Assembly: GCA_040702975.1 (NCBI GenBank)
Contig: CP159990.1
Span: 310,001 to 374,000, forward strand
Direction of reading: 5' to 3'
Source of the DNA: Roseburia hominis
GTDB lineage: Bacteria > Bacillota > Clostridia > Lachnospirales > Lachnospiraceae
DNA length: 64,000 nt
In this document: piece after piece, positions 1 through 64,000 of the stretch
Layout of the letters: each line of letters starts with the position of its first letter
How positions within the stretch are numbered: the first letter of the stretch is position 1
Program-made: the position numbers and the translations under genes
The notes under the pieces: model-generated
Databases searched by the model: none
The model's input: only the letters and a program-made list of their open reading frames with translations
Told to the model about the DNA's origin: nothing

Positions 1-2238
<2,238 letters not shown>

Positions 2239-2642
2239 AACGCTTCCTCTCACGGGAATGAGAGTCGGCTACACATACTAGCGTGTATGTGTTGGCATTC
2301 AGGTTTGTTTTTTTACTTCGTTGTCTCGAAGTGTCAGTTAATTGTTATCCTTAAGAACAACAATCACCTCGGATGTCTTTCTCTTTTATTTGAGAATTGA
2401 TTTATCTTTGTATGCAGTTTTCAAGGTACATAGTTGATGTAACAAAGATTTAAGTTACATCTGTTAGATAATAAAGAGCTTGTTTGTTGAATGATTTAGT
2501 CCGCAACCGAGACTTCGGAACAAGTTCCTCAGTCACGGATATTCTTTGAATATCCTTCTGCCTTCAGCCATGATCCTTCGCTCAAGCGAGCTTGGCTCAG
2601 GCTTCTGTCTTCAGGCATCGTCTGCTCTCTTCATTATCTGCG
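2239..2642 (-). other. Spacer between tRNA-Ala and 23S rRNA
   Basis: About 400 nt without a gene. It contains AT-rich stretches and small hairpins, including a perfect 8-bp stem GGATATTC/GAATATCC near 2557-2575. It is presumably transcribed as part of the pre-rRNA and supplies the 23S processing stem. No further RNA gene was recognised. Confidence 0.7.
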
Positions 2643-2715
2643 TGGAGAATACGAGATTCGAACTCGTGACCTCCTGCTTGCAAGGCAGGCGCTCTCCCAA
2701 CTGAGCTAATCCCCC
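2643..2715 (-). tRNA. tRNA-Ala (anticodon TGC)
   Basis: The complement folds as a complete cloverleaf: acceptor GGGGGAT/ATTCTCC, D-arm GCTC/GAGC, anticodon stem CCTGC/GCAGG around CTTGCAA, and T-arm ACGAG/CTCGT with TTCGAAT. The anticodon TGC specifies alanine. CCA is not encoded. It lies between tRNA-Ile and 23S in the rRNA operon. Confidence 0.97.
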
Positions 2716-2828
2716 GTATGGGTATGTATTAAAAATATAGATTTTTTAATAATGGGCTTAAGTGGGCCTTACCTCCTCAGACTCACACTTACCTAAATGA
2801 ATCTGATTCGTCGGCTCTCTTAAAACAG

Positions 2829-2902
<74 letters not shown>

Positions 2903-2914
2903 TTTCTTTCTGAA

Positions 2915-3032
2915 TCTGGCGGCCACCTGCTCTCCCACACCGTCTCCAGTGCAGTACCATCGGCCGCTTAGGTCTTAACCATCGTGTTCGGGATGGGAAC
3001 GGGTGTGTCCCCTAAGCGCATCGCCACCAGAT
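2915..3032 (-). rRNA. 5S ribosomal RNA, located between 16S and tRNA-Ile
   Basis: About 118 nt on the complement with the 5S hallmarks: terminal stem TCTGGTGGCG/CGCCAGA, the conserved block CCCGTTCCCATCCCGAACAC, and a GGAGACGG-like 3' half. It follows the 16S 3' end by about 60 nt and precedes the tRNA pair. In the usual bacterial operon 5S comes last, after 23S. Whether a second 5S follows 23S cannot be seen in this window. Confidence 0.95.
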
Positions 3033-3091
3033 ATCTCTCGTTATCTCTTCGATAACTAAATAACAGACAACAACTTTCCTTACTTCTTCTT

Positions 3092-4627
<1,536 letters not shown>

Positions 4628-4810
4628 AAAGTGTTTGTATCCAGTCAGAATCACTGCTAGCAATTCTGTTCCTGTTTACTGTTCTTAGGTTTCGAATCTT
4701 GTCGATTCAACGTTCTTGAAAATCTCTTTAAAGAATTTTCAGGGTTGTTGTCTATTATTTAATTATCAAAGTTCTTTGTGTTAATCACTGTCGTTCGCGA
4801 CAGCTCTAAT

Positions 4811-4839
4811 AGATTATCACATCTTTCTTCGTTTGTCAA
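4811..4839 (-). promoter_or_regulatory. rRNA operon promoter
   Basis: On the complement a perfect -35 TTGACA (4834-4839) is followed after exactly 17 nt by a -10 TAATCT (4811-4816), about 185 nt upstream of the 16S 5' end. A small hairpin CTGTCG/CGACAG at about 4787-4802 lies just downstream of the expected start site. An AT-rich tract upstream (4840-4875, runs of A and T) could act as an UP element. It is the only strong promoter seen between tRNA-Ser and 16S. Confidence 0.85.
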
Positions 4840-4880
4840 TACTTTTTTGAAAGTTTTTTAAAAAATTTTTTCAAACGAAA

Positions 4881-4968
4881 CGGAGAAAGAGGGATTTGAA
4901 CCCTCGCGCCGGTTGCCCGACCTACACCCTTAGCAGGGGCGCCTCTTCAGCCTCTTGAGTATTTCTCC
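4881..4968 (-). tRNA. tRNA-Ser (anticodon GCT)
   Basis: 88-nt class II tRNA on the complement. It starts GGAGAAATACTCAAGAGGCT and ends AAATCCCTCTTTCTCCG, with a long variable arm. The anticodon loop contains GCT, which reads serine AGC/AGU codons. It lies upstream of and co-directional with the rRNA operon but before the rRNA promoter, so it is probably a separate unit. Confidence 0.96.
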
Positions 4969-5105
4969 ATAGCCTGAATCTCAGTCCTTATTCTATTGTA
5001 TTGTACTACTTTTAAGCAGTATTTCACAACGCATTGATTATTATATCCAAGAATTTCTGTTATGTCAATGGTTTTTTTACATATTTTCCTCTTTTATTTT
5101 TTAAA

Positions 5106-5148
5106 TCTATATATAGGAAGAAACTCATTTTTTCAACCTATATATAGA
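5106..5148. terminator. Hairpin downstream of the peptide transporter operon, possible terminator
   Basis: A perfect 12-bp inverted repeat TCTATATATAGG / CCTATATATAGA with a 19-nt loop lies 33 bases past the stop codon of the last transporter gene. The T-rich side (ATTTTTTTAC) falls on the plus-strand exit; the minus-strand exit is A/T mixed. Terminator function is plausible but not clear-cut. Confidence 0.45.
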
Positions 5149-5180
5149 CTATTTTTTTACTTTATATTGATTACAAGATT

Positions 5181-6185
5181 CTACACGAATTTCTTTAAAC
5201 GTATATAATCCTTTTTATAGTGACAACATACAAAATGATGTCCTTCATACTTCTCCAGTTTTGGTTTTTCCTCCCGACATTTTTCAGTTGCATATTTACA
5301 CCGTGAAAAAAAACTACACCCCTTTTCGATTTTTTCTTTTTTTATCTCAACTTCTTTTTGCTCTTTCCTGTCTTCAGGAATCTGTACCGGAACCGATTCC
5401 ATTAACAATTTTGTATATGGATGTACCGGATTCGAATATATCTCTACACTTGTACCACTTTCTACAATTTCTCCCATATACATAATCATTACATCATCAC
5501 AAAAATTTTTTACGATATCTAAATTATGAGAAATAAAGAGATATGTAAGTCCACTTTGTTCTTTCAAATCTAATAAAAGATTCAGAATCTGTGACTGTAC
5601 CGACACATCCAGGGCCGATGTTATTTCATCGCACACAATGAACTTTGGATGCAGTGCAAATACTCTTGCAATTGCAATTCTTTGCTTCTGCCCTCCTGAC
5701 AATTCGTGCGGATAGCGCATAAGCAGCGTTTTATCAAGGCCACACTTTTCCATTACTTCAATACAATAATCTCTCATTTCCTTTTTATCACAGATTTTAT
5801 GCTTTTCTATTCCTTCACAAATAATCTGCTCAACATTCTTTCTCGGATCCAGACAAGAGGCCGGATCCTGAAATACAATCTGGATTTCCCGTCTCAGTTT
5901 TTCCATTTTTTTTCGTGAGATTCTCGTGTTTTTTTCTATATCATACAAGCAGTTACCGTCGAATAAAACATTTCCTCCATTTACCGGAATCAGATTTAGA
6001 ACCGCTTTAGCTACCGTAGATTTTCCGCATCCTGATTCACCAACTAATCCCAGAATTTTTCCTTTTTCTATCTGAAATGATACATCATTAAGTGCTTTTA
6101 GGACATTTTGTTTTCCAATCAGTCTCCCACTTCTTCCGCTGTACTCTTTATTCAGATGTTCTACTTTTAAAATAATTTCAGACAT
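5181..6185 (-). CDS. Oligopeptide/dipeptide ABC transporter ATP-binding protein (DppF/OppF type)
   Basis: 334-residue cytoplasmic ATPase of a peptide importer. It has a Walker A GESGCGKST (about residue 50), ABC signature LSGGQKQRIAIAR, and Walker B FIVCDE. The C-terminal cysteine-rich extension (CSFFSRCKYATEKC) is typical of the oligopeptide/dipeptide subfamily. I place the start at MSEIILK, with a GGGGAT site upstream. An earlier in-frame ATG would run back into the preceding gene's coding sequence. It is the last of five transporter genes, 17 nt after its partner ATPase, with which it should form a heterodimer. The substrate cannot be read from the sequence; peptides or nickel are possible. 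Confidence 0.93.
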   Translation of the reverse strand: MSEIILKVEHLNKEYSGRSGRLIGKQNVLKALNDVSFQIEKGKILGLVGESGCGKSTVAKAVLNLIPVNGGNVLFDGNCLYDIEKNTRISRKKMEKLRREIQIVFQDPASCLDPRKNVEQIICEGIEKHKICDKKEMRDYCIEVMEKCGLDKTLLMRYPHELSGGQKQRIAIARVFALHPKFIVCDEITSALDVSVQSQILNLLLDLKEQSGLTYLFISHNLDIVKNFCDDVMIMYMGEIVESGTSVEIYSNPVHPYTKLLMESVPVQIPEDRKEQKEVEIKKEKIEKGCSFFSRCKYATEKCREEKPKLEKYEGHHFVCCHYKKDYIRLKKFV

Positions 6186-6202
6186 AGATTTTATCCCCTT
6201 AC

Positions 6203-7150
6203 TTAAACATTCCAGCAGGCAGCATAATGTCCTTGGCTGATTTCCTTTTCTTCCGGCATTTTTTCTCTGCATTTATCCAGACATTCATCACATCTTTCCG
6301 CATATGGACATCCTTTCATTTCTCCATAATTGTTACATATACTTCCTTTGATTGTATAATAGCGCCCATCAAAATTAGAAGGTCTGGATGCAATCAGGCC
6401 TCTCGAATAAGGATGCAATGCATTATGAAAGAATTGTTCCACTTTGCATTCTTCCATTTTCTTACCACGGTACATAACAATCATTCTGTCCGCGCATTCC
6501 GCAACGACTCCCAGGTCATGTGTAATAAGCAGAACCGTGCTTCCCATATTTTTTGCTGTCTTTCTCAGAAGAAGTAATATTTCTTTCTGCGTTGTCACAT
6601 CCAGAGCAGTTGTAGGTTCATCTGCAATGATAATTTCTGGCTGGCATAAAACAGCCATCGCTATTACAATTCTCTGTTTGAGTCCCCCGCTTAATTCAAA
6701 CGGATATTTCTTAATCATAGCATCCGGGTTGTTTATGTTCAGCATGCGTAATGTTTCTTTGATTTTCTTTATATTCTCGTCTCGGTTTCCTATCTCGTGG
6801 ATTTTTAAAATCTCTTCCAACTGCTTTCCTATCTTCACAACCGGATTCAGAGCCGTCATAGGCTCCTGGAAAATCATTGCTATCTTTAATCCACGTATCT
6901 TACAGATTTCCTTTTCCTTCATCTGCAAAATATTTATCCCGTGATACAAAATATCCCCCGTTACCTTTCCCCCTTCTAAAAGGTGCATAATTGCTTTTGC
7001 CGTAACGCTTTTCCCGCTTCCGGATTCCCCGATCAAACCAAGGATTTCTCCACGTTTAACATTAAAATTCAAATCCGTCACCGCCTTAAGTTCCCCATTC
7101 ATATTTCGGAATGTGATATTCAGATTTTTTATTTCCAGTAATTCACTCAT
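6203..7150 (-). CDS. Oligopeptide/dipeptide ABC transporter ATP-binding protein (DppD/OppD type)
   Basis: 315-residue ATPase with Walker A GESGSGKSV (about residue 40), signature LSGGLKQR, Walker B IIIADEPTTALD and a switch histidine in LLITHDLG. The C-terminal cysteine motif GCPYAERCDEC matches the peptide-transporter subfamily. It follows the second permease gene by 2 nt and precedes the partner ATPase by 17 nt, as expected for a dppABCDF-like operon. It energises import through the two permeases encoded upstream. Family assignment is secure; the transported ligand is unknown. Confidence 0.93.
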   Translation of the reverse strand: MSELLEIKNLNITFRNMNGELKAVTDLNFNVKRGEILGLIGESGSGKSVTAKAIMHLLEGGKVTGDILYHGINILQMKEKEICKIRGLKIAMIFQEPMTALNPVVKIGKQLEEILKIHEIGNRDENIKKIKETLRMLNINNPDAMIKKYPFELSGGLKQRIVIAMAVLCQPEIIIADEPTTALDVTTQKEILLLLRKTAKNMGSTVLLITHDLGVVAECADRMIVMYRGKKMEECKVEQFFHNALHPYSRGLIASRPSNFDGRYYTIKGSICNNYGEMKGCPYAERCDECLDKCREKMPEEKEISQGHYAACWNV

Positions 7151-7152
7151 TT

Positions 7153-8052
7153 TTATTCACCCGTGTACAATTTACTCTTTGCATCCAATGCATCCCTCAG
7201 CCCATCTCCCAGGAAATTGACTGCCAGTACCATAAGTACAACAACCATTCCTGCCGGTATCCACATCCACCACTGATGCTTTAAAACAGACATATTCTGG
7301 GCGGCTACCAGCATGTTCCCCCAACTCGGCGCAGGCGGATTTACTCCTAATCCCAGAAAGCTAAGAGTTGCCTCCATCAATATTCCATTCGCAACAGCCA
7401 AAGTTGATGCAACTAAAATGGATGACAGGACATTTGGAATTACATGATGAATGATAATTTCATATGAATTAAGCCCTAATGCTTTTGCTCCCATAATGTA
7501 TTCATTTTCCTTAATAACCAAAACTTCTCCCCGCACAATTCTGGCAATTCCCGGCCACATTAGCATTCCGATTATCAGCACAAGATTTGTCATACTTCCA
7601 CCGATTACTGCTGCTAAAGCAATCGCAATTACGAAAAATGGAAAACACATGATAATATCTACCAAACGCATAATGACTTTATCGACCAGTCCTCCAAAAT
7701 ATCCAGCTACAGTTCCTATCGTCACACCGATTAACATTTGAAGAAGCATAGAAGTCAAACCGACCGCTATCGATATTCTTCCCCCGTAAAGAAGCCTCGA
7801 AAAAATATCTCTCCCCAAATCATCCGTTCCCAATATATGAACAGTATCAGGACATCCCCTTATATTTAGAAGATCTGTCTCATTTGGTTTCTGCTGTGTA
7901 AAAACAGGCGCAAAAACAGACATGATAACTATCGTAATGATAATCACCATTCCAAGCACTGCCAATTTATTACGAAAAAATTTTTTTCTTGCTATCTGAC
8001 CGGCAGTTAAAATAATTTTTGTATTTTTCTCTTTCTTCACTATCATCACCAT
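7153..8052 (-). CDS. Peptide ABC transporter permease (DppC/OppC type)
   Basis: About 299-residue inner-membrane permease. An N-terminal transmembrane segment (LAVLGMVIIITIVIMSVFAP) is followed by a periplasmic stretch with the DppC-type HILGTDDLGRDIFSR motif and a BPD_transp_1 domain with the EAA-like loop near GAKALGLNSYEIIIHHVIPN. The ATG overlaps the stop codon of the upstream permease by one base, which suggests translational coupling. The next in-frame ATG two codons later is an alternative. It pairs with the upstream DppB-type protein to form the channel. Confidence 0.93.
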   Translation of the reverse strand: MVMIVKKEKNTKIILTAGQIARKKFFRNKLAVLGMVIIITIVIMSVFAPVFTQQKPNETDLLNIRGCPDTVHILGTDDLGRDIFSRLLYGGRISIAVGLTSMLLQMLIGVTIGTVAGYFGGLVDKVIMRLVDIIMCFPFFVIAIALAAVIGGSMTNLVLIIGMLMWPGIARIVRGEVLVIKENEYIMGAKALGLNSYEIIIHHVIPNVLSSILVASTLAVANGILMEATLSFLGLGVNPPAPSWGNMLVAAQNMSVLKHQWWMWIPAGMVVVLMVLAVNFLGDGLRDALDAKSKLYTGE

Positions 8053-9017
8053 CAATTTTCATAACGAATTCTTGGATCTACTATCATATATAATATATCT
8101 GCTACCAGATTACACACGATCACAATTACCGCAATTAAAAGAGTAATTCCCATGATCAAAGGATAATCCTGCTTTAAAATGGCCTGATAATTCAGCAGGC
8201 CAATTCCCGGCCACACAAAAATAGTTTCAACAATCAAAGCTCCACTCAATAAATCCGGCAGACGGTTACATAACACTGTAATAATAGAAATACGTGCATT
8301 TTTCACGCCATGCCGTATAATAGCCTGCTTTTTAGTAAGCCCCTTCGCCATCGCAGTCCTTATATAATCCTCCGATACCGTCTCCAGCAAAGAAGATCTT
8401 GTGTATCTTACCAGCGTCGCCGTCTGCGTCAATGCCGATGCTATAACCGGTAATACCAGATGCTTTCCAATATCAATTACTCTTTCTATCCCTTCATAGT
8501 TGGTTCCTATCGTCTCTATTCCCGAAAATGGCAGTAATTTCAAATCATATCCGAATACCTTAATCAGAAGCAGACCAAAAAAGAAAACAGGGATAGACAC
8601 CCCTACGAAGGACAAAAATGTCATCACATGATCCATGACTGAATTCGGATAAAGAGCTGATAGAATACCTATTCCAATGGATATCACTGTACTGACCATA
8701 AAGGATGCCATTGCTAGTAAAAAAGTATTACTGAACCGGTCTGCGATTAATTCTACAACCGGAGCATTGTATTGAATAGAATATCCTAAATCCATATGCA
8801 AAGTCCTTATCAACCATTTTCCATATTGAATCGGTAACGGATCATAATAGCCAATTTCAGTAAGTTTTGCTTCAAGAAACGCAGGATCCGTATCAAACTG
8901 TACCATACTGAGAAATGGATTTCCCGGTTGCAGGCGGATAATGCAGTAAATGATCATTGTCACTCCAATTAGCATAATGATTGCAGTTCCCACTCTTTTT
9001 GCAATATATTTTCCCAT
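8052..9017 (-). CDS. Peptide ABC transporter permease (DppB/OppB type)
   Basis: 321-residue permease with an N-terminal transmembrane helix (AIIMLIGVTMIIYCIIRL), the family hallmark RLQPGNPF, five further hydrophobic segments, and an EAA loop in YIRTAMAKGLTKKQAIIRHG. The start ATG has a GAGGAGAATT ribosome site. It is second in the operon after the binding protein (61 nt gap). It forms the translocation pore with the DppC-type subunit. Confidence 0.93.
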   Translation of the reverse strand: MGKYIAKRVGTAIIMLIGVTMIIYCIIRLQPGNPFLSMVQFDTDPAFLEAKLTEIGYYDPLPIQYGKWLIRTLHMDLGYSIQYNAPVVELIADRFSNTFLLAMASFMVSTVISIGIGILSALYPNSVMDHVMTFLSFVGVSIPVFFFGLLLIKVFGYDLKLLPFSGIETIGTNYEGIERVIDIGKHLVLPVIASALTQTATLVRYTRSSLLETVSEDYIRTAMAKGLTKKQAIIRHGVKNARISIITVLCNRLPDLLSGALIVETIFVWPGIGLLNYQAILKQDYPLIMGITLLIAVIVIVCNLVADILYMIVDPRIRYEN

Positions 9018-9078
9018 AATTCTCCTCGATAAAGAAATGGAATATATGCGTCATATATTCCATTTCTTTATTAATTAA

Positions 9079-10740
9079 CTATTTACTAAATTTCCAGTTT
9101 CTTACATTATAGAATATATTGAACGTTCCAGGATTGAATTCTTCCAGATTCGGATTACACATAATTTCTCTGTCCTGAACATACAGGTAAATCATCGGGG
9201 CATCTTCATTAATCTGTTTTGCAACATTCAGATAAGCTTCCTTTCTTTCATCCTGATTCATTGTATTTAAACCTTTATTAATGTTCTCATCAACTACATC
9301 ACTCTTATAAGAACCAAAGTTGAAACTTCCTACACCTGGTTCATCAGATGCTGACTCAGAAGACCACCACGGATATGGATCTGGATCCTGACCGAAGTAA
9401 CAGTTTAATGCATACATTTCGAAGTTATGATTATAGATACAATCCTCAGCTACCACACTATCTTCTTCAATTGAAACTTCAACCTTTATTCCTACTTTTT
9501 CAAAACATTCTTTTACATAAAGAACAGCATTTTCTCTAGTTTTTGAATCATTTGAGCATCTTAAAGTGAATTCCAGCTTTTCTCCCTCTTCATTCTCACG
9601 GATTCCGTCACCGTCACTGTCTTTCCATCCAGATGCTTCCAGCAACTCAATTGCCTTATCTGGATTATACGCATAATCGTTAAGCTCATTCTCAGCCGGA
9701 GCCGCCCATCCTGCCGGGATGAACGGTGCATTAATCAGGCTTCCGCGTCCTTCTACAATATTTTTCAGAATGCTTTCTCTGTCGATTGCATAGATCATCG
9801 CCTGTCTAAGATTCTTATCCTGGAAAATAGGCATACGCATATTGAATGAAATATACTGATACATATTATCAGCGATGGAATATTTCTTAAATCCTTCTTC
9901 CTCCAGTTCGTCTACTTCTGTTTTCTTTAATTCTTTTACATCAACAAAATCAATATTTCCACTCGTCAGTTCAGCTACAATAGCATCCTGATTTACTACT
10001 TTCAAAATAAACTTTGAAATCTCCGACTTTCCATTGAAAAATTTATCAAAAGCCTCAAGTTCAACGGATTCACCTGAATTATATTTTGTAATCTTATATG
10101 GTCCGCATCCAACCGGATTGTTCAGCAGTTCTGTATTTTCTCCCCACTGTTCAAACGGTATTTCTCCCCAGATATGCTTTGGAATGATTCCAAGTGTTCC
10201 TATATTGTTAAGCAGAGGAGCATAAGTCTCCTTTAGTTCCAGTTTTACTACATTATCAGATACAGTAATACCACTGATTGTATCACTTTCACCATCTCTG
10301 AACTCCTGTGCTCCGACAATTCTTGAAACCTTCCCGAAATCATCATCCGTCTTTGCTACGGACTCCAATGTAAATGCAATGTCATCTGCAGTAAATTCTT
10401 CTCCATCCTGCCAGACAATATCATCTTTCAACTTAAATTCAATCGTCTTTTGGTCCTCTGACACCGTATATTCTTCCGCCAGATAGCCTTCAAGACTTCC
10501 ATCTGGTGTAATGGCAAGCAACGATGCATAAACCAGATTATCAATCAGATTATCGCTTCCCATGTATGCAAGTACAGGATTAAACGTTCCTCCCGGCGCC
10601 GTTGGCGTACCATATACAACTACATCCTTTTTCTGTTCTGTTTTCTCCTCTGTCTCCTTATTCCCCACACCACAGCCGGCAATCATACTAATTACCATAA
10701 CTGCAGTTAAAGCCAGACACACCAATTTTCTCTTTTTCAT
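9079..10740 (-). CDS. Peptide-type ABC transporter substrate-binding lipoprotein (SBP family 5)
   Basis: 553-residue extracellular binding protein. The lipoprotein signal peptide is MKKRKLVCLALTAVMVISMI with cleavage before the Cys of AGCG. An acidic linker follows, then an SBP_bac_5 domain with TPDGSLEGYLAEEYTVSEDQKTIEF and YAIDRESILKNI, both typical of DppA/OppA proteins. It should deliver ligand to the two permeases encoded downstream. Length is normal. Family members bind peptides, nickel chelates, heme or opines, and the sequence alone does not decide which. A DUF169 protein is encoded 58 nt upstream in the same direction. Confidence 0.92.
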   Translation of the reverse strand: MKKRKLVCLALTAVMVISMIAGCGVGNKETEEKTEQKKDVVVYGTPTAPGGTFNPVLAYMGSDNLIDNLVYASLLAITPDGSLEGYLAEEYTVSEDQKTIEFKLKDDIVWQDGEEFTADDIAFTLESVAKTDDDFGKVSRIVGAQEFRDGESDTISGITVSDNVVKLELKETYAPLLNNIGTLGIIPKHIWGEIPFEQWGENTELLNNPVGCGPYKITKYNSGESVELEAFDKFFNGKSEISKFILKVVNQDAIVAELTSGNIDFVDVKELKKTEVDELEEEGFKKYSIADNMYQYISFNMRMPIFQDKNLRQAMIYAIDRESILKNIVEGRGSLINAPFIPAGWAAPAENELNDYAYNPDKAIELLEASGWKDSDGDGIRENEEGEKLEFTLRCSNDSKTRENAVLYVKECFEKVGIKVEVSIEEDSVVAEDCIYNHNFEMYALNCYFGQDPDPYPWWSSESASDEPGVGSFNFGSYKSDVVDENINKGLNTMNQDERKEAYLNVAKQINEDAPMIYLYVQDREIMCNPNLEEFNPGTFNIFYNVRNWKFSK

Positions 10741-10798
10741 TTTACTTCCTCTTCTTTCTTTTTATTTCAACTTGCATTCTGCAAATTGTTTCTCCTTT

Positions 10799-11614
10799 TT
10801 AAAATAACTCTTTTTTATATAATTTTTCAGAATATTTCATATCCTTTGCATAGCTTGCATATACTTTGCCAAATTCCAAATCCAGTTTCATATCCGGAGT
10901 ATCTTTTATTCTTTCTTCCAGTTCCTCCTTACGGTTATTGTCCGTAGCCGGATTTACCGTCTTAATTACTCCTTCAGCCACATCCCTGAATAAATGAATC
11001 GGCATACCTGCCCCAAGTTCACCATCGTCCGCATGTGTGTTCATACGTGCCCCCATGCATAAAACAGATATATTCATATCATTCATCAAAAACGGCCGTG
11101 CTACTAAATCGGAACAAATCCCCTGATTTCCTATCATACCAATATTCTTTGCCATTCCATGATGGTATGTATATCCTTGCACTACACGCATCATCTGCCA
11201 CGCATTACACAAAAACATGACGACATCCGCATCCTCCATCTCTTCCAGAGGACCAGCTGCTACACCATAAATCTTCTGATCGATAAAACAAAGTTCATTC
11301 TGTACCTGTCTGGAAACAGCTAAATCTTCATAAAGTCTAAACGTTTCAAACTGCTTTCCCGACCGTACATAGTTAGGAACTTCCTTCATCCCCAACATTT
11401 CAGGTCCTCCCTGACAACCGAAACTGTCATATTTTCCTTTAATGATTCTTCCTTCCATTGCCTGAGCAGTCAATCCACAAAATGAAGATTTTCCTTTCAA
11501 TTCTTCCGCATTAAAATCCTGATACTCTTCCTGAATGAACAGAAATTTAATACCAATGACTTTTCGATTTAGCCCCAACACTACACAGAATTTTTTCAAT
11601 AATTCTTTTTCCAT
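10799..11614 (-). CDS. DUF169 family protein
   Basis: 271-residue soluble protein recognised as DUF169 (COG2043-like) by the N-terminal NRKVIGIKFLF followed by conserved cysteine-containing segments (SFCGLTAQAMEG, SFGCQGG) and a C-terminal GELGAGMP-type motif. Several cysteines (around residues 47, 64, 129, 138, 165 and 184) might bind metal or a cluster. The function of the family is not established. It is the first gene of the transporter operon. Its promoter lies about 35 nt upstream, which suggests that it acts on, or senses, what the transporter imports. The start is supported by GGGGGAATG upstream. Confidence 0.8.
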   Translation of the reverse strand: MEKELLKKFCVVLGLNRKVIGIKFLFIQEEYQDFNAEELKGKSSFCGLTAQAMEGRIIKGKYDSFGCQGGPEMLGMKEVPNYVRSGKQFETFRLYEDLAVSRQVQNELCFIDQKIYGVAAGPLEEMEDADVVMFLCNAWQMMRVVQGYTYHHGMAKNIGMIGNQGICSDLVARPFLMNDMNISVLCMGARMNTHADDGELGAGMPIHLFRDVAEGVIKTVNPATDNNRKEELEERIKDTPDMKLDLEFGKVYASYAKDMKYSEKLYKKELF

Positions 11615-11648
11615 TTTTCACATTCCCCCAATGATTTATCTATAATTC

Positions 11649-11676
11649 ATTATACTTATAAGTCTAATTTTGTCGA
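11649..11676 (-). promoter_or_regulatory. Promoter of the DUF169-peptide transporter operon
   Basis: On the complement a -35 TCGACA (11671-11676) and a perfect -10 TATAAT (11649-11654) are separated by 16 nt. A 12-bp palindrome TATCTATAGATA at 11701-11712 lies just upstream of the -35 and could be an operator. Confidence 0.6.
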
Positions 11677-11811
11677 ATTGATATTTAGAATAACTAATTT
11701 TATCTATAGATAGCTTCTATTTATTTGCATATTATCTGGAATTCAAAAACCGGCTTGTGAAGAAATCCAATTCACTAATATTAAGAACAAGATAAAAAAT
11801 GGTGAATCAGC

Positions 11812-11866
11812 AAATAAAAAGACAGATTGTTCAGCTTCTCAGCTTCAACATTCTGCCTTTTTATTT
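11812..11866. terminator. Strong hairpin terminator after plsC (probably bidirectional)
   Basis: A long inverted repeat (left arm 11812-11836, right arm about 11841-11866) has outer arms AAATAAAAAG/CTTTTTATTT, so both exits have a T-tract. It lies 13 nt past the plsC stop and about 135 nt upstream of the transporter promoter, insulating the two units. Confidence 0.8.
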
Positions 11867-11879
11867 CGTCTTTTTATTT

Positions 11880-12587
11880 TTAGTATTCCGCAATCTCTTC
11901 ATCAATCCGTCTTTTTACTTCTTTTGCAATCTCCGGAGTCTTCATATCCTTATATTCATCATAATACATCGGTTTCAAAAAATGTACTTGCACTGTTACC
12001 GGCGAAACACTGCCCGTATCAAAAGGTTTAAAAGAATCAATCAATGCGAGCGGCACAATCGGACATTTCGCTTTCGTCGCTGATTTAAAACTACCGCCTT
12101 TAAACTCCAGGGTAGTATTTCCCTGCTTTGAACGGGTACCTTCTGCAAAAATCAGGTAATTTCTTCCGCTCTTTACTTCTTTTGTAACATTTACAATAAC
12201 CTCCAGCGACTGCCGAATATCTTCTCTGTCAATCAGATACGCTTTCATGCAGGCAAATGTCTGTTTTAACAGAGGAATGTTTCCTACTTCTTTTTTGGCC
12301 ACCACTGAAAATGGAACAGGACAGGCCTCTACAATCGCAAGAACATCGTATAATCCTTGGTGGTTCGGATAAAACATAAATCCGTTCTCTTTCGGAATAT
12401 TCTCTTCACCATATGTTCTTATAGTAACATTTCCTCCTTTATTTGCCCGCTTTACAATATATTTTAAAAGAGCGTAACGTTTTAATTCCGGATACTTATC
12501 CACGTGTGATGCATAATAACATAATTTTATCCACATATAAGGTACTAACAAAATATTGCGAAGTACCATCATTACAATTCGTTTCAT
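11880..12587 (-). CDS. plsC: 1-acyl-sn-glycerol-3-phosphate acyltransferase (PlsC type)
   Basis: 235-residue membrane-associated acyltransferase that makes phosphatidic acid from lysophosphatidic acid. The catalytic NHQGLYD (NHx4D, about residue 78) and the acceptor-binding motif FAEGTRSKQG are both present, with PIVPLALI as block IV. The N-terminus has a short hydrophobic stretch for membrane attachment. The start ATG (MKRIVMM) is preceded at some distance by AAAGGA; an ATG four codons earlier is an alternative. The upstream side has been invaded by an IS110 element, so its native promoter may be displaced. Confidence 0.9.
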   Translation of the reverse strand: MKRIVMMVLRNILLVPYMWIKLCYYASHVDKYPELKRYALLKYIVKRANKGGNVTIRTYGEENIPKENGFMFYPNHQGLYDVLAIVEACPVPFSVVAKKEVGNIPLLKQTFACMKAYLIDREDIRQSLEVIVNVTKEVKSGRNYLIFAEGTRSKQGNTTLEFKGGSFKSATKAKCPIVPLALIDSFKPFDTGSVSPVTVQVHFLKPMYYDEYKDMKTPEIAKEVKRRIDEEIAEY

Positions 12588-12641
12588 CTTTATATCCATT
12601 CCTTTCGCGCTGCTCAAGGCACAAAACGTGATGAAAAAACG

Positions 12642-12670
12642 TTGGACTCTCGCAGCTTTCTTTTTATAAT
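12642..12670 (+). promoter_or_regulatory. Promoter candidate at the left end of the IS110 element
   Basis: A perfect -10 TATAAT (12665-12670) has TTGGAC (12642-12647) at the ideal 17-nt distance. Transcription from here would run through the structured leader towards the transposase. In described IS110 bridge-RNA systems the promoter lies at the left end or is completed by joining the ends in the circular form. Confidence 0.5.
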
Positions 12671-12676
12671 AGTTTC

Positions 12677-12860
12677 CATAGGGATACTCAGTACACTACA
12701 AATCACGGGGAGGTGAGTGGGCTGTCCGAACTATTGGGTGACCGTATTTTTATATGTGTAGAATGCTTTTTCAAGTACAAATAAGTGTGCCTCGAGCACG
12801 TAACCTTATCTTTGTTAAAACAACTCTCGTTTTAATCCTAAGCATTCAGTCAATGCTGTT
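12677..12860 (+). ncRNA. Candidate bridge RNA / structured leader of IS110
   Basis: Non-coding, GC-richer than its surroundings, and structured. Three hairpins follow one another: GTGC/GCAC (12786-12799), a perfect 7-bp stem TTAAAAC/GTTTTAA (12815-12835), and a perfect 6-bp stem AGCATT/AATGCT (12841-12857). A TCAC/GTGA pair lies near 12702-12717. IS110-group elements (IS621 is the studied case) encode a bridge RNA of about 180 nt in the left flank that selects target and donor DNA. Position, size and structure fit, but no guide loops were matched to target or donor sequence. Confidence 0.4.
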
Positions 12861-12906
12861 TACTCCCTATAATTCTATCGAACCTATGGTTCTGAAAGGT
12901 GGCCCT

Positions 12907-14154
12907 ATGGCTTTAAAAATTGTGTATCAAATTTGTTGTGGTATCGATGTTCACAAGACTTTTGTTGTTGCCTGTATCGCTTCCACTAACAAACAAGGTG
13001 TTACCACCTACAAGCGCCATCGTTTCTCAACCTTCACACAAGGGTTGAAGGAATTGTTACAGTGGCTGCTTGACAATCATTGTAAGGATGTCTGCATGGA
13101 ATCTACTGGCAAATACTGGATTCCAGTTTACAATGTGCTCGAAAAAAGCTGTACAATTGTACTTGCTCATCCCAAATATGTTAAGGCTATCCGTGGTAAA
13201 AAAACTGACAAGAAAGACGCAAAATGGATTGCTGACCTCTTCAAGCATGATCTTGTTGCCGGTAGCTTCATTCCCTCTGTTGATATCAGACAACTTCGTG
13301 ACCTGATGCGCTATCGTTTCAAACTGACCTGCTTTATGTCCAGTGAGAAGAACCGTTTTCAAAACTGTCTCACGGTCTCCAACATTCAGTTGGCTTCCGT
13401 TGTCTCGGACACTTTTGGTAAAAGTTCACAACGAATTCTGGATAAGATTCTTGAAAATCCTGAAGATACTTCTTTTGATATTGGACCTTTAATTCATGGC
13501 TCCATGAAGAAAAAGCTTCCTGAACTGGAGCTCGCCATTGATGGTTTTATCACACCGGAACAGGCTGGTAAATTAAAGATCATCAAAAAGCATTTTGAAG
13601 ATTTGGAATCCCGGAAAGCAGAGCTAGAAGAACTGATTCTTGCGCTCGCCAGTCCCTATCAGCAAGAACTCGACCTAATCCTAACCGCTCCATCATTCAA
13701 AAATAAATTTACCGCTATCGGAATCATTTCTGAAATCGGCGTGAATATGGAGGCTTTTCCTTCGGCGAAACACTTATGCTCATGGGCTGGACTTACGCCG
13801 ACCAACAATGAAAGTGCAGGGAAGAAAAAATCTGTCCGGGTTTCCAAAGCCGGATGCTATATCAAACCACTTTTGGTTCAATGTGCCAACTCTGTGGTTA
13901 AAAGTGAAAAGCACCCTGAAATCCGCAACCGCTATCTTCGTTTAAGAAAGCGCCGCGGCCACAAGAAAGCAATCATTGCAATAGCAAGAATGCTTCTAAC
14001 AGCATTATACAACATGCTGAAAAATAAGGAACCCTATAATGCACAACTTTACCGAAAAAGTGATGTTCTTCCTGTCAATCGTGAAATTACAATTGAACAG
14101 GCAATTTTAATGGCTCAGTTTCATGGTTATAAAATCAAGTCAGTTGCTGAATAA
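12907..14154 (+). CDS. IS110 family transposase (DEDD recombinase)
   Basis: 415-residue recombinase. The N-terminal RuvC-like DEDD domain has the first Asp in CGIDVHKTF, Glu in CMESTGKYW, and the paired Asp in KTDKKDAKWIADL. A middle coiled segment is followed by the C-terminal Transposase_20 domain with AWAGLTPTNNESAGKKK and SKAGCYIK, which should hold the catalytic serine. I start at MALKIVYQ, with GAAAGGTGG seven bases upstream. The longer frame reading back to 12754 translates the structured leader and lacks support. Intact and apparently functional. Transcribed against its neighbours. Confidence 0.93.
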   Translation: MALKIVYQICCGIDVHKTFVVACIASTNKQGVTTYKRHRFSTFTQGLKELLQWLLDNHCKDVCMESTGKYWIPVYNVLEKSCTIVLAHPKYVKAIRGKKTDKKDAKWIADLFKHDLVAGSFIPSVDIRQLRDLMRYRFKLTCFMSSEKNRFQNCLTVSNIQLASVVSDTFGKSSQRILDKILENPEDTSFDIGPLIHGSMKKKLPELELAIDGFITPEQAGKLKIIKKHFEDLESRKAELEELILALASPYQQELDLILTAPSFKNKFTAIGIISEIGVNMEAFPSAKHLCSWAGLTPTNNESAGKKKSVRVSKAGCYIKPLLVQCANSVVKSEKHPEIRNRYLRLRKRRGHKKAIIAIARMLLTALYNMLKNKEPYNAQLYRKSDVLPVNREITIEQAILMAQFHGYKIKSVAE

Positions 14155-14316
14155 ACCTTAACTTTGCTACATATTCAATTTTTAAATAACCACCGCAAGA
14201 TGGTCTGTTTGTGATGCCTAAAAAAATGGATATCCTCTACTATTCTTTTTCAACCTTCTACCTGACCTTTCCCCGATAAGTCATGTTTATCATTAGAAAT
14301 TTGTAAAAAAAACTAT

Positions 14317-14868
14317 TTATATTTCCTGGTATTCTTTTATTGCGGTTTCATATAAATTATTTCCCTCACTGTCAATTACTACGATTACCGGAAAATTCTC
14401 TACCTCCAGCTTGCGGATAGCCTCAGTTCCCAAATCATCATAAGCGACCACTTCGGATTTTTTAATACATTTTGACAATAATGCACCAGCACCGCCGACT
14501 GCGGCAAAATAAACTGCCTTGTTTCTTATAATGGCATCAATGACAGCCTGGCTTCGCTTTCCTTTTCCGATCATAGCTGCCAGACCAAGATCCAGAAGTC
14601 TTGGTGCGTATTTATCCATTCTGCTTGCTGTTGTAGGCCCTGCGGAACCGATCGTGCGCCATTCTCTTGCCGGAGATGGTCCCATATAGTAAATTGTCTG
14701 TTCTGCTACAGAAATTGGAAGTTCGTCTCCCGCTGAAAGAGTCTCGTCCATCCGCTTATGCGCAGCATCCCTCGCCGTATAAATGGTTCCGCTTATATAT
14801 ACGTAATCGCCTGCTTTTAACTCCTGTGCTTTTTCTTTTGTGATTGGTGTTTGAATATGTATATCCAT
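14317..14868 (-). CDS. Fumarate hydratase / L-tartrate dehydratase type, beta subunit
   Basis: 183-residue protein corresponding to the C-terminal domain of class I (Fe-S) fumarases: GDYVYISGTIYTARDAAHKR near the N-terminus, then GPTTASRMDKYAPRLLDLG and GKGKRSQAVIDAI. With the alpha subunit encoded 111 nt upstream it should form the [4Fe-4S] hydratase interconverting fumarate and malate. The same fold is used by L-tartrate dehydratase and other hydro-lyases, so the substrate is not certain. It terminates just right of the IS110 element, which may have interrupted an older downstream context. Confidence 0.88.
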   Translation of the reverse strand: MDIHIQTPITKEKAQELKAGDYVYISGTIYTARDAAHKRMDETLSAGDELPISVAEQTIYYMGPSPAREWRTIGSAGPTTASRMDKYAPRLLDLGLAAMIGKGKRSQAVIDAIIRNKAVYFAAVGGAGALLSKCIKKSEVVAYDDLGTEAIRKLEVENFPVIVVIDSEGNNLYETAIKEYQEI

Positions 14869-14979
14869 TCCTTTACCCCTTCTCTTCTCTCAGTATGATC
14901 TCTACCAATTTTTTTACCGTCATTTTTACAATAGTATTTCCATATCTAATCTCATTTAAAAATACTCCTGATCGTATTT

Positions 14980-15822
14980 TTAAATTGTACGCACAACATG
15001 TCTGTTTACATGGCAGCAAATATTAATTCCTACCGGAAGTCCTGCAATATGCGTCGGATAGGTATTTACATTTACCGCTAAAGCAGTCGTACTTCCCCCC
15101 AGACCTCCCGGCCCGATTCCGAGCTTATTGATTTTCATAAGAAGCTCTTCTTCCAATTCTTTTACATATGGTATATCAGAATGCACACCCACTTCCCGTG
15201 TCAATGCTTCTTTTGCCATCAGTGCACATTTTTCAAATGTACCCCCTATTCCTACTCCTACTACCATCGGCGGACATGCATTAGGACCGGCATCTTTTAC
15301 TGCAGTAAGTACAGCGTCTTTTACGCCTTCAATTCCATCAGCCGGCTTTAACATAAATACACGGCTCATATTTTCGCTTCCGAATCCTTTTGGAGCAACT
15401 TTTATCTTTACTTTATCACCCTTTACTATCTTATAGTGAATAATTCCTGGTGTATTATCTTTGGTATTCTCCCGAATGATCGGATCCTTTACCACAGATT
15501 TTCTTAAATATCCCTCTACATATCCTTGTCTTATTCCCTCGTTAATGGCATCTTCCAAAATTCCTCCCTCAAAATAGACTTCCTGTCCCACTTCGATAAA
15601 TACGACTGCCATTCCGGTATCCTGACAGATGGGAATCATGTCTTCTCCGGCAATTTGCAAGTTTTCCTGCAACTGATTCAGAATTTGTTTTCCTAAAGGA
15701 GATTTTTCGGTTGAAATTGCATTTTTCATTGCAAAATCCATATCTTTCGAGAGGAAATGATTTGCTTCAATACACATTTCTTTTATGTTTCTTGTAATTT
15801 CTTCCACATTCACTACACGCAT
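14980..15822 (-). CDS. Fumarate hydratase / L-tartrate dehydratase type, alpha subunit
   Basis: 280-residue catalytic subunit of a class I hydro-lyase. Cysteines expected to ligate the [4Fe-4S] cluster lie in MIPICQDTGM, AGPNACPPM and GINICCHVNRH, and the motif KAPKGFGSENMS-like (VAPKGFGSENMSR) is conserved. The start at MRVVNVEEITRN is preferred because GTGAGGT precedes it; the frame is open upstream but without a ribosome site. Fumarase is the default reading. In this catabolic neighbourhood a hydratase acting on a related 2-hydroxy or unsaturated diacid is also possible. Confidence 0.87.
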   Translation of the reverse strand: MRVVNVEEITRNIKEMCIEANHFLSKDMDFAMKNAISTEKSPLGKQILNQLQENLQIAGEDMIPICQDTGMAVVFIEVGQEVYFEGGILEDAINEGIRQGYVEGYLRKSVVKDPIIRENTKDNTPGIIHYKIVKGDKVKIKVAPKGFGSENMSRVFMLKPADGIEGVKDAVLTAVKDAGPNACPPMVVGVGIGGTFEKCALMAKEALTREVGVHSDIPYVKELEEELLMKINKLGIGPGGLGGSTTALAVNVNTYPTHIAGLPVGINICCHVNRHVVRTI

Positions 15823-15963
15823 GACTGCTACCTCACATTTGATTATTATTTCTAGTGTTGTTGTTAAGGCTACACTGAATTGCAACTATATCATTTATTT
15901 GTATATTATTTAATAAACATAGTTATTTTTTTATTGCTAATATGGATTAAATATCTACTCAAA

Positions 15964-17613
15964 CTAACCTTGTATTATGTCTGTGCTATCTTCCTGGATC
16001 TCCACTCGCTCTATCTTACAACGATGTTTTTTCTTTTCCTTATCATATCCAATGCCAACCAGCAATATCCTCTGTATTTTTTTATCTATCCGTCTTCTTT
16101 TCCAAAAACGTAACAGATATTTTTTTTCTTTAATCTGATGGATTGCCTCTTCCGGGGAATGATTCACCTTCAACTCCAGAATGATACCTTCTTCTGCTGC
16201 AGGTGTCTCTGGATAAAAAATGAAGTCTACAAAACCTTTTCCCGCTTTTTCTTCCCGCTCTACCCGGTATGCATCTCTTGCTGATAAATAGACCAGGTTT
16301 ACTACCGCACTAAGCTCCGTCTCATGATTATAAGAGAGAATTGGCGTCTCTGTATCATGTGTCAACTCCAGAATTTGCTCCATTGTATTTGTATCACCGG
16401 CAAGTGTCGCTCGCAGCATTTTTTCTGATGCTTTGGCAAGCTGATATACATATCCCAAAGAAGCTTCCTTTTTTAGCATATCGGAAAACTTATCCATTAG
16501 CTCTTTGTTAGGAATAGACACATTCCCGTTTTCATAACTTAAAAAGCCATACACAACCATCGCCGACAGAATCTCCTCCTTTGTCCGAAGACTCTGGGAA
16601 GTGGCTGCATACTCCTGAATCTTTGCAGGCACGCACTGACCGGATACCATCAGGACGAGGTCATCACGCACGGAATCTACATTGTTACGGATATAATAGA
16701 ATATTTCATCATAGGGCCCGGAGCTGGTCCAGTAATTGTCCAGACTGTTATTGCTAAGTGCCAACACAACAGAACGCGGATTATATAGACGTATTCCGGA
16801 TGGCGTAGCATACCCGTCATACCACTGTTTTAATGCCTCCCTGGAAACCAGAAACGACGAATCATGCACTTTGCAGTATCTTTCATAGAGCATATCCACT
16901 TCTGAATCAGAAAAGCCAAAATATCCGCCAAACATCCGACTTTTTGCCATTGTATACTCCACGAACATATTCAGTTCAGAACCACTTGAATACTTTGAAA
17001 TTGGCAAAATTCCTGTCATATAAGCCAAACGCACGTAAGGACGGTCTTTTAACAGACTTCTTAAAAACGCAAGGTATGCTTTTTTATCCGTATCCGTTAC
17101 AAAATCCTGATGGAATATAAAATCCCACTCGTCCATTACAAATATGAACTGGATCTTTGGATGTTCCATATAAAGCGTCATAAACATGTCCCACAGAGCA
17201 TCCTCCGAATCAAACTCCACATCTGGGAATTCTTTTATAAGGTCTTTTCCCAGACGTTTCTCAATCCGCTCTATATACTGTTCATAAGAACTACAATCCC
17301 TGGGAACATCGTTAAAGGAAATGTGCACTACATTATATTTATTTCGATAGCATTCGTACTCCTCTGCATCTGCAACCGCAAGCCGATCGAAAAGTGTTTT
17401 TGAATCACAGGCTTTTGAAAAAAATGAAGCAATCATATTTGCCATAATCGTTTTTCCAAATCTTCTCGGACGTGTCAGGCAGATATAATTGTTTCCTTCA
17501 CTTATCAACGGAAACAGTTCTTTCAACATATGCGATTTATCTACAAAATAAGGCTTCTTTGATTCATTTTCATATAAGGTATACGCTGCCATGCTGTTTA
17601 AGTAAAATCCCAT
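15964..17613 (-). CDS. AAA-ATPase-like protein with C-terminal PD-(D/E)XK nuclease-like domain
   Basis: 549 residues. The N-terminal AAA-ATPase_like domain starts YFVDKSHMLKELFPLI, with a Walker A variant LTRPRRFGKT (about residue 45) and a Walker B FIFVMDEWD. The C-terminal part contains FVDFIFYPE and EEGIILELKVNH, the D...ExK pattern of the DUF1703/PD-(D/E)XK fold. This family is widespread and often multi-copy in gut Clostridia and Bacteroidetes; its function is unknown, with defence or mobile-element roles proposed only by analogy. The start is supported by GGAGG. It interrupts an otherwise metabolic region, and a dispersed 35-bp repeat lies immediately upstream. Confidence 0.85.
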   Translation of the reverse strand: MGFYLNSMAAYTLYENESKKPYFVDKSHMLKELFPLISEGNNYICLTRPRRFGKTIMANMIASFFSKACDSKTLFDRLAVADAEEYECYRNKYNVVHISFNDVPRDCSSYEQYIERIEKRLGKDLIKEFPDVEFDSEDALWDMFMTLYMEHPKIQFIFVMDEWDFIFHQDFVTDTDKKAYLAFLRSLLKDRPYVRLAYMTGILPISKYSSGSELNMFVEYTMAKSRMFGGYFGFSDSEVDMLYERYCKVHDSSFLVSREALKQWYDGYATPSGIRLYNPRSVVLALSNNSLDNYWTSSGPYDEIFYYIRNNVDSVRDDLVLMVSGQCVPAKIQEYAATSQSLRTKEEILSAMVVYGFLSYENGNVSIPNKELMDKFSDMLKKEASLGYVYQLAKASEKMLRATLAGDTNTMEQILELTHDTETPILSYNHETELSAVVNLVYLSARDAYRVEREEKAGKGFVDFIFYPETPAAEEGIILELKVNHSPEEAIHQIKEKKYLLRFWKRRRIDKKIQRILLVGIGYDKEKKKHRCKIERVEIQEDSTDIIQG

Positions 17614-17680
17614 ATCTGCCCCTCCTTTCCTTTTTTATCTTACCATGAACCAGAATATGAAGCAAGCAGGCTTCTCCATT

Positions 17681-17715
17681 CTCTTACTGTTTTACTATTT
17701 TTACAGTATTCACTA
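17681..17715. repeat. Dispersed 35-bp repeat, copy A
   Basis: The segment beginning CTCTTACTGTTTTACTATTT and ending CAGTATTCACTA matches 62141-62175 in 34 of 35 bases and 62330-62364 in 29 of 35. It overlaps the left arm of a perfect 21-bp inverted repeat. Not coding. Confidence 0.8.
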
Positions 17716-17753
17716 TTACAGCTTCACAATCGGCTGTAATAGTGAATACTGTA
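17702..17753. repeat. Perfect 21-bp inverted repeat
   Basis: Arms at 17702-17722 and 17733-17753, starting TACAGTATTCACTATT, are exact reverse complements around a 10-nt loop. They lie between the AAA-ATPase gene and the symporter terminator. There is no T-tract, so it is not an obvious terminator; an operator or the end of a small mobile element is possible. Confidence 0.85.
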
Positions 17754-17765
17754 TCCGTTATTTTC

Positions 17766-17798
17766 ACGGGGTGGGAAAAATATATTTCCCCACCCCGT
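17766..17798. terminator. GC-rich hairpin after the symporter gene
   Basis: Arms ACGGGGTGGG and CCCACCCCGT around an A/T loop, extended by flanking TTTT/AAAA pairs, lie about 60 nt past the symporter stop. Probably a transcription terminator for the minus-strand operon, although the tail after the stem on that strand is A-rich rather than U-rich. Confidence 0.6.
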
Positions 17799-17856
17799 AA
17801 AAAGTAACTATATTCATTATAACCAATATGTACAGCAAAAAGAAAAATAGCGTAAT

Positions 17857-19449
17857 TCATTTCAATCCATTCAAATAAGGAATAATCCAGAGAAAGAGCA
17901 ATACAGATACAACAGTCAGGCTCAGAGGCAAAGAAAATATCGAAAATACTTTTGTTTTTTTTACTTGCTTTTTATCAAATTCACTATCTGGAATGATAAA
18001 GAGTTTACTTCGAGCTTCTATCTCTGCTTGTGTTATCTTTGAAGTTTTCGATCCTATTACAATTCCAAGTATACTGGCAATAACACCTATAAAAAATGGA
18101 TCAAAATACATTGGCACACTTAAATCATTGATAACCAGGAAGGATTTCATTGAAGCACTGACAAGAAATCCTAGAAGCATTCCCCAAAAAGCTCCTTTTT
18201 CTGTTATCCGTTTACTCCATACACTTGCCATTGCAACAGGAAGCCATGAACTGGCAATGATTGTCGCCCCAAGATGCGTAATCCAAAAAATCTTAGGCGG
18301 ACTGAAAATACATAGCAGGGCAATAATTGAAGAAACAACTATCATAGACAGCCTGCTAATTCGTATACTCTTATCACCAGACTTAATATTTAGAATATCA
18401 TTCGCTACATTTGATCCAATCAACGACAAAAAAGTAGTTGCCGAAGAGATTCCAGCAGCGAGCACACCTGACAAAATAATAATACCAAATACCTTTGGTA
18501 TAACATTCATTGAAGCCCAGATCAGAGCATGAGAAGGGCTCTCCAAATTCGGATTTATCTTGTGTGTAAATACCCCTGCCATGCACATTAAAAATTCTAT
18601 CATAAAAACACTGACAGTAGCAAAAATTGACGAGCGGATAACATCATGCTCACTTCTCGCCATAAGATAGCGGCTGGACTGCCAAGGAGCTACCATTAAA
18701 ACTGCCATCCATGCGATGCCATATCCAAATGCCCAGATAAGATTCTCTATTCCGCTACTGTAATTATAATTCAAATTACCATGCCAGGAAAGGATATCAG
18801 TAAGTTCTTCATATACCGCCATAGATGAAACAGTATTTATCCATCCTCCTGTCGCCCTCGAGATAAATAGTACCCCGATAATCGTTGCAATTGAAAAAAC
18901 GCCAAACATAATCGTATCCGTTATCAGCACTCCTTTAGATCCCGAAAAAATAGTAATCAAGGTAAATGTAATCGTAGTAAGAATAACACAGATTTTGTAA
19001 TCAAGCTGAGTCACAGCTTTCATTAATCCCCCTATACCCTGAACACATGAAAGCATGTATACCATCATGATGAATACACTTGTTATCGTGGCAAGCATTT
19101 TCATTCGTTTTGAGTGAAAACGTGTTCCAAAAAATTCAGGTATTGTAACAACACCACTTCTTCTGAGGTATCTTCCAAAAGCTATAGAGCCTACCATATA
19201 TCCAATAGAAAGTATTCCAACCGCAAGAATGATTGGCCCGAAAAATCCGCTGTAACATTCGCCCACATCCCCCATGAATAATCCAACGCCAATAAATGAT
19301 GCAACAAGCGAGCCGGTTATCAAAATAGCTGGGGAATTTCTTCCTGCAACATAAAAGTCTTCCGCATCTTTTACGCTTTTACTTATAATTAATCCAATAA
19401 TAATATAAATTGCCATCGTTATGCACATTCCAATAAAAAATATGTTCAT
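17857..19449 (-). CDS. Sodium:solute symporter (SSF family)
   Basis: 530-residue integral membrane protein with about 13 hydrophobic segments. It begins FFIGMCITMAIYIIIGL, with the family motif DAEDFYVAGRNSPAILITGS and SSF signature-like glycines in GVVTIPEFFGTRFHS. It should import an organic anion or sugar acid with Na+. AAGGAGG precedes the start. A 30-codon membrane peptide with its own ribosome site is encoded 65 nt upstream. Co-directional with the thiolase operon, so the transported solute may be the substrate of that pathway. The ligand cannot be read from the sequence. Confidence 0.9.
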   Translation of the reverse strand: MNIFFIGMCITMAIYIIIGLIISKSVKDAEDFYVAGRNSPAILITGSLVASFIGVGLFMGDVGECYSGFFGPIILAVGILSIGYMVGSIAFGRYLRRSGVVTIPEFFGTRFHSKRMKMLATITSVFIMMVYMLSCVQGIGGLMKAVTQLDYKICVILTTITFTLITIFSGSKGVLITDTIMFGVFSIATIIGVLFISRATGGWINTVSSMAVYEELTDILSWHGNLNYNYSSGIENLIWAFGYGIAWMAVLMVAPWQSSRYLMARSEHDVIRSSIFATVSVFMIEFLMCMAGVFTHKINPNLESPSHALIWASMNVIPKVFGIIILSGVLAAGISSATTFLSLIGSNVANDILNIKSGDKSIRISRLSMIVVSSIIALLCIFSPPKIFWITHLGATIIASSWLPVAMASVWSKRITEKGAFWGMLLGFLVSASMKSFLVINDLSVPMYFDPFFIGVIASILGIVIGSKTSKITQAEIEARSKLFIIPDSEFDKKQVKKTKVFSIFSLPLSLTVVSVLLFLWIIPYLNGLK

Positions 19450-19514
19450 TCTCTACCCTCCTTGCTTTTTCTAAAATCATACCCATGGGCATCCCGTATG
19501 GCCATTCGGCCGTT

Positions 19515-19607
19515 TCACAAGGTATAATCACGAAATACAGCATTAATAACAAATAGATTTGCCATTGTAAACCATAATCCAATAAAAATAACGATAAAAT
19601 ATTCCAT
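19515..19607 (-). CDS. 30-residue membrane peptide upstream of the SSF symporter
   Basis: A short frame from ATG at 19607 to TGA at 19515 starts MEYFIVIFIGLWFTMANLFV and ends VFRDYTL. It is preceded by a good site (AAAGGTGG, 9 nt before ATG). It would form one transmembrane helix with a charged end. Its position just before a symporter gene in the same orientation resembles the very small accessory subunits that accompany some SSF transporters; I cannot match it to a named family. An overlapping longer frame (19379-19582) lacks a ribosome site and runs into the symporter gene, so it is discarded. Confidence 0.6.
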   Translation of the reverse strand: MEYFIVIFIGLWFTMANLFVINAVFRDYTL

Positions 19608-19736
19608 TGCTACAAACCACCTTTCTGCGAAAGACATCGGTAAAATTATGAGCCATTCTCCCGATAATCTTTTGCCTTTTGTGTCTCATTTCTTATACTC
19701 TTCCGAAAATAGATAATTCCGCAACCGATAATACTT

Positions 19737-20927
19737 TTATGATTCGCATTTTTTCAAATACATTGAAATTCCCTGTCCACCGCCGATACACATAGAAATC
19801 ATGGCATCTTTCTTATCTGTTCTTAGCAGCTCATAGAAAACCTTTGTCGTCAGGACTGCACCTGTGGCGCCAAGCGGATGTCCGATGGAGATACCTCCGC
19901 CGTAAATATTCACCTTTTCCATATCAAGCCCCAAATCCCTTGCAACTGCTACGGACTGGCTTGCAAACGCTTCATTGATTTCAAACATATCAATATCCTT
20001 CACATCCACACCAACTTTCTCTGCAAGCTGTTCACTTGAGTACTTTGGTGCATATCCGAAAAGCTCCGGCTCATTTCCTGCAATCAGAAAATCTACAACC
20101 TGAAGCTGTGATGTAATATTAAGCTTCTCAGCCACTTCTTTTGACATTACGACAACTGCAGAAGCCGCATCATTCAGGCTTGAGGAATTGCCGGCCGTAA
20201 CGGAGCCTGTGCCGTCTGTAACAAAGCACGGGCGGAGCTTTTTCAACATTTCCATACTCTCGTCCTCACGTGGCCCCTCATCGGTGTCAAATACAGTAAT
20301 TTTTCCTTTACGCCCCTTCACCTCAACCGGAACAATCTCTTCTTTAAACTTTCCGGCTTTGATAGCCGCAACCGCCCGTTCATGACTGCGAAGTGCAAAT
20401 TCATCCTGTTCTTCTCTGGATACATTGTATTTCTTCGCTACATTTTCGGCGGAAACACCATTGTGTTGTCCATTCAACGGCCATGTGAGAATATCGATGA
20501 CGCCGTCTTCAAAAGTTTTGTGTCCCATTCTTGCACCCCAGCGTGCGTCCTTCACGTAATACGGAAGCTGAGACAAGTTTTCCGTGCCTCCTGCTACCAC
20601 GATATCCGCATGACCGGTCTGGATTTCCATCATCGCATCTGCAATTGCCTGAAGCCCGGATCCGCACTGACGATTAACAGAGTACGCTGTTGTCTCCTTT
20701 GGCATACCTGCCTTCAGACTAATACTTCTTGCAATAAATCCATTCTCAGCGACCTCTCCGACATTACCGATAATAACTTCGTCCACGTCCTCCGGCCTAA
20801 TTCCTGCACGCTTCACTGCTTCAGCTACAACAATCGCTCCCATGTCAATAGCAGAAACCGTCTTAAGTCCACCTCCGTATGAACCAACAGCCGTTCTGCA
20901 TGCACTTACTATTACTACATCTTTCAT
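19737..20927 (-). CDS. Acetyl-CoA C-acyltransferase (thiolase)
   Basis: 396-residue cytosolic thiolase. The nucleophilic Cys is in NRQCGSG (about residue 89), the histidine in GHPLGATGA, and the second catalytic Cys in MCIGGGQG. It cleaves a 3-oxoacyl-CoA with CoA, or runs in the condensing direction. Last gene of a seven-gene operon, 18 nt after a FabG-like reductase. With a CoA-transferase and a ligase in the same unit, the catabolic (thiolytic) direction is more likely. AAAGGAG precedes the start. Confidence 0.93.
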   Translation of the reverse strand: MKDVVIVSACRTAVGSYGGGLKTVSAIDMGAIVVAEAVKRAGIRPEDVDEVIIGNVGEVAENGFIARSISLKAGMPKETTAYSVNRQCGSGLQAIADAMMEIQTGHADIVVAGGTENLSQLPYYVKDARWGARMGHKTFEDGVIDILTWPLNGQHNGVSAENVAKKYNVSREEQDEFALRSHERAVAAIKAGKFKEEIVPVEVKGRKGKITVFDTDEGPREDESMEMLKKLRPCFVTDGTGSVTAGNSSSLNDAASAVVVMSKEVAEKLNITSQLQVVDFLIAGNEPELFGYAPKYSSEQLAEKVGVDVKDIDMFEINEAFASQSVAVARDLGLDMEKVNIYGGGISIGHPLGATGAVLTTKVFYELLRTDKKDAMISMCIGGGQGISMYLKKCES

Positions 20928-20945
20928 TGAAAATTCTCCTTTCTT

Positions 20946-21692
20946 TTATACAATCATTCCGCCACCTACATTAATCACTTCAGAAGTGACATAAGCAGCC
21001 TCGTCAGAAGCCAGAAATGCCACCATATTTCCCACGTCCTCCGGTTTTCCGGCATATCCTGCAGGAATGCGCTTCAGCATGCTGTCCCATGCTGTACCGC
21101 CATTGACTTCTTTTAGCTTCATAGTCATATCCGTCTCAATAAATCCGGGACAAATGACATTGCAGGTGATTCCTTTGCGGGCATTCTCCCGCGCTGCCGT
21201 CTTCGTAAGCCCGACTACGCCAGCCTTTGCTGCCGCATAGTTAGCCTGTCCGACATTGCCAAGCCAGCTTCCCGAAGAAATATTGATAATGCGGCCATAC
21301 CCCTTCTCACGCATGTATTTTACGGCTTCCTGCGTTCCATAAAATGTTCCGGTCAAATCAACATCGATGACTATATTCCAGTTTTCCACTGGCATCTTGT
21401 GAAGCATCCCATCCCGATTAATCCCTGCATTATTCACCATGATGTCTAAAGTGCCGTAGGTGTCGACCGCAAATTTTACCAAAGCCTGCATTTCCTCTTG
21501 TTTTGCCACATTGACTGTAAATGCACATGCTGTTCCGCCATATTCCTCAATTTCTTTTACCGTCTCATCTGCCGGAATCATATCGGCTGCAACTACCTTT
21601 GCCCCTTCCTTCGCAAGTTTTACAGCAATACCTCTCCCAAGACCTCTTCCTGATCCTGTCACAATCGCAACTTTATTCTCTAATCTCATCAT
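20946..21692 (-). CDS. SDR family oxidoreductase (FabG / acetoacetyl-CoA reductase type)
   Basis: 248-residue short-chain dehydrogenase. Nucleotide-binding TGSGRGLGRGIA near the N-terminus, NNAG at about residue 90, the active-site Ser in INISSGSW, and YAAAKAG with the catalytic Tyr and Lys. The C-terminus GGGMIV is typical of FabG/PhaB proteins. Between the CoA-transferase and thiolase genes, the likely task is interconversion of a 3-hydroxyacyl-CoA and 3-oxoacyl-CoA with NAD(P). Spacing is 27 nt upstream and 18 nt downstream. Confidence 0.9.
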   Translation of the reverse strand: MMRLENKVAIVTGSGRGLGRGIAVKLAKEGAKVVAADMIPADETVKEIEEYGGTACAFTVNVAKQEEMQALVKFAVDTYGTLDIMVNNAGINRDGMLHKMPVENWNIVIDVDLTGTFYGTQEAVKYMREKGYGRIINISSGSWLGNVGQANYAAAKAGVVGLTKTAARENARKGITCNVICPGFIETDMTMKLKEVNGGTAWDSMLKRIPAGYAGKPEDVGNMVAFLASDEAAYVTSEVINVGGGMIV

Positions 21693-21719
21693 CTGATTCT
21701 CCTCCCAAAAATCTGTACC

Positions 21720-23312
21720 TTATTCATCATTTTCCTTCGCCATAATCATATCCTTCATTCCGACCGGTCCGGCGCTAAACAAATTCACATCCATGAGTTT
21801 GAGATTTTCGGCTATAATCGGTCTGAAATCCATCATGTCCAACACCTGAGTCTGTAGATCTACACCCGGCGCGATTTCAATCAGTTCTACACCTTCCGGA
21901 ATTAACCTAAATACTGCACGCTCTGTCACAATATATACTTTTTGCATTTTCTCTCTGGAGAGTGCTCCGTTGAACGAATACTGCGCCACACGAGATACCA
22001 TTTTACGGATTCTGCCTTCCCTTACAATATTCAGTTTTCCTCCTTCAAAGGAAAACTCACAGCCGGCTGCAGTAAAGGTTCCACAGAATACAACCTTCTT
22101 TGCATTTTGTGTAATATCAATAAATCCGCCGCAGCCCGTACATTTCGGTCCCATTTTTGTGGCGTTAACATTCCCCTCACCGTCCAGTTCTCCAAAGCCC
22201 ATGAAGGTAATATCCACCCCCGCGCCATTATAATAATCCATCTGCTCATGATGTCCTATCATGGCATATAGGTTCCGCCCAATACCAAAATCAATCCCGC
22301 CAGCCTGTACACCTCCGTAAATGCCCGACTCCACGGTAATCATAATCTCGTCGTTGATATCCTCCTCCGCGCTGATATTCCCAATGACATCATTAGGAAT
22401 TCCGGTTCCCAGATTGATTACACAGCCCGGATAGACTTCCTCAATCGCCCTTCTGCCGATAAATTTTCGAACATTCATAGGCAATGGTTCAATCGCATTC
22501 TGCGGCACTCTTGCCTGGCCACTATAGGAAGGATCAAATACCCATGAAGATGTCTGCCTGTGATCGATTTCCGGATTCTCGCAAATCACAATTCCGTCAA
22601 TAAATACACCGGGCACAGTGACGTTTTTAGGATTCAGCGTACCGGTCTGGACAACTCGTTTTACCTGTGCAATAACCTTTCCTCCATTTCGTTTTGCTGC
22701 CATGACTGCCGGAAGCACCTCCAGCTTCATAGCTTCCTCCTCTGTCGTGAAATTGCCCATCTCATCACATTGTGTGCCCCGGATAATGCACACATCAATC
22801 GGAATCTCTTTATAGAACATATAAGGCTCTCCGTGATAATCCAAAATTTCCACAAGGTCTTCCAAAGATTTTGTACGTCCATTCATTTTCCCACCCTCGA
22901 AACGCGGATCTACAAAGGTTCCAAGGCCAACCTTTGACATCTTCCCCGGGAGGCCGCAGGCCATACTCCGATAGAGCTGTGCGATTTGTCCCTGGGGCAG
23001 ACAGTATGCTTCTACTTTATTATTGGCAATCATTTCCATCCATCTTGGCTGTAATCCCCAATGGGATCCAATGATTCTTTTCACAAGCCCTTCATGAGCG
23101 AAATGCTGAATTCCGTCCTTTCGGTCGCTCTGCCCACAGGAATGAAGCAGAGTGATTCCCCTGGGATGTCCTGTATCCAAAAATGACTGTTCGATTGCTT
23201 TCAATATGGACTCACTGGCACTTACCAATGTCATGCCAATCGGGCAGACAGTCATACCGTCCTTAATATACCCGGCTGCCTCCTGTGGAGTAATAAAATT
23301 CGCTTTTATCAT
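21720..23312 (-). CDS. Acyl-CoA:acetate/3-ketoacid CoA-transferase (fused alpha-beta, YdiF/Pct type)
   Basis: 530-residue family I CoA-transferase with both halves fused. The alpha half has the GGxNG-like oxyanion region, and the beta half carries the catalytic glutamate in ITVESGIYGG (about residue 325) and GLGTGIPND-like glycines (INLGTGIPND). It moves CoA between acetyl-CoA and another carboxylate such as propionate, lactate or a keto acid. It begins 3 nt after the acyl-CoA ligase gene, so two independent routes for making the CoA ester are encoded together. Confidence 0.9.
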   Translation of the reverse strand: MIKANFITPQEAAGYIKDGMTVCPIGMTLVSASESILKAIEQSFLDTGHPRGITLLHSCGQSDRKDGIQHFAHEGLVKRIIGSHWGLQPRWMEMIANNKVEAYCLPQGQIAQLYRSMACGLPGKMSKVGLGTFVDPRFEGGKMNGRTKSLEDLVEILDYHGEPYMFYKEIPIDVCIIRGTQCDEMGNFTTEEEAMKLEVLPAVMAAKRNGGKVIAQVKRVVQTGTLNPKNVTVPGVFIDGIVICENPEIDHRQTSSWVFDPSYSGQARVPQNAIEPLPMNVRKFIGRRAIEEVYPGCVINLGTGIPNDVIGNISAEEDINDEIMITVESGIYGGVQAGGIDFGIGRNLYAMIGHHEQMDYYNGAGVDITFMGFGELDGEGNVNATKMGPKCTGCGGFIDITQNAKKVVFCGTFTAAGCEFSFEGGKLNIVREGRIRKMVSRVAQYSFNGALSREKMQKVYIVTERAVFRLIPEGVELIEIAPGVDLQTQVLDMMDFRPIIAENLKLMDVNLFSAGPVGMKDMIMAKENDE

Positions 23313-23315
23313 TCA

Positions 23316-24941
23316 TCAATCCTCCATTAGCATTTTCCTGATCCTGATTTTATCTGTTTTTCCATTTGGCGTTTTTGGCACCGTTTCCACCATCCTGATT
23401 TTCACCGGTACCTTATATTTCGCCATTCTGCCATACAGATACTGCTGTATTTTTTCTACTGTTAAGCCGCTTCCCTTTTTGAGCCGTACGATAGCTGCGG
23501 CAACCTCCCCGTACATCTCGTCCGGTATACCAACAACTGCGGAATCCAAAATCTCTTCCATTCCGGCAATCGCATTCTCTACGTCATAACACCAGATTTT
23601 TTCACCACCTCGGTTAATCATATCTTTTTTTCGATCTACTACATAAAGATAATTCTCTTCGTCGAAATAACCCAGATCCCCTGTATAAAGCCAGCCGTCT
23701 GTCAGATTGTCCGTCTCCTGCTTATAATAACTATCCAGTACGACACTACCACTTACCGCGATTTCCCCTACCTGGCCACAGGGAAGTTCCTTATTATCTT
23801 CATCTACAATCTTAAATCGTATCCCCGGAATCGGGAGGCCGGAGGACCCAATACGTCCGCTTACTGCTGCGTCATCCGGGAAAATCGCAGCAGGTGAACT
23901 CGTCTCTGTCAGTCCGTATACCGTATGAAACTGTGAATTCGGAAGCCATCTGTGCAGACTCATCATCTTGTCTTTTGGCATATTTCCACTTCCACAAGCG
24001 AAAGAAACCAGACCCGGAATTGCAGGAGTATGCTCCCCGGCCTGCAAAAGCAGATAAAATACAGTCGGCGAGGCATGAATAAATGTAAACCCATATGTTC
24101 TCGCATCGGCTATGACTCGTTTAGCATCAAAAAATTTATGTAAATGCAGAGTGCCCCCGGTATAAACAAATAGTCCTAACAGGGCAACAAGTCCTGTAAT
24201 ATGATAGATTGGAGTTGCAATCACTGATATATCCTTCTCTGTGATGTGAAGAATACGCCGATATGCTTCTACTGCATGCATGATATTGTAATTTCTAATC
24301 TGCAAAGCCTTACTTTTTGACGTAGTTCCGGAGGTAAACATAATGAGGGATATGTCATCAGAACCTCCTGATGAGAATTTGTTTACTTCCGCCACATCCT
24401 TTGCACGGCTTGCCCAGTTTTTGTAAACCTTCTCATATCCGCAGCAAATGCCGGATCCGGAGATAACCAAAACCTGTTCCTTGGGATACATTCCCTCAAA
24501 CCAGTTTGCATAGGCTTCATCACAGACCACAAATCCCACTTCAGCAAGTTTTGCAAGGGAAAGTACCTCGTCTCGTTTAAACTTACTCGGAAGCGGCACA
24601 GCCACCGCTCCAAGCCTGATCAAAGACAGAAATGCGACACAGAACTCCACGCTGTTGTATAGGAGGATTCCTACATGACTTTGTTTTCGTATCTTCCGTT
24701 CCTTATACAAATATGCCGCCAGCTCCTGGCTGTATGTAAGCAGCTGCCAGTATGTACAGACGTTCTCTCTGTCATCCACCAGAGCAATTTTCTTCGGATA
24801 CAAAGAAGATGTTTTCTTCAGAGCTTCATAAAGATTTTCCGGCATATCTGTAAATGTATCAATCTCTTTTCCATCAAATACCTGCCGTTTTTCCATAGCT
24901 TTTGTAATCTCAGGACTCCATAAGGCATTTCCATCTACCAT
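23316..24941 (-). CDS. AMP-dependent acyl-CoA synthetase/ligase
   Basis: 541-residue adenylate-forming enzyme. P-loop MFTSGTTSKSKALQ (about residue 205), A5 motif VYGLTETSSP, A7 motif YTGDLGYFDEENYLYVVDRKKDMI and the C-terminal catalytic lysine in TPNGKTDK. It activates a carboxylic acid through an acyl-AMP to the CoA thioester. The pattern resembles medium/long-chain or aryl acyl-CoA ligases, but the substrate is not decided. In operon with a CoA-transferase and a KduD-like dehydrogenase, a hydroxylated catabolic acid is a reasonable guess. Confidence 0.9.
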   Translation of the reverse strand: MVDGNALWSPEITKAMEKRQVFDGKEIDTFTDMPENLYEALKKTSSLYPKKIALVDDRENVCTYWQLLTYSQELAAYLYKERKIRKQSHVGILLYNSVEFCVAFLSLIRLGAVAVPLPSKFKRDEVLSLAKLAEVGFVVCDEAYANWFEGMYPKEQVLVISGSGICCGYEKVYKNWASRAKDVAEVNKFSSGGSDDISLIMFTSGTTSKSKALQIRNYNIMHAVEAYRRILHITEKDISVIATPIYHITGLVALLGLFVYTGGTLHLHKFFDAKRVIADARTYGFTFIHASPTVFYLLLQAGEHTPAIPGLVSFACGSGNMPKDKMMSLHRWLPNSQFHTVYGLTETSSPAAIFPDDAAVSGRIGSSGLPIPGIRFKIVDEDNKELPCGQVGEIAVSGSVVLDSYYKQETDNLTDGWLYTGDLGYFDEENYLYVVDRKKDMINRGGEKIWCYDVENAIAGMEEILDSAVVGIPDEMYGEVAAAIVRLKKGSGLTVEKIQQYLYGRMAKYKVPVKIRMVETVPKTPNGKTDKIRIRKMLMED

Positions 24942-24957
24942 GATTACACACTCCCTT

Positions 24958-25731
24958 CTATTTCCCCATAAATCCTCCGTCTACAGGAATAACTGCTCCG
25001 GAAATATAGGCGGCCGCATCGGAAGCCAGAAAAACGACTGTTCCCTGAAGATCCTCCATATTTCCCCAACGCCCCATCGGGATTCTGGAAGTAATCTCCT
25101 CATACTGTTTTGGATTCACTTCCTTCATATTTGCCGTCAACTCTGTCGCCATATATCCCGGTGCAATCGCATTGACAGTCACTCCGCTTGAGGCCCACTC
25201 ATTAGACAAAGCTTTTGTTATCTGTGCTACGCCGGCTTTGCTGGCACTATAGGCAGGAATCAACACGCTCGCAAAATATACCGTCATAGAAGCAACATTG
25301 ATGATTCTTCCATAATTCTGTTTCAGCATAGTACGTCCTGCAAGCTGCGACATGTAGAATACTGCGCTCAGATTAATATCCAGTATTTTCTGCCATTTAT
25401 CTGCCGGAAAATCAACTGCCGGACAACGATACTGAATTCCCGCGCCATTCAGGAAAATATCTACTCGTCCCCCCAGCTTTTCCAGACATTCTTCATACAC
25501 ATTTTTCAGTGTTTCCGGCTTGGACAAGTCACCCTTTACCGCATGGACTTTGGCTCCAACTGCACCCATTTTGGCTGCGGATTCCTCTACCATGTCCATA
25601 ATATCCAAAAGTACTACCTCGGCACCTGCATCATGTAGTGCCTGGGCCATTCCATTGCAGAGCCCCCTTGCGCCGCCGGTTACAATAGCTTTTTTTCCTT
25701 CCAAACTGAATTTGTTTATAAATATATTCAT
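24958..25731 (-). CDS. SDR family oxidoreductase resembling KduD (2-deoxygluconate 3-dehydrogenase type)
   Basis: 257-residue short-chain dehydrogenase. The glycine motif TGGARGLCNGMA, LNGAGIQ in place of NNAG, and YSASKAG are in order. The C-terminal half (NEWASSGVTVNAIAPGYMAT, RIPMGRWG, PVDGG) closely follows the KduD/2-keto-3-deoxygluconate 5-dehydrogenase pattern. It follows the IclR gene, and an RpiB/DhuI-like isomerase precedes that gene. In uronate catabolism such an isomerase-dehydrogenase pair acts on 4-deoxy-5-keto-uronate. Here the partners are CoA-handling enzymes, so the substrate may be a related deoxy sugar acid. Confidence 0.85.
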   Translation of the reverse strand: MNIFINKFSLEGKKAIVTGGARGLCNGMAQALHDAGAEVVLLDIMDMVEESAAKMGAVGAKVHAVKGDLSKPETLKNVYEECLEKLGGRVDIFLNGAGIQYRCPAVDFPADKWQKILDINLSAVFYMSQLAGRTMLKQNYGRIINVASMTVYFASVLIPAYSASKAGVAQITKALSNEWASSGVTVNAIAPGYMATELTANMKEVNPKQYEEITSRIPMGRWGNMEDLQGTVVFLASDAAAYISGAVIPVDGGFMGK

Positions 25732-25768
25732 ATCGCTATTATTCTCCTAATTCTATTTCCTTTGCCTG

Positions 25769-26527
25769 TTAGCTTAAGTGACTTTCACAGCCCAACTCTT
25801 CGCTGATCAGGCGGCTGTACTTTTTCATACAATGTACATACTTTTTTATATTTTCTTTTGTCATCTGCTCTTTCGGTACAGAAATTCCCAGACAACTATT
25901 GACATTCCTGCCGTAATGGAAAATAGGGACTGCCACGCAGCACACTCCCTGCGAAAACTCTTCGTTATCCAGTGCATAACGCTGTTCCCGTATCTTTTCC
26001 AGTTCTTCCTTTAACTCCTCATAAGTCGTAATTGTGTTAGGTGTGTATTTTTTGAATTCGTAGTCATGAAAGATTTCTTCAATATAGGATTGTGATTTAA
26101 AAGCCAACAGGCATTTTCCCACAGAGGAACAATGCCACGGCTCAATCATTCCGATTTGAGCCGAAATATTGTACGGCTTGTGGCTCAGAATCTGATCCGC
26201 AATATACATCTTACGATTTCCCAAAGTTGCCAGATGAACGCTTTCCTTTACCTCATCACAGATCATATGTATATAAGGCCGCGCCACATTGACAATATTA
26301 AAATCTTTCTTGACTCCCTCGCCAAGGTACATCAGCCGAAAACCCAAACGATACTTTTTATTTGACGGATTAATGCTGACCATATCATACTGCATCAATG
26401 TTGACATAAGCCGGGAAACCGTGCTTTTATCAACATCAAGAACTTCAGCAATTTCAACGATCGTCGCACTTTCTCTTTTCTGAAGTAACAACAGTATTTC
26501 AATACCTCTTGCCAATGACTGTACCAT
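25769..26527 (-). CDS. IclR family transcriptional regulator
   Basis: 252 residues. An N-terminal winged helix-turn-helix (ATIVEIAEVLDVDKSTVSRL, about residues 21-40) is followed by the IclR effector domain with SSVGKCLLAF and the C-terminal QGVCCVAVPIF. KdgR, the uronate regulator, belongs to the same family. It lies inside the operon between the isomerase and the KduD-like gene (12 nt and 37 nt gaps), so it probably controls its own operon in response to a pathway intermediate. The operator was not identified. Confidence 0.92.
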   Translation of the reverse strand: MVQSLARGIEILLLLQKRESATIVEIAEVLDVDKSTVSRLMSTLMQYDMVSINPSNKKYRLGFRLMYLGEGVKKDFNIVNVARPYIHMICDEVKESVHLATLGNRKMYIADQILSHKPYNISAQIGMIEPWHCSSVGKCLLAFKSQSYIEEIFHDYEFKKYTPNTITTYEELKEELEKIREQRYALDNEEFSQGVCCVAVPIFHYGRNVNSCLGISVPKEQMTKENIKKYVHCMKKYSRLISEELGCESHLS

Positions 26528-26539
26528 ATAGCACCTCTC

Positions 26540-27169
26540 CTATTTCGTATTATTCAACAATTCAAATACCTTCTTTGCCTTTTGTGATCCATCTTTTAGG
26601 ACCTTCATAAATTGTTCGCAATCTGCAATTGTTTTCAAAATTTCCGGATCTGAATCTTTTAGGATATCCATAAAATCTTTGTGAGAAATTCTCGAAATAT
26701 CAGACAATATACGGCGACTTTGCTGCTGACTTTCTGCTCTTTCCTTCGGATACCCTCCTTCTGCAGGATCTGCGAACAATTTTTCAAAAATGTATCTTAA
26801 ATTGACATTTCCAGCCCATCCATACCCTTTATTCAAGGGCAATGAGATACAGTTTCCTCCGTTAATCTGTGAAAAAAGCCAGGCGTCCAACGGGTCGACA
26901 ATTAATCCACATGTCACTCCTGGAAATTGCAGAACAGCGTTTAGGAATCCCTGCCCGGTTCCGCAGCCGCTAATCACAAAATCACAGCATCCGGTATTTA
27001 GGAGGATTGCCGCTATGTAACTGGTATGAATGTAGGTCAAAGACGGCGCCTGCTGCGGACTCTGCATTCCAATATTGATTACCTCCGCGTCTGTAGACTG
27101 ATGCAGTGCATTTACAATATCCTCATTCTTAGGTGAAGCACTTACTTCATTGATAACTGCTATCTTCAT
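26540..27169 (-). CDS. RpiB/LacA/LacB family isomerase, DhuI-like
   Basis: 209 residues. The RpiB core shows INEVSASPKNEDIV at the N-terminus, CDFVISGCGTGQGF with the conserved Cys/Gly active-site loop, and FPGVTCGLIVDPLDAWLFSQ. It is longer than ribose-5-phosphate isomerase B (about 150), and the C-terminal extension with GGYPKERA matches the subgroup found with unsaturated-uronate genes (4-deoxy-5-keto-uronate isomerase, DhuI). First gene of the tight operon. The likely reaction is aldose-ketose isomerisation of a deoxy-uronate; the exact substrate is inferred only. Confidence 0.8.
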   Translation of the reverse strand: MKIAVINEVSASPKNEDIVNALHQSTDAEVINIGMQSPQQAPSLTYIHTSYIAAILLNTGCCDFVISGCGTGQGFLNAVLQFPGVTCGLIVDPLDAWLFSQINGGNCISLPLNKGYGWAGNVNLRYIFEKLFADPAEGGYPKERAESQQQSRRILSDISRISHKDFMDILKDSDPEILKTIADCEQFMKVLKDGSQKAKKVFELLNNTK

Positions 27170-27243
27170 ATTCTCTTCTCCTTCTGAATTCTTATTACTC
27201 TATTATTCATACATGATGCCGAAAGAAATGGACTTGCTACGGT

Positions 27244-27849
27244 TTAGCGGGCAAAATTCGTATAAACGCGCTCTTCGGGGCAGCCGGACAAGACGGGCTG
27301 CTTTAACATAACCGCCATATTCCGTCCCAAGGTCCGCATCACCTGTAACCCCTCCTGATCCTGCTCCACATCTTCAGGATTTAACCCATGAACGCTGTTC
27401 CAGTATACAGATGGAACTACCGGCATCTGATTAATCGTAAAGTATTTGTTAAGCCGATCAAACGTTGCACTGGCTCCACCCCGCCGGCAACTGACGACTG
27501 CACAGGCAGGTTTTCCTGCAAGCATCTCACCAGCGGAAAAGAATACCCGGTCAAGCAGAGCACAGAGGCTTCCGTTAGGTCCCCCATAATATACTGGAGA
27601 TCCGACTACCACTCCATCAGCATCCTTTAACAGATTCAACAGATTCAGATAAACTTTATCCCGGTATACACACATGCCTTCCTCACAAGCGCCACAGCCA
27701 GTACAACCCTGCATCGGTTCTGTACCTAGCAGAAAGGTCTCCGTCTCTACACCATTCTCCCTGAGAGTTGTTTCTACCTCTCGTAATGCCCGTCTTGTGC
27801 AGCCTTCAGAATTTGGACTGCCACATATAAGAACAACTTTTTTTCCCAT
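27244..27849 (-). CDS. NADPH-dependent FMN reductase-like flavoprotein
   Basis: 201 residues with a flavodoxin-like fold: VVLICGSPNSEGCTRRAL (phosphate loop), the cysteine motif GCTGCGACEEGMC (about residues 49-61) typical of iron-sulfur flavoproteins of the WrbA/ISF type, and VVGSPVYYGGPNG. It probably reduces a small molecule or supplies electrons. 74 nt upstream of the isomerase gene and in the same direction, so it may be co-transcribed. Its specific role is unknown. Confidence 0.85.
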   Translation of the reverse strand: MGKKVVLICGSPNSEGCTRRALREVETTLRENGVETETFLLGTEPMQGCTGCGACEEGMCVYRDKVYLNLLNLLKDADGVVVGSPVYYGGPNGSLCALLDRVFFSAGEMLAGKPACAVVSCRRGGASATFDRLNKYFTINQMPVVPSVYWNSVHGLNPEDVEQDQEGLQVMRTLGRNMAVMLKQPVLSGCPEERVYTNFAR

Positions 27850-27886
27850 ATCATTTACCTCACTTTGTTCATTTTAAATATCGATA

Positions 27887-27944
27887 TGAGGATCCCTGCC
27901 CCAACAAATTGGCAGTTATCTGTTTCATATTGCAGGGATCCTCA
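27887..27944. terminator. 13-bp perfect inverted repeat upstream of the flavoprotein gene
   Basis: Arms TGAGGATCCCTGC and GCAGGGATCCTCA around a 32-nt loop, between the antiporter stop (27961) and the flavoprotein start (27849). No clear U-tract follows on the minus strand. It could be a terminator, an attenuator or an operator controlling the downstream operon. Confidence 0.5.
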
Positions 27945-27960
27945 AGGAAAGATAGGCCTG

Positions 27961-29469
27961 CTAACTGGGTTTAGCAACCATCAGAACTTCAACTTCGTCT
28001 CCTTCTTCTTCAACTTCCCCTTCGACCTCTTCCCAACCTCTTGGGACATTTATGTTCAATGCTGTCAAGATAATATTGACAATCGGAGGAATATAGGCAC
28101 AAAAAGCAAACGGAATCCATCCCCAAGTCCATTGACCATTCATTAATAAAGAAGTTGCATATGCGCCAGTAGCCCCCCAGGGAACCCAAATGGTTGACAA
28201 CGAACTTCCTTCAGCAACAGTACGTGCAAAAACTACCCTGGAAAGATTATTTTTCTTGAACATATTCCTATAGATTTCGGTAGTCAGAAGAACTGATACA
28301 TAAGAGGAAGCGCTAAGGCAACCTGCAAATACACCGGAAATAGTACAAATAGTAACAAGTGCAACAGGCTTGTGAATATTTTCCGTGATGCCTCCCAAAA
28401 TCACCTCAAGCATATTCATTCGGGAAATGGCTCCTGCAAAAAGAAATGCCATGAACAACATAATTACCAATCCACCATTAACGGTAAATCCACCCTGTGA
28501 CAGCATCTGGTCAATAAATTCATTGCCAGTGTGAGCTATATAGCCATTCCAGCATGCGCCTAATGAAGTAAGCAGATCTTCACCCTGAATACTTACACCG
28601 AGAACCAAGGCCAACATGGAACTAATCACATAAGTCGGTACCGGATCAATTTTAAAATACAGCAACACGATAAAAATTAGCAGAGGTAACAATACTATAA
28701 AACTAAGGTTAAAATTAGAACTCAATGAAGACAAAATTGTAGAAACATCGCTGATATCTGCTTCAACGTTGACTTCAATACCCATACCGACAATCGCAAA
28801 AAGAATCGTAGAGACAACAAAGGAAATTACAGAAGTAGGGATCATATTGACCCATACCTTGACTGGCTGTGTGCGCGTAGTTGCACAAATAAGATTGAAG
28901 GTATCCACCAGAGGAGACCACCGGTCAGAACTCATACATGCACAAATAATTGCAGCAGCAGAATAAATAACCGGAACTCCCAGCGCATTACCTACATTAA
29001 CCAGCGCTAGACCCATTGTAGCCATTGTTCCCCAACCATTACCAGTCATAACAGCAGTTAAAAAACATGCAACAAAAGTAATCGGAAGATAAGTTGCCGG
29101 AGTCAGAAATTTCAGGCCGTAGTACATAAAAAACGGTACTGTACCGGACATCATCCAAGTCGCCTGAACCACGCCGCACAATAAAATAATATAATAGATT
29201 GGGAAAACGGAATTTCCCTGTTTTAAAGCAGAATTCCAAAAATCATCCCAGGAATAACCCAATACAAATATACCGTAGAGAATCAACAATGCAGCAGCAA
29301 TAGCAAGCCCCATTCCGGTACCCAGCCCCCAGATTAAATTATTAACAACCAGAATAATAACACTCAGCAACAGCAGAATAATTGCCTCCAGTTTAGTGAT
29401 TTTTCTGTGTTTTCTTTGTTTGTCAGGAATATTTTTTTCGATTTTCCTTTTCTTATTCAAAATGCTCAA
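27961..29469 (-). CDS. NhaC family Na+/H+ antiporter
   Basis: About 502-residue membrane protein with a cytoplasmic basic N-terminus, about 11-12 transmembrane segments, and NhaC-type motifs MTGNGWGTMATMG and SSYVSVLLTTEIY. The C-terminal tail is unusually acidic (EEVEGEVEEEGDEVEV). I prefer a TTG start because GGAGGTG lies six bases before it. The ATG five codons upstream overlaps that site and has none of its own. Some members exchange organic acids with Na+ (for example malate/lactate), so it may be a pathway transporter. Confidence 0.88.
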   Translation of the reverse strand: MSILNKKRKIEKNIPDKQRKHRKITKLEAIILLLLSVIILVVNNLIWGLGTGMGLAIAAALLILYGIFVLGYSWDDFWNSALKQGNSVFPIYYIILLCGVVQATWMMSGTVPFFMYYGLKFLTPATYLPITFVACFLTAVMTGNGWGTMATMGLALVNVGNALGVPVIYSAAAIICACMSSDRWSPLVDTFNLICATTRTQPVKVWVNMIPTSVISFVVSTILFAIVGMGIEVNVEADISDVSTILSSLSSNFNLSFIVLLPLLIFIVLLYFKIDPVPTYVISSMLALVLGVSIQGEDLLTSLGACWNGYIAHTGNEFIDQMLSQGGFTVNGGLVIMLFMAFLFAGAISRMNMLEVILGGITENIHKPVALVTICTISGVFAGCLSASSYVSVLLTTEIYRNMFKKNNLSRVVFARTVAEGSSLSTIWVPWGATGAYATSLLMNGQWTWGWIPFAFCAYIPPIVNIILTALNINVPRGWEEVEGEVEEEGDEVEVLMVAKPS

Positions 29470-29570
29470 ATAATTCACCTCCATACAGTGTGATTAACCA
29501 TAAACAAAATTCAATTTTTCATTCCAGTGATTTTTCCAACCCTATATAATTTTGATAAAATACTTTTATC

Positions 29571-29605
29571 CTCAGGTGTAGATTACCATGTAAACTACGC
29601 CTCAG
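29571..29605. terminator. Imperfect hairpin between amidohydrolase and antiporter genes
   Basis: 16-nt arms (CTCAGGTGTAGATTAC and GTAAACTACGCCTCAG, 13 of 16 paired) with a 3-nt loop. A second stem GATAAAA/TTTTATC follows at 29554-29570. It probably terminates or attenuates the IolD-like operon before the antiporter gene. Confidence 0.5.
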
Positions 29606-29644
29606 ACAATTTTGTTATTTTCGCAGTTTTCTGCCCTCAATAAC

Positions 29645-30469
29645 TTATTTAATCAAGTTCCACATATTTTCGCCCATAATTTTCTCTTTATCAGAATCAG
29701 ATATTTTTGAGTTGTTCATCACAAGGTCAACATGATATTTAATATTACAGAGTGGCTCTGTAGGATAATCAGTACCAAATAGAATCTTATCAGCACCAAT
29801 ATATTTCACTGCCTTTGTCAAAAGATCCATATCTACCAGTTCTATTTCCTTTAATGCCGCAATACCCACATAGACATTCGGATTTTTCCATGCAACGTTC
29901 ATGGCTTCCTTAAACCACATTCCAAAAGGAAAACTACCCATATGCTCAGCGATAATCGTCAGGTTTTTAAAACGGCTTGCTACTTCATCAAGATAGATCG
30001 GATTGGAATATTTAATCAGACCGCCATTCTCGCCGCCAGTATGAATTACTACCGGAACACCCAACTTTTCCGCACATTCATAGAATGGATAAAGGCTTTC
30101 ATCATTCGGATAAAAGAATTGTGTAGGAGGAGTAATCTCTCCAATTCCCTTAAGACCGAGCACTTTAATAGCATATTCCATCTCTTCTATCGCCTTTTCA
30201 CCCTCGGTAGGATCTACAGCAGCAAATCCAATAAAACGTCCATTGGATTTTTTACAAAAATCTGCAATCTCTTCATTAGAAATAGTAAATTTAGCAGTCT
30301 TAAGCCCAAGTAATATGCCTTTATCCACACCGCCTTCATCAAGTGCGTGGATCATCCCCTCCATTGACAGGTCAACATTCTGATACCATTCTTTCTTTGC
30401 TCCTTTTGCGCCATTTACCCAATCGGCCGGAATCTGTTTAAACGGGTGAATATGAGCATCAATAATCAT
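29645..30469 (-). CDS. Amidohydrolase family protein (TIM barrel, Amidohydro_2)
   Basis: 274-residue hydrolase starting IIDAHIHPF, which gives the HxH metal site. Later metal-ligand candidates are the histidine in VVIHTGGENG, the histidine in TIIAEHMGSF, and the aspartate in LFGTDYPTE. Relatives include metal-dependent decarboxylases and lactonases (ACMSD/PDC-lactonase group). I start at MIIDAHIH, with GAGAGG eight bases upstream. In the operon after a Gfo/Idh/MocA dehydrogenase, a lactonase acting on an oxidised sugar or cyclitol lactone would fit, but this is inference. Confidence 0.85.
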   Translation of the reverse strand: MIIDAHIHPFKQIPADWVNGAKGAKKEWYQNVDLSMEGMIHALDEGGVDKGILLGLKTAKFTISNEEIADFCKKSNGRFIGFAAVDPTEGEKAIEEMEYAIKVLGLKGIGEITPPTQFFYPNDESLYPFYECAEKLGVPVVIHTGGENGGLIKYSNPIYLDEVASRFKNLTIIAEHMGSFPFGMWFKEAMNVAWKNPNVYVGIAALKEIELVDMDLLTKAVKYIGADKILFGTDYPTEPLCNIKYHVDLVMNNSKISDSDKEKIMGENMWNLIK

Positions 30470-30525
30470 AATTTTTTCCTCTCTTTCTTTCAAAACATTG
30501 AATCATCATTTTCCGATAATTATAA

Positions 30526-31662
30526 TTAATATTTGTCGGTAGCTTCACTAACTTTAACTACACGGTTTTCTGCAGCAGATTGATAAGCGGCCTTGATAAC
30601 TTGAAGGAGCTTTTTGCCGTCCTCTCCACTGCAACTTGGTTCTCTATCTTCAAGCACAGCATCTGAAAATTCCTTATTCTCGAACTTAAATGCAGCAGTA
30701 TATCCGCATTCAAGATTCTCATAAGAGATAGATGTTCCATCTTTATAATGAATCAATGGTGCTTTCATTTGGAGTCTTCCCTCAACTCCATTAAGCCAGA
30801 TTACACCTTTGTCTCCGATAATTTCTACACGATCGTCGAACGGTGAACCACCTGTTTTTGAAATGCTTAACGGAGCTCCGAAATGCTCGTCGAAGCTGCC
30901 GACTGCATACGAATCAGCATATTTAAAAGCTGTGACCGAACAATACTCTCTGTCTGTGACTCCATCATTTGCATATTTGATTATGCAGGAAATTTCCTCG
31001 ATTTCTCCTCCCAAATACCTGGCAACAGCAAATCTGTGATGCCCACAATCGTAGAATCTTCCTCCACCCATTTTGCAAGAATCAAATCTCCAATCACCGG
31101 TAGCTGTCAGTTTGTTAGCCAAGCCATAGTATCCGTGGAAAGCATCTGAGAATTTCTCCGGATCGTCCGGAAACATTGGACCAGTTCCTTGTCCGAGAGT
31201 TACCCGGACCATCGTCAAATTACCAATTTCACCATTTTCAATCAATTCTTTCGCCTTCATAACAGACGGATCAAACACACAGTTTTCAAGAAGCATCAGT
31301 TTTACATCTTTCGCTTTAGCTGCTGCAATCATCTCATCTGCATCAGACAATTTTGTAGCAAAACATTTTTCAACGCCAATATGTTTTCCTGCATTTGCCG
31401 CATCAATTGTCATTTGCCGATGAAGATGATGAGGAGTAAGCACAAACACAGCATCTACTTCATCATCACCAAGCATATCATGATAATCCGTATATAATTT
31501 TGATATGCCTGTAACCTTACCCCATTTCTGTAAAAGTTCTTCTTCTGTATCGCATAATGCTACCAGAACACCATTGATTTCTTCAGCGTGATCCATATAA
31601 GCTCTGATATGATGCTTTGCAATCATACCTAACCCAATTAGTCCAATACGTACTTTTTCCAT
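30526..31662 (-). CDS. Gfo/Idh/MocA family oxidoreductase
   Basis: 378 residues. The N-terminal Rossmann fold has GLIGLGMIAKHH. The usual EKP catalytic lysine motif reads VEKCF (Pro replaced by Cys), and the C-terminal substrate domain has FYDCGHHRFAVARYLGG with the conserved Asp and His. Family members oxidise a ring hydroxyl of sugars or inositols with NAD(P); the inositol 2-dehydrogenase IolG is one. 47 nt after the IolD-like gene and 56 nt before the amidohydrolase gene, hence one operon. The specific substrate is unknown. Confidence 0.88.
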   Translation of the reverse strand: MEKVRIGLIGLGMIAKHHIRAYMDHAEEINGVLVALCDTEEELLQKWGKVTGISKLYTDYHDMLGDDEVDAVFVLTPHHLHRQMTIDAANAGKHIGVEKCFATKLSDADEMIAAAKAKDVKLMLLENCVFDPSVMKAKELIENGEIGNLTMVRVTLGQGTGPMFPDDPEKFSDAFHGYYGLANKLTATGDWRFDSCKMGGGRFYDCGHHRFAVARYLGGEIEEISCIIKYANDGVTDREYCSVTAFKYADSYAVGSFDEHFGAPLSISKTGGSPFDDRVEIIGDKGVIWLNGVEGRLQMKAPLIHYKDGTSISYENLECGYTAAFKFENKEFSDAVLEDREPSCSGEDGKKLLQVIKAAYQSAAENRVVKVSEATDKY

Positions 31663-31709
31663 CTTTTCTCTCCTATTTTTTTCATTTTCTATTTTCAGTT
31701 TTACATCAA

Positions 31710-33590
31710 TTAGAAACCTATCGTATGCTTGAGATTTTGAACTCTCTCACACCAATTTCCCACATTCCAATCTCCAAAGGTTCCAAGACCTCCCATCTCA
31801 TCCCTGCCGAAATATACAGGAACATGTACCAAGGACAGTCCATCATACTCGTATGCCTGTTCCAGAGCTTTTTTCAATTCCTCCACAGATTCCCCGCCAT
31901 AAAAGCCTTTTACTCCTTTAATAGACTCTGCCATCTTCACATAATCTACTACGACCTGATCGTCTGTCCTGAATTCTACGTCATACTGATTGTACTGAAG
32001 GCTTGTGATAGCTCCCATACGCCGGTTGTCAAAAACGACGATCATACCCTTAAGTCCATACTGAGCTCCATCTATCAAAACCTGCGGATTCATCATAAAA
32101 CTTCCGTCACCGCTGAAAGCTATCGGATAATCCCTTCCTCCTGCAAGTGCAAATGCAAGCGTCGAGGATACTGCAAATCCCATATAGGAAGACCCCGTGT
32201 CTGTGATTGTCTGCTTGGGTTTCTCATCAGTTACAATCTGAAATCCATTTGCCTGAACGTCTCCTGCATCAAATATCTTCACACATTCATGAGAATCGGC
32301 AAAATCCACTACTGTCTTAATCGCAGCAGGTTCTGTGAGAATCAGTTTCCCATACTTCTCGTCATATAGAACAGGGTTGTCATATCTTAATTGTTTGTAT
32401 GCCTCCCACTCTACGCGTTTCTTCATACATTCTTTCAGCCACTTTGAATCGGACGCTCTATTTTCTGCTGCCTTCAAAAGTTCAATCAGCCGCAAAAGGA
32501 CTTCTTTTGCATCTCCTTGTATCCGAATCGAATTACTATACTGCCCCAGATCATCATAATCGCAGTTAATATTGATAATCTTCTTAGATTTTCTAAGCGC
32601 TGTTCCTGAGCTGTCCCACTGACAGACACCTCTGGCCCCAACAGCGATAAACAAATCACACTCGTTCATGGCAAAGTTTCCGCAAATGGAGCCTTTAGAA
32701 CCACCAACACTCATATGACGCTTTTTAGAAGCCGGATACAGTCCCGGAACCTGGAGTCCCTGCACATAAACGGCATCCGTAAGCTCTAAAAACTCCTCCC
32801 AAACTTCCTCAGGAACATTGGAAGCTCCACCTCCTGCTTTTACCGTAATTCTGGAGGCATTACAAATAGCATTTACAGCAGCTTGATAAATATCCATATC
32901 AACGCTTACAACCTTTGATTCCTCAGACTTTTCCGGAAATTCCAACAAATTGCAGCCTTTTATGATTTTGGGCTGGATATTCATCGGAAGCAGCATATAG
33001 AACGGGGATCGTTTAGCCTTTCCATTCACTGCAACATCGCCTCTCTTCAGTGCGGTAAACACAGCTTCCGCAGTATGCAGCGAATATGCCGGGCCAAAAG
33101 TTGACAAAACCTTTAAAAACAGCTCCTGCTCCCTTCTTGGAATCTGCTGCATGTTTGGCCCTTCACTTTGACTGGTTTCATCACCCATCAAATAATAAAT
33201 ACCAAGGCCATTAGACAATGGAACCAGTGATCCTGCCGCCGCCTGCATAGCTCCTGGCCCTATAGATGTAAACACTGCAGCGGCTTTTCCGTATTTCCAT
33301 CTCAGCATAGATGCCACATGAGAAGCCTCTACCTCATTTCGAACATTGATCGTTTTTACCACATTTTCTTCTTCATATATACGAAGCACTTCTCCAACAT
33401 CCGTCGTTCCATGTCCAAAAATACCTATAAATGTTCTTACATCCTGATTTGCCAATCCAAGAATAACCGCCTCACTAAGGCTAATATCCTGAAATTGTTC
33501 CAAGCCGCCTATTTCCACAGCTTTTCGGATTGTACCATAAGTTTTAATCCCTCTGGCACGCTTTCTTCTTTGTTCAATTTTTTCGTCCAT
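31710..33590 (-). CDS. IolD-like thiamine diphosphate enzyme (cyclohexane-1,2-dione acylhydrolase type)
   Basis: 626-residue ThDP enzyme. The catalytic Glu lies in NVRNEVEASHVA (about residue 87), followed by SIGPGAMQAAAG. The C-terminal ThDP-Mg motif is FSGDGSFMMNPQ ... FDNRRMGAI. Overall length and the segment GIFGHGTTDVGEVL, YYLMGDETSQSEGPNMQQIP resemble IolD, which opens the ring of 3D-trihydroxycyclohexane-1,2-dione to 5-deoxyglucuronate. It differs enough that another cyclic dione is possible. First gene of its operon, followed by a Gfo/Idh/MocA dehydrogenase and a hydrolase. Confidence 0.8.
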   Translation of the reverse strand: MDEKIEQRRKRARGIKTYGTIRKAVEIGGLEQFQDISLSEAVILGLANQDVRTFIGIFGHGTTDVGEVLRIYEEENVVKTINVRNEVEASHVASMLRWKYGKAAAVFTSIGPGAMQAAAGSLVPLSNGLGIYYLMGDETSQSEGPNMQQIPRREQELFLKVLSTFGPAYSLHTAEAVFTALKRGDVAVNGKAKRSPFYMLLPMNIQPKIIKGCNLLEFPEKSEESKVVSVDMDIYQAAVNAICNASRITVKAGGGASNVPEEVWEEFLELTDAVYVQGLQVPGLYPASKKRHMSVGGSKGSICGNFAMNECDLFIAVGARGVCQWDSSGTALRKSKKIININCDYDDLGQYSNSIRIQGDAKEVLLRLIELLKAAENRASDSKWLKECMKKRVEWEAYKQLRYDNPVLYDEKYGKLILTEPAAIKTVVDFADSHECVKIFDAGDVQANGFQIVTDEKPKQTITDTGSSYMGFAVSSTLAFALAGGRDYPIAFSGDGSFMMNPQVLIDGAQYGLKGMIVVFDNRRMGAITSLQYNQYDVEFRTDDQVVVDYVKMAESIKGVKGFYGGESVEELKKALEQAYEYDGLSLVHVPVYFGRDEMGGLGTFGDWNVGNWCERVQNLKHTIGF

Positions 33591-33622
33591 TATTTTTTTT
33601 ATTCACACCTCCCTGACGTATT

Positions 33623-33636
33623 TTTTCCCGGGAAAT
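33623..33636. promoter_or_regulatory. Palindrome TTTTCCCGGGAAAT upstream of the IolD-like gene
   Basis: Twelve bases TTTCCCGGGAAA form a perfect palindrome 34-45 bases upstream of the start codon. The 14-mer matches the Bacillus Noc-binding consensus ATTTCCCGGGAAAT in 13 positions. No noc gene is visible, so an operator for the operon regulator is the simpler reading. Further palindromes, CAATTATAATTG (33685-33696) and GCAAC-CGCT-GTTGC (33696-33709), lie in the same promoter region. Confidence 0.4.
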
Positions 33637-33782
33637 ACATCTCCTTTTTTCAATTTAATTATATATTGAGGAAAACAAATTACACAATTATAATTGCAAC
33701 CGCTGTTGCGCATAATACAACACATCTTTTTTTTCAACAATTTAGACAAATACTTTTTGTTCATTTTATGCAATTTATCCAA

Positions 33783-33822
33783 AAAAGGAAGACTCTGATA
33801 ATTTATCAGAATCTTCCTTCCT
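33783..33822 (-). terminator. Terminator of the surface protein gene
   Basis: Arms near 33785-33801 and 33803-33819 (AAGGAAGACTCTGATAA and its near-complement) are followed on the minus strand by TTTTTT. It lies about 30 nt past the stop codon of the degenerate surface protein. Confidence 0.85.
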
Positions 33823-33850
33823 ATTTCTATATATTACTTTTACATTTTAA

Positions 33851-36800
33851 CTATCTGCACTTTCTTTTCTTAACAAAGCAGATTGCCGCAATAACACATA
33901 CTGCTGACATCATGACAATAATCCATCTATAACTTCCAAAATCACCCGTATTAACTTTCTGATCTGACTTTGAAGTAGTCGATGAACTACTCTGATTGCC
34001 CGGTTTGCTGTCACTTGGTTTATTGTCCCCTGGTTTATTCGGATTGCTCGGGTTGTCCGGCTTATCCGGGTTGTCCGGCTTATCCGGGTTGTCTGGCTTA
34101 TCCGGATTGTCCGGGTCATCCGGCTGACTACTCTTCCCGTTATCCTTCATCAATTCAATTTCAGATACCAGCACGGCATTTTCACCTGAAGTAAATTCGA
34201 AAGTCAGATTCTTAGCCTTTATGATTTCTTCAAAAATAATCTCATTAAATCCGGCTTTTAACTTATCTGACGCCAGAGTCATAACTTCTTCATCGCCATT
34301 TTTAATTACAAGTTTTGCAGGAACTCCATTTTCCTCAAATGCAATATTGATGAGGCCAATTTCTTTCAATTCATCTAATTCAACAAAGACAGAACCCTTC
34401 TCTCCATCGTAACTCCAGTTCCAATCATCATTTACCAACCCATTATTAATGCTGTCTATAGACGCTTCCGGAATGGTAAATGTCTGATAACGGCTATCCT
34501 CTGTATAAGCTCCAACGCCGTATCCCGTCTTTCCGTTCGTCTCAAAACTGTAATCCACAACCGGGGTATCAGAACCTTCTGCATAGATCTTAAGCCATCC
34601 GGTTCCGAGTGCCTCAACATTGAAGCCGTTAATCACGTCATAATTATTATCATGTCCTGTTACTTTACCAAATGTTTCATTTGACGCTGCTTCCACATTT
34701 TTACTCGTTACAAATCTCCAGTGTGCCTGGCCGTTATTATTGTAATCTCTCTGTGTCGCAAGCAACAGTGCATATTTTTTACCTGCCTTTAACGACGCCT
34801 GATTTCCGTCCTTGTCCCGCATTTCTACTTTGAACAGCTTTTGCAGTTCAGCCGAATTAACTGCGTCTTTCTTAATCACGCCTTTAGCAAGATAAGCTCC
34901 TTCCGGTCCTTTTCCACTCGCATCTGTCTCATAAATGTAAAGCTCCAGATCATGAATGTCGCTCTCCCAGAGACTCTTGTCATTTACAGTTCCCCAAATC
35001 TCCACGGCATCTAATGTAACGTCGCTTACAACCGTAGATGTTATCACCGGAACAGAATTTTCCTCGTAATCCAATTCCGTCATATAATTCTCTGTGTTAA
35101 ATGCATGGAATCCGTAAAGTGCAACCGGACTATGATCCGTTGTATCAAATTTTACACGGATCTTATTTGTCTTAATCCTGTCAAATGTGACCGTATTACG
35201 ATTTGACGTAATCGTTCCCATCGTGGCTTCCGGCACGTCCTCCCACTTGCCATCCACTTCGTACTGGGCGACTACTGAATTTGCAATACCAGTGTGTCAA
35301 GGCTCGGATTTCCTACCGGCTCATAATAGAGATAATAGTCGATACGGTCCACATAACGCTCTGTTCCGAAATCTACGCCATACCAGATATCTTCATCTTG
35401 CTCTGCAGATTCCCATCTCGCCTGAGTATTCAGTGCATTAAGATACCGCCGCCATGTGTGAAATCATTATTGTAAATAGAGTTATAATTTGAACCTGATT
35501 CAAACAGGGAACTTGTTGAATCCCGCGCATGAACTTCATCATATACATCGATTCGGATACCCCAGCTAAAATCGTTATCCTCTACGGTATTGTAGCTTGA
35601 ATTATCCATTTCCAGACAAACGTCCGAAGCAATCGCAAAGCTGTTATCCTTGATCGTATTGTTATTGCTTTTCCGCATGATCAGGGCATTTGCATTGTTA
35701 TTTGCATTATTTCCGCTAATTGTACTCTTACTTACTCCTTCCATCAGAAGAGCTCCGCCTTCCTGGTCGCCCCATCCGCCTTCCGGATTCGTATAGTTAT
35801 CAGAAAAATCACAATCTGCTACTGTAACTCCTGAACAATTAACAAGTTTTGCCGCCCAATAGAAGCCGCTTACCGTAATGCCGCTTATGGAAGAACCTTT
35901 CACTTTCTCCATCACGATACCCGTTCCTTTGAAAGCACCTGTATCAATTGTACATGCCGTTCTGTCAAACGGTTTATTTCTCATGGAATCCGAAACAGCA
36001 GCTTCATCGTCATAGGACATATCCCAATAATAGAAAGGTTTTGCTTCGCACAGATCGCTGAATGTACGCACGCCATCTTCTGAAACCTGAACCTTAAGGA
36101 TACCGCAAAAATGTTTTGCTTTTGAGTCAAAACTAAGCTTAATGGAAGATGCACCGGAAAGCACCAGAGAGCGCGCCATGTTGTAGAAGTTTTTCCGGAC
36201 ACGGCATTAAGCTGATATGCATAAGCTCCTGTTGTCGTATCAGATACGAATTTTTCTTCCTCTGCATTTACGATCTTTACATAATCTGCTTTTACTTTTA
36301 CATTGTCCGCACCGATCGTAATTCCTGTCTGTGCCCCTCCAAAATTATAGATACCCGGTTTTAACGCCGTATCTTTCTTTATGACCATGCCAGCCGTTGG
36401 TATGGTATAATCCTTGCTCTGATCGTAAACGTAAACATCTACACTTGCGACAGCACTTCCGCTCTGCACGGAAATTTTGGCAACTCCTTCTTTTGCGCCT
36501 GTAACGACAGCTTCGCCATCTTTTGCATTTAGAGTTACAGCATCGGAATCCGCAGAAAATTCTATCTTAGAATCCGTGATCTTAGCGCCATTTTGATCCA
36601 GAACCGTTGCCGTGATCTTAGTTGTTCCGCCGATTTCCAGAGTATCCTGATTGCTTACTTCAAGGGTAATATCATAGGGAACTGCCCCTCCAGGCACCGG
36701 TGGAAGATCCGGACCTACCGGCCCCTCCGAGCTGCTTCCCGGTGTATAATTGACCTTCAGATACATTGTGCCTACTACGGCCGTCTCATCGCAGGTACCC

Positions 36801-37885
36801 CTTACTCCAATCTGACCGGCTGCTTCTGTCCTGGCCGCCTCAATATTTTTGCTGCTTACCCAGTCGTATCTTCCATTTGTCTTTGTCAAATTATCTGCCA
36901 AGGGATCCGTAGTAAGTACAACCGCATACTGCGTATCCTTTTTCAAGCCTTTCACAGAAGACAGATCAATCGTGGTGACGCCTTTATCCACCACATCCGC
37001 CCCTGCTACCGTCACGGAACCAATCTGCTTATCCGGTACGCCACCGGACATAGAATAGACTGATGCCACCAGATCGGCCGTATTTCCACCTTCATCTGTT
37101 CTCTTGATCAGCCATACTTCAACAGAATTCAGATTTCCGTCTTCCGGCATGGTAAAGCTCTGCCAACGACTATAGGCATCCAAAGAGCTTCCAAAATCAA
37201 ATCCTGATCTTTTGCCGCTCGCGTCATGAGAATAATCAATTGCCCCTGCCTTTATTTTTTCGTAGGTGACCTTAAGATACATGGTTCCTACTGTAGTTTC
37301 TGCAGCAAATCCTCTGCCGTTATGTTTTCCGGCCACATCACCGCTTGCCACCACGGTCGTTTTATTACTCACCCAGTCATACTTCCCATTTGTCTTTTCA
37401 AAACTGGTAGTCAAAGTATCCATAGTAAGAAACAGCGCATACTGCTTTCCTTCCTCCAGTTTTCCCACATCACTGAAATTTATCGTAGTAATTCCTTTAT
37501 CCGTAACGTCTGAACCCTTTACGATTACCTCCCCGCCGATCTGAGTGCTGGGAACGCCGCCTTCCATCGCATATAAACTGGCCTTTATATCGCTTGTCCC
37601 GCCACTTTCATCTGCTCTCTTGATCAGCCATACATCTGCTGATTTTAGCGTGCCTTCCTCCGGCATGGTAAAACTCTGCCAACGGCCCCACGCATCTAGT
37701 TCATTTCCAAAATCCAACCCCCAGGTTTTTCTACTTGCATCAAACGTGTAATCAACGCATGACTCATCTGACGCATCTTCTGCGTGAACGACAGGTACAC
37801 TGCCTCCGAACACCGTCGCCACCAGCATGAAAAGCGTCATGATCATACTCAAAAAACGCTTTTGGTGTGTCGAAATCTTTCTCAT
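33851..37885 (-). pseudogene. Broken gene for a sortase-anchored beta-helix surface protein
   Basis: One original gene of roughly 1,300 codons is split over several frames. Part 1 (37885 to about 36190): signal peptide ending in VVHAED, two similar modules of about 170 residues (each with RWQSFTMPE and KTNG.YDWVS), and a bacterial Ig-like domain. Part 2 (to about 35440): a right-handed beta-helix with NNNTIKDNSF-type rungs. Part 3, after a third frame (35440-35290, WYGVDFGTERYVDRIDYYLYY) and a fourth (35257-33851): discoidin-like modules, a DNPDKP repeat spacer, and an NTGD sortase-type motif with a membrane anchor. The first shift falls in a T5 run at 36190-36194 (one base short on the restored frame). 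Sequencing error is possible for one, less so for three. Confidence 0.8.
34040..34125. repeat. Tandem 18-bp repeats coding for (DNPDKP)n
   Basis: Units such as GGGTTGTCCGGCTTATCC repeat three to four times in the cell-wall-spanning region of the surface protein. They encode an Asn-Pro-Asp-Lys-Pro spacer. The copy number could vary by slippage without changing frame, because the unit is a multiple of three. Confidence 0.8.
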
Positions 37886-37903
37886 TTTTTTCCTTCTTTC
37901 CGC

Positions 37904-38739
37904 TTACATTTCAATAAGCTTATCTAGTATTTCCTTTGCCTTTACGATATCCCTTTTCTGTTCTTCGCCAGAAATTTCCCGTTCGATCGTGATATCGCCG
38001 TCATATCCGATTTCTCTTAATTTCTTGATAAAATCCGGATAATTTACCTTTCCCTGTCCGAGAAGTACTTCTTTTCCAAGATAGTGCCCATCCGTAGGAT
38101 ACAGCCCGTCCTTACCGTGAATGCCGCGCACATATTCGCCAAATACGTCCAGCGCATCGATAGGATTTGCCTTACCGTACATGATCAGATTCGCCGGATC
38201 AAGGTTAATTCCAACATGCCCTTCTCCAAGCTCCTTTTCAATATCCTGAATCGCACGTTTCAAAGTCACCGGCGTTTCCTGCCCCGTCTCAAACAGGAAA
38301 ATCTGCCCATTTTCTTTACATTTTTCTACAATACTCTTGCATGCCGTAAGTACTTCCTGATATTTGGGATCGTAAGGATTTTCGGGCATATACCCTACAT
38401 GCGTTGCAAGCTGGAGACATGAATTTTCTTTGCAAAATCAGATCCTTCCATCAACATTTTTACACGCTCGGCACGATAATCGGCAGGAATCAGGCCCAAG
38501 GTAAGCTGTCCCTCGTAAAAATCCCATACCTTTCGTCCCTCCCAGCCACACCAGAAGGCGCTAATTCCTACGTCATACTTTTCGATTGCGGCATTTACTG
38601 CTTTTGCAGCAGCATCATCATTTAAAATTTTCCTGTTCCAGCAGACCAGCTGACAACTTTCCAATCCCATCGATTTCAGCTCTGCAAAACGTTCCTCAAT
38701 ATCCAACCTTGCTCCTGTGGAAACCGGGGATGCCTGGAA
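37904..38739 (-). pseudogene. Truncated and frameshifted sugar-phosphate isomerase/epimerase (TIM barrel)
   Basis: The N-terminal part reads VSTGARLDIEERFAELKSMG ... GSDFAKKIHVSS. The protein then continues in another frame as LATHVGYMPENPYDPKY ... DGDITIEREISG, the xylose-isomerase-like (AP_endonuc_2) fold also used by IolE and related enzymes. One base is missing near 38412. At the 5' end the frame meets a stop at about 38740, and the usual first residues and start codon are absent. This coincides with the truncation point of the divergent ROK gene. Not expected to be functional. Confidence 0.8.
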
Positions 38740-38742
38740 TTA

Positions 38743-39168
38743 ATGATCGGTGAGAATTCTCTTAGGAAACGGGTCCTGAAGCTTGACCAGCATTCCGGAC
38801 TGGCGCAGAATCAGGTCGTTACGTACAGTGATTTAGGTTCTGCCTCTCTATATGGCGATATTTGTGCGCAGACGGTAATTCATGATATAGCCGGAGATTT
38901 TTCAAATGCCCTTCGCAATCTTATCTGCCTTGTGCGTCCAAAGATTGTAATTATCGGCGGAAAAAGCAAGAATCTGGGACCATTGTTTCTCGAAGAGGTT
39001 AAAAAGAATCTGAATACTACCGGATTCCGACAAATTATAGATTCAATGGATCCGATCAGATATAGTATGTTAGATTCTGCAGCCTATTATATTGGCGCAA
39101 TGAAATATTTCTTTGATATACACTATGATTTTACGCAGAATTTATTCGATAGCTTCTTTATTGGATAA
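38743..39168 (+). pseudogene. 3' remnant of a ROK-family regulator or kinase
   Basis: About 140 codons that read like the end of a ROK protein: NALRNLICLVRPKIVIIGG with the family glycines, then a helix ending in RYSMLDSAAYYIGAMKYFF. The DNA-binding or ATP-binding N-terminal two thirds are missing, and there is no ribosome site before the first ATG. Its left edge abuts the truncated isomerase, so one deletion probably removed the ROK 5' part, the intergenic region and the isomerase start. Followed 20 nt later by a Gfo/Idh/MocA gene. Confidence 0.75.
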
Positions 39169-39187
39169 ATTCGCAGATTGGAGAATT

Positions 39188-40195
39188 ATGAAAAAATTGA
39201 GAGTTGCCCTTGTAGGATGTGGCCGTAATATCGAAAAAGCGAAATCGTTTGCAGACAAATTTCCCGGGTGTAAATATACGGCCGATTTTGACGAGATACT
39301 GGATAACAAGATCGACATTGTTCACCTCTGTCTTCCTCATTATCTTCACCCTAAGATGGCTATAAAGGCCATGAAAGCCGGAATTCACGTTATGACGGAA
39401 AAACCGATTTCCATCACTTTGCAGGAAGCTGACGAGATGCTTAAGGTGCAGCGGGAAACCGGAATGAAATTAGGTGTGATCTTCCAGACCAGATATACAA
39501 AAAGTGTAGAAACTTTGAAAGCTATGATCGAACGCGGAGATTTTGGAAGGATTCTGTCTGCCCGCTCTTATCTCACCTGGAACCGCCCGGCCAGTTATTA
39601 TGAAGACAGCGACTGGAAGGGAACCTGGGATAAGGAAGGCGGAGGCGTTTTGATTGACCAGGCTACCCACAGCGTCGACAGAGTACGCTACCTGGTGGGA
39701 AGCGATGTGGTGTGGATAGACGGAGGTATTCACAATTATGTACATGATTTTGTAAAAGTTGAAAACACTGCACATGCAATTATGATGTTTGAAAATGGAT
39801 GCCTGTACAACTTGTACGCATGCAACACTTACGGACTGGATTCCTCGATTCTGATTGAGCTTGTCGGTGAAAAGGGCCGTTGTGGCCTAAAGCAGGATAC
39901 CGGCTTCTATGAAATCGGTGATACCTATGAGGAAATTTATGACGCCTACATACCGGCAAGTGTCGGTCCTGTCTATTGGGGAAGCAGCCATTATATCCAG
40001 CTCCGTGATTTTTATGATTCCGTGTTATTGGATAAACCTGTGGCGGTTGATGGGTTAGAAGGACGTAAGACATTGGAGATTATTAAGGGAATCTATCTGT
40101 CTTCTGCAACTGGCAAGCGGATTACTATTCCTTTTGAAGATGTTTCATATGTAAATATTAATAAAATCGAAAAAGATGGGACTGCCGAAAAATAG
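39188..40195 (+). CDS. Gfo/Idh/MocA family oxidoreductase with deleted NAD-binding segment
   Basis: 335 residues, start ATG preceded by TTGGAG. The N-terminus reads LRVALVGCGRNIEKAKSFADKF. In the family about 25 residues carrying the rest of the glycine motif and the first beta-alpha unit stand between GCGR and EKAK, so an in-frame deletion is apparent. EKP is kept in VMTEKPIS, and the C-terminal LIDQATHSVDRVRYLVG is intact. Dinucleotide binding should be impaired, so the gene may be non-functional although the frame is open. It follows the ROK remnant and has its own strong terminator. Confidence 0.8.
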   Translation: MKKLRVALVGCGRNIEKAKSFADKFPGCKYTADFDEILDNKIDIVHLCLPHYLHPKMAIKAMKAGIHVMTEKPISITLQEADEMLKVQRETGMKLGVIFQTRYTKSVETLKAMIERGDFGRILSARSYLTWNRPASYYEDSDWKGTWDKEGGGVLIDQATHSVDRVRYLVGSDVVWIDGGIHNYVHDFVKVENTAHAIMMFENGCLYNLYACNTYGLDSSILIELVGEKGRCGLKQDTGFYEIGDTYEEIYDAYIPASVGPVYWGSSHYIQLRDFYDSVLLDKPVAVDGLEGRKTLEIIKGIYLSSATGKRITIPFEDVSYVNINKIEKDGTAEK

Positions 40196-40228
40196 ATATT
40201 CCTAAAGAAAATAACTGTTATATAAAGT

Positions 40229-40266
40229 ACCAAGATGAACGTCCACCGGACATTCACTTAGGCATG
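40229..40266. repeat. Short dispersed repeat, left copy
   Basis: ACCAAGATGAACG ... ATTCACTTAGGCATG recurs at 42937-42963 as ACCGAGATGAACG ... TTCACTAAGATATG with a 10-base difference in the middle. The two copies flank the DUF2975/HTH/DUF4173 cluster. Confidence 0.5.
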
Positions 40267-40282
40267 ATTGGCAAGAAGAATA

Positions 40283-40324
40283 GACGGATAAGAATCTAAT
40301 CGTTTCTTATCCGTCTTCTTTTTT
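40283..40324 (+). terminator. Terminator after the second Gfo/Idh/MocA gene
   Basis: Perfect 12-bp stem GACGGATAAGAA/TTCTTATCCGTC with a 9-nt loop, followed by TTCTTTTTTT. A textbook intrinsic terminator on the plus strand. Confidence 0.92.
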
Positions 40325-40358
40325 CAATAAAAATATATCGAAAAACAATAAATTTATA

Positions 40359-40387
40359 TTGCAATTCGAAAACCATTCAAGTATAAT
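40359..40387 (+). promoter_or_regulatory. Promoter of the DUF2975-HTH operon
   Basis: -35 TTGCAA (40359-40364) and a perfect -10 TATAAT (40382-40387) with a 17-nt spacer, 43 nt before the start codon. TCGAAAA occurs twice upstream and could be bound by the HTH protein encoded in the operon. Confidence 0.7.
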
Positions 40388-40429
40388 AGAACAAAATCAA
40401 TAATGAATAAAAACTCGGAGGACACTACC

Positions 40430-40882
40430 ATGGAATATGAAAAAATTGCAAAATTTACAAAATGGATTCTTGATTTTATGTTTTTTGCCGGAATCATTGT
40501 TGTGATTACCGTGCCGCTCTGGCTCAAGTTTGGGGGGCTGTACTACTCAAGGGAGATCATGAAGCATTACTGGCTGATGCTGATCGTATTCGTATTATCC
40601 GGTCTGCTTGGAATATTTATCTTGAATGAATTGAGAAAAATGATGAGGACTGTATTGGAACAGAATTGTTTTGTCATGGAGAATGTGCTCAGTTTGAAAA
40701 AAATGGCAAGATATAGTATTGCTATCTCTATATTTTTTGCCATTAAAGTCGCATTTTTTCCTACACCTGCGACCTTGATCATCGTACTTGTATTTTTCAT
40801 AGCTGCACTTTTCAGCCTGGTCCTTTCCTGTGTATTTAAACAGGCCATTGATTACAAAAATGAAAATGATCTTACAATTTAG
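40430..40882 (+). CDS. DUF2975 family membrane protein
   Basis: 150-residue protein with four transmembrane segments (FMFFAGIIVVITVPLWL, YWLMLIVFVLSGLLGIFIL, SIAISIFFAIKVAFF, LIIVLVFFIAALFSLVLSCVF). The middle segment LRKMMRTVLEQNCFVMENVLSLKKMA is characteristic of DUF2975. Start chosen at MEYEKIAKF with CGGAGG eight bases upstream; an ATG nine codons earlier has no site. Its stop is 12 nt before an HTH gene, the common partner of this family. Function unknown; a membrane sensor paired with a small regulator is the usual guess. Confidence 0.83.
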   Translation: MEYEKIAKFTKWILDFMFFAGIIVVITVPLWLKFGGLYYSREIMKHYWLMLIVFVLSGLLGIFILNELRKMMRTVLEQNCFVMENVLSLKKMARYSIAISIFFAIKVAFFPTPATLIIVLVFFIAALFSLVLSCVFKQAIDYKNENDLTI

Positions 40883-40894
40883 GAGGTGAGTCTG

Positions 40895-41110
40895 ATGGCA
40901 ATTATGATAAACTTAGACGTTATGATGGCAAAGAGAAAGATCGGGCTCACGGAGCTTTCCAAAGAAGTAGATATTACGATGGCCAACCTGTCCATATTAA
41001 AAAATAATAAAGCGAAAGCCATTCGATTTACAACGCTGGAAGCAATCTGCAAAGCCCTGGACTGCCAGCCGGGAGATATTCTTGAATATATTCCGGATAG
41101 GGAAAATTAG
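40895..41110 (+). CDS. YozG-like Cro/C1-type helix-turn-helix regulator
   Basis: 71 residues, almost only a helix-turn-helix: MAKRKIGLTELSKEVDITMANLSILKN with the recognition helix and LEAICKALDCQPGDILEY. AGGAGGTGAGTCTG precedes the ATG. The preceding gene encodes its DUF2975 partner, with which it is probably translated from one mRNA. It likely autoregulates the operon; no target is known. Confidence 0.9.
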   Translation: MAIMINLDVMMAKRKIGLTELSKEVDITMANLSILKNNKAKAIRFTTLEAICKALDCQPGDILEYIPDREN

Positions 41111-41211
41111 AAACATTATTATGTCAAATATTATTGATATATTACACTAAGACACCCTTAACAAAAAATAAGCAGAATATATAACCTGATTCAAACGAAA
41201 GGAGACCAAAT

Positions 41212-42864
41212 ATGATGTATGAAATGAATACGAACCCAATCCAATCCCCTACTCCATTACCACCTGCTCCTACTCCCCTTCCCACACCTAAGTTTAACGA
41301 CAGGGAACTAACAATCCGAAATGAAGCCTTTTACTTTATAGGTATCAGCATTCTATACGGTATTCTTTTTACATTCTGCATGTACAAGAATTTATTTGGA
41401 ACAACCTTCTTATTATACGCAGCAGGAACAGTCGGAGTTTTATACTTATTTTCAGAAAAGATTAACTTAAAAGTAAATAAAGAAACTAAAATATACTTCA
41501 TAGAAATTATTTTGTTTGGTTTATCTACATGCATCACTGCGAGTAAATTACTGCAATTTTTTAATTGGTGCTTCGTGATCATGCTTCTCCTTCTGGCGAT
41601 GATCAGCCAGTTTTTTGAAAAAAGGCAGTGGAACCTGGGTTCCTATTTTATCTATCTTGCGAAGTTGTTTTTCTCTACTATAGGTTATACCTTCCTGCCG
41701 GTAAGCGAAGCATTTACCTCTTTAAAATCCAAAAAGAAAGCGGATCATAAGAAAGTAAAACCGGTAATTTTCGGAATAATTGCGGCAGTTTCGGCGTTAT
41801 TTATCATTTTTCCGCTGCTTCTCAGTTCGGATATGATTTTCAGAACTGTATTTGCTAAAATGTTTTCTCCGTTTAACCTGATAGAATCCTTTTCAAATAT
41901 CGATACAGTGATTGGGATTTCTATTACCTTTATCTTTGGTTTTACGCTGATTTACGCCCTTTTCTACGCTTCCTGCCATGCTCAGTATCCAGAGCAGCCA
42001 AATAGAAATATGCCTTATTTTCACCCAATTACAGGCATCACTTTTTCCGGTATCATCGCAGGAATTTACCTTCTGTATTCAGGTATTCAGATCACGTATC
42101 TGTTCATGGGCGCCGGGCTTCCCGCGGGAATCACTTATTCCGAATATGCCCGCTCGGGCTTTTGGCAGCTGATGCTGGTGGCATTTATCAATGTGTGTTT
42201 AGTGCTTGGTTGTATGTATCTGTTTAGTGAAAATAAAGGACTGAAAATCCTTTTGACCGTTATATCATGCTGCACCTATATCATGATCTGTTCAGCGGAC
42301 TGGAGAATGTATCTGTACGTGAAAGCCTATCATCTGACTTTCCTTCGGGTATGCGTATTTTACTCCCTGGTTATTCTGGCAATTCTGATGCTCGGAGTGA
42401 TCATCAGTATCTATGTAAAAAAATTTCCGCTGACACATTATATAATAGGCGTCATTACATGTGGGTATCTGCTGTTTTCCTTCGCTCAGCCGGACTACTG
42501 GATTGCTAAGTATAATGTCAGCCATATCCAGCATATGAACGTCTCTGACCTGGATTATTTGCTCTATGGTCTTTCCTTAGATGCGGTTCCTGCAATCAGT
42601 GAGATTAAAGCTGAACAACTCTCGGGAGAGGGATTTGGTTTTCAAAGCGAAGGTTCACTTATTTATTCAGATATGATTGACAGGCAAAATGACTCATCTA
42701 CGCTTGGAGAGACTATTGTTGCTGAACAAATTAACAGCAATATTTATGATTATTACAGAACGATTTACGATAATAATAAGGATCTGGCTTTCCGCAAAGC
42801 CAATTATTCCAGAATACGCGCAAAGAATATTGCCTATGATAAATTAAAAGAACTGAATAAATAG
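41212..42864 (+). CDS. DUF4173/DUF4153-like multi-pass membrane protein
   Basis: 550 residues. A proline-rich cytoplasmic N-terminus (PTPLPPAPTPLPTPKF) is followed by about 12 transmembrane segments and a soluble C-terminal tail of about 100 residues (SDLDYLLYGLSLDAVPAI ... YDYYRTIYDNNKDLAFRKAN). The arrangement and the LSSDMIFRTVF region recall DUF4173 proteins. Often found near DUF2975/HTH pairs in Firmicutes. Function unknown. AGGAGACC precedes the start. It ends with a good terminator. Confidence 0.75.
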   Translation: MMYEMNTNPIQSPTPLPPAPTPLPTPKFNDRELTIRNEAFYFIGISILYGILFTFCMYKNLFGTTFLLYAAGTVGVLYLFSEKINLKVNKETKIYFIEIILFGLSTCITASKLLQFFNWCFVIMLLLLAMISQFFEKRQWNLGSYFIYLAKLFFSTIGYTFLPVSEAFTSLKSKKKADHKKVKPVIFGIIAAVSALFIIFPLLLSSDMIFRTVFAKMFSPFNLIESFSNIDTVIGISITFIFGFTLIYALFYASCHAQYPEQPNRNMPYFHPITGITFSGIIAGIYLLYSGIQITYLFMGAGLPAGITYSEYARSGFWQLMLVAFINVCLVLGCMYLFSENKGLKILLTVISCCTYIMICSADWRMYLYVKAYHLTFLRVCVFYSLVILAILMLGVIISIYVKKFPLTHYIIGVITCGYLLFSFAQPDYWIAKYNVSHIQHMNVSDLDYLLYGLSLDAVPAISEIKAEQLSGEGFGFQSEGSLIYSDMIDRQNDSSTLGETIVAEQINSNIYDYYRTIYDNNKDLAFRKANYSRIRAKNIAYDKLKELNK

Positions 42865-42936
42865 TTGGCTACTACATTTTGCAAAATCGAAAGAGTAAAC
42901 GTTATAAAAATAGTAATAATTATGTAAAAAGTTAAG

Positions 42937-42964
42937 ACCGAGATGAACGTTCACTAAGATATGC
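42937..42964. repeat. Short dispersed repeat, right copy
   Basis: Partner of 40229-40266, lacking ten central bases. It lies between the DUF4173-like gene and its terminator. Just before it, TAGTAATAATTATGTAAAAAG resembles a segment upstream of the Nudix gene (near 62372). Confidence 0.45.
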
Positions 42965-42980
42965 TTGACAACTTAAATTT

Positions 42981-43040
42981 TCCCAAAGCCATGTTTTTAT
43001 AAAAATATAAAATGCATGGCCTTGGGATTTTTATTTTTTT
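42981..43040 (+). terminator. Terminator of the DUF4173-like gene
   Basis: TCCCAAAGCCATG pairs with CATGGCCTTGGGA (one mismatch) around an A/T-rich loop and is followed by TTTTTATTTTTTT. Confidence 0.9.
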
Positions 43041-43089
43041 ATTTATAGAAGCTATATATAAATCTCATTAACTTATTTACTTTATCTAT

Positions 43090-43118
43090 TTGACACTGTA
43101 TTTCACCGATTATAGAAT
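43090..43118 (+). promoter_or_regulatory. Promoter of the PHP gene
   Basis: Perfect -35 TTGACA (43090-43095), 17-nt spacer, -10 TAGAAT (43113-43118), 33 nt before the TTG start codon. Confidence 0.85.
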
Positions 43119-43151
43119 GGACTTATAATGTAACTACAGGAGGTACCTGCT

Positions 43152-43775
43152 TTGTTTGTTGATATGCATATGCACGAATTAACCTATTCAACGGATAGTT
43201 TTTTAAAGCTGGAAGAAATGGTGGAAATAGCTAAAAAGAAGGGACTTGGCGGAATCTGTATCACCGATCATGACAGCATGGGACTTCGTGATTACGCCGC
43301 TGAATATAGTAAAAAGACCGGATTTCCTATTTTTACCGGTATTGAATTCTACTCTCTTCAAGGAGATATTCTGGCATTCGGAATCGATGACTATCCAAGA
43401 GAACGCATTGGTGCTCAGGATTTCATTGATCAGGTTCGTGCGCAGGGTGGTATCACGATCAGTGCTCACCCGTTCCGTAATAACAGACGCGGCCTGGAGG
43501 AACATCTGGATATCGTGCAGGGATTAGATGGAATCGAAGTGCTTAATGGAAGTACGCTCCCTGATGCAACTGCAAAGGCAGAGGAATATGCAAAAAAACT
43601 GGGACTTGCCGCTACCGGCGCGAGCGACTGCCATGTACCGGATAAGGTAGGCGTATATGCTACCTATTTTCCAAATGAAATACGAACGATGGACGAGCTT
43701 ATTAAAGCTGTCAGAAATCATGAATGTCAGCCGGCATATTATAAAGATGGAATATATCATATTTATAAATTTTAA
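43152..43775 (+). CDS. PHP domain metal-dependent phosphoesterase
   Basis: 207-residue protein with the four PHP motifs: DMHMHELTYS, ITDHDSMG, ISAHPFRNN and ASDCHVPDKVG, whose His/Asp residues bind two or three metals. Small stand-alone PHP proteins hydrolyse phosphoesters such as 3',5'-bisphosphates or histidinol phosphate. The short length argues against DNA polymerase-type roles. The start codon is TTG, supported by AGGAGG eight bases upstream; no ATG fits better. Monocistronic, with promoter and terminator visible. Confidence 0.9.
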   Translation: MFVDMHMHELTYSTDSFLKLEEMVEIAKKKGLGGICITDHDSMGLRDYAAEYSKKTGFPIFTGIEFYSLQGDILAFGIDDYPRERIGAQDFIDQVRAQGGITISAHPFRNNRRGLEEHLDIVQGLDGIEVLNGSTLPDATAKAEEYAKKLGLAATGASDCHVPDKVGVYATYFPNEIRTMDELIKAVRNHECQPAYYKDGIYHIYKF

Positions 43776-43808
43776 ACTTTATAATGACACAGACCTTTGA
43801 GAAAATGG

Positions 43809-43839
43809 GCGGCAAAGTATAAAAACTCTGCCGCTTTTT
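43809..43839 (+). terminator. Terminator of the PHP gene
   Basis: Stem GCGGCA/TGCCGC with a 14-nt loop followed by TTTTT, 34 nt past the stop codon. Confidence 0.88.
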
Positions 43840-43858
43840 CAATTCCAAGCATACCTGA

Positions 43859-43881
43859 AATAAGGTCTACCGGACCTTATT
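43859..43881. terminator. Hairpin, possible terminator of the small membrane-protein gene
   Basis: Perfect 9-bp stem AATAAGGTC/GACCTTATT with a 5-nt loop between convergent genes, followed by TTGG on the plus strand and TTCAGG on the minus strand. It may serve the minus-strand gene ending at 43924. Confidence 0.5.
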
Positions 43882-43923
43882 TTGGTCTTGAAAATATTCT
43901 ATCATTTTATTAAGATTTCCCAT

Positions 43924-44163
43924 TTATTCAACATTATTAAAAATTTCAAAGCCTAATATCTCTATAATAAATCCATCATCGTATGGTTTTACCTTTCCCT
44001 CCTTCTCCATTTCTTCTTCTGTAATAAGTGAATGAACCTTTGAAATTTTATATGACAGTGATTTATATTCCACAGTACCTCCATCTTTTAGTTGGTGTCT
44101 TATTGGAAATAATAAAATTAACAAAATAATTATTATAACTACTATGGCTAACTTCTTTTTCAT
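43924..44163 (-). CDS. Small membrane-anchored protein of unknown function
   Basis: 79 residues. A basic N-terminus and one hydrophobic helix (LAIVVIIIILLILLF) are followed by a short extracytoplasmic domain (KDGGTVEYKSLSYKISKVHSL ... EILGFEIFNNVE). The VEYKSLSYKISKVHSL segment resembles small lipid- or wall-associated Firmicute proteins that I cannot name. Start at MKKKLAIVV; AAAGGTAG lies about ten bases before it. A TTG seven codons earlier is an alternative. Between the PHP gene and gyrA. Confidence 0.65.
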   Translation of the reverse strand: MKKKLAIVVIIIILLILLFPIRHQLKDGGTVEYKSLSYKISKVHSLITEEEMEKEGKVKPYDDGFIIEILGFEIFNNVE

Positions 44164-44202
44164 AGTGGCGCATCTACCTTTCAAATTATCTCATTTCTGT
44201 TA

Positions 44203-44245
44203 AAAAAATGGTCCATCAAAAAATACGATTGATGAACCATTTTTT
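44203..44245. terminator. Bidirectional terminator after gyrA
   Basis: AAAAAATGGTCCATCAA and TTGATGAACCATTTTTT pair with one mismatch, giving a T-tract on both strands. 17 nt past the gyrA stop codon. Confidence 0.9.
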
Positions 44246-44261
44246 AACCTATTCTTTAAAT

Positions 44262-46799
44262 CTACTCTTTTTCTTCCGTTTCTTCCACGCTGATTTCCGT
44301 TTCATCTTCTACTGCATTCTCCGTCTCAGAAACCTCAGCTTCTCCTTCCAGTTCTTTCGAAGCATGGCGTACCTTTGCGATACTTGCCACTTCCTCTTTC
44401 TCCTTCAAATTAATCAGCTTCACACCGGAAGTAATTCTTCCCAGCAGGGAAATTCCCTTACATTCCATACGGATCACGATACCGTCCGTGTTGATGATCA
44501 TGATCTCATCTTCTACATTGACCGCTTTCGCGCCGACGACATTACCTGTCTTTTCCGTGATCTTGTAGCATTTTACGCCTTTTCCGCCACGATTTTGTGC
44601 TGTAAACTCTTCCATACCGGTACGTTTACCCATACCCTTTTCTGATACGATAAGTAAGTCTTCTCCCTGCACATCGAGCTGCATCGCTACCACTTCATCG
44701 CGGTCACTCAAATTCATTCCGCGGACTCCCATAGAAGTTCTTCCCGTAGCGCGGACGTCGCTTTCATGGAACCGGATACATTGTCCATATTTGGTGACAA
44801 GGATAATATCTCTGTCATTATCCGTGAATTTTACTTCGATCAATTCATCATCTTCGCGAAGAGTGATTGCCGCAAGTCCGGTCTTTCTCACATTTGCATA
44901 TTCACAGATCGGAGTCTTCTTCACCAGACCCTTTCTGGTGGCCATAAACAGGTATTCTCCGTCTTTATATTCCTTGATCGGAATCATCGCCGTAATCTTC
45001 TCATCCGGCATAAGCTGCAACAGGTTGATGATCGCCGTTCCTCTTGACGTTCTTCCCGCTTCCGGAATCTCATAAGCCTTCAGGCGGTATACACGTCCGG
45101 TACTGGTGAAGAACATGATATACTGGTGCGTATTCGTCATGAATAACTCTTCTACATAATCCTCTTCCAGAGTCTGCATTCCTTTGATTCCTTTGCCGCC
45201 ACGATTCTGGCTCTTAAAGGTATCGTTGCTCATACGTTTAATATAACCCAGCTTCGTCATGGTGATCACAACGTCTTCCTTTGGAATCAGATCTTCCATG
45301 GTGATATCAAACTCGTCGAATCCGATGGCAGTTCTTCTCTCGTCGCCATATTTCTCTGCGATGATCAGGATTTCTTCCTTGATCACGCCGAGAAGCAGTT
45401 TTCTGTCAGCAAGAATTGCTTTTAACTCGTCGATTCGTTTCATAAGCTCGGCATATTCTGCTTCCAGCTTCTCCCTTTCCAGACCGGTGAGTGCTCTCAG
45501 ACGCATATCGACGATTGCCTGAGCCTGTACTTCTGAAAGCTCGAACCGCTTCATCAACTCTTCTTTGGCGATCTGAACCGTCTTGGAACCGCGGATAATG
45601 CGAATTACTTCGTCAATGTGATCCAGCGCGATCAATAACCCTTCCAAAATATGGGCGCGTTCCTCCGCCTTATTCAGCTCATACTTTGTACGTCTGGTCA
45701 CGACGTCTTCCTGATGAGCCAGATAATGATTCAGAATCTCCATAATGTTCATGACTTTTGGCTCATTATTTACCAGAGCCAGCATGATCACGCCAAAGGT
45801 ATCCTGAAGCTGTGTATGTTTATATAACTGATTCAAAACAACATTTGGATTTACATCACGCCTGAGTTCAATGCAGACACGCATACCCTCACGGCTGGAC
45901 TGATCGCTCAGATCCGTGATTCCGTCGATTTTTTTATCTCTTACCAGCTCTGCGATCTTCTCGATCAAACGCGCTTTATTTACCAGATACGGAAGCTCCG
46001 TCACTACGATCCGGTTCTTGCCGTTTGCCATAGGCTCGATATTTGTCACGGCCCGCACACGAATCTTACCGCGGCCTGTCCGGTACGCTTCCTCGATTCC
46101 CCTCGTTCCCAGAATCGTTGCACCTGTGGGGAAATCCGGACCTTTTACAATCTGCATGATTTCCTCAATGGTTGTCTCCTCTTTATCTGCGATCTGATCA
46201 TCGATGATCTTCACCACCGCGCCAATGACTTCCCGCAGATTATGAGGCGGAATATTGGTAGCCATACCCACCGCAATACCGGAAGCTCCATTTACCAGAA
46301 GATTAGGAAACCTTGCCGGAAGTACGGCCGGTTCTTTCTCCGTCTCATCAAAGTTCGGGTTAAAATCGACCGTATTTTTATTGATATCCGCCGTCATTTC
46401 CATGGAAATCTTGCTTAAACGCGCCTCTGTATAACGCATGGCAGCCGCGCCGTCCCCATCTACCGAACCAAAGTTTCCATGACCGTCTACCAGTACATAA
46501 CGGGTAGACCACTCCTGCGCCATATTGACCAAAGCTCCGTAAATGGAACTGTCTCCGTGGGGGTGATATTTACCCATGGTATCGCCGACAATACGCGCAC
46601 ACTTACGATGCGGTTTGTCAGGACCATTATTTAACTCAATCATAGAATAAAGAATTCTTCTCTGTACCGGTTTTAGACCATCTCTTACATCGGGGAGCGC
46701 CCTCGATGCGATAACACTCATGGCATAATCGATATAGGATTCTTCCATCGTTTTTTTCAAATCCACTTCCTGGATCTTATCAAAGATATTATCCTCCAT
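44262..46799 (-). CDS. gyrA: DNA gyrase subunit A
   Basis: 845-residue breakage-reunion subunit of gyrase. The N-terminus has [19 protein letters not shown], the catalytic tyrosine is in [11 protein letters not shown] (about residue 124), and the GyrA box reads QNRGGKG, echoed once more near the C-terminus. The C-terminal beta-pinwheel repeats are complete and end in an acidic tail ([22 protein letters not shown]). With GyrB it introduces negative supercoils. It lies 25 nt after gyrB in the usual origin-proximal order, with GGAGAT before the start. Confidence 0.98.
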
Positions 46800-46824
46800 C
46801 GTTTATCTCCTTTATTTTTACTAA

Positions 46825-48771
<1,947 letters not shown>

Positions 48772-48784
48772 TTAACTGTTAAAC

Positions 48785-49876
48785 TTACTCTCCCACCGGT
48801 TCCGTGACATGTCCGGCCTGGACATGAAAAACCTTATTGACGGAAAACCGATGATTGACAAACTCGTCCAATCCGGTACAGGTTATCAAGGTCTGAATAT
48901 CTCCTATACTCTCCAATAAATAGTTTTGCCTGTGTTTGTCCAGTTCAGACAACACATCATCTAATAAAAGAACCGGCGTATCCCGTATGATCTTCTTTAC
49001 AAGCTCAATCTCCGACAGCTTCAGCGACAAAGCCGCCGTTCTTTGCTGCCCCTGGGAGCCAAACTTGCGGATATCAAGATCTCCCACCTTAAAACAGATG
49101 TCGTCCCTGTGCGGGCCGGCCGAAGTGCTTTTCATACGGATATCTCTTTCCCTGTTCCTAAGCAGCGCCTGCTCCAGAGAACAAACTCCGCAGCCCGATT
49201 CATAAGACAACCGGATCCGCTCTCTTCCACCGGTCAATTTGTGGTGGATATGGTAAATGATTTCATTTACCTCATCTATGAACTGCCTTCTTCTTGTAAT
49301 AATTTTGTTCCCATATGTGACAAGCTGCATATCCCACACGTCCAGAGTATCGATCAGATGCTCGTCATAGTACGCATCTTTTAAGAGCTTATTTCTCTGG
49401 TTAATAATCCGGTTATAGCTTGAGAGATCTTTTAAATACACCTTGTCAAGCTGCGACAATTCCAGGTCCATAAAACGCCTTCTCTCGGAGGGTCCATTCT
49501 TGATGATGTTCAGGTCCTCAGGAGAAAAAAACACAAAATTCATCAGCCCGAATAGTTCACTTGCTCTTCGAATCGGGACCTTATTGATCGCGATTCCCTT
49601 CGGGCTGTTCTTTTTCAAATGCATATCAATCTGCCAGGGAACCCCCTTCTTCTCAATCTGTGCCTCAATATGAGACTCCTCACATTCGAACCTTATCAAA
49701 TCCCTGTCCTTGGTCCCTCTGTGTGATTTTGTCGTTCCCGACAGATATACTGCTTCCAGTATATTCGTTTTTCCCTGGGCGTTATCGCCATAAAAAATAT
49801 TGGTGGCTTTATCAAATTCAATATGCTGAAATTCATAATTTCTATAATCTTTTATTTTTAATGATTTGATAATCAT
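48785..49876 (-). CDS. recF: DNA replication and repair protein RecF
   Basis: 363-residue SMC-like ATPase that loads recombination proteins at gaps. Walker A in FYGDNAQGKTNILEAV (about residue 30), signature SQGQQRTAALSLKLSE, Walker B LLLDDVLSELD. I place the start at MIIKSLKIKDYRNYEF; the GTG two codons earlier is an alternative. It follows the S4-domain gene by 12 nt in the standard dnaA-dnaN-S4-recF-gyrBA order. Confidence 0.97.
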   Translation of the reverse strand: MIIKSLKIKDYRNYEFQHIEFDKATNIFYGDNAQGKTNILEAVYLSGTTKSHRGTKDRDLIRFECEESHIEAQIEKKGVPWQIDMHLKKNSPKGIAINKVPIRRASELFGLMNFVFFSPEDLNIIKNGPSERRRFMDLELSQLDKVYLKDLSSYNRIINQRNKLLKDAYYDEHLIDTLDVWDMQLVTYGNKIITRRRQFIDEVNEIIYHIHHKLTGGRERIRLSYESGCGVCSLEQALLRNRERDIRMKSTSAGPHRDDICFKVGDLDIRKFGSQGQQRTAALSLKLSEIELVKKIIRDTPVLLLDDVLSELDKHRQNYLLESIGDIQTLITCTGLDEFVNHRFSVNKVFHVQAGHVTEPVGE

Positions 49877-49888
49877 AACCACACCAGC

Positions 49889-50098
49889 TTATTTTTCAAT
49901 TTTAATCTCTTCCCCGTCGAAGGATACCACGTCGCCCTCATAGAGCTTCCTGCCCCGTCTGGTGTCGACCTCTCCATTGACCTTCACAAGTCCGTCTACG
50001 ATGACCTGTTTTGCCTCTACGCCGGAAGAAACCAGGCCGGCAGCCTTGATTGCCTGACCCAGTTTAATGAACTCTTCCCTTAAATGAATTGTATACAT
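49889..50098 (-). CDS. S4-domain RNA-binding protein (YaaA/YbcJ type)
   Basis: 69-residue single S4 domain: EFIKLGQAIKAAGLVSSGVEAKQVIVDG, VNGEVDTRRGRKLYEGD. This small protein is nearly always found between dnaN and recF in Firmicutes. RNA binding is inferred from the fold; its role is not known. 12 nt before recF and 19 nt after dnaN, with GAGGGATAGATT ahead of the start. Confidence 0.93.
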   Translation of the reverse strand: MYTIHLREEFIKLGQAIKAAGLVSSGVEAKQVIVDGLVKVNGEVDTRRGRKLYEGDVVSFDGEEIKIEK

Positions 50099-50117
50099 AA
50101 TCTATCCCTCTATCTGT

Positions 50118-51230
50118 TTACGCGATTCCGTTGAAGTTGACCGGAAGAATCAGGTAAATGTAACTCTCCTTCTCATCTTTGATGAAACAGGGCGCTTTTG
50201 CATTCATGAAATACAGATCCACCTCTTCATCGTCAATGACGCGGAGCGCATCAATCAAAAACTTAGGATTAAAACCGATCAGAAGGTCCTTCCCGTCTTT
50301 TGTAATCATAATCTCTTCGTCCATCGTTCCAAGCTGAGACTTAATCTTAAGCTCCATCAGCTCGTCCGTGATATGAATGATGATCGGTTTTTTATCTCCT
50401 TCTTTTACCAGCAGGGTCGCTCTGTCGATACAGCTAAGCATCTCTTTTTTGTTAATGCGCACCTTCGTCTCATAATCGTTCGAGAGCATCTGATCAATTC
50501 GGAAATATTCTCCCTCAATCAATCTGGACACAACGACTGTCTGGTCAAATTCAAAAACGATATGATTATTTGTAAAATATAAGTTTACGTCATTATCGAC
50601 TTCGCCGGAAAGAATCTTGCTCACCTCAATCAAAGTCTTTCCAGGAACTACGACCTTCCTGGGATCATAAGAAGACTTTAACTCGATCTTGCGAATGGAG
50701 ATTCTATGACCGTCCAGAGAAACGACCCTCAGAATATCTCCGTCCATCTCAAAAAGCTCACCGCTCATTAATTTATTGCTGTCATTGTCTGCAATAGAGA
50801 AAATAGTCTGTCTTATCACTTCTTTTAAAGTAAATTGTGAAACAATAACAGGTTCGTCTCGCTCAATATAAGGCAGGTAAGAAAAATCTTCCCCTGACTT
50901 ACCCGAAATATTAAATTTGGCTTTCTCACAGGTAATGAGAGTCTGAAGACTGCTCGGATCTGCTTCAATAACAATCTCATTATCCGGCAGCTTTCTTACA
51001 ATGTCGGAAAAGATTCTGGCGTCCAACGCAATAAGTCCTTTCCGATCAATCGTTCCTTCAATCACTGTCTCGATACCAAGTTCCATATCATTTGCAGTCA
51101 GCTTAATGATATGGGTGGTAGCATCGATCAGGATACATTCTAATATCGGCATAGTCGTCTTTGTAGGTACGGCTTTTGAGACAATGCTGACGCCTTTTAC
51201 AAGATCTGACTTTTGACATCTGATTTTCAT
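50118..51230 (-). CDS. dnaN: DNA polymerase III sliding clamp (beta subunit)
   Basis: 370-residue clamp beginning MKIRCQKSDLVKGVSIVSKAV and ending in LILPVNFNG, with three repeated clamp domains; TMPILECILIDA and SGKSGEDFSYLP are typical. It encircles DNA and tethers polymerase and repair factors. AAGGAG precedes the start. Separated from dnaA by 183 nt containing DnaA boxes, which probably regulate it. Confidence 0.98.
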   Translation of the reverse strand: MKIRCQKSDLVKGVSIVSKAVPTKTTMPILECILIDATTHIIKLTANDMELGIETVIEGTIDRKGLIALDARIFSDIVRKLPDNEIVIEADPSSLQTLITCEKAKFNISGKSGEDFSYLPYIERDEPVIVSQFTLKEVIRQTIFSIADNDSNKLMSGELFEMDGDILRVVSLDGHRISIRKIELKSSYDPRKVVVPGKTLIEVSKILSGEVDNDVNLYFTNNHIVFEFDQTVVVSRLIEGEYFRIDQMLSNDYETKVRINKKEMLSCIDRATLLVKEGDKKPIIIHITDELMELKIKSQLGTMDEEIMITKDGKDLLIGFNPKFLIDALRVIDDEEVDLYFMNAKAPCFIKDEKESYIYLILPVNFNGIA

Positions 51231-51413
51231 AATGTGTATAACTCCTTTCGAGGTGCAATATAAATAAATATATTAAAAATTATCCGCCTTATCCTTAATA
51301 GGGGGTGTGGATATGTGGATAAGTACTTGAACCCCTTAAAAACAGAGGGATTCAGAAATGGATAAGCCTGTTAATATCTTAAGAATTAACTGTTTAAGCC
51401 GTTGGGAAAACTT
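51231..51413. other. dnaA-dnaN intergenic part of the origin (DnaA-box cluster)
   Basis: It contains a perfect DnaA box TGTGGATAA at 51314-51322 directly abutted by TGTGGATAT at 51306-51314. Weaker relatives are ATGGATAA near 51359-51366 and TTATCCGCC / TTATCCTTA near 51281-51297. This corresponds to the incC half of bipartite Firmicute origins and carries the dnaN leader. Confidence 0.7.
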
Positions 51414-52814
51414 TTAAACAGGGTTAATCTTTTTCTTGATGATATCAATAGTATTCCGCAGTGTCTCACTCTTTTCCACATCACGAGACACTTTATCCAC
51501 ACCATGATTCACAGTGGAATGATCTCTTCCCCCAAGCATAATGCCAATGGTCTTTAAGGGGGTATCCGTCATTTTCCTGCACAAATACATCGCAATCTGT
51601 CTTGCATTTGCAATGTCGGCGTTCCGTTTGGTGCTCTTAAGGTCAGAAATCGAAATGTTAAAATGTTCGGATACAACATCGATGATTAGTTCCGGGGTCA
51701 CTTCCCTGTTATCATCGGGAGAAATCATATCCTTCAGCGCTTCGGCTGCAAGTTTAATATCGATTTCCTTCTGATTATTATTGATCCGGTAAAGTGCGAT
51801 CAATTTATTCAAAGAGCCTTCCAGCTCTCTGATATTCGTTTTAATATTCGTCGCAATATATTGAATGACTTCATTCGGTATATTGTATCGTTCTAACTGG
51901 TCAATCTCAATCTTCTTATAAAGTATGGCCATACGTGTCTCATAATCCGGGGCGGAAATGTCTGCGATCAGACCCCACTCAAAACGGGTGCGCAGTCTGG
52001 CCTCCAATGTCTCCATATCCTTCGGAGGTTTATCACTGGAGATAATAATCTGTTTTCCTGCATTATGTAAATGGTTGAACGTATGGAAGAATTCTTCCTG
52101 TGTACTTTCCTTACCTATAATAAACTGAACGTCGTCTATGAGCAGTACGTCGTTGTTGCGGTATTTGTCACGAAAAGCCGTCATGGCAAGTTCGTTCCCT
52201 GTCTTACCTATACGGATTGCATCGATCAGTTCGTTGGTAAATGTCTCGCTTGTTACATATAATACTTTTTTAGAAGAATCCTTTTCCAAAATATGGTGGG
52301 CAATGGAATGCATAAGATGCGTTTTGCCAAGTCCGACGCCTCCATATAAGAAAAGAGGGTTGTACACCTCGCCGGGAGATTCCGCAACGGCGAGAGATGC
52401 AGCATGAGCAAAGTTATTATTCCCGCCAACCACGAAAGTGTCAAACGTGTATTTGGGATTAAGGTTTGCCTGTTCTGCAATATTATTCATCTTTTTATGA
52501 CGGACTCTGGGTTCTTCCTTTTCCTCCTTATGACGAAAAATGTCCAGATCCGGATTCGGGGCGTCTTTGGCGATAAAACGAATATCATATTCATCTCCGG
52601 TCACTTCTGCAATACATACCTTTAAGGGCAGAAGATATTTATTCTGAATATGTTCGATGCTCGCTTTAAAGTTAATGGAAAGGTATAATATATCCCCGAC
52701 AATATCATACACTTCAAGCGGGCGGATCCAGGTCTCAAAAGAAATATTTGATAAAAAGTATTCCACCTTTAATTTTTGAATAATCTCTTCCCATCTTTCT
52801 TTAACGGCATTCAT
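51414..52814 (-). CDS. dnaA: Chromosomal replication initiator DnaA
   Basis: 466 residues. Domain I at the N-terminus (WEEIIQKLKVEYFLSNISFETW), a charged linker, then domain III AAA+ with Walker A LYGGVGLGKTHLMHS (about residue 170) and Walker B VLLIDDVQF, and domain IV with the DnaA-box-binding signature GGRDHSTVNHG. It opens oriC with ATP. GGAG precedes the start, and a promoter lies about 40 nt upstream. Flanked on both sides by DnaA boxes. Confidence 0.98.
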   Translation of the reverse strand: MNAVKERWEEIIQKLKVEYFLSNISFETWIRPLEVYDIVGDILYLSINFKASIEHIQNKYLLPLKVCIAEVTGDEYDIRFIAKDAPNPDLDIFRHKEEKEEPRVRHKKMNNIAEQANLNPKYTFDTFVVGGNNNFAHAASLAVAESPGEVYNPLFLYGGVGLGKTHLMHSIAHHILEKDSSKKVLYVTSETFTNELIDAIRIGKTGNELAMTAFRDKYRNNDVLLIDDVQFIIGKESTQEEFFHTFNHLHNAGKQIIISSDKPPKDMETLEARLRTRFEWGLIADISAPDYETRMAILYKKIEIDQLERYNIPNEVIQYIATNIKTNIRELEGSLNKLIALYRINNNQKEIDIKLAAEALKDMISPDDNREVTPELIIDVVSEHFNISISDLKSTKRNADIANARQIAMYLCRKMTDTPLKTIGIMLGGRDHSTVNHGVDKVSRDVEKSETLRNTIDIIKKKINPV

Positions 52815-52852
52815 CTCAATTTACTCCATTCTAAGCATAATCATACACTTAT

Positions 52853-52881
52853 ATTCTACATTAAAATTTCCGCAGAATCAA
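52853..52881 (-). promoter_or_regulatory. dnaA promoter
   Basis: On the complement TTGATT (52876-52881), 17-nt spacer, TAGAAT (52853-52858), 39 nt before the dnaA start codon. The near-match DnaA box at 52903-52911 lies just upstream, which suggests autoregulation. Confidence 0.7.
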
Positions 52882-53038
52882 TGAAAAATAAGTTTTGATA
52901 ACTTTTCCACATAAGAAAACGACGTATTATAGGCAAATGTGAGGTTAAAAAAAATATTATAAACGAGTTATCAACCATATTTTGAAAAGTTATCCACAAA
53001 TTGTGGATAAAGTAAACACAAAAAAAGTGCGGTTTTGC

Positions 53039-53067
53039 TTGACTACACGCGGTTTTTTGCTTATAAT
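53039..53067 (+). promoter_or_regulatory. rpmH promoter
   Basis: TTGACT (53039-53044), 17-nt spacer, perfect TATAAT (53062-53067). GCGGTTTTGCTT occurs just before and, with two extra T, inside the promoter. The inverted DnaA boxes end 28 nt upstream. Confidence 0.8.
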
Positions 53068-53139
53068 TAAAACGATGTCTTAGAATGTAAATAAGTTCTA
53101 TCTTAATATAAGAAGGAATTGGATAGGAGGTGGATATCA

Positions 53140-53274
53140 ATGAAGATGACATTCCAGCCGAAAAAACGTTCCAGAGCGAAAGTTCATGGATTCAGAGCAA
53201 GAATGAGCACCGCAGGTGGAAGAAAAGTTCTTGCGGCAAGAAGAGCTAAAGGAAGAAAAGTATTATCAGCGTAG
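53140..53274 (+). CDS. rpmH: 50S ribosomal protein L34
   Basis: 44-residue basic protein starting [20 protein letters not shown] and ending [10 protein letters not shown], the canonical L34 sequence. AGGAGGTGG lies seven bases before the ATG. First plus-strand gene beyond oriC, ahead of rnpA as in nearly all bacteria. Confidence 0.98.
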
Positions 53275-53304
53275 GCCGCAGATATGTGGCCTTTTCTTCT
53301 AACG

Positions 53305-53333
53305 TAGATTGCGCATCGGCGCAATCTATTTTT
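53305..53333 (+). terminator. Hairpin terminator/attenuator between rpmH and rnpA
   Basis: Perfect 10-bp stem TAGATTGCGC/GCGCAATCTA with a 4-nt loop and TTTTT tail. A smaller AGGCC/GGCCT stem with TTTT lies just before it (53273-53295). It probably lowers rnpA transcription relative to rpmH. Confidence 0.85.
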
Positions 53334-53401
53334 ATATCATAGAGGTCAAAATGCTGTCGGCTCATGAGTAAATGCCGGCAGAAAACAGGAGAATGGTATA
53401 T

Positions 53402-53749
53402 ATGAAATTTTCCGAATCATTAAAGAAGAACCGGGATTTTCAGACTGTTTACAGACAGGGGAAGTCCTATGGAAATAAGTATCTTGTAATTTATTTGTTA
53501 GCGAATAGTCTGAATAAGAACCGTGTAGGTATATCTGTTAGTAAAAAAGTGGGAAACAGTATCGTAAGACATCATTTGACACGGCTTATAAGAGAGAGCT
53601 ACAGACTACAAGAAGACCAATTCCTTTGTGGATATGATTTGGTAATAATAGCAAGAGCAGCGGCAAAAGGTAAGACATATCATGAGATTGAGAGCGCTCT
53701 CGTCCACTTGGGAAAACTTCATAATATATATCAAGTAACTTCGGACTGA
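53402..53749 (+). CDS. rnpA: Ribonuclease P protein component
   Basis: 115 residues. It begins [20 protein letters not shown], and the RNA-binding signature is [26 protein letters not shown]. It assists the RNase P RNA in tRNA 5' maturation. I use the ATG at 53402, nine bases after AGGAGA; upstream in-frame codons lack a site. Between rpmH and yidD. Confidence 0.96.
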
Positions 53750-53867
53750 CCGGAGGGTATCTCGTATAGTCATTTTACAAAATATGATTCCGAATGTGAG
53801 ATGTTCTGCAAAGGTCAAGTTCAGCATATCAAAAAGATGGATATGCAAAATGAGGCACATAGAGAAT

Positions 53868-54080
53868 ATGAAAAAAATATTGCTATCTTTGATTCGATTT
53901 TACAGAAAATATTTATCACCTATGAAACGAAGCTGTCACTGTATTTACATTCCGACTTGTTCTGAATATGCGTTGGAAGCGATTGAAAAATACGGCGCGC
54001 TTAAGGGAGGACTGCTTACGGCATGGAGGATTCTGCGCTGTAATCCGTTTGCAAAAGGTGGATATGATCCGGTGCCTTAG
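53868..54080 (+). CDS. yidD: Membrane protein insertion efficiency factor YidD
   Basis: 70-residue protein: [18 protein letters not shown], the cysteine motif [17 protein letters not shown] and C-terminal [14 protein letters not shown] are diagnostic of the YidD/Haemolytic family. It helps YidC insert membrane proteins. The site before this ATG (AGAGAAT) is weak; an ATG six codons earlier is possible. It sits between rnpA and yidC, as usual. Confidence 0.93.
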
Positions 54081-54122
54081 AGAGAAAAGCCCAAATTTTG
54101 GGGCGTAAATGGAGGAAAGATT

Positions 54123-55388
54123 ATGACAGGTATTTTAATGACGCCAGTCAGCACTCCGATCATCGGACAGGTTGCCTGGCTGCTTGGTAAGATCCTTGAC
54201 GGAGTTTACCATGTTCTTAACGGTGTGTTTGGAATTCAAAACATTGGTGTTTGTATCATTTTATTGACAGTTATCATCTACATGCTTCTGCTTCCGCTGA
54301 CGATCAAACAGCAGAAATTTTCAAAGATGTCGGCTGCCATGAACCCAGAGATTCAGAAAATTCAGAAGAAATATCAGGGAAAACGTGATCAGGCTTCCAT
54401 GCAGAAGTTGCAGGAAGAGACCCAGATGGTCTATGACAAATACGGAATTTCTCCGACAGGCGGTTGTCTTAGTATGTTTATCCAGCTGCCGATCCTGTAC
54501 ACGATGTGGTACGTGATCCGTAACATTCCTGCTTATGTTTCACAGGTAAAAGCAGTTTATATGCCGCTTGTTGAAGCTATCCAGGGGTCAAATGGCTGGC
54601 AGAAGATCATGGAAGGAATCGGTGAGGCACAGCCGGTCCTGATGGATCCTTCCAAGTATGATTATACCAAAGCAAATACGATCATTGATGTATTATATAA
54701 GTTCCAGGAATCTACCTGGAATACACTTATCGATAAGTTTCCGGCACTGGAGTCCACGATTGAGTCCACTATGCACCAGCTTCAGAAAATGAACAGCTTC
54801 CTGGGACTTAACATTGCAGAAGCTCCGCTTACCATGATCAAGAGCGGGTTCAAATCAGGTGCTTACGGAATGATGATCGTAGCGCTTCTGATTCCGATTC
54901 TGGCTGGTCTTACCCAGTATATCAGTGTGAAAATGGTTCCGCAAAGTCCGGGTCAGGAGCAGAATAACCAGATGGCGTCTACGATGAAGACAATGAACAT
55001 TATGTTCCCGCTGATGTCTGTGTTCATGAGCTTTACACTTCCGACAGGTCTTGGAATTTACTGGATTACCAGTGCGGTAGTGCGTACAGCTCAGATGTTC
55101 TTTGTCAATCGTAGTTTAAGTAAGATGCCTATGGATGAATTGATTCAGGCTAACATAGAAAAAGCTGAGAAAAAGCGTAAAAATAAGAAAGAAATAGACG
55201 CAGCTACCGTAAATGCGATGGCTCAGAAGAAAGTTAAAAATATCAAAGAACCGAGATCAGCAGCAGAAGAAAAGGCACTGGAAGAGAAGCTCGAAGCGGC
55301 AAGAAAGAGAAGCGAGGGCGCTAAAGAAGGAAGTCTTACTTCTAAAGCTAATATGGTAAAGAGATTTAATGAAGGTAATAGGAAATAG
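54123..55388 (+). CDS. yidC: Membrane protein insertase YidC/OxaA
   Basis: 421 residues, Gram-positive type without the large periplasmic domain. Hydrophobic segments include IGVCIILLTVIIYMLLLPLTI, then the conserved YGISPTGGCLSMFIQLPILYTMWYVI, and a pair near MIVALLIPILAGLTQYIS and MFPLMSVFMSFTLPTGLGIYW. The C-terminal tail is highly charged (EKKRKNKKEIDAATVN ...) and may contact ribosomes. GGAGG precedes the start. The start of the following jag gene is 13 nt after its stop. Confidence 0.96.
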   Translation: MTGILMTPVSTPIIGQVAWLLGKILDGVYHVLNGVFGIQNIGVCIILLTVIIYMLLLPLTIKQQKFSKMSAAMNPEIQKIQKKYQGKRDQASMQKLQEETQMVYDKYGISPTGGCLSMFIQLPILYTMWYVIRNIPAYVSQVKAVYMPLVEAIQGSNGWQKIMEGIGEAQPVLMDPSKYDYTKANTIIDVLYKFQESTWNTLIDKFPALESTIESTMHQLQKMNSFLGLNIAEAPLTMIKSGFKSGAYGMMIVALLIPILAGLTQYISVKMVPQSPGQEQNNQMASTMKTMNIMFPLMSVFMSFTLPTGLGIYWITSAVVRTAQMFFVNRSLSKMPMDELIQANIEKAEKKRKNKKEIDAATVNAMAQKKVKNIKEPRSAAEEKALEEKLEAARKRSEGAKEGSLTSKANMVKRFNEGNRK

Positions 55389-55401
55389 GGGGAATAGAGT
55401 T

Positions 55402-56388
55402 ATGAATGAGATTACAGTATCTGCTAAAACGTTGAATGATGCTATAACAGAAGCTTCTATTCAGCTTGGCGTTACCAGTGATAAGATGGAATATGATGTG
55501 ATAGAAAAAGGCAATACAGGCTTTTTTGGAATCGGAAGCAGACAGGCGGTCATCAGAGCATGGAGAAAGGTAGAAAAAAAAGAGCCTGATTTTGACGATA
55601 TTAAGTTGTCTGCTATGGCAGAAATTAGGGAAGAGAAGCTGGATAAAAAGGTAGATAAAGAAGAGAAGGCTTCTGAGAAGAAGGAAGCAAGAGAACCGAA
55701 GGAAAATAAAGACAATAGGGAGAACAGAAAAGAATTCAAAAAGGATCGTAAGAAGGATTTTAATAAGAATCGTAAAAAAGATTTTAAGAAAGATTCCCGC
55801 AAAGAATACCGCGATCCGAAGCCAAGTGTGAAGGAGGCAGTGGAAACGGTGGCTCCCGCAGCTCCTACAGCTCCGGTCAAGGAAGAAGTAAAAGAGCCTC
55901 GCAGGGAGATTGAAATTGCGGTCGTAACAGAAGAGACAAAGAAAATCTGTGAAGCATTCCTTGGCGATGTACTGAAAGCGATGGGAATGGAAGGTGTAGA
56001 ATTTACTTCTGAAGTGGATGAAGACGGAGCTCTTTCTATTGAGATGAAGGGTGACAATATGGGTATCCTGATCGGCAAGAGAGGTCAGACTCTGGATTCT
56101 CTTCAGTACCTTACGAACAGAGTGGCAAATAAGTCTCAGGAAGGTTATGTGAGAGTTAAACTGGATACAGAGGATTATCGCAGAAGAAGAAAACAGACAC
56201 TTGAGAATCTGGCTAAGAATATTGCATATAAAGTGAAGAGAAGTAGAAAGCCGGTTTCTCTGGAACCGATGAATCCTTATGAGAGACGGATTATTCATTC
56301 GGCACTTCAGGGAGATGACAGGGTGTCTACGCATAGTGAAGGGGAAGAACCTTATAGAAGAGTTGTGATTACGCCTAATAGGAGATAG
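55402..56388 (+). CDS. jag: Jag/KhpB RNA-binding protein (Jag_N, KH and R3H domains)
   Basis: 328 residues. Jag_N domain at the N-terminus (EITVSAKTLNDAITEASIQLG), a long Lys/Glu/Arg-rich linker (about residues 70-160) with repeated RKKDFNK-like units, a KH domain with MGILIGKRGQTLDSLQYL, and an R3H domain ending in RRVVITPNRR. It binds RNA with KhpA and influences cell elongation in streptococci. Start at MNEITVS with GGGGGAATAG ahead. A 395-codon frame on the opposite strand is an artefact of the biased linker. Confidence 0.94.
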   Translation: MNEITVSAKTLNDAITEASIQLGVTSDKMEYDVIEKGNTGFFGIGSRQAVIRAWRKVEKKEPDFDDIKLSAMAEIREEKLDKKVDKEEKASEKKEAREPKENKDNRENRKEFKKDRKKDFNKNRKKDFKKDSRKEYRDPKPSVKEAVETVAPAAPTAPVKEEVKEPRREIEIAVVTEETKKICEAFLGDVLKAMGMEGVEFTSEVDEDGALSIEMKGDNMGILIGKRGQTLDSLQYLTNRVANKSQEGYVRVKLDTEDYRRRRKQTLENLAKNIAYKVKRSRKPVSLEPMNPYERRIIHSALQGDDRVSTHSEGEEPYRRVVITPNRR

Positions 56389-56409
56389 TGGTTTTGGGGT
56401 GAGAGGGAC

Positions 56410-56562
56410 GCCACCGAGTTGTATTATATAATCCGGGACTCGCTCTCGCTCGGAAAAAAACGAAGCGGTACTAACTGCCAGGGCGTCGCCTTGATGGGCG
56501 ACTTCTGCCAGTAAGTGCCGTCGTTTTTTACGGTCCCGGATTATATAATACAACTCGGTGGC
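56410..56562. repeat. Palindromic MITE-like element with perfect 30-bp inverted ends
   Basis: Arms 56410-56439 and 56533-56562 (GCCACCGAGTTGTATTATAT ... and its exact complement) enclose 93 nt. Inside are a further imperfect stem (AAAAAACGA.../...TCGTTTTTT) and a perfect inner stem GTCGCC/GGCGAC. The whole 153 nt can fold into one long hairpin. No target duplication was seen. It fits a small non-autonomous mobile element or a REP-like intergenic palindrome. Confidence 0.8.
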
Positions 56563-56615
56563 TGGCTTCTCAAAAACGCACCGGATGAAGTTGTCTGACG
56601 GGCGCCAAGGCGTCT

Positions 56616-56634
56616 CCCCTCACTTTGTGAGGGG
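56616..56634 (+). terminator. Hairpin CCCCTCAC-TTT-GTGAGGGG
   Basis: Perfect 8-bp stem with a 3-nt loop, without a T-tract. It could end jag transcription or belong to a dispersed intergenic repeat together with the flanking CCAAGG / TTGGCTTGG. Confidence 0.4.
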
Positions 56635-56730
56635 GACTGTTGGCTTGGAATTGGATGTTTTTTTGGAGTGAGAGAGATTGTTTTTTGAATAAGTGTTGTG
56701 ATGTATATTTTGGAAATTGAGAGAGATATT

Positions 56731-56870
56731 TTGGGGGTTAGAATTTGTTGTTTTGTAAGAGAGTATTTGATAGAATTTCAGAATATTAAGAGATATATTT
56801 TTGGAGTTAGAATTTGTTGTTTTGTAAGGGAGTATTTGGTAGAATTTTAGAAGATTTTTAGATATAGATA
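56731..56870. repeat. 70-bp degenerate tandem repeat, two copies
   Basis: Copies begin at 56731 (TTGGGGGTTAGAATTTGTTG) and 56801 (TTGGAGTTAGAATTTGTTG) and share most of TTTTGTAAGRGAGTATTTGRTAGAATTT. A still weaker third copy may precede them from about 56660. They lie directly before mnmE. Confidence 0.75.
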
Positions 56871-56894
56871 TGGTTTGTGGGAAGGGTGATTTTT

Positions 56895-58271
56895 GTGTTT
56901 AAGAGGGATACGATTGCGGCTATTTCTACTGGGATGGGGAATTCTGGGATTGGGATTGTTCGGATTAGTGGGGATGGGGCGTTTGAGGTGATAGATCGGG
57001 TTTTTCGGGGGAGGAAGGGGAAGGTGCTTTCCCGGGAGGAGAGTCATACGGTTCATTATGGGTTTATTGTGGATGGGGAAGTGACGATTGATGAGGTTCT
57101 GGTGATTTTGCTGAGGGGACCGAGAAGTTATACGGGGGAGGATACGGTTGAGATTGATTGTCATGGCGGGATGGTCGTGATGAGGAAGATTTTGGATACG
57201 GTGGTGAAGTATGGGGCCAGACCGGCTGAGCCCGGGGAGTTTTCTAAGAGGGCTTTTTTGAATGGGAGAATGGATCTGTCGCAGGCGGAAGCGGTGATTG
57301 ATATTATTAATTCTGAAAATGAATATGCTTTGAAGAGTTCGGTGAGCCAGCTTAGGGGATCGGTTAAGAAAAAAATTAGTGAAATTAGAAATAAAATTGT
57401 TTATCAGACGGCTTTTATTGAGTCGGCTTTGGATGATCCGGAGCATATCAGCCTGGAGGGTTATGCAGATGAGCTTGAGAAGGTGGCAGGCGAGCTTATT
57501 AAGGAGATTGAGAAGCTGCTGGATACGGTGGAAGATGGAAGGATTATGCGGGAAGGGATTCGGACGGTGATCGTTGGAAAACCGAATGCGGGGAAATCTT
57601 CTCTTTTAAATGCGCTTCTTCGGGAGGACCGGGCGATTGTGACGGATATTGCGGGGACCACGCGTGATATTCTGGAGGAGACGGTTCAGCTTAAGGGAAT
57701 TACTCTTCATATTATGGATACGGCGGGAATCAGAGATACGGAAGATGTGGTTGAGAAAATTGGTGTGGATAAAGCGAAGACAAATGCGATGGATGCAGAT
57801 TTGATCATTTATGTAGTTGACGCTTCGATTCCTTTAGACGATAATGATTATGAGATTATCAACATGATAAGAGGAAAAAATGCCCTTATTTTGCTGAATA
57901 AAACGGACTTATCCACAGTAGTGGATAAAGTTATGCTTCAAATGTTGATAAATAAGCCTATATTTGAGATTTCCGCAAAAGAAGAGACGGGAATTGAGGA
58001 ACTTGAGGATAACTTAAAGGAAATGTTTTATCATGGGGATATCTCTTTTAATGATGAAGTCTATATTACAAATGTGAGACATAAGGCGGCTCTTCAGGAT
58101 GCTAAGAACAGTTTAATGAGGGTTAAGGACAGTATTTTAAATCAGATGCCGGAGGATTTCTTTACGATTGATTTGATGGATGCGTATGAAGCGTTGGGAA
58201 ATATTACCGGGGAGACAGTGGGAGAGGATTTGGTCAATGAGATATTCAGCAAATTCTGTATGGGAAAATAA
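56895..58271 (+). CDS. mnmE: tRNA modification GTPase MnmE (TrmE)
   Basis: 458 residues. The N-terminal tetrahydrofolate-binding domain starts [25 protein letters not shown], a helical domain follows, then a G domain inserted around residue 215 with GKPNAGKSS (G1), DIAGTTRD (G2), DTAGIRDTE (G3) and NKTDL (G4). The C-terminus is CMGK with the catalytic Cys. With MnmG it makes the cmnm5 modification of wobble U34. I choose the GTG at 56895, with AAGGGTG upstream. The first half uses GGG codons heavily, unlike neighbouring genes. Confidence 0.95.
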
Positions 58272-60129
58272 AGAAGAATATGATGTAATCGTAGTGGGCG
58301 CCGGACATGCAGGGTGTGAAGCGGCTCTTGCGAGCGCCCGGCTTGGGTGTAAGACTCTGATGTTTACCGTCAGTATTGAAAGTGTTGCGATGATGCCTTG
58401 TAATCCGAATATCGGAGGAAGCTCAAAGGGACATTTGGTTAGAGAAATCGATGCGCTTGGCGGGGAGATGGGAAAAAACATTGATAAGACTTTTATTCAG
58501 TCTAAGATGTTAAACAAGTCCAAGGGACCGGCTGTGCATTCTCTTCGGGCGCAGGCAGATAAGAATGGATATAGCCGCGCCATGCGCTATATTTTGGAAA
58601 ATCAGGAAAATCTTGAGTTAAAACAGGGAGAAGTTGTAAATCTTCTGGTGGAAGAACAGAAAATTGTAGGCGTTCAGACCTATACAGGGACCATTTATCG
58701 CTGTAAGGCTGTCATTTTGTGTACGGGAACCTATTTGAAGGCAAGATGTATTTGTGGTGATGTAAGTACAGCTACCGGTCCAAATGGACTTCAGGCGGCA
58801 AATTATTTAACAGATTGCCTGAAAGACCTGGGCGTTACCATGTACCGTTTTAAGACGGGAACGCCGGCCAGAATTGACCGGAGAAGTATTGATTTTACAA
58901 AGATGGAAGAGCAATTCGGAGATGAGAGGGTAGTTCCTTTTTCCTTTACTACGGACCCGGAAAGAGTACAGATTGAGCAAGAGTCCTGTTGGCTTACTTA
59001 TACGAATGAAAAAACGCATGAAATTATCAGGGAAAATATCCACAGATCTCCACTATTTTCCGGTATGATTGAAGGAACAGGGCCTCGGTATTGCCCTTCT
59101 ATAGAAGATAAGGTCGTTAAATTTGCAGACAAGAACCGACATCAGGTATTTATTGAGCCGGAAGGTCTGGAAACAAATGAAATGTATGTAGGCGGAATGT
59201 CCAGTTCTTTGCCGGAAGATGTACAGGTTGCGATGTATCGAAGCGTTCCGGGGCTGGAAAATGCAAGAATTGTGCGAAATGCATATGCGATTGAGTACGA
59301 TTGTATTGATGCCAGACAATTAAATCCCACATTGGAGTTTAAAAATATAAAAGGACTTTTCAGTGCCGGGCAGTTCAATGGAAGCTCCGGATACGAAGAA
59401 GCGGCTGCGCAGGGAATCATAGCAGGTATCAATGCAGCCAGGGAGGTGCTCGGAAAAGAGCAGATCGTAATTGACCGTTCTCAGGCATATATCGGCGTTC
59501 TCATCGATGATCTGGTGACCAAAGAAAGCCATGAGCCTTATCGAATGATGACCAGCCGTGCAGAATACCGGTTGCTTTTGAGACAGGATAATGCAGATCA
59601 AAGGCTCACTGAAATAGGATATCAGATTGGACTGATTTCCGAAGAGCGTTATCAGAAATTATTGGAGAAAAAGAGAATCATCAAAGAAGAAATAGGAAGG
59701 CTGGAGCATACAAATGTAGGTACAACTCCGGCCATGCAGTCACTTCTGGAACAAAATGGAAGTACCCATTTGGTATCCGGATCGACTCTCGCAGAACTGA
59801 TCAAAAGGCCGGAGCTTTGTTATGAGGCATTGGCGCCTGTCGATCAGGAGAGAAGGCAGGATTTGAGCGAAGAAATCAAACAGCAAATTGATATTAATAT
59901 AAAATATGATGGATATATTAAACGACAAATGAAGCAGGTAGAACAGTTCAAAAAGCTGGAGACGAAGAAAATACCTGAAGATATGGACTATGATGCAGTG
60001 CCAAGTCTGCGGATCGAGGCAGTGCAGAAATTAAAGGCGTATCGGCCGGTTTCCATCGGGCAGGCGTCACGTATTTCGGGAGTATCTCCTGCGGATATAT
60101 CAGTTCTTCTGGTCTATATGGGAAAATAA
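58237..60129 (+). CDS. mnmG: tRNA uridine-5-carboxymethylaminomethyl modification enzyme MnmG (GidA)
   Basis: 630-residue FAD enzyme. FAD motif [21 protein letters not shown] (about residues 18-38), [29 protein letters not shown], and the C-terminal MnmE-interacting helical domain ending in [15 protein letters not shown]. It overlaps the end of mnmE by 35 nt. The start ATG at 58237 has GAGAGG nine bases upstream and gives the usual family length, whereas the longer frame back to 58180 does not. Confidence 0.96.
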
Positions 60130-60137
60130 GGTGGATT

Positions 60138-60851
60138 ATGAGTAAAATATTTGTAGACAAATTATCTGCTTTAGGAATTCAGCTTTCCGAAAAGCAGTTG
60201 GCAGATTTTGATAAATATTATGAGATTTTGGTCGAGTGGAATAAAGTGATGAATTTGACCGGGATTACAGAGTATGAAGAAGTGAATGAAAAACACTTTA
60301 TTGATAGCTTATCTATAATGAAAACTATAAATATGAGTGATATTCATAGAATAATCGATATAGGTACAGGCGCCGGGTTTCCGGGAATTCCTCTGAAAAT
60401 AGTATTTCCGCATTTGGAAGTCACGCTTTTGGATTCTTTGAATAAGCGAATCCAGTTTTTGAATACGGTGATTGATGAATTGCATTTGACGGGAATTGAT
60501 ACGATTCATGGAAGAGCAGAGGATTTTGCGAGAAAACTGGAATATCGAGAAACATATGATTTATGTGTTTCACGTGCTGTTGCAAATTTGTCTACACTTT
60601 CTGAATATTGCATACCATATATACGGGTAGGGGGTATGTTTATTTCCTATAAATCCGGCGAAATTGATCAGGAAGTTGTGCAAGCTACGAAAGCAATTAA
60701 TATATTGGGTGGAAAGAAGGCGGAAGTGGTGAAATTTCAGCTTCCGGGAAGTGATATCAACAGATCCTTTGTAAAGGTGGAGAAGATTAAACAGACTGGA
60801 AAGAAATTTCCAAGAAAAGCCGGGTTGCCGGCAAAAGAGCCAATTAAATAG
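60138..60851 (+). CDS. rsmG: 16S rRNA (guanine527-N7)-methyltransferase RsmG (GidB)
   Basis: 237 residues with SAM-binding IDIGTGAGFPGIPLKIVFP (about residues 72-90), NLTGITEYEEVNEKHFIDSL upstream of it, and CVSRAVANLSTLSEY. It methylates G527 of 16S rRNA. 8 nt after mnmG, with AAGGTGG ahead of the ATG. The basic C-terminal tail (GKKFPRKAGLPAKEP) is typical. Confidence 0.96.
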   Translation: MSKIFVDKLSALGIQLSEKQLADFDKYYEILVEWNKVMNLTGITEYEEVNEKHFIDSLSIMKTINMSDIHRIIDIGTGAGFPGIPLKIVFPHLEVTLLDSLNKRIQFLNTVIDELHLTGIDTIHGRAEDFARKLEYRETYDLCVSRAVANLSTLSEYCIPYIRVGGMFISYKSGEIDQEVVQATKAINILGGKKAEVVKFQLPGSDINRSFVKVEKIKQTGKKFPRKAGLPAKEPIK

Positions 60852-60858
60852 GAAAATG

Positions 60859-60897
60859 AAAACCTTCAGGCGGTGGTAAATTTGCCTGAAGGTTTTT
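60859..60897. terminator. Bidirectional terminator after rsmG
   Basis: Perfect stem AACCTTCAGGC/GCCTGAAGGTT with a 12-nt loop and flanking A and T runs. It separates rsmG from the convergent hydrolase gene. Confidence 0.92.
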
Positions 60898-60900
60898 ACA

Positions 60901-61896
60901 TTATTCATCAAGAAAAACATCTATAGTGTTGATAAATTCTTCGGCTGCCTCCATATGCGGTAAGAACTTCGTGTCTGGAATCGAAGTTGTCTCTATCGCC
61001 GGAACAGCTTTCTTATATTGTTCAGCAATCGTTGCATTTTCCGGAGTTGCCTCGCCGTATACGATGTAGATACTGTTATTTATCCTGGTAATGCAAGGAA
61101 GAATGTTTGCTTTAGTATATCTCCCTTTTATACTGGCAAGTAAATATTTTGAGCGCAATTTGTCTGCATGTGCAGCTTCGCAGTAGGTTCTAATCATTTT
61201 TTCTTCAACTTTATACTGGTCGAAGAAATATTTTGTTTCAAAATCCTCTTCTATGAGATTTCTTGCCTCCAGCATATTGAATAGTAATGTTCCGATTAGT
61301 GGAAGTTGGAGTAAGAATTTCAATGTTTTTGTTTTCTTCGTAGGAATCTTAGCCAATTCCGAAAGAGAGGAGGGGTTTACCATAATAATCTTTCCTATGT
61401 TCGCATTGTCAATTGCATTTGCCATAACTACAAAGGAAGAGGATTCTCCGGTTGCGATAACATCGGTTTTTTCACCAATCACATGCTTGATGAAATCATT
61501 TATCATTTGAACATAAAGAAAATTGGTGTATGTAATGTTCGGTTTTTCCGAACGTCCACAGCCTAGAAGATCAATGGTATATACCTTGCGTTTCTTCGCC
61601 AATAATTGTGCAGCTTTTTTCCATTCATATGAAGAACTGTGTGCGTTTAAGTCATGGATCAGAAGCAGAGGAGAGTCTTCACCTTGGTTTTCAGAGTTAT
61701 GTATATCCGAATGTAGATTCGCTGGACTCTCAACTTTGTAATAAATTTTTCCATAGCGCCAGTGATAGTAGTTCTCGCCTGATGAATGAAGCAAATTATC
61801 TATGGTGGATAGATAATATATCACTTTATTTACAAAATAGATTACGAAAGCAATAATGCATGTCAGAATCGCAAAAATACTTATTTTTTTCTTCAA
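60901..61896 (-). CDS. Membrane-anchored alpha/beta hydrolase
   Basis: 331 residues. One N-terminal transmembrane helix (ISIFAILTCIIAFVIYFV) is followed by an alpha/beta hydrolase domain with oxyanion motif LLLIHDLNAHSS, the nucleophile Ser in GESSSFVV (about residue 153), and a histidine in FLPHMEAAEEF near the C-terminus. The substrate is unknown; lipid or ester hydrolysis on the outer face is plausible. The TTG at 61896 is preferred because GAGGTG lies six bases before it; a GTG three codons upstream overlaps that site. On the minus strand, opposite to its neighbours. Confidence 0.85.
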   Translation of the reverse strand: MKKKISIFAILTCIIAFVIYFVNKVIYYLSTIDNLLHSSGENYYHWRYGKIYYKVESPANLHSDIHNSENQGEDSPLLLIHDLNAHSSSYEWKKAAQLLAKKRKVYTIDLLGCGRSEKPNITYTNFLYVQMINDFIKHVIGEKTDVIATGESSSFVVMANAIDNANIGKIIMVNPSSLSELAKIPTKKTKTLKFLLQLPLIGTLLFNMLEARNLIEEDFETKYFFDQYKVEEKMIRTYCEAAHADKLRSKYLLASIKGRYTKANILPCITRINNSIYIVYGEATPENATIAEQYKKAVPAIETTSIPDTKFLPHMEAAEEFINTIDVFLDE

Positions 61897-62140
61897 ATAT
61901 AACACCTCTTTTTTATGGTTTAATTTATTGAGTAACGAGCCAATTACCTATGTTCGTATGGATATTGGCAAATATCATGAAAATCAAAGCCCTATGGTTA
62001 TGTGATGTTGCAAATCAGATATTCTTTAGTTTGCTGCACAAGATTTTGATTGTCGGGATATATAGATTTAGTATAACATATATGTGGCTTGAAGGATAGG
62101 TTTTATGTGAGATTTTGCTTTTAATCTTTTTGGTCGGAAG

Positions 62141-62175
62141 CTCTTACTGTTTCACTATTTTTACAGTATTCACTA
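62141..62175. repeat. Dispersed 35-bp repeat, copy B
   Basis: Matches copy A at 17681-17715 in 34 of 35 bases (single C/T difference), 44 kb away. Non-coding in both places. Confidence 0.8.
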
Positions 62176-62329
62176 CGTTTTATAAAATATTGATTAATTC
62201 AAGTTTAGCCCACATTTTTATTACGATTACGTTTCAAGACATATTTATAAAATATTGGTTGATTTTAGAATCTGTTTTATATAGAATAAAAGAAAAATAT
62301 ATTATAATTATTTAGTCAATATCGCGTAA

Positions 62330-62364
62330 CTTTTACTGCTTTACTATGTTTATAGTATTCATTG
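62330..62364. repeat. Dispersed 35-bp repeat, copy C (diverged)
   Basis: Matches copy A in 29 of 35 bases. It lies 70 nt before the Nudix start codon and is followed by an imperfect inverse copy. Confidence 0.65.
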
Positions 62365-62433
62365 CAAAAATAGTTAAATAGTAAGAACTATGTAAAAGAG
62401 TGAAATTTTAAAATTATATAAGGAAAAATAGAG

Positions 62434-62862
62434 ATGATACAGGTTAAATTCTATGATTATGTGAAGGATGAGTTACTCAAATTTGCCGTAATAATAGCGA
62501 AAAGCCAGAATAAATATGTCTTTTGCAAGCATAAAGAAAGAGATACATGGGAAGTACCCGGAGGTCATCGAAAAATCGGAGAAAATATTATAGATACAGC
62601 AAAGCGTGAACTGTACGAGGAAACAGGTGCATTAGAATTTGATATAAAACCTATATGTGTATATTCTGTTATAGATTCTAATGGTTTTGATGATAAGGAA
62701 TCCTTCGGAATGCTATTTTTTGCTGATATAAAGTGTTTTGAGGCAGAATTGCATAGTGAGATTGAAAAAATTATAGTAACAGGTGAATTTCCAGAGAGAT
62801 GGACATATCCCAGTATTCAACCTGTTTTGATGAAGGAAGCAAGGAAAAGAAGTTATTTATAA
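62434..62862 (+). CDS. Nudix hydrolase
   Basis: 142 residues with a perfect Nudix box GGHRKIGENIIDTAKRELYE (followed by ETGA) at about residues 43-66, giving the Mg-binding REXXEE core. It hydrolyses a nucleoside diphosphate linked to another group, such as oxidised dNTPs or nucleotide sugars; the exact substrate cannot be told. AAGGAAAAATAGAG precedes the start. Inserted between rsmG and parA with a small membrane protein. Confidence 0.9.
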   Translation: MIQVKFYDYVKDELLKFAVIIAKSQNKYVFCKHKERDTWEVPGGHRKIGENIIDTAKRELYEETGALEFDIKPICVYSVIDSNGFDDKESFGMLFFADIKCFEAELHSEIEKIIVTGEFPERWTYPSIQPVLMKEARKRSYL

Positions 62863-62924
62863 GGAAGAAGATAATTATATCCCCTTTAAAATGATATAAC
62901 AATTTCCTTTGAGAGGGAATCAGT

Positions 62925-63188
62925 ATGGAATTTATATTAGAATTAGCTTTTGAAGGCAGTATAGAAATAAGTAAAAGTAGAAAAGTACCTAAATATATTA
63001 AGTACCCGTTAATCGTAGTAATAATTTTATTTTTTGTCAGTGTTATTGGAATTATATTTTTTACAGGTATTATATCATTAAAAGATCATTTATTATTAGG
63101 AATACTTCTTATACTATTTGGAATATTTATGTTGATAATGAGTATTATAAAGTTTAAGAAAACATATTTGACTAGAATTGATAATTAG
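62925..63188 (+). CDS. Small membrane protein of unknown function
   Basis: 87 residues. A short amphipathic N-terminus (MEFILELAFEGSIEISKSRK) is followed by two transmembrane helices (YPLIVVIILFFVSVIGIIFF and LLLGILLILFGIFMLIMSII). GAGAGGGAATCAGT precedes the ATG. Similar two-helix proteins starting with MEFI are common in Firmicutes, but I know no function. Confidence 0.7.
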   Translation: MEFILELAFEGSIEISKSRKVPKYIKYPLIVVIILFFVSVIGIIFFTGIISLKDHLLLGILLILFGIFMLIMSIIKFKKTYLTRIDN

Positions 63189-63306
63189 TGATAACAAATT
63201 TTATTTTTAGGTTTAAATTTTCGCTTTTAAATGGAGAGTAAATTGTATTATAGTTATTCATTCTTATAATTTGTTATCCACTTATTTGCTATTTTAGTCT
63301 TAATAA

Positions 63307-63322
63307 TGTTTCACGTGAAACA
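63307..63322. promoter_or_regulatory. parS site 1
   Basis: Perfect 16-bp TGTTTCACGTGAAACA, the canonical ParB/Spo0J binding site. Confidence 0.97.
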
Positions 63323-63604
63323 TTATCAGTAATGATAACCTTTTTTATGAGAGTAAAAGGGTCATGTATGACATGTTTACATGTATATAAATGACTCTTG
63401 AAACCTATAAAATACCGAAAAAATTTAAAATAAATAATTTCTATATTCTATTCATTCTATTATATTCTAAGAAAGTACAATTTACAGCTATATTTTGAAT
63501 AGTATATTCATAACTCTGTTAATTAACAAAGCCTACCAAGTCTTAAGTAAAATTTTCTTTACCATATAATCACCAACAGAAATAATCATGAATAAATTCT
63601 ACTA

Positions 63605-63620
63605 TGTTTCACGTGAAACA
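63605..63620. promoter_or_regulatory. parS site 2
   Basis: Perfect 16-bp TGTTTCACGTGAAACA, immediately followed by a different 19-bp palindrome. Confidence 0.97.
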
Positions 63621-63639
63621 TTTACACAAATTGTGTAAA
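63621..63639. promoter_or_regulatory. 19-bp palindrome TTTACACAA-A-TTGTGTAAA between two parS sites
   Basis: Nine-base arms are exact complements around a single A. It abuts parS 2 and ends 12 nt before parS 3, about 40 nt upstream of the parA promoter. It does not match parS or DnaA boxes. Probably an operator for an unidentified protein. Confidence 0.6.
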
Positions 63640-63651
63640 GTGCTAAAAAGA

Positions 63652-63667
63652 TGTTTCACGTGAAACA
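63652..63667. promoter_or_regulatory. parS site 3
   Basis: Perfect 16-bp TGTTTCACGTGAAACA, ending 10 nt before the parA -35 element, so ParB binding may repress parA. Confidence 0.97.
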
Positions 63668-63677
63668 TTGGTGGATT

Positions 63678-63705
63678 TTGAAAAAGATTGGTGTTACAAT
63701 ATAAA
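63678..63705 (+). promoter_or_regulatory. parA promoter candidate
   Basis: TTGAAA (63678-63683), 16-nt spacer, TATAAA (63700-63705), 36 nt before the start codon. Confidence 0.6.
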
Positions 63706-63741
63706 TGTAGCTCGTGTTTTTAGATGAAAGGGGTTTAATAA

Positions 63742-64000
63742 ATGGGAAGGATTATTGCAGTTGCCAATCAGAAGGGCGGTGTAGGAAAAACTACTACAGC
63801 AATAAATTTGTCTTCGTGTTTAGCATCTTTGGGTCAGAAAGTGCTGGCAGTTGATATGGACCCGCAGGGCAATATGACAAGCGGCTTAAGCGTTGATAAA
63901 GACGGAGTTGAATACACGGTATATGATTTGATCATAGGGGAGGCATCTATAGATCAGGTCCTCTGCAGAGAAGTGTTTGAAAATCTGGATGTTTTGCCGA
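63742..64000 (+). CDS. parA: Chromosome partitioning ATPase ParA (Soj), 5' part
   Basis: The first 86 codons are in the window; the gene continues beyond it. It starts MGRIIAVANQKGGVGKTTTA with the deviant Walker A KGGVGKTT, and DMDPQGNMTSGL is the A' motif. ParA moves parS-ParB complexes and in Firmicutes also regulates DnaA. ATG preceded by AAAGGGG. parB is expected directly downstream, outside the window. Confidence 0.96.
   Translation, partial: MGRIIAVANQKGGVGKTTTAINLSSCLASLGQKVLAVDMDPQGNMTSGLSVDKDGVEYTVYDLIIGEASIDQVLCREVFENLDVLP

Follow-up and report, generated by a model that had tools for sequence, protein, structure and literature searches.

A putative catabolic gene cluster of Roseburia hominis centred on an uncharacterised ThDP enzyme: evidence for a possible C5 deoxy-acid route

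Gene organization of the locus

The window (the whole 64,000-nucleotide stretch of the Roseburia hominis genome analysed here) carries, between positions 14317 and 33590, a series of minus-strand genes. The inventory given by the initial annotation was confirmed, as all of its genes are open reading frames on the minus strand at the positions listed there, and was extended by one omitted gene, encoding an NADPH-dependent FMN reductase-like protein (27244..27849). The core of the cluster comprises the genes of a ThDP enzyme (31710..33590), a predicted C-C lyase or hydrolase, and of an RpiB/DhuI-like isomerase (26540..27169). Beside the former lie the genes of a Gfo/Idh/MocA dehydrogenase (MocA, 30526..31662), predicted to perform an entry oxidation, and of an Amidohydrolase_2 family enzyme (29645..30493). 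The isomerase gene is followed by those of an IclR-family regulator (25769..26527), a KduD-like SDR (24958..25731, a predicted keto acid reductase), an AMP-forming acyl-CoA ligase (23316..24941, a predicted 2-deoxy-pentonate ligase), a YdiF/FadX-type CoA-transferase (21720..23312, predicted to free a C3 acid from its CoA ester), a FabG-like SDR (20946..21692, a predicted 3-hydroxyacyl-CoA dehydrogenase) and a thiolase (19737..20927). Membership is uncertain for the FMN reductase-like gene and for two genes annotated as possible carriers, an NhaC/ArcD-type antiporter (27961..29484) and an SSF sodium/solute symporter (17857..19449).

The largest gap from the ThDP gene through the thiolase gene is 160 nt. 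The second gene group is tightly spaced (3-37 nt, as originally described), and the ThDP-side and ligase-side groups are separated by gaps of 74-160 nt. No minus-strand terminator-like site was found in the ThDP-to-thiolase gaps; over both strands of 17000-35500 there are 23 such sites vs 12.3 expected. The stretch 14317-17613 encodes a fumarase-type hydro-lyase of two subunits and also has an AAA-ATPase/PD-(D/E)XK gene; nothing connects either with the pathway.

The RpiB/DhuI-like isomerase scores 232 bits against NCBIfam PRK09273 (cut-off 137) and is thus assigned to this family; its best solved relative is gbs1892 (1.9e-57), which we take to be DhuI of S. agalactiae, so that DhuI itself would probably belong to the PRK09273 family. 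The KduD-like SDR falls under both KduD cut-offs (267 vs 339 bits for TIGR01832 and 274 vs 369), the FabG-like SDR, at 306 bits, passes one FabG model (PRK05653.1-3; cut-off 296 bits), and the best NCBIfam scores of the IclR regulator are with KdgR and BhcR, each under cut-off. The amidohydrolase has two close homologues (70 and 66% identity, the next being at most 41% identical) and is possibly a lactonase or, alternatively, a decarboxylase. This enzyme, both transporters and the FMN reductase-like protein have no counterpart among the ORFs of 80 related loci. As the initial annotation had reported, acyl-CoA dehydrogenase, enoyl hydratase, IolB, IolC, IolJ and IolA are all absent from the 16 annotated proteins of 14317-33590.

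The ThDP enzyme represents an uncharacterised family

By sequence criteria, the ThDP enzyme is a member of an uncharacterised family that is neither IolD nor acetolactate synthase. In the phylogenetic tree a 100/100 clade unites 21 family rows and excludes 13 other rows as well as IolD, the latter represented by two true IolD sequences only. The score against the IolD model TIGR04377 is 135.7 bits (cut-off 715), and further ThDP enzymes encoded in this genome, none of them above cut-off, score as high as 253.8 bits; the score against the acetolactate synthase model TIGR00118 is 147.6 bits (cut-off 538). The histidine of a G-H-G motif (His60) is conserved in 12/12 family rows and 2/2 IolD rows, and in none of the four acetolactate-synthase-type rows (of seven) whose fragment spans the motif; the label "acetolactate-synthase-type" is our own, backed by the presence of IlvD in 18 of 20 control loci. 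In IolD-type enzymes this histidine has a catalytic role. An IolD identity is thereby ruled out by score and tree, and an acetolactate synthase identity by score, tree and motif. The initial annotation had called the enzyme IolD-like and had named an acetolactate synthase phylogeny as grounds for rejection; the latter proved not to apply, and of the former the shared histidine survives. The overall identity to each of the two IolD rows is ~23%, and the enzyme falls in its own clade.

Among the matches listed, relatives are 48-87% identical and span several phyla, with hosts in Lachnospiraceae, Spirochaetes, Chloroflexi, Planctomycetes, Alphaproteobacteria (including Pelagibacteraceae records) and Actinomycetes; members are called IolD-type acylhydrolase or acetolactate-synthase-like protein under at least five source names. 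A true IolD is encoded alongside a window-type enzyme in 2/9 genomes. The distribution appears patchy, as further relatives (E <= 1e-120, the window's genome included) were found in just 1/391 genomes of a class sample, 2/397 of a family sample and 1/8 of a genus sample. The best 50 matches of a fold search included acetohydroxyacid synthases, glyoxylate carboligases, hydroxyacyl-CoA lyases, pyruvate oxidases, cyclohexane-1,2-dione hydrolase and similar enzymes, none of them decisive. Within the literature searched we found no paper on this family or gene set.

Linkage of the ThDP gene and exchange of its partner modules

To 80 related loci we added the window, giving 81; in six of these (L045, L069, L071, L083, L084 and L087) length-based ORF picking missed the ThDP frame, and they were still counted. 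Counts across these loci, which are not phylogenetically independent, were RpiB 36, IclR 31, transketolase 29 and MocA 28. At the same thresholds none of 20 acetolactate-synthase-type control loci contains RpiB, transketolase, XDH, SSADH, MMSDH (methylmalonate-semialdehyde dehydrogenase), ligase or thiolase, counts that rest on a score threshold. The linkage of RpiB to the ThDP gene (36/81 vs 0/20) exceeds chance. One control locus (L170) has a similar gene set around a different ThDP enzyme, which likewise carries the G-H-G histidine; its BKACE relative (35%), cupin and SDR lie below that threshold. The association with IlvD carries little weight, since IlvD normally adjoins the ThDP enzyme in controls.

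Two sets of modules replace each other. At the entry side it is either MocA or a Mo-hydroxylase (XDH, 17 loci), with zero overlap among the 81 loci. At the exit side RpiB, combined with transketolase, BKACE (L060, L062, L064 and L076) or thiolase, alternates with a sugar-acid dehydratase (IlvD/EDD, 16 loci), again with zero overlap; all 10 SSADH loci contain IlvD and all nine MMSDH loci contain RpiB. These exclusions would suit a single aldehyde with two fates, oxidation or isomerisation. MocA relatives lie close to the ThDP gene in L028, L042, L043 and L085; the best member of the 28-locus MocA cluster is 35% identical to the window's protein. Further relatives are found on plasmids of Labrenzia and Sinorhizobium, and in Sinorhizobium L169, which is not one of the 81, the MocA operon has an XDH-like ORF ~4 kb beyond it.

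The linkage of the two gene groups proposed by the initial annotation was borne out. ThDP enzyme, RpiB, KduD and the ligase/CoA-transferase/FabG/thiolase set occur together in Mediterraneibacter (L026) and Blautia (L028), and genome G148 has ThDP, RpiB and KduD on one contig and ligase, CoA-transferase and FabG on another. In L025-L028, from other genera, the same enzymes are grouped in differing order, and the KduD-like SDR has 81-84% identical orthologues sharing a locus with the ThDP gene. It is very improbable, and already largely refuted, that two unrelated operons (one acetolactate-synthase-like, the other for hydroxy-fatty acids or 3-hydroxybutyrate) are adjacent by chance: the generic nature of the ligase, FabG, CoA-transferase and thiolase families and the 74-160 nt separation would allow it, but the groupings in other genera and on the separate contigs of G148, the control loci (0/20) and the distinct ThDP clade all speak against it.

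The lower module and the size of the acid

Ligase, CoA-transferase, FabG-type dehydrogenase and thiolase lie in one operon in the window, as in a deoxyribonate module. The proteins are 35, 61, 56 and 51% identical, respectively, to those of a K. pneumoniae cluster (L160) that also contains a lactonase and a glycerate kinase. The loci compared were from K. pneumoniae (L159 and L160, two of four plasmid records with ligase matches), in place of the K. michiganensis genes.

The substrates of thiolase, BKACE and MMSDH are acids whose carboxyl adjoins a CH2 or CH, so their occurrence as partners points to a 2-deoxy acid. In Blautia L028 MocA is directly followed by a DUF4147/MOFRL gene, presumably a glycerate 2-kinase, and L170 has a PF02595-type glycerate kinase near MocA and a BKACE. 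The window's genome encodes a DUF4147 product 69% identical to that of Blautia in trans; of the three loci with a complete ligase-to-thiolase set, only L028, and neither the window nor L026, has a glycerate kinase nearby. Because of the Klebsiella-type lower module and the glycerate kinases by two related loci, a C5 2-deoxy-pentonate, which would yield acetyl-CoA and glycerate, is the likeliest substrate of the thiolytic route, rather than a C6 inositol product. The transketolase and MMSDH partners likewise point to C5 and away from a C6 inositol-derived acid, although a cyclitol could still be the first substrate. The likeliest order of steps is isomerisation, reduction/oxidation, CoA activation, oxidation, thiolysis; overall, the interpretation of the initial annotation is partly supported.

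Proposed pathway and alternatives

We propose, with confidence about evenly balanced, that the cluster is catabolic, centred on the ThDP enzyme, and forms a C5 deoxy-acid route to acetyl-CoA and glycerate. MocA would oxidise a sugar-like substrate and the amidohydrolase would perhaps open a lactone. The ThDP enzyme would then break a C-C bond to give an aldehyde-acid with a CH2 beside the carboxyl, most likely the C5 compound 3,4-dihydroxy-5-oxopentanoate (4-deoxy-penturonate) or an equivalent. The RpiB/DhuI-like enzyme may convert the aldehyde to a ketone and the KduD-like SDR the ketone to a 2-deoxy-pentonate, which the ligase would turn into a CoA ester. Oxidation at C3 by the FabG-like SDR would allow the thiolase to produce acetyl-CoA and glyceryl-CoA, from which the CoA-transferase would release glycerate. 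A glycerate kinase, for which the genome has a candidate gene at another site, would take this up. The weakest part is the step from C6 to C5, which could proceed by CO2 loss, e.g. from an oxidised hexuronate (C6H10O7 - 2H - CO2 = C5H8O5).

The sequences themselves show that the genes are linked, that modules are exchanged, that the ThDP enzymes form a clade of their own and that homology and gene order are common with the deoxyribonate-type module; every reaction, the assignment to C5 and the sequence of upper steps are inferred. For loci with SSADH and a dehydratase acting on the C5 acid, a 2-oxoglutarate end point would result and no aldolase would be needed. Several points count against the C5 proposal: the ligase is just 35% identical to its Klebsiella counterpart; a glycerate kinase adjoins one of three complete ligase-to-thiolase loci; both transporters, the FMN reductase-like protein and the amidohydrolase lack counterparts in the related loci; the module counts are not independent; L169 has an XDH-like ORF near its MocA operon; and the sugar-type ABC importers found in relatives suit a neutral substrate, which would not easily lose CO2.

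A less likely alternative starts from an unsaturated-uronate-type acid (4-deoxy-5-hexosulose uronate, KDG or a stereoisomer), on which RpiB and KduD would act first as DhuI/DhuD-like enzymes (chemistry described in PMC12838403); decarboxylation of a 3-deoxy-2-keto acid by the ThDP enzyme would give 2-deoxyribose or a similar sugar, which MocA would oxidise and the amidohydrolase would hydrolyse to deoxyribonate. Every enzyme would keep the chemistry usual for its family. Also in favour are the gbs1892 relationship, the KdgR-leaning (under cut-off) regulator and the mutual exclusion of MocA and XDH, which would be interchangeable aldose oxidases. According to PMC6365646, a Mo-dependent enzyme of P. 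simiae oxidises deoxyribose, and deoxyribonate is said to have been proposed to arise from KDG and peroxide. On the other hand, GH88 was not found in the window's genome and is over cut-off in just 3/12 cluster genomes, whereas KDPG aldolase is present in 9/12. The window's genome has three KDPG aldolase genes away from the cluster, one of them (L154) flanked by an IclR gene and an ORF resembling a sugar kinase (kinase read by eye), and in G148 and G150 the aldolase and GH88 lie on one contig within a few kb of each other. KDG therefore apparently has an outlet already, and a plain DHU/KDG pathway is weakened by these results. The KduD-like SDR is below the KduD cut-offs, the annotated genes of a Salipiger cluster include neither MocA nor XDH, and the BKACE-locus cupin was rejected as KdgF, its HxH...E...H motif differing from that of KdgF.

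Still less probable is a route in which oxidation and ring opening of a cyclitol produce a C6 5-deoxyuronate. After isomerisation, reduction/oxidation and activation with CoA, thiolysis of this acid would give acetyl-CoA plus a C4 acid. A single ring opening would indeed yield aldehyde and acid in one product; the histidine is common to IolD, the best score of the MocA relatives is IolG (under cut-off), and relatives have a threonine-dehydrogenase/IolM-like Zn-dehydrogenase and sugar-type ABC and GPH carriers. They also have the acid carriers DASS, Tct and TRAP, however, and true IolD coexists with the window-type enzyme in 2/9 genomes. IolE, which the initial annotation had suggested seeking elsewhere in the genome, gave no profile match there at E <= 0.001 nor any in G153 (it is over cut-off in 1/9 genomes searched), which rejects the classic inositol pathway for the window's genome. 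The glycerate kinases, the lower module and MMSDH, as above, favour the C5 route.

Beyond the window, we tentatively suggest, as a reading less likely to be true than not, a new ThDP enzyme class that would convert an oxidised sugar or sugar acid to a C5 2-deoxy aldehyde-acid by C-C cleavage with oxygen loss, without a kinase or aldolase. It could serve as a plug-in hub, fed by a number of entry modules that each bring carriers and drained by four exits (2-oxoglutarate; malonate semialdehyde plus a C2 unit; BKACE; thiolysis), and as an enzymatic source of 2-deoxy-pentonates.

Implications

Versions of the cluster are spread over many unrelated bacteria, and IolD-type or acetolactate-synthase-like names on this family would mislead the prediction of inositol or amino-acid pathways from genomes of gut and marine origin. 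Should the proposal be true, a kinase- and aldolase-free sugar-acid pathway connects to deoxyribonate chemistry and 2-deoxy-pentonates gain an enzymatic origin. PMC6365646 poses the question of natural substrates and names, as origins of deoxyribonate, non-specific deoxyribose oxidation, damage to DNA and KDG reacting spontaneously with peroxide. The modules give clear predictions testable in culturable bacteria.

Comparison with known systems

IolD resembles the window's enzyme in its ThDP domains, the G-H-G histidine and a later G-D motif (both absent from the compared acetolactate-synthase-type rows) and in its MocA neighbour, but IolE, IolB, IolC and IolJ are not among the cluster's annotated genes. 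The Anaerostipes inositol-to-propionate pathway (PMC8355322) shares gut Clostridia, an IolG-like enzyme and a CoA-transferase with the window, and differs in having IolE, IolD, IolB, IolC, IolJ and acyl-CoA dehydrogenases and in its product, propionate. With the DhuI-DhuD/KduI-KduD pathway the cluster has in common an RpiB-type isomerase, a KduD-type SDR and a KdgR-leaning IclR regulator, but, unlike that pathway, no KDG kinase or aldolase.

The closest parallel to the lower module is the CoA-dependent deoxyribonate cluster published for K. michiganensis (Price et al. 2019, PMC6365646), which takes deoxyribonate directly and has MFS carriers and an SMP-30 lactonase. The K. pneumoniae loci resemble it in composition and have the window's order of ligase, CoA-transferase, FabG and thiolase; ThDP enzyme, RpiB, KduD and MocA are absent among the annotated genes of their 19.5-kb stretches, for which the gene table is incomplete. 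The BKACE-type oxidative deoxyribose/deoxyribonate pathway of P. simiae oxidises deoxyribose directly, whereas related loci have a ThDP enzyme and an isomerase in the upper part instead. The same pathway shares BKACE with these loci, its Mo-dependent oxidase parallels XDH, and L170 likewise has a BKACE, together with a glycerate kinase.

Gene layout and linkage of the two groups

The initial annotation had listed an upper gene group (ThDP enzyme, MocA, amidohydrolase) and a lower one (RpiB, IclR, KduD, ligase, CoA-transferase, FabG, thiolase), and the list proved correct, all of these genes being present in the window as stated. All genes of the stretch bounded by ThDP (31710-33590) and thiolase (19737-20927) lie on the minus strand, and no minus-strand terminator-like site was found within the intervening gaps (3-160 nt). 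That the two groups belong together, as was proposed, is borne out by the co-occurrence of both sets in Mediterraneibacter (L026; RpiB-IclR-ligase-CoA-transferase-FabG-thiolase-ThDP-Zn-dehydrogenase-XDH-DASS-KduD) and Blautia An249 (L028; ligase-CoA-transferase-FabG-thiolase-RpiB-KduD-ThDP-MatE-AraC-GPH-type carrier-MocA-DUF4147/MOFRL). Another locus (L025) carries ThDP, XDH, RpiB, IclR and KduD, with the ligase at the end of the contig; in genome G148, ThDP, RpiB, IclR and KduD are found on contig C24, and ligase, CoA-transferase and FabG close to the end of C13. Five longest-contig sizes (13054, 18385, 41969, 59093, 69346) are common to the listed ThDP and ligase matches, as compared over 97 and 57 of 120 rows of the protein lists.

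None of the ORFs in the 80 related loci corresponds to the NhaC, SSF, FMN reductase or amidohydrolase genes, which are therefore uncertain members of the cluster. The amidohydrolase may be a lactonase, a role that occurs in its superfamily, or a decarboxylase, like its named solved relatives. No evidence links to the cluster either the fumarase-type pair (14317-15885), which adjoins an IS110-family transposase (12754-14154, plus strand), or the AAA-ATPase_like/PD-(D/E)XK_9 gene (15964-17613). Relatives of the latter elsewhere in the same genome (24-25%; L140 14406-16088, L155 11444-13153 and 15129-16835) suggest a mobile or expanded family. Upstream of the cluster, a 161-aa AP_endonuc_2 TIM-barrel piece of the IolE/epimerase superfamily (37904-38389) is perhaps a remnant, since its match to the 249-position profile is confined to positions 97-246. 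Two ORFs overlapping in different frames (35430-37885), the downstream one with beta-helix domains, may represent a single frame-broken surface protein gene. The minus-strand rRNA operon (1-4629) has the order 16S - 5S - tRNA-Ile - tRNA-Ala - 23S, its 5S gene (2914-3031) lying between 16S and 23S.

The ThDP enzyme as a separate family

The ThDP enzyme scored about 136 bits with the NCBIfam IolD model (cut-off 715) and 147.6 bits with the acetolactate synthase model (cut-off 538). The tree comprised 36 rows (21 family members, 2 true IolD, 13 others), and in it the family came out as a single 100/100 clade with a long stem. It is thus neither an acetolactate synthase by phylogeny nor the IolD-like enzyme originally suggested, insofar as this implied membership of IolD; the resemblance that stands is the G-H-G histidine (H60), found in 12/12 family and 2/2 IolD rows. 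At this site 4/7 rows of acetolactate-synthase-type, a label of our own assignment, have Y-P-G-A or Y-P-G-G, these being the rows whose fragments span it. A G-D motif is also common to the family and IolD, so the enzyme, judged by these motifs, may share its mode of action with IolD although it is not an IolD itself. A true IolD accompanied it in 2/9 carrier genomes searched. The ThDP enzyme is a new family of its own.

The protein search scored 7999 candidates and found 4914 proteins at E <= 1e-60 (120 listed), and the contig scan yielded 365 encoded relatives, of which the best 80 loci were analysed. By record title, these loci come among others from Lachnospiraceae, Anaerotruncus, Spirochaetes, Chloroflexi, Planctomycetes, Actinomadura and Alphaproteobacteria, the last with HIMB114 and Pelagibacteraceae. 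Carriers available in culture are Phaeobacter piscinae S26, Labrenzia THAF strains, Sinorhizobium terangae and S. mexicanum, Anaerotruncus colihominis and Blautia An249. The distribution is patchy: carriers amounted to 1/8 genomes in the genus sample, 2/397 in the family sample and 1/391 in the class sample, each count including the window's own genome. Relatives are also plasmid-borne. Labrenzia and two Sinorhizobium plasmids combine a sugar-type ABC importer with IclR-MocA-ThDP-SSADH-IlvD (the Sinorhizobium labels come from similarity, the records being unannotated there); a Phaeobacter piscinae plasmid has IclR-Zn-dehydrogenase-XDH subunits-TctC-TctB-TctA-ThDP-SSADH-IlvD, and a Salipiger plasmid IclR-ThDP-hydroxyacid dehydrogenase-heme-binding-like protein-sugar phosphate isomerase/epimerase-TRAP-SSADH-IlvD.

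Entry and exit modules

Across 81 loci (80 relatives and the window; many of the loci span less than 20 kb) we counted RpiB in 36, IclR in 31, transketolase in 29, MocA in 28 (a cluster that leaves out the window's MocA and the related group of L028, L042, L043 and L085), XDH in 17, IlvD/EDD in 16, Zn-dehydrogenase in 14, GPH carrier in 13, SSADH-like in 10, MMSDH in 9, BKACE in 4 and thiolase in 3. MocA with XDH, RpiB with IlvD, and transketolase with IlvD each shared a locus in 0 of 81 cases. IlvD was present in 10/10 SSADH loci, RpiB in 9/9 MMSDH loci (8 of these with transketolase), and RpiB plus an ADP-forming acyl-CoA synthetase in 4/4 BKACE loci. Fisher tests restricted to loci of 12 kb or more (61, phylogenetically non-independent) gave P = 6e-5 for RpiB/IlvD (0, 29, 13, 19) and P = 2e-4 for MocA/XDH. 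In the trees, rows with XDH fall on two distinct branches of the ThDP family, one of Lachnospiraceae and one of Alphaproteobacteria; those with IlvD likewise belong to more than one clade. Beyond the 81 loci, Sinorhizobium mexicanum (L169) has an XDH-like ORF ~4 kb past its MocA operon. A pantoate-beta-alanine ligase gene, probably a chance neighbour, shares the locus with ThDP in L062 (2030-2899, domain confirmed) and, by cluster, in L044, L047 and L076.

As a control, 20 loci around acetolactate-synthase-type enzymes, encoded in other genomes of this bacterial family, were scored at identical thresholds: RpiB, transketolase, XDH, SSADH, MMSDH, BKACE, ligase and thiolase were each found in 0/20. 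IlvD was present in 18/20, so its position beside the ThDP enzyme alone proves nothing. In one control locus (L170), MocA and a CoA-transferase exceeded the threshold, while a cupin, an SDR and a BKACE of lower similarity (35%) were present below it, so that the locus is a parallel cluster rather than a plain control. In this cluster (genome G084, 83-13422) the ThDP enzyme is another one, which shares about 24% identity with that of the window and likewise has the G-H-G motif; also present are CoA-transferase-subunit-like ORFs, one of them identified by eye, and a CoA-transferase with 42% identity to its window counterpart.

A probable C5 intermediate and candidate substrates

Several lines point to a C5 intermediate. 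Glycerate-kinase-type genes are found in L028, where a DUF4147/MOFRL gene, presumably for glycerate 2-kinase, lies directly 3' of MocA, and in L170, where the kinase is of the unrelated PF02595 type (70% to that of L136, which scores 488 bits). Its neighbours in L170 include BKACE, CoA-transferases and a cupin, together with a sugar ABC importer and a MocA that shares 67% identity with the Blautia protein. On chemical grounds, HOOC-CH2-CHOH-CHOH-CHO could pass via RpiB and transketolase to malonate semialdehyde, the kind of compound on which the MMSDH encoded beside them (586 bits in L051, cut-off 448.5) would act. Similarly, SSADH would convert the C5 aldehyde-acid to 2,3-dihydroxyglutarate and the IlvD/EDD dehydratase would yield 2-oxoglutarate, making an aldolase unnecessary. 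This dehydratase scores 773 bits, above the PRK06131 cut-off (539), and 657 bits with the L-arabinonate dehydratase model, below its cut-off (882). PF01081 had no match in the HIMB114 genome (G153). In the HIMB114 locus (L089) a bacteriorhodopsin-like gene (15199-15948) follows the dehydratase, and the same gene cluster is represented in L078 and L091.

Such an intermediate could arise from a hexuronate oxidised once, decarboxylated and relieved of the neighbouring hydroxyl (C6H10O7 - 2H - CO2 = C5H8O5); phosphoketolase catalyses a comparable loss of the hydroxyl next to the cleaved bond. The sugar-type carriers do not speak for this route. For a KDG/DHU-type acid as first substrate ordinary chemistry would suffice, but GH88 is above cut-off in 3/12 cluster genomes and not in the window's, and KDPG aldolase is found in 9/12. 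A cyclitol would agree with the enzymes of the upper part, though not with the C5 end of the pathway.

Relation to the deoxyribonate pathway

The original observation is thus confirmed, and its interpretation supported in part: the window apparently holds a conserved modular pathway variant that combines a new ThDP family with a deoxyribonate-type lower half. No paper describing the family or the gene set was found in the literature searched, and the variant is apparently undescribed so far. The homology of the lower half to a Klebsiella cluster further argues for a C5 intermediate. The window ligase matched four plasmid records at E <= 1e-60, three of them from Klebsiella; the two examined contain ligase, CoA-transferase, FabG, thiolase, MFS, SMP-30 lactonase, MFS and glycerate kinase, with an IS element after the thiolase in one. 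In gene content and locus-tag order they equal the K. michiganensis cluster, whose importance for deoxyribonate use was demonstrated by mutant fitness (PMC6365646). The route proposed there runs from deoxyribonyl-CoA through 3-keto-deoxyribonyl-CoA to acetyl-CoA and glyceryl-CoA (PMC6365646). Window and Klebsiella share an identical gene order, with identities of 61% for CoA-transferase, 56% for FabG, 51% for thiolase and 35% for the ligase, and by this likeness the lower half of the window is predicted to be of the deoxyribonate type.
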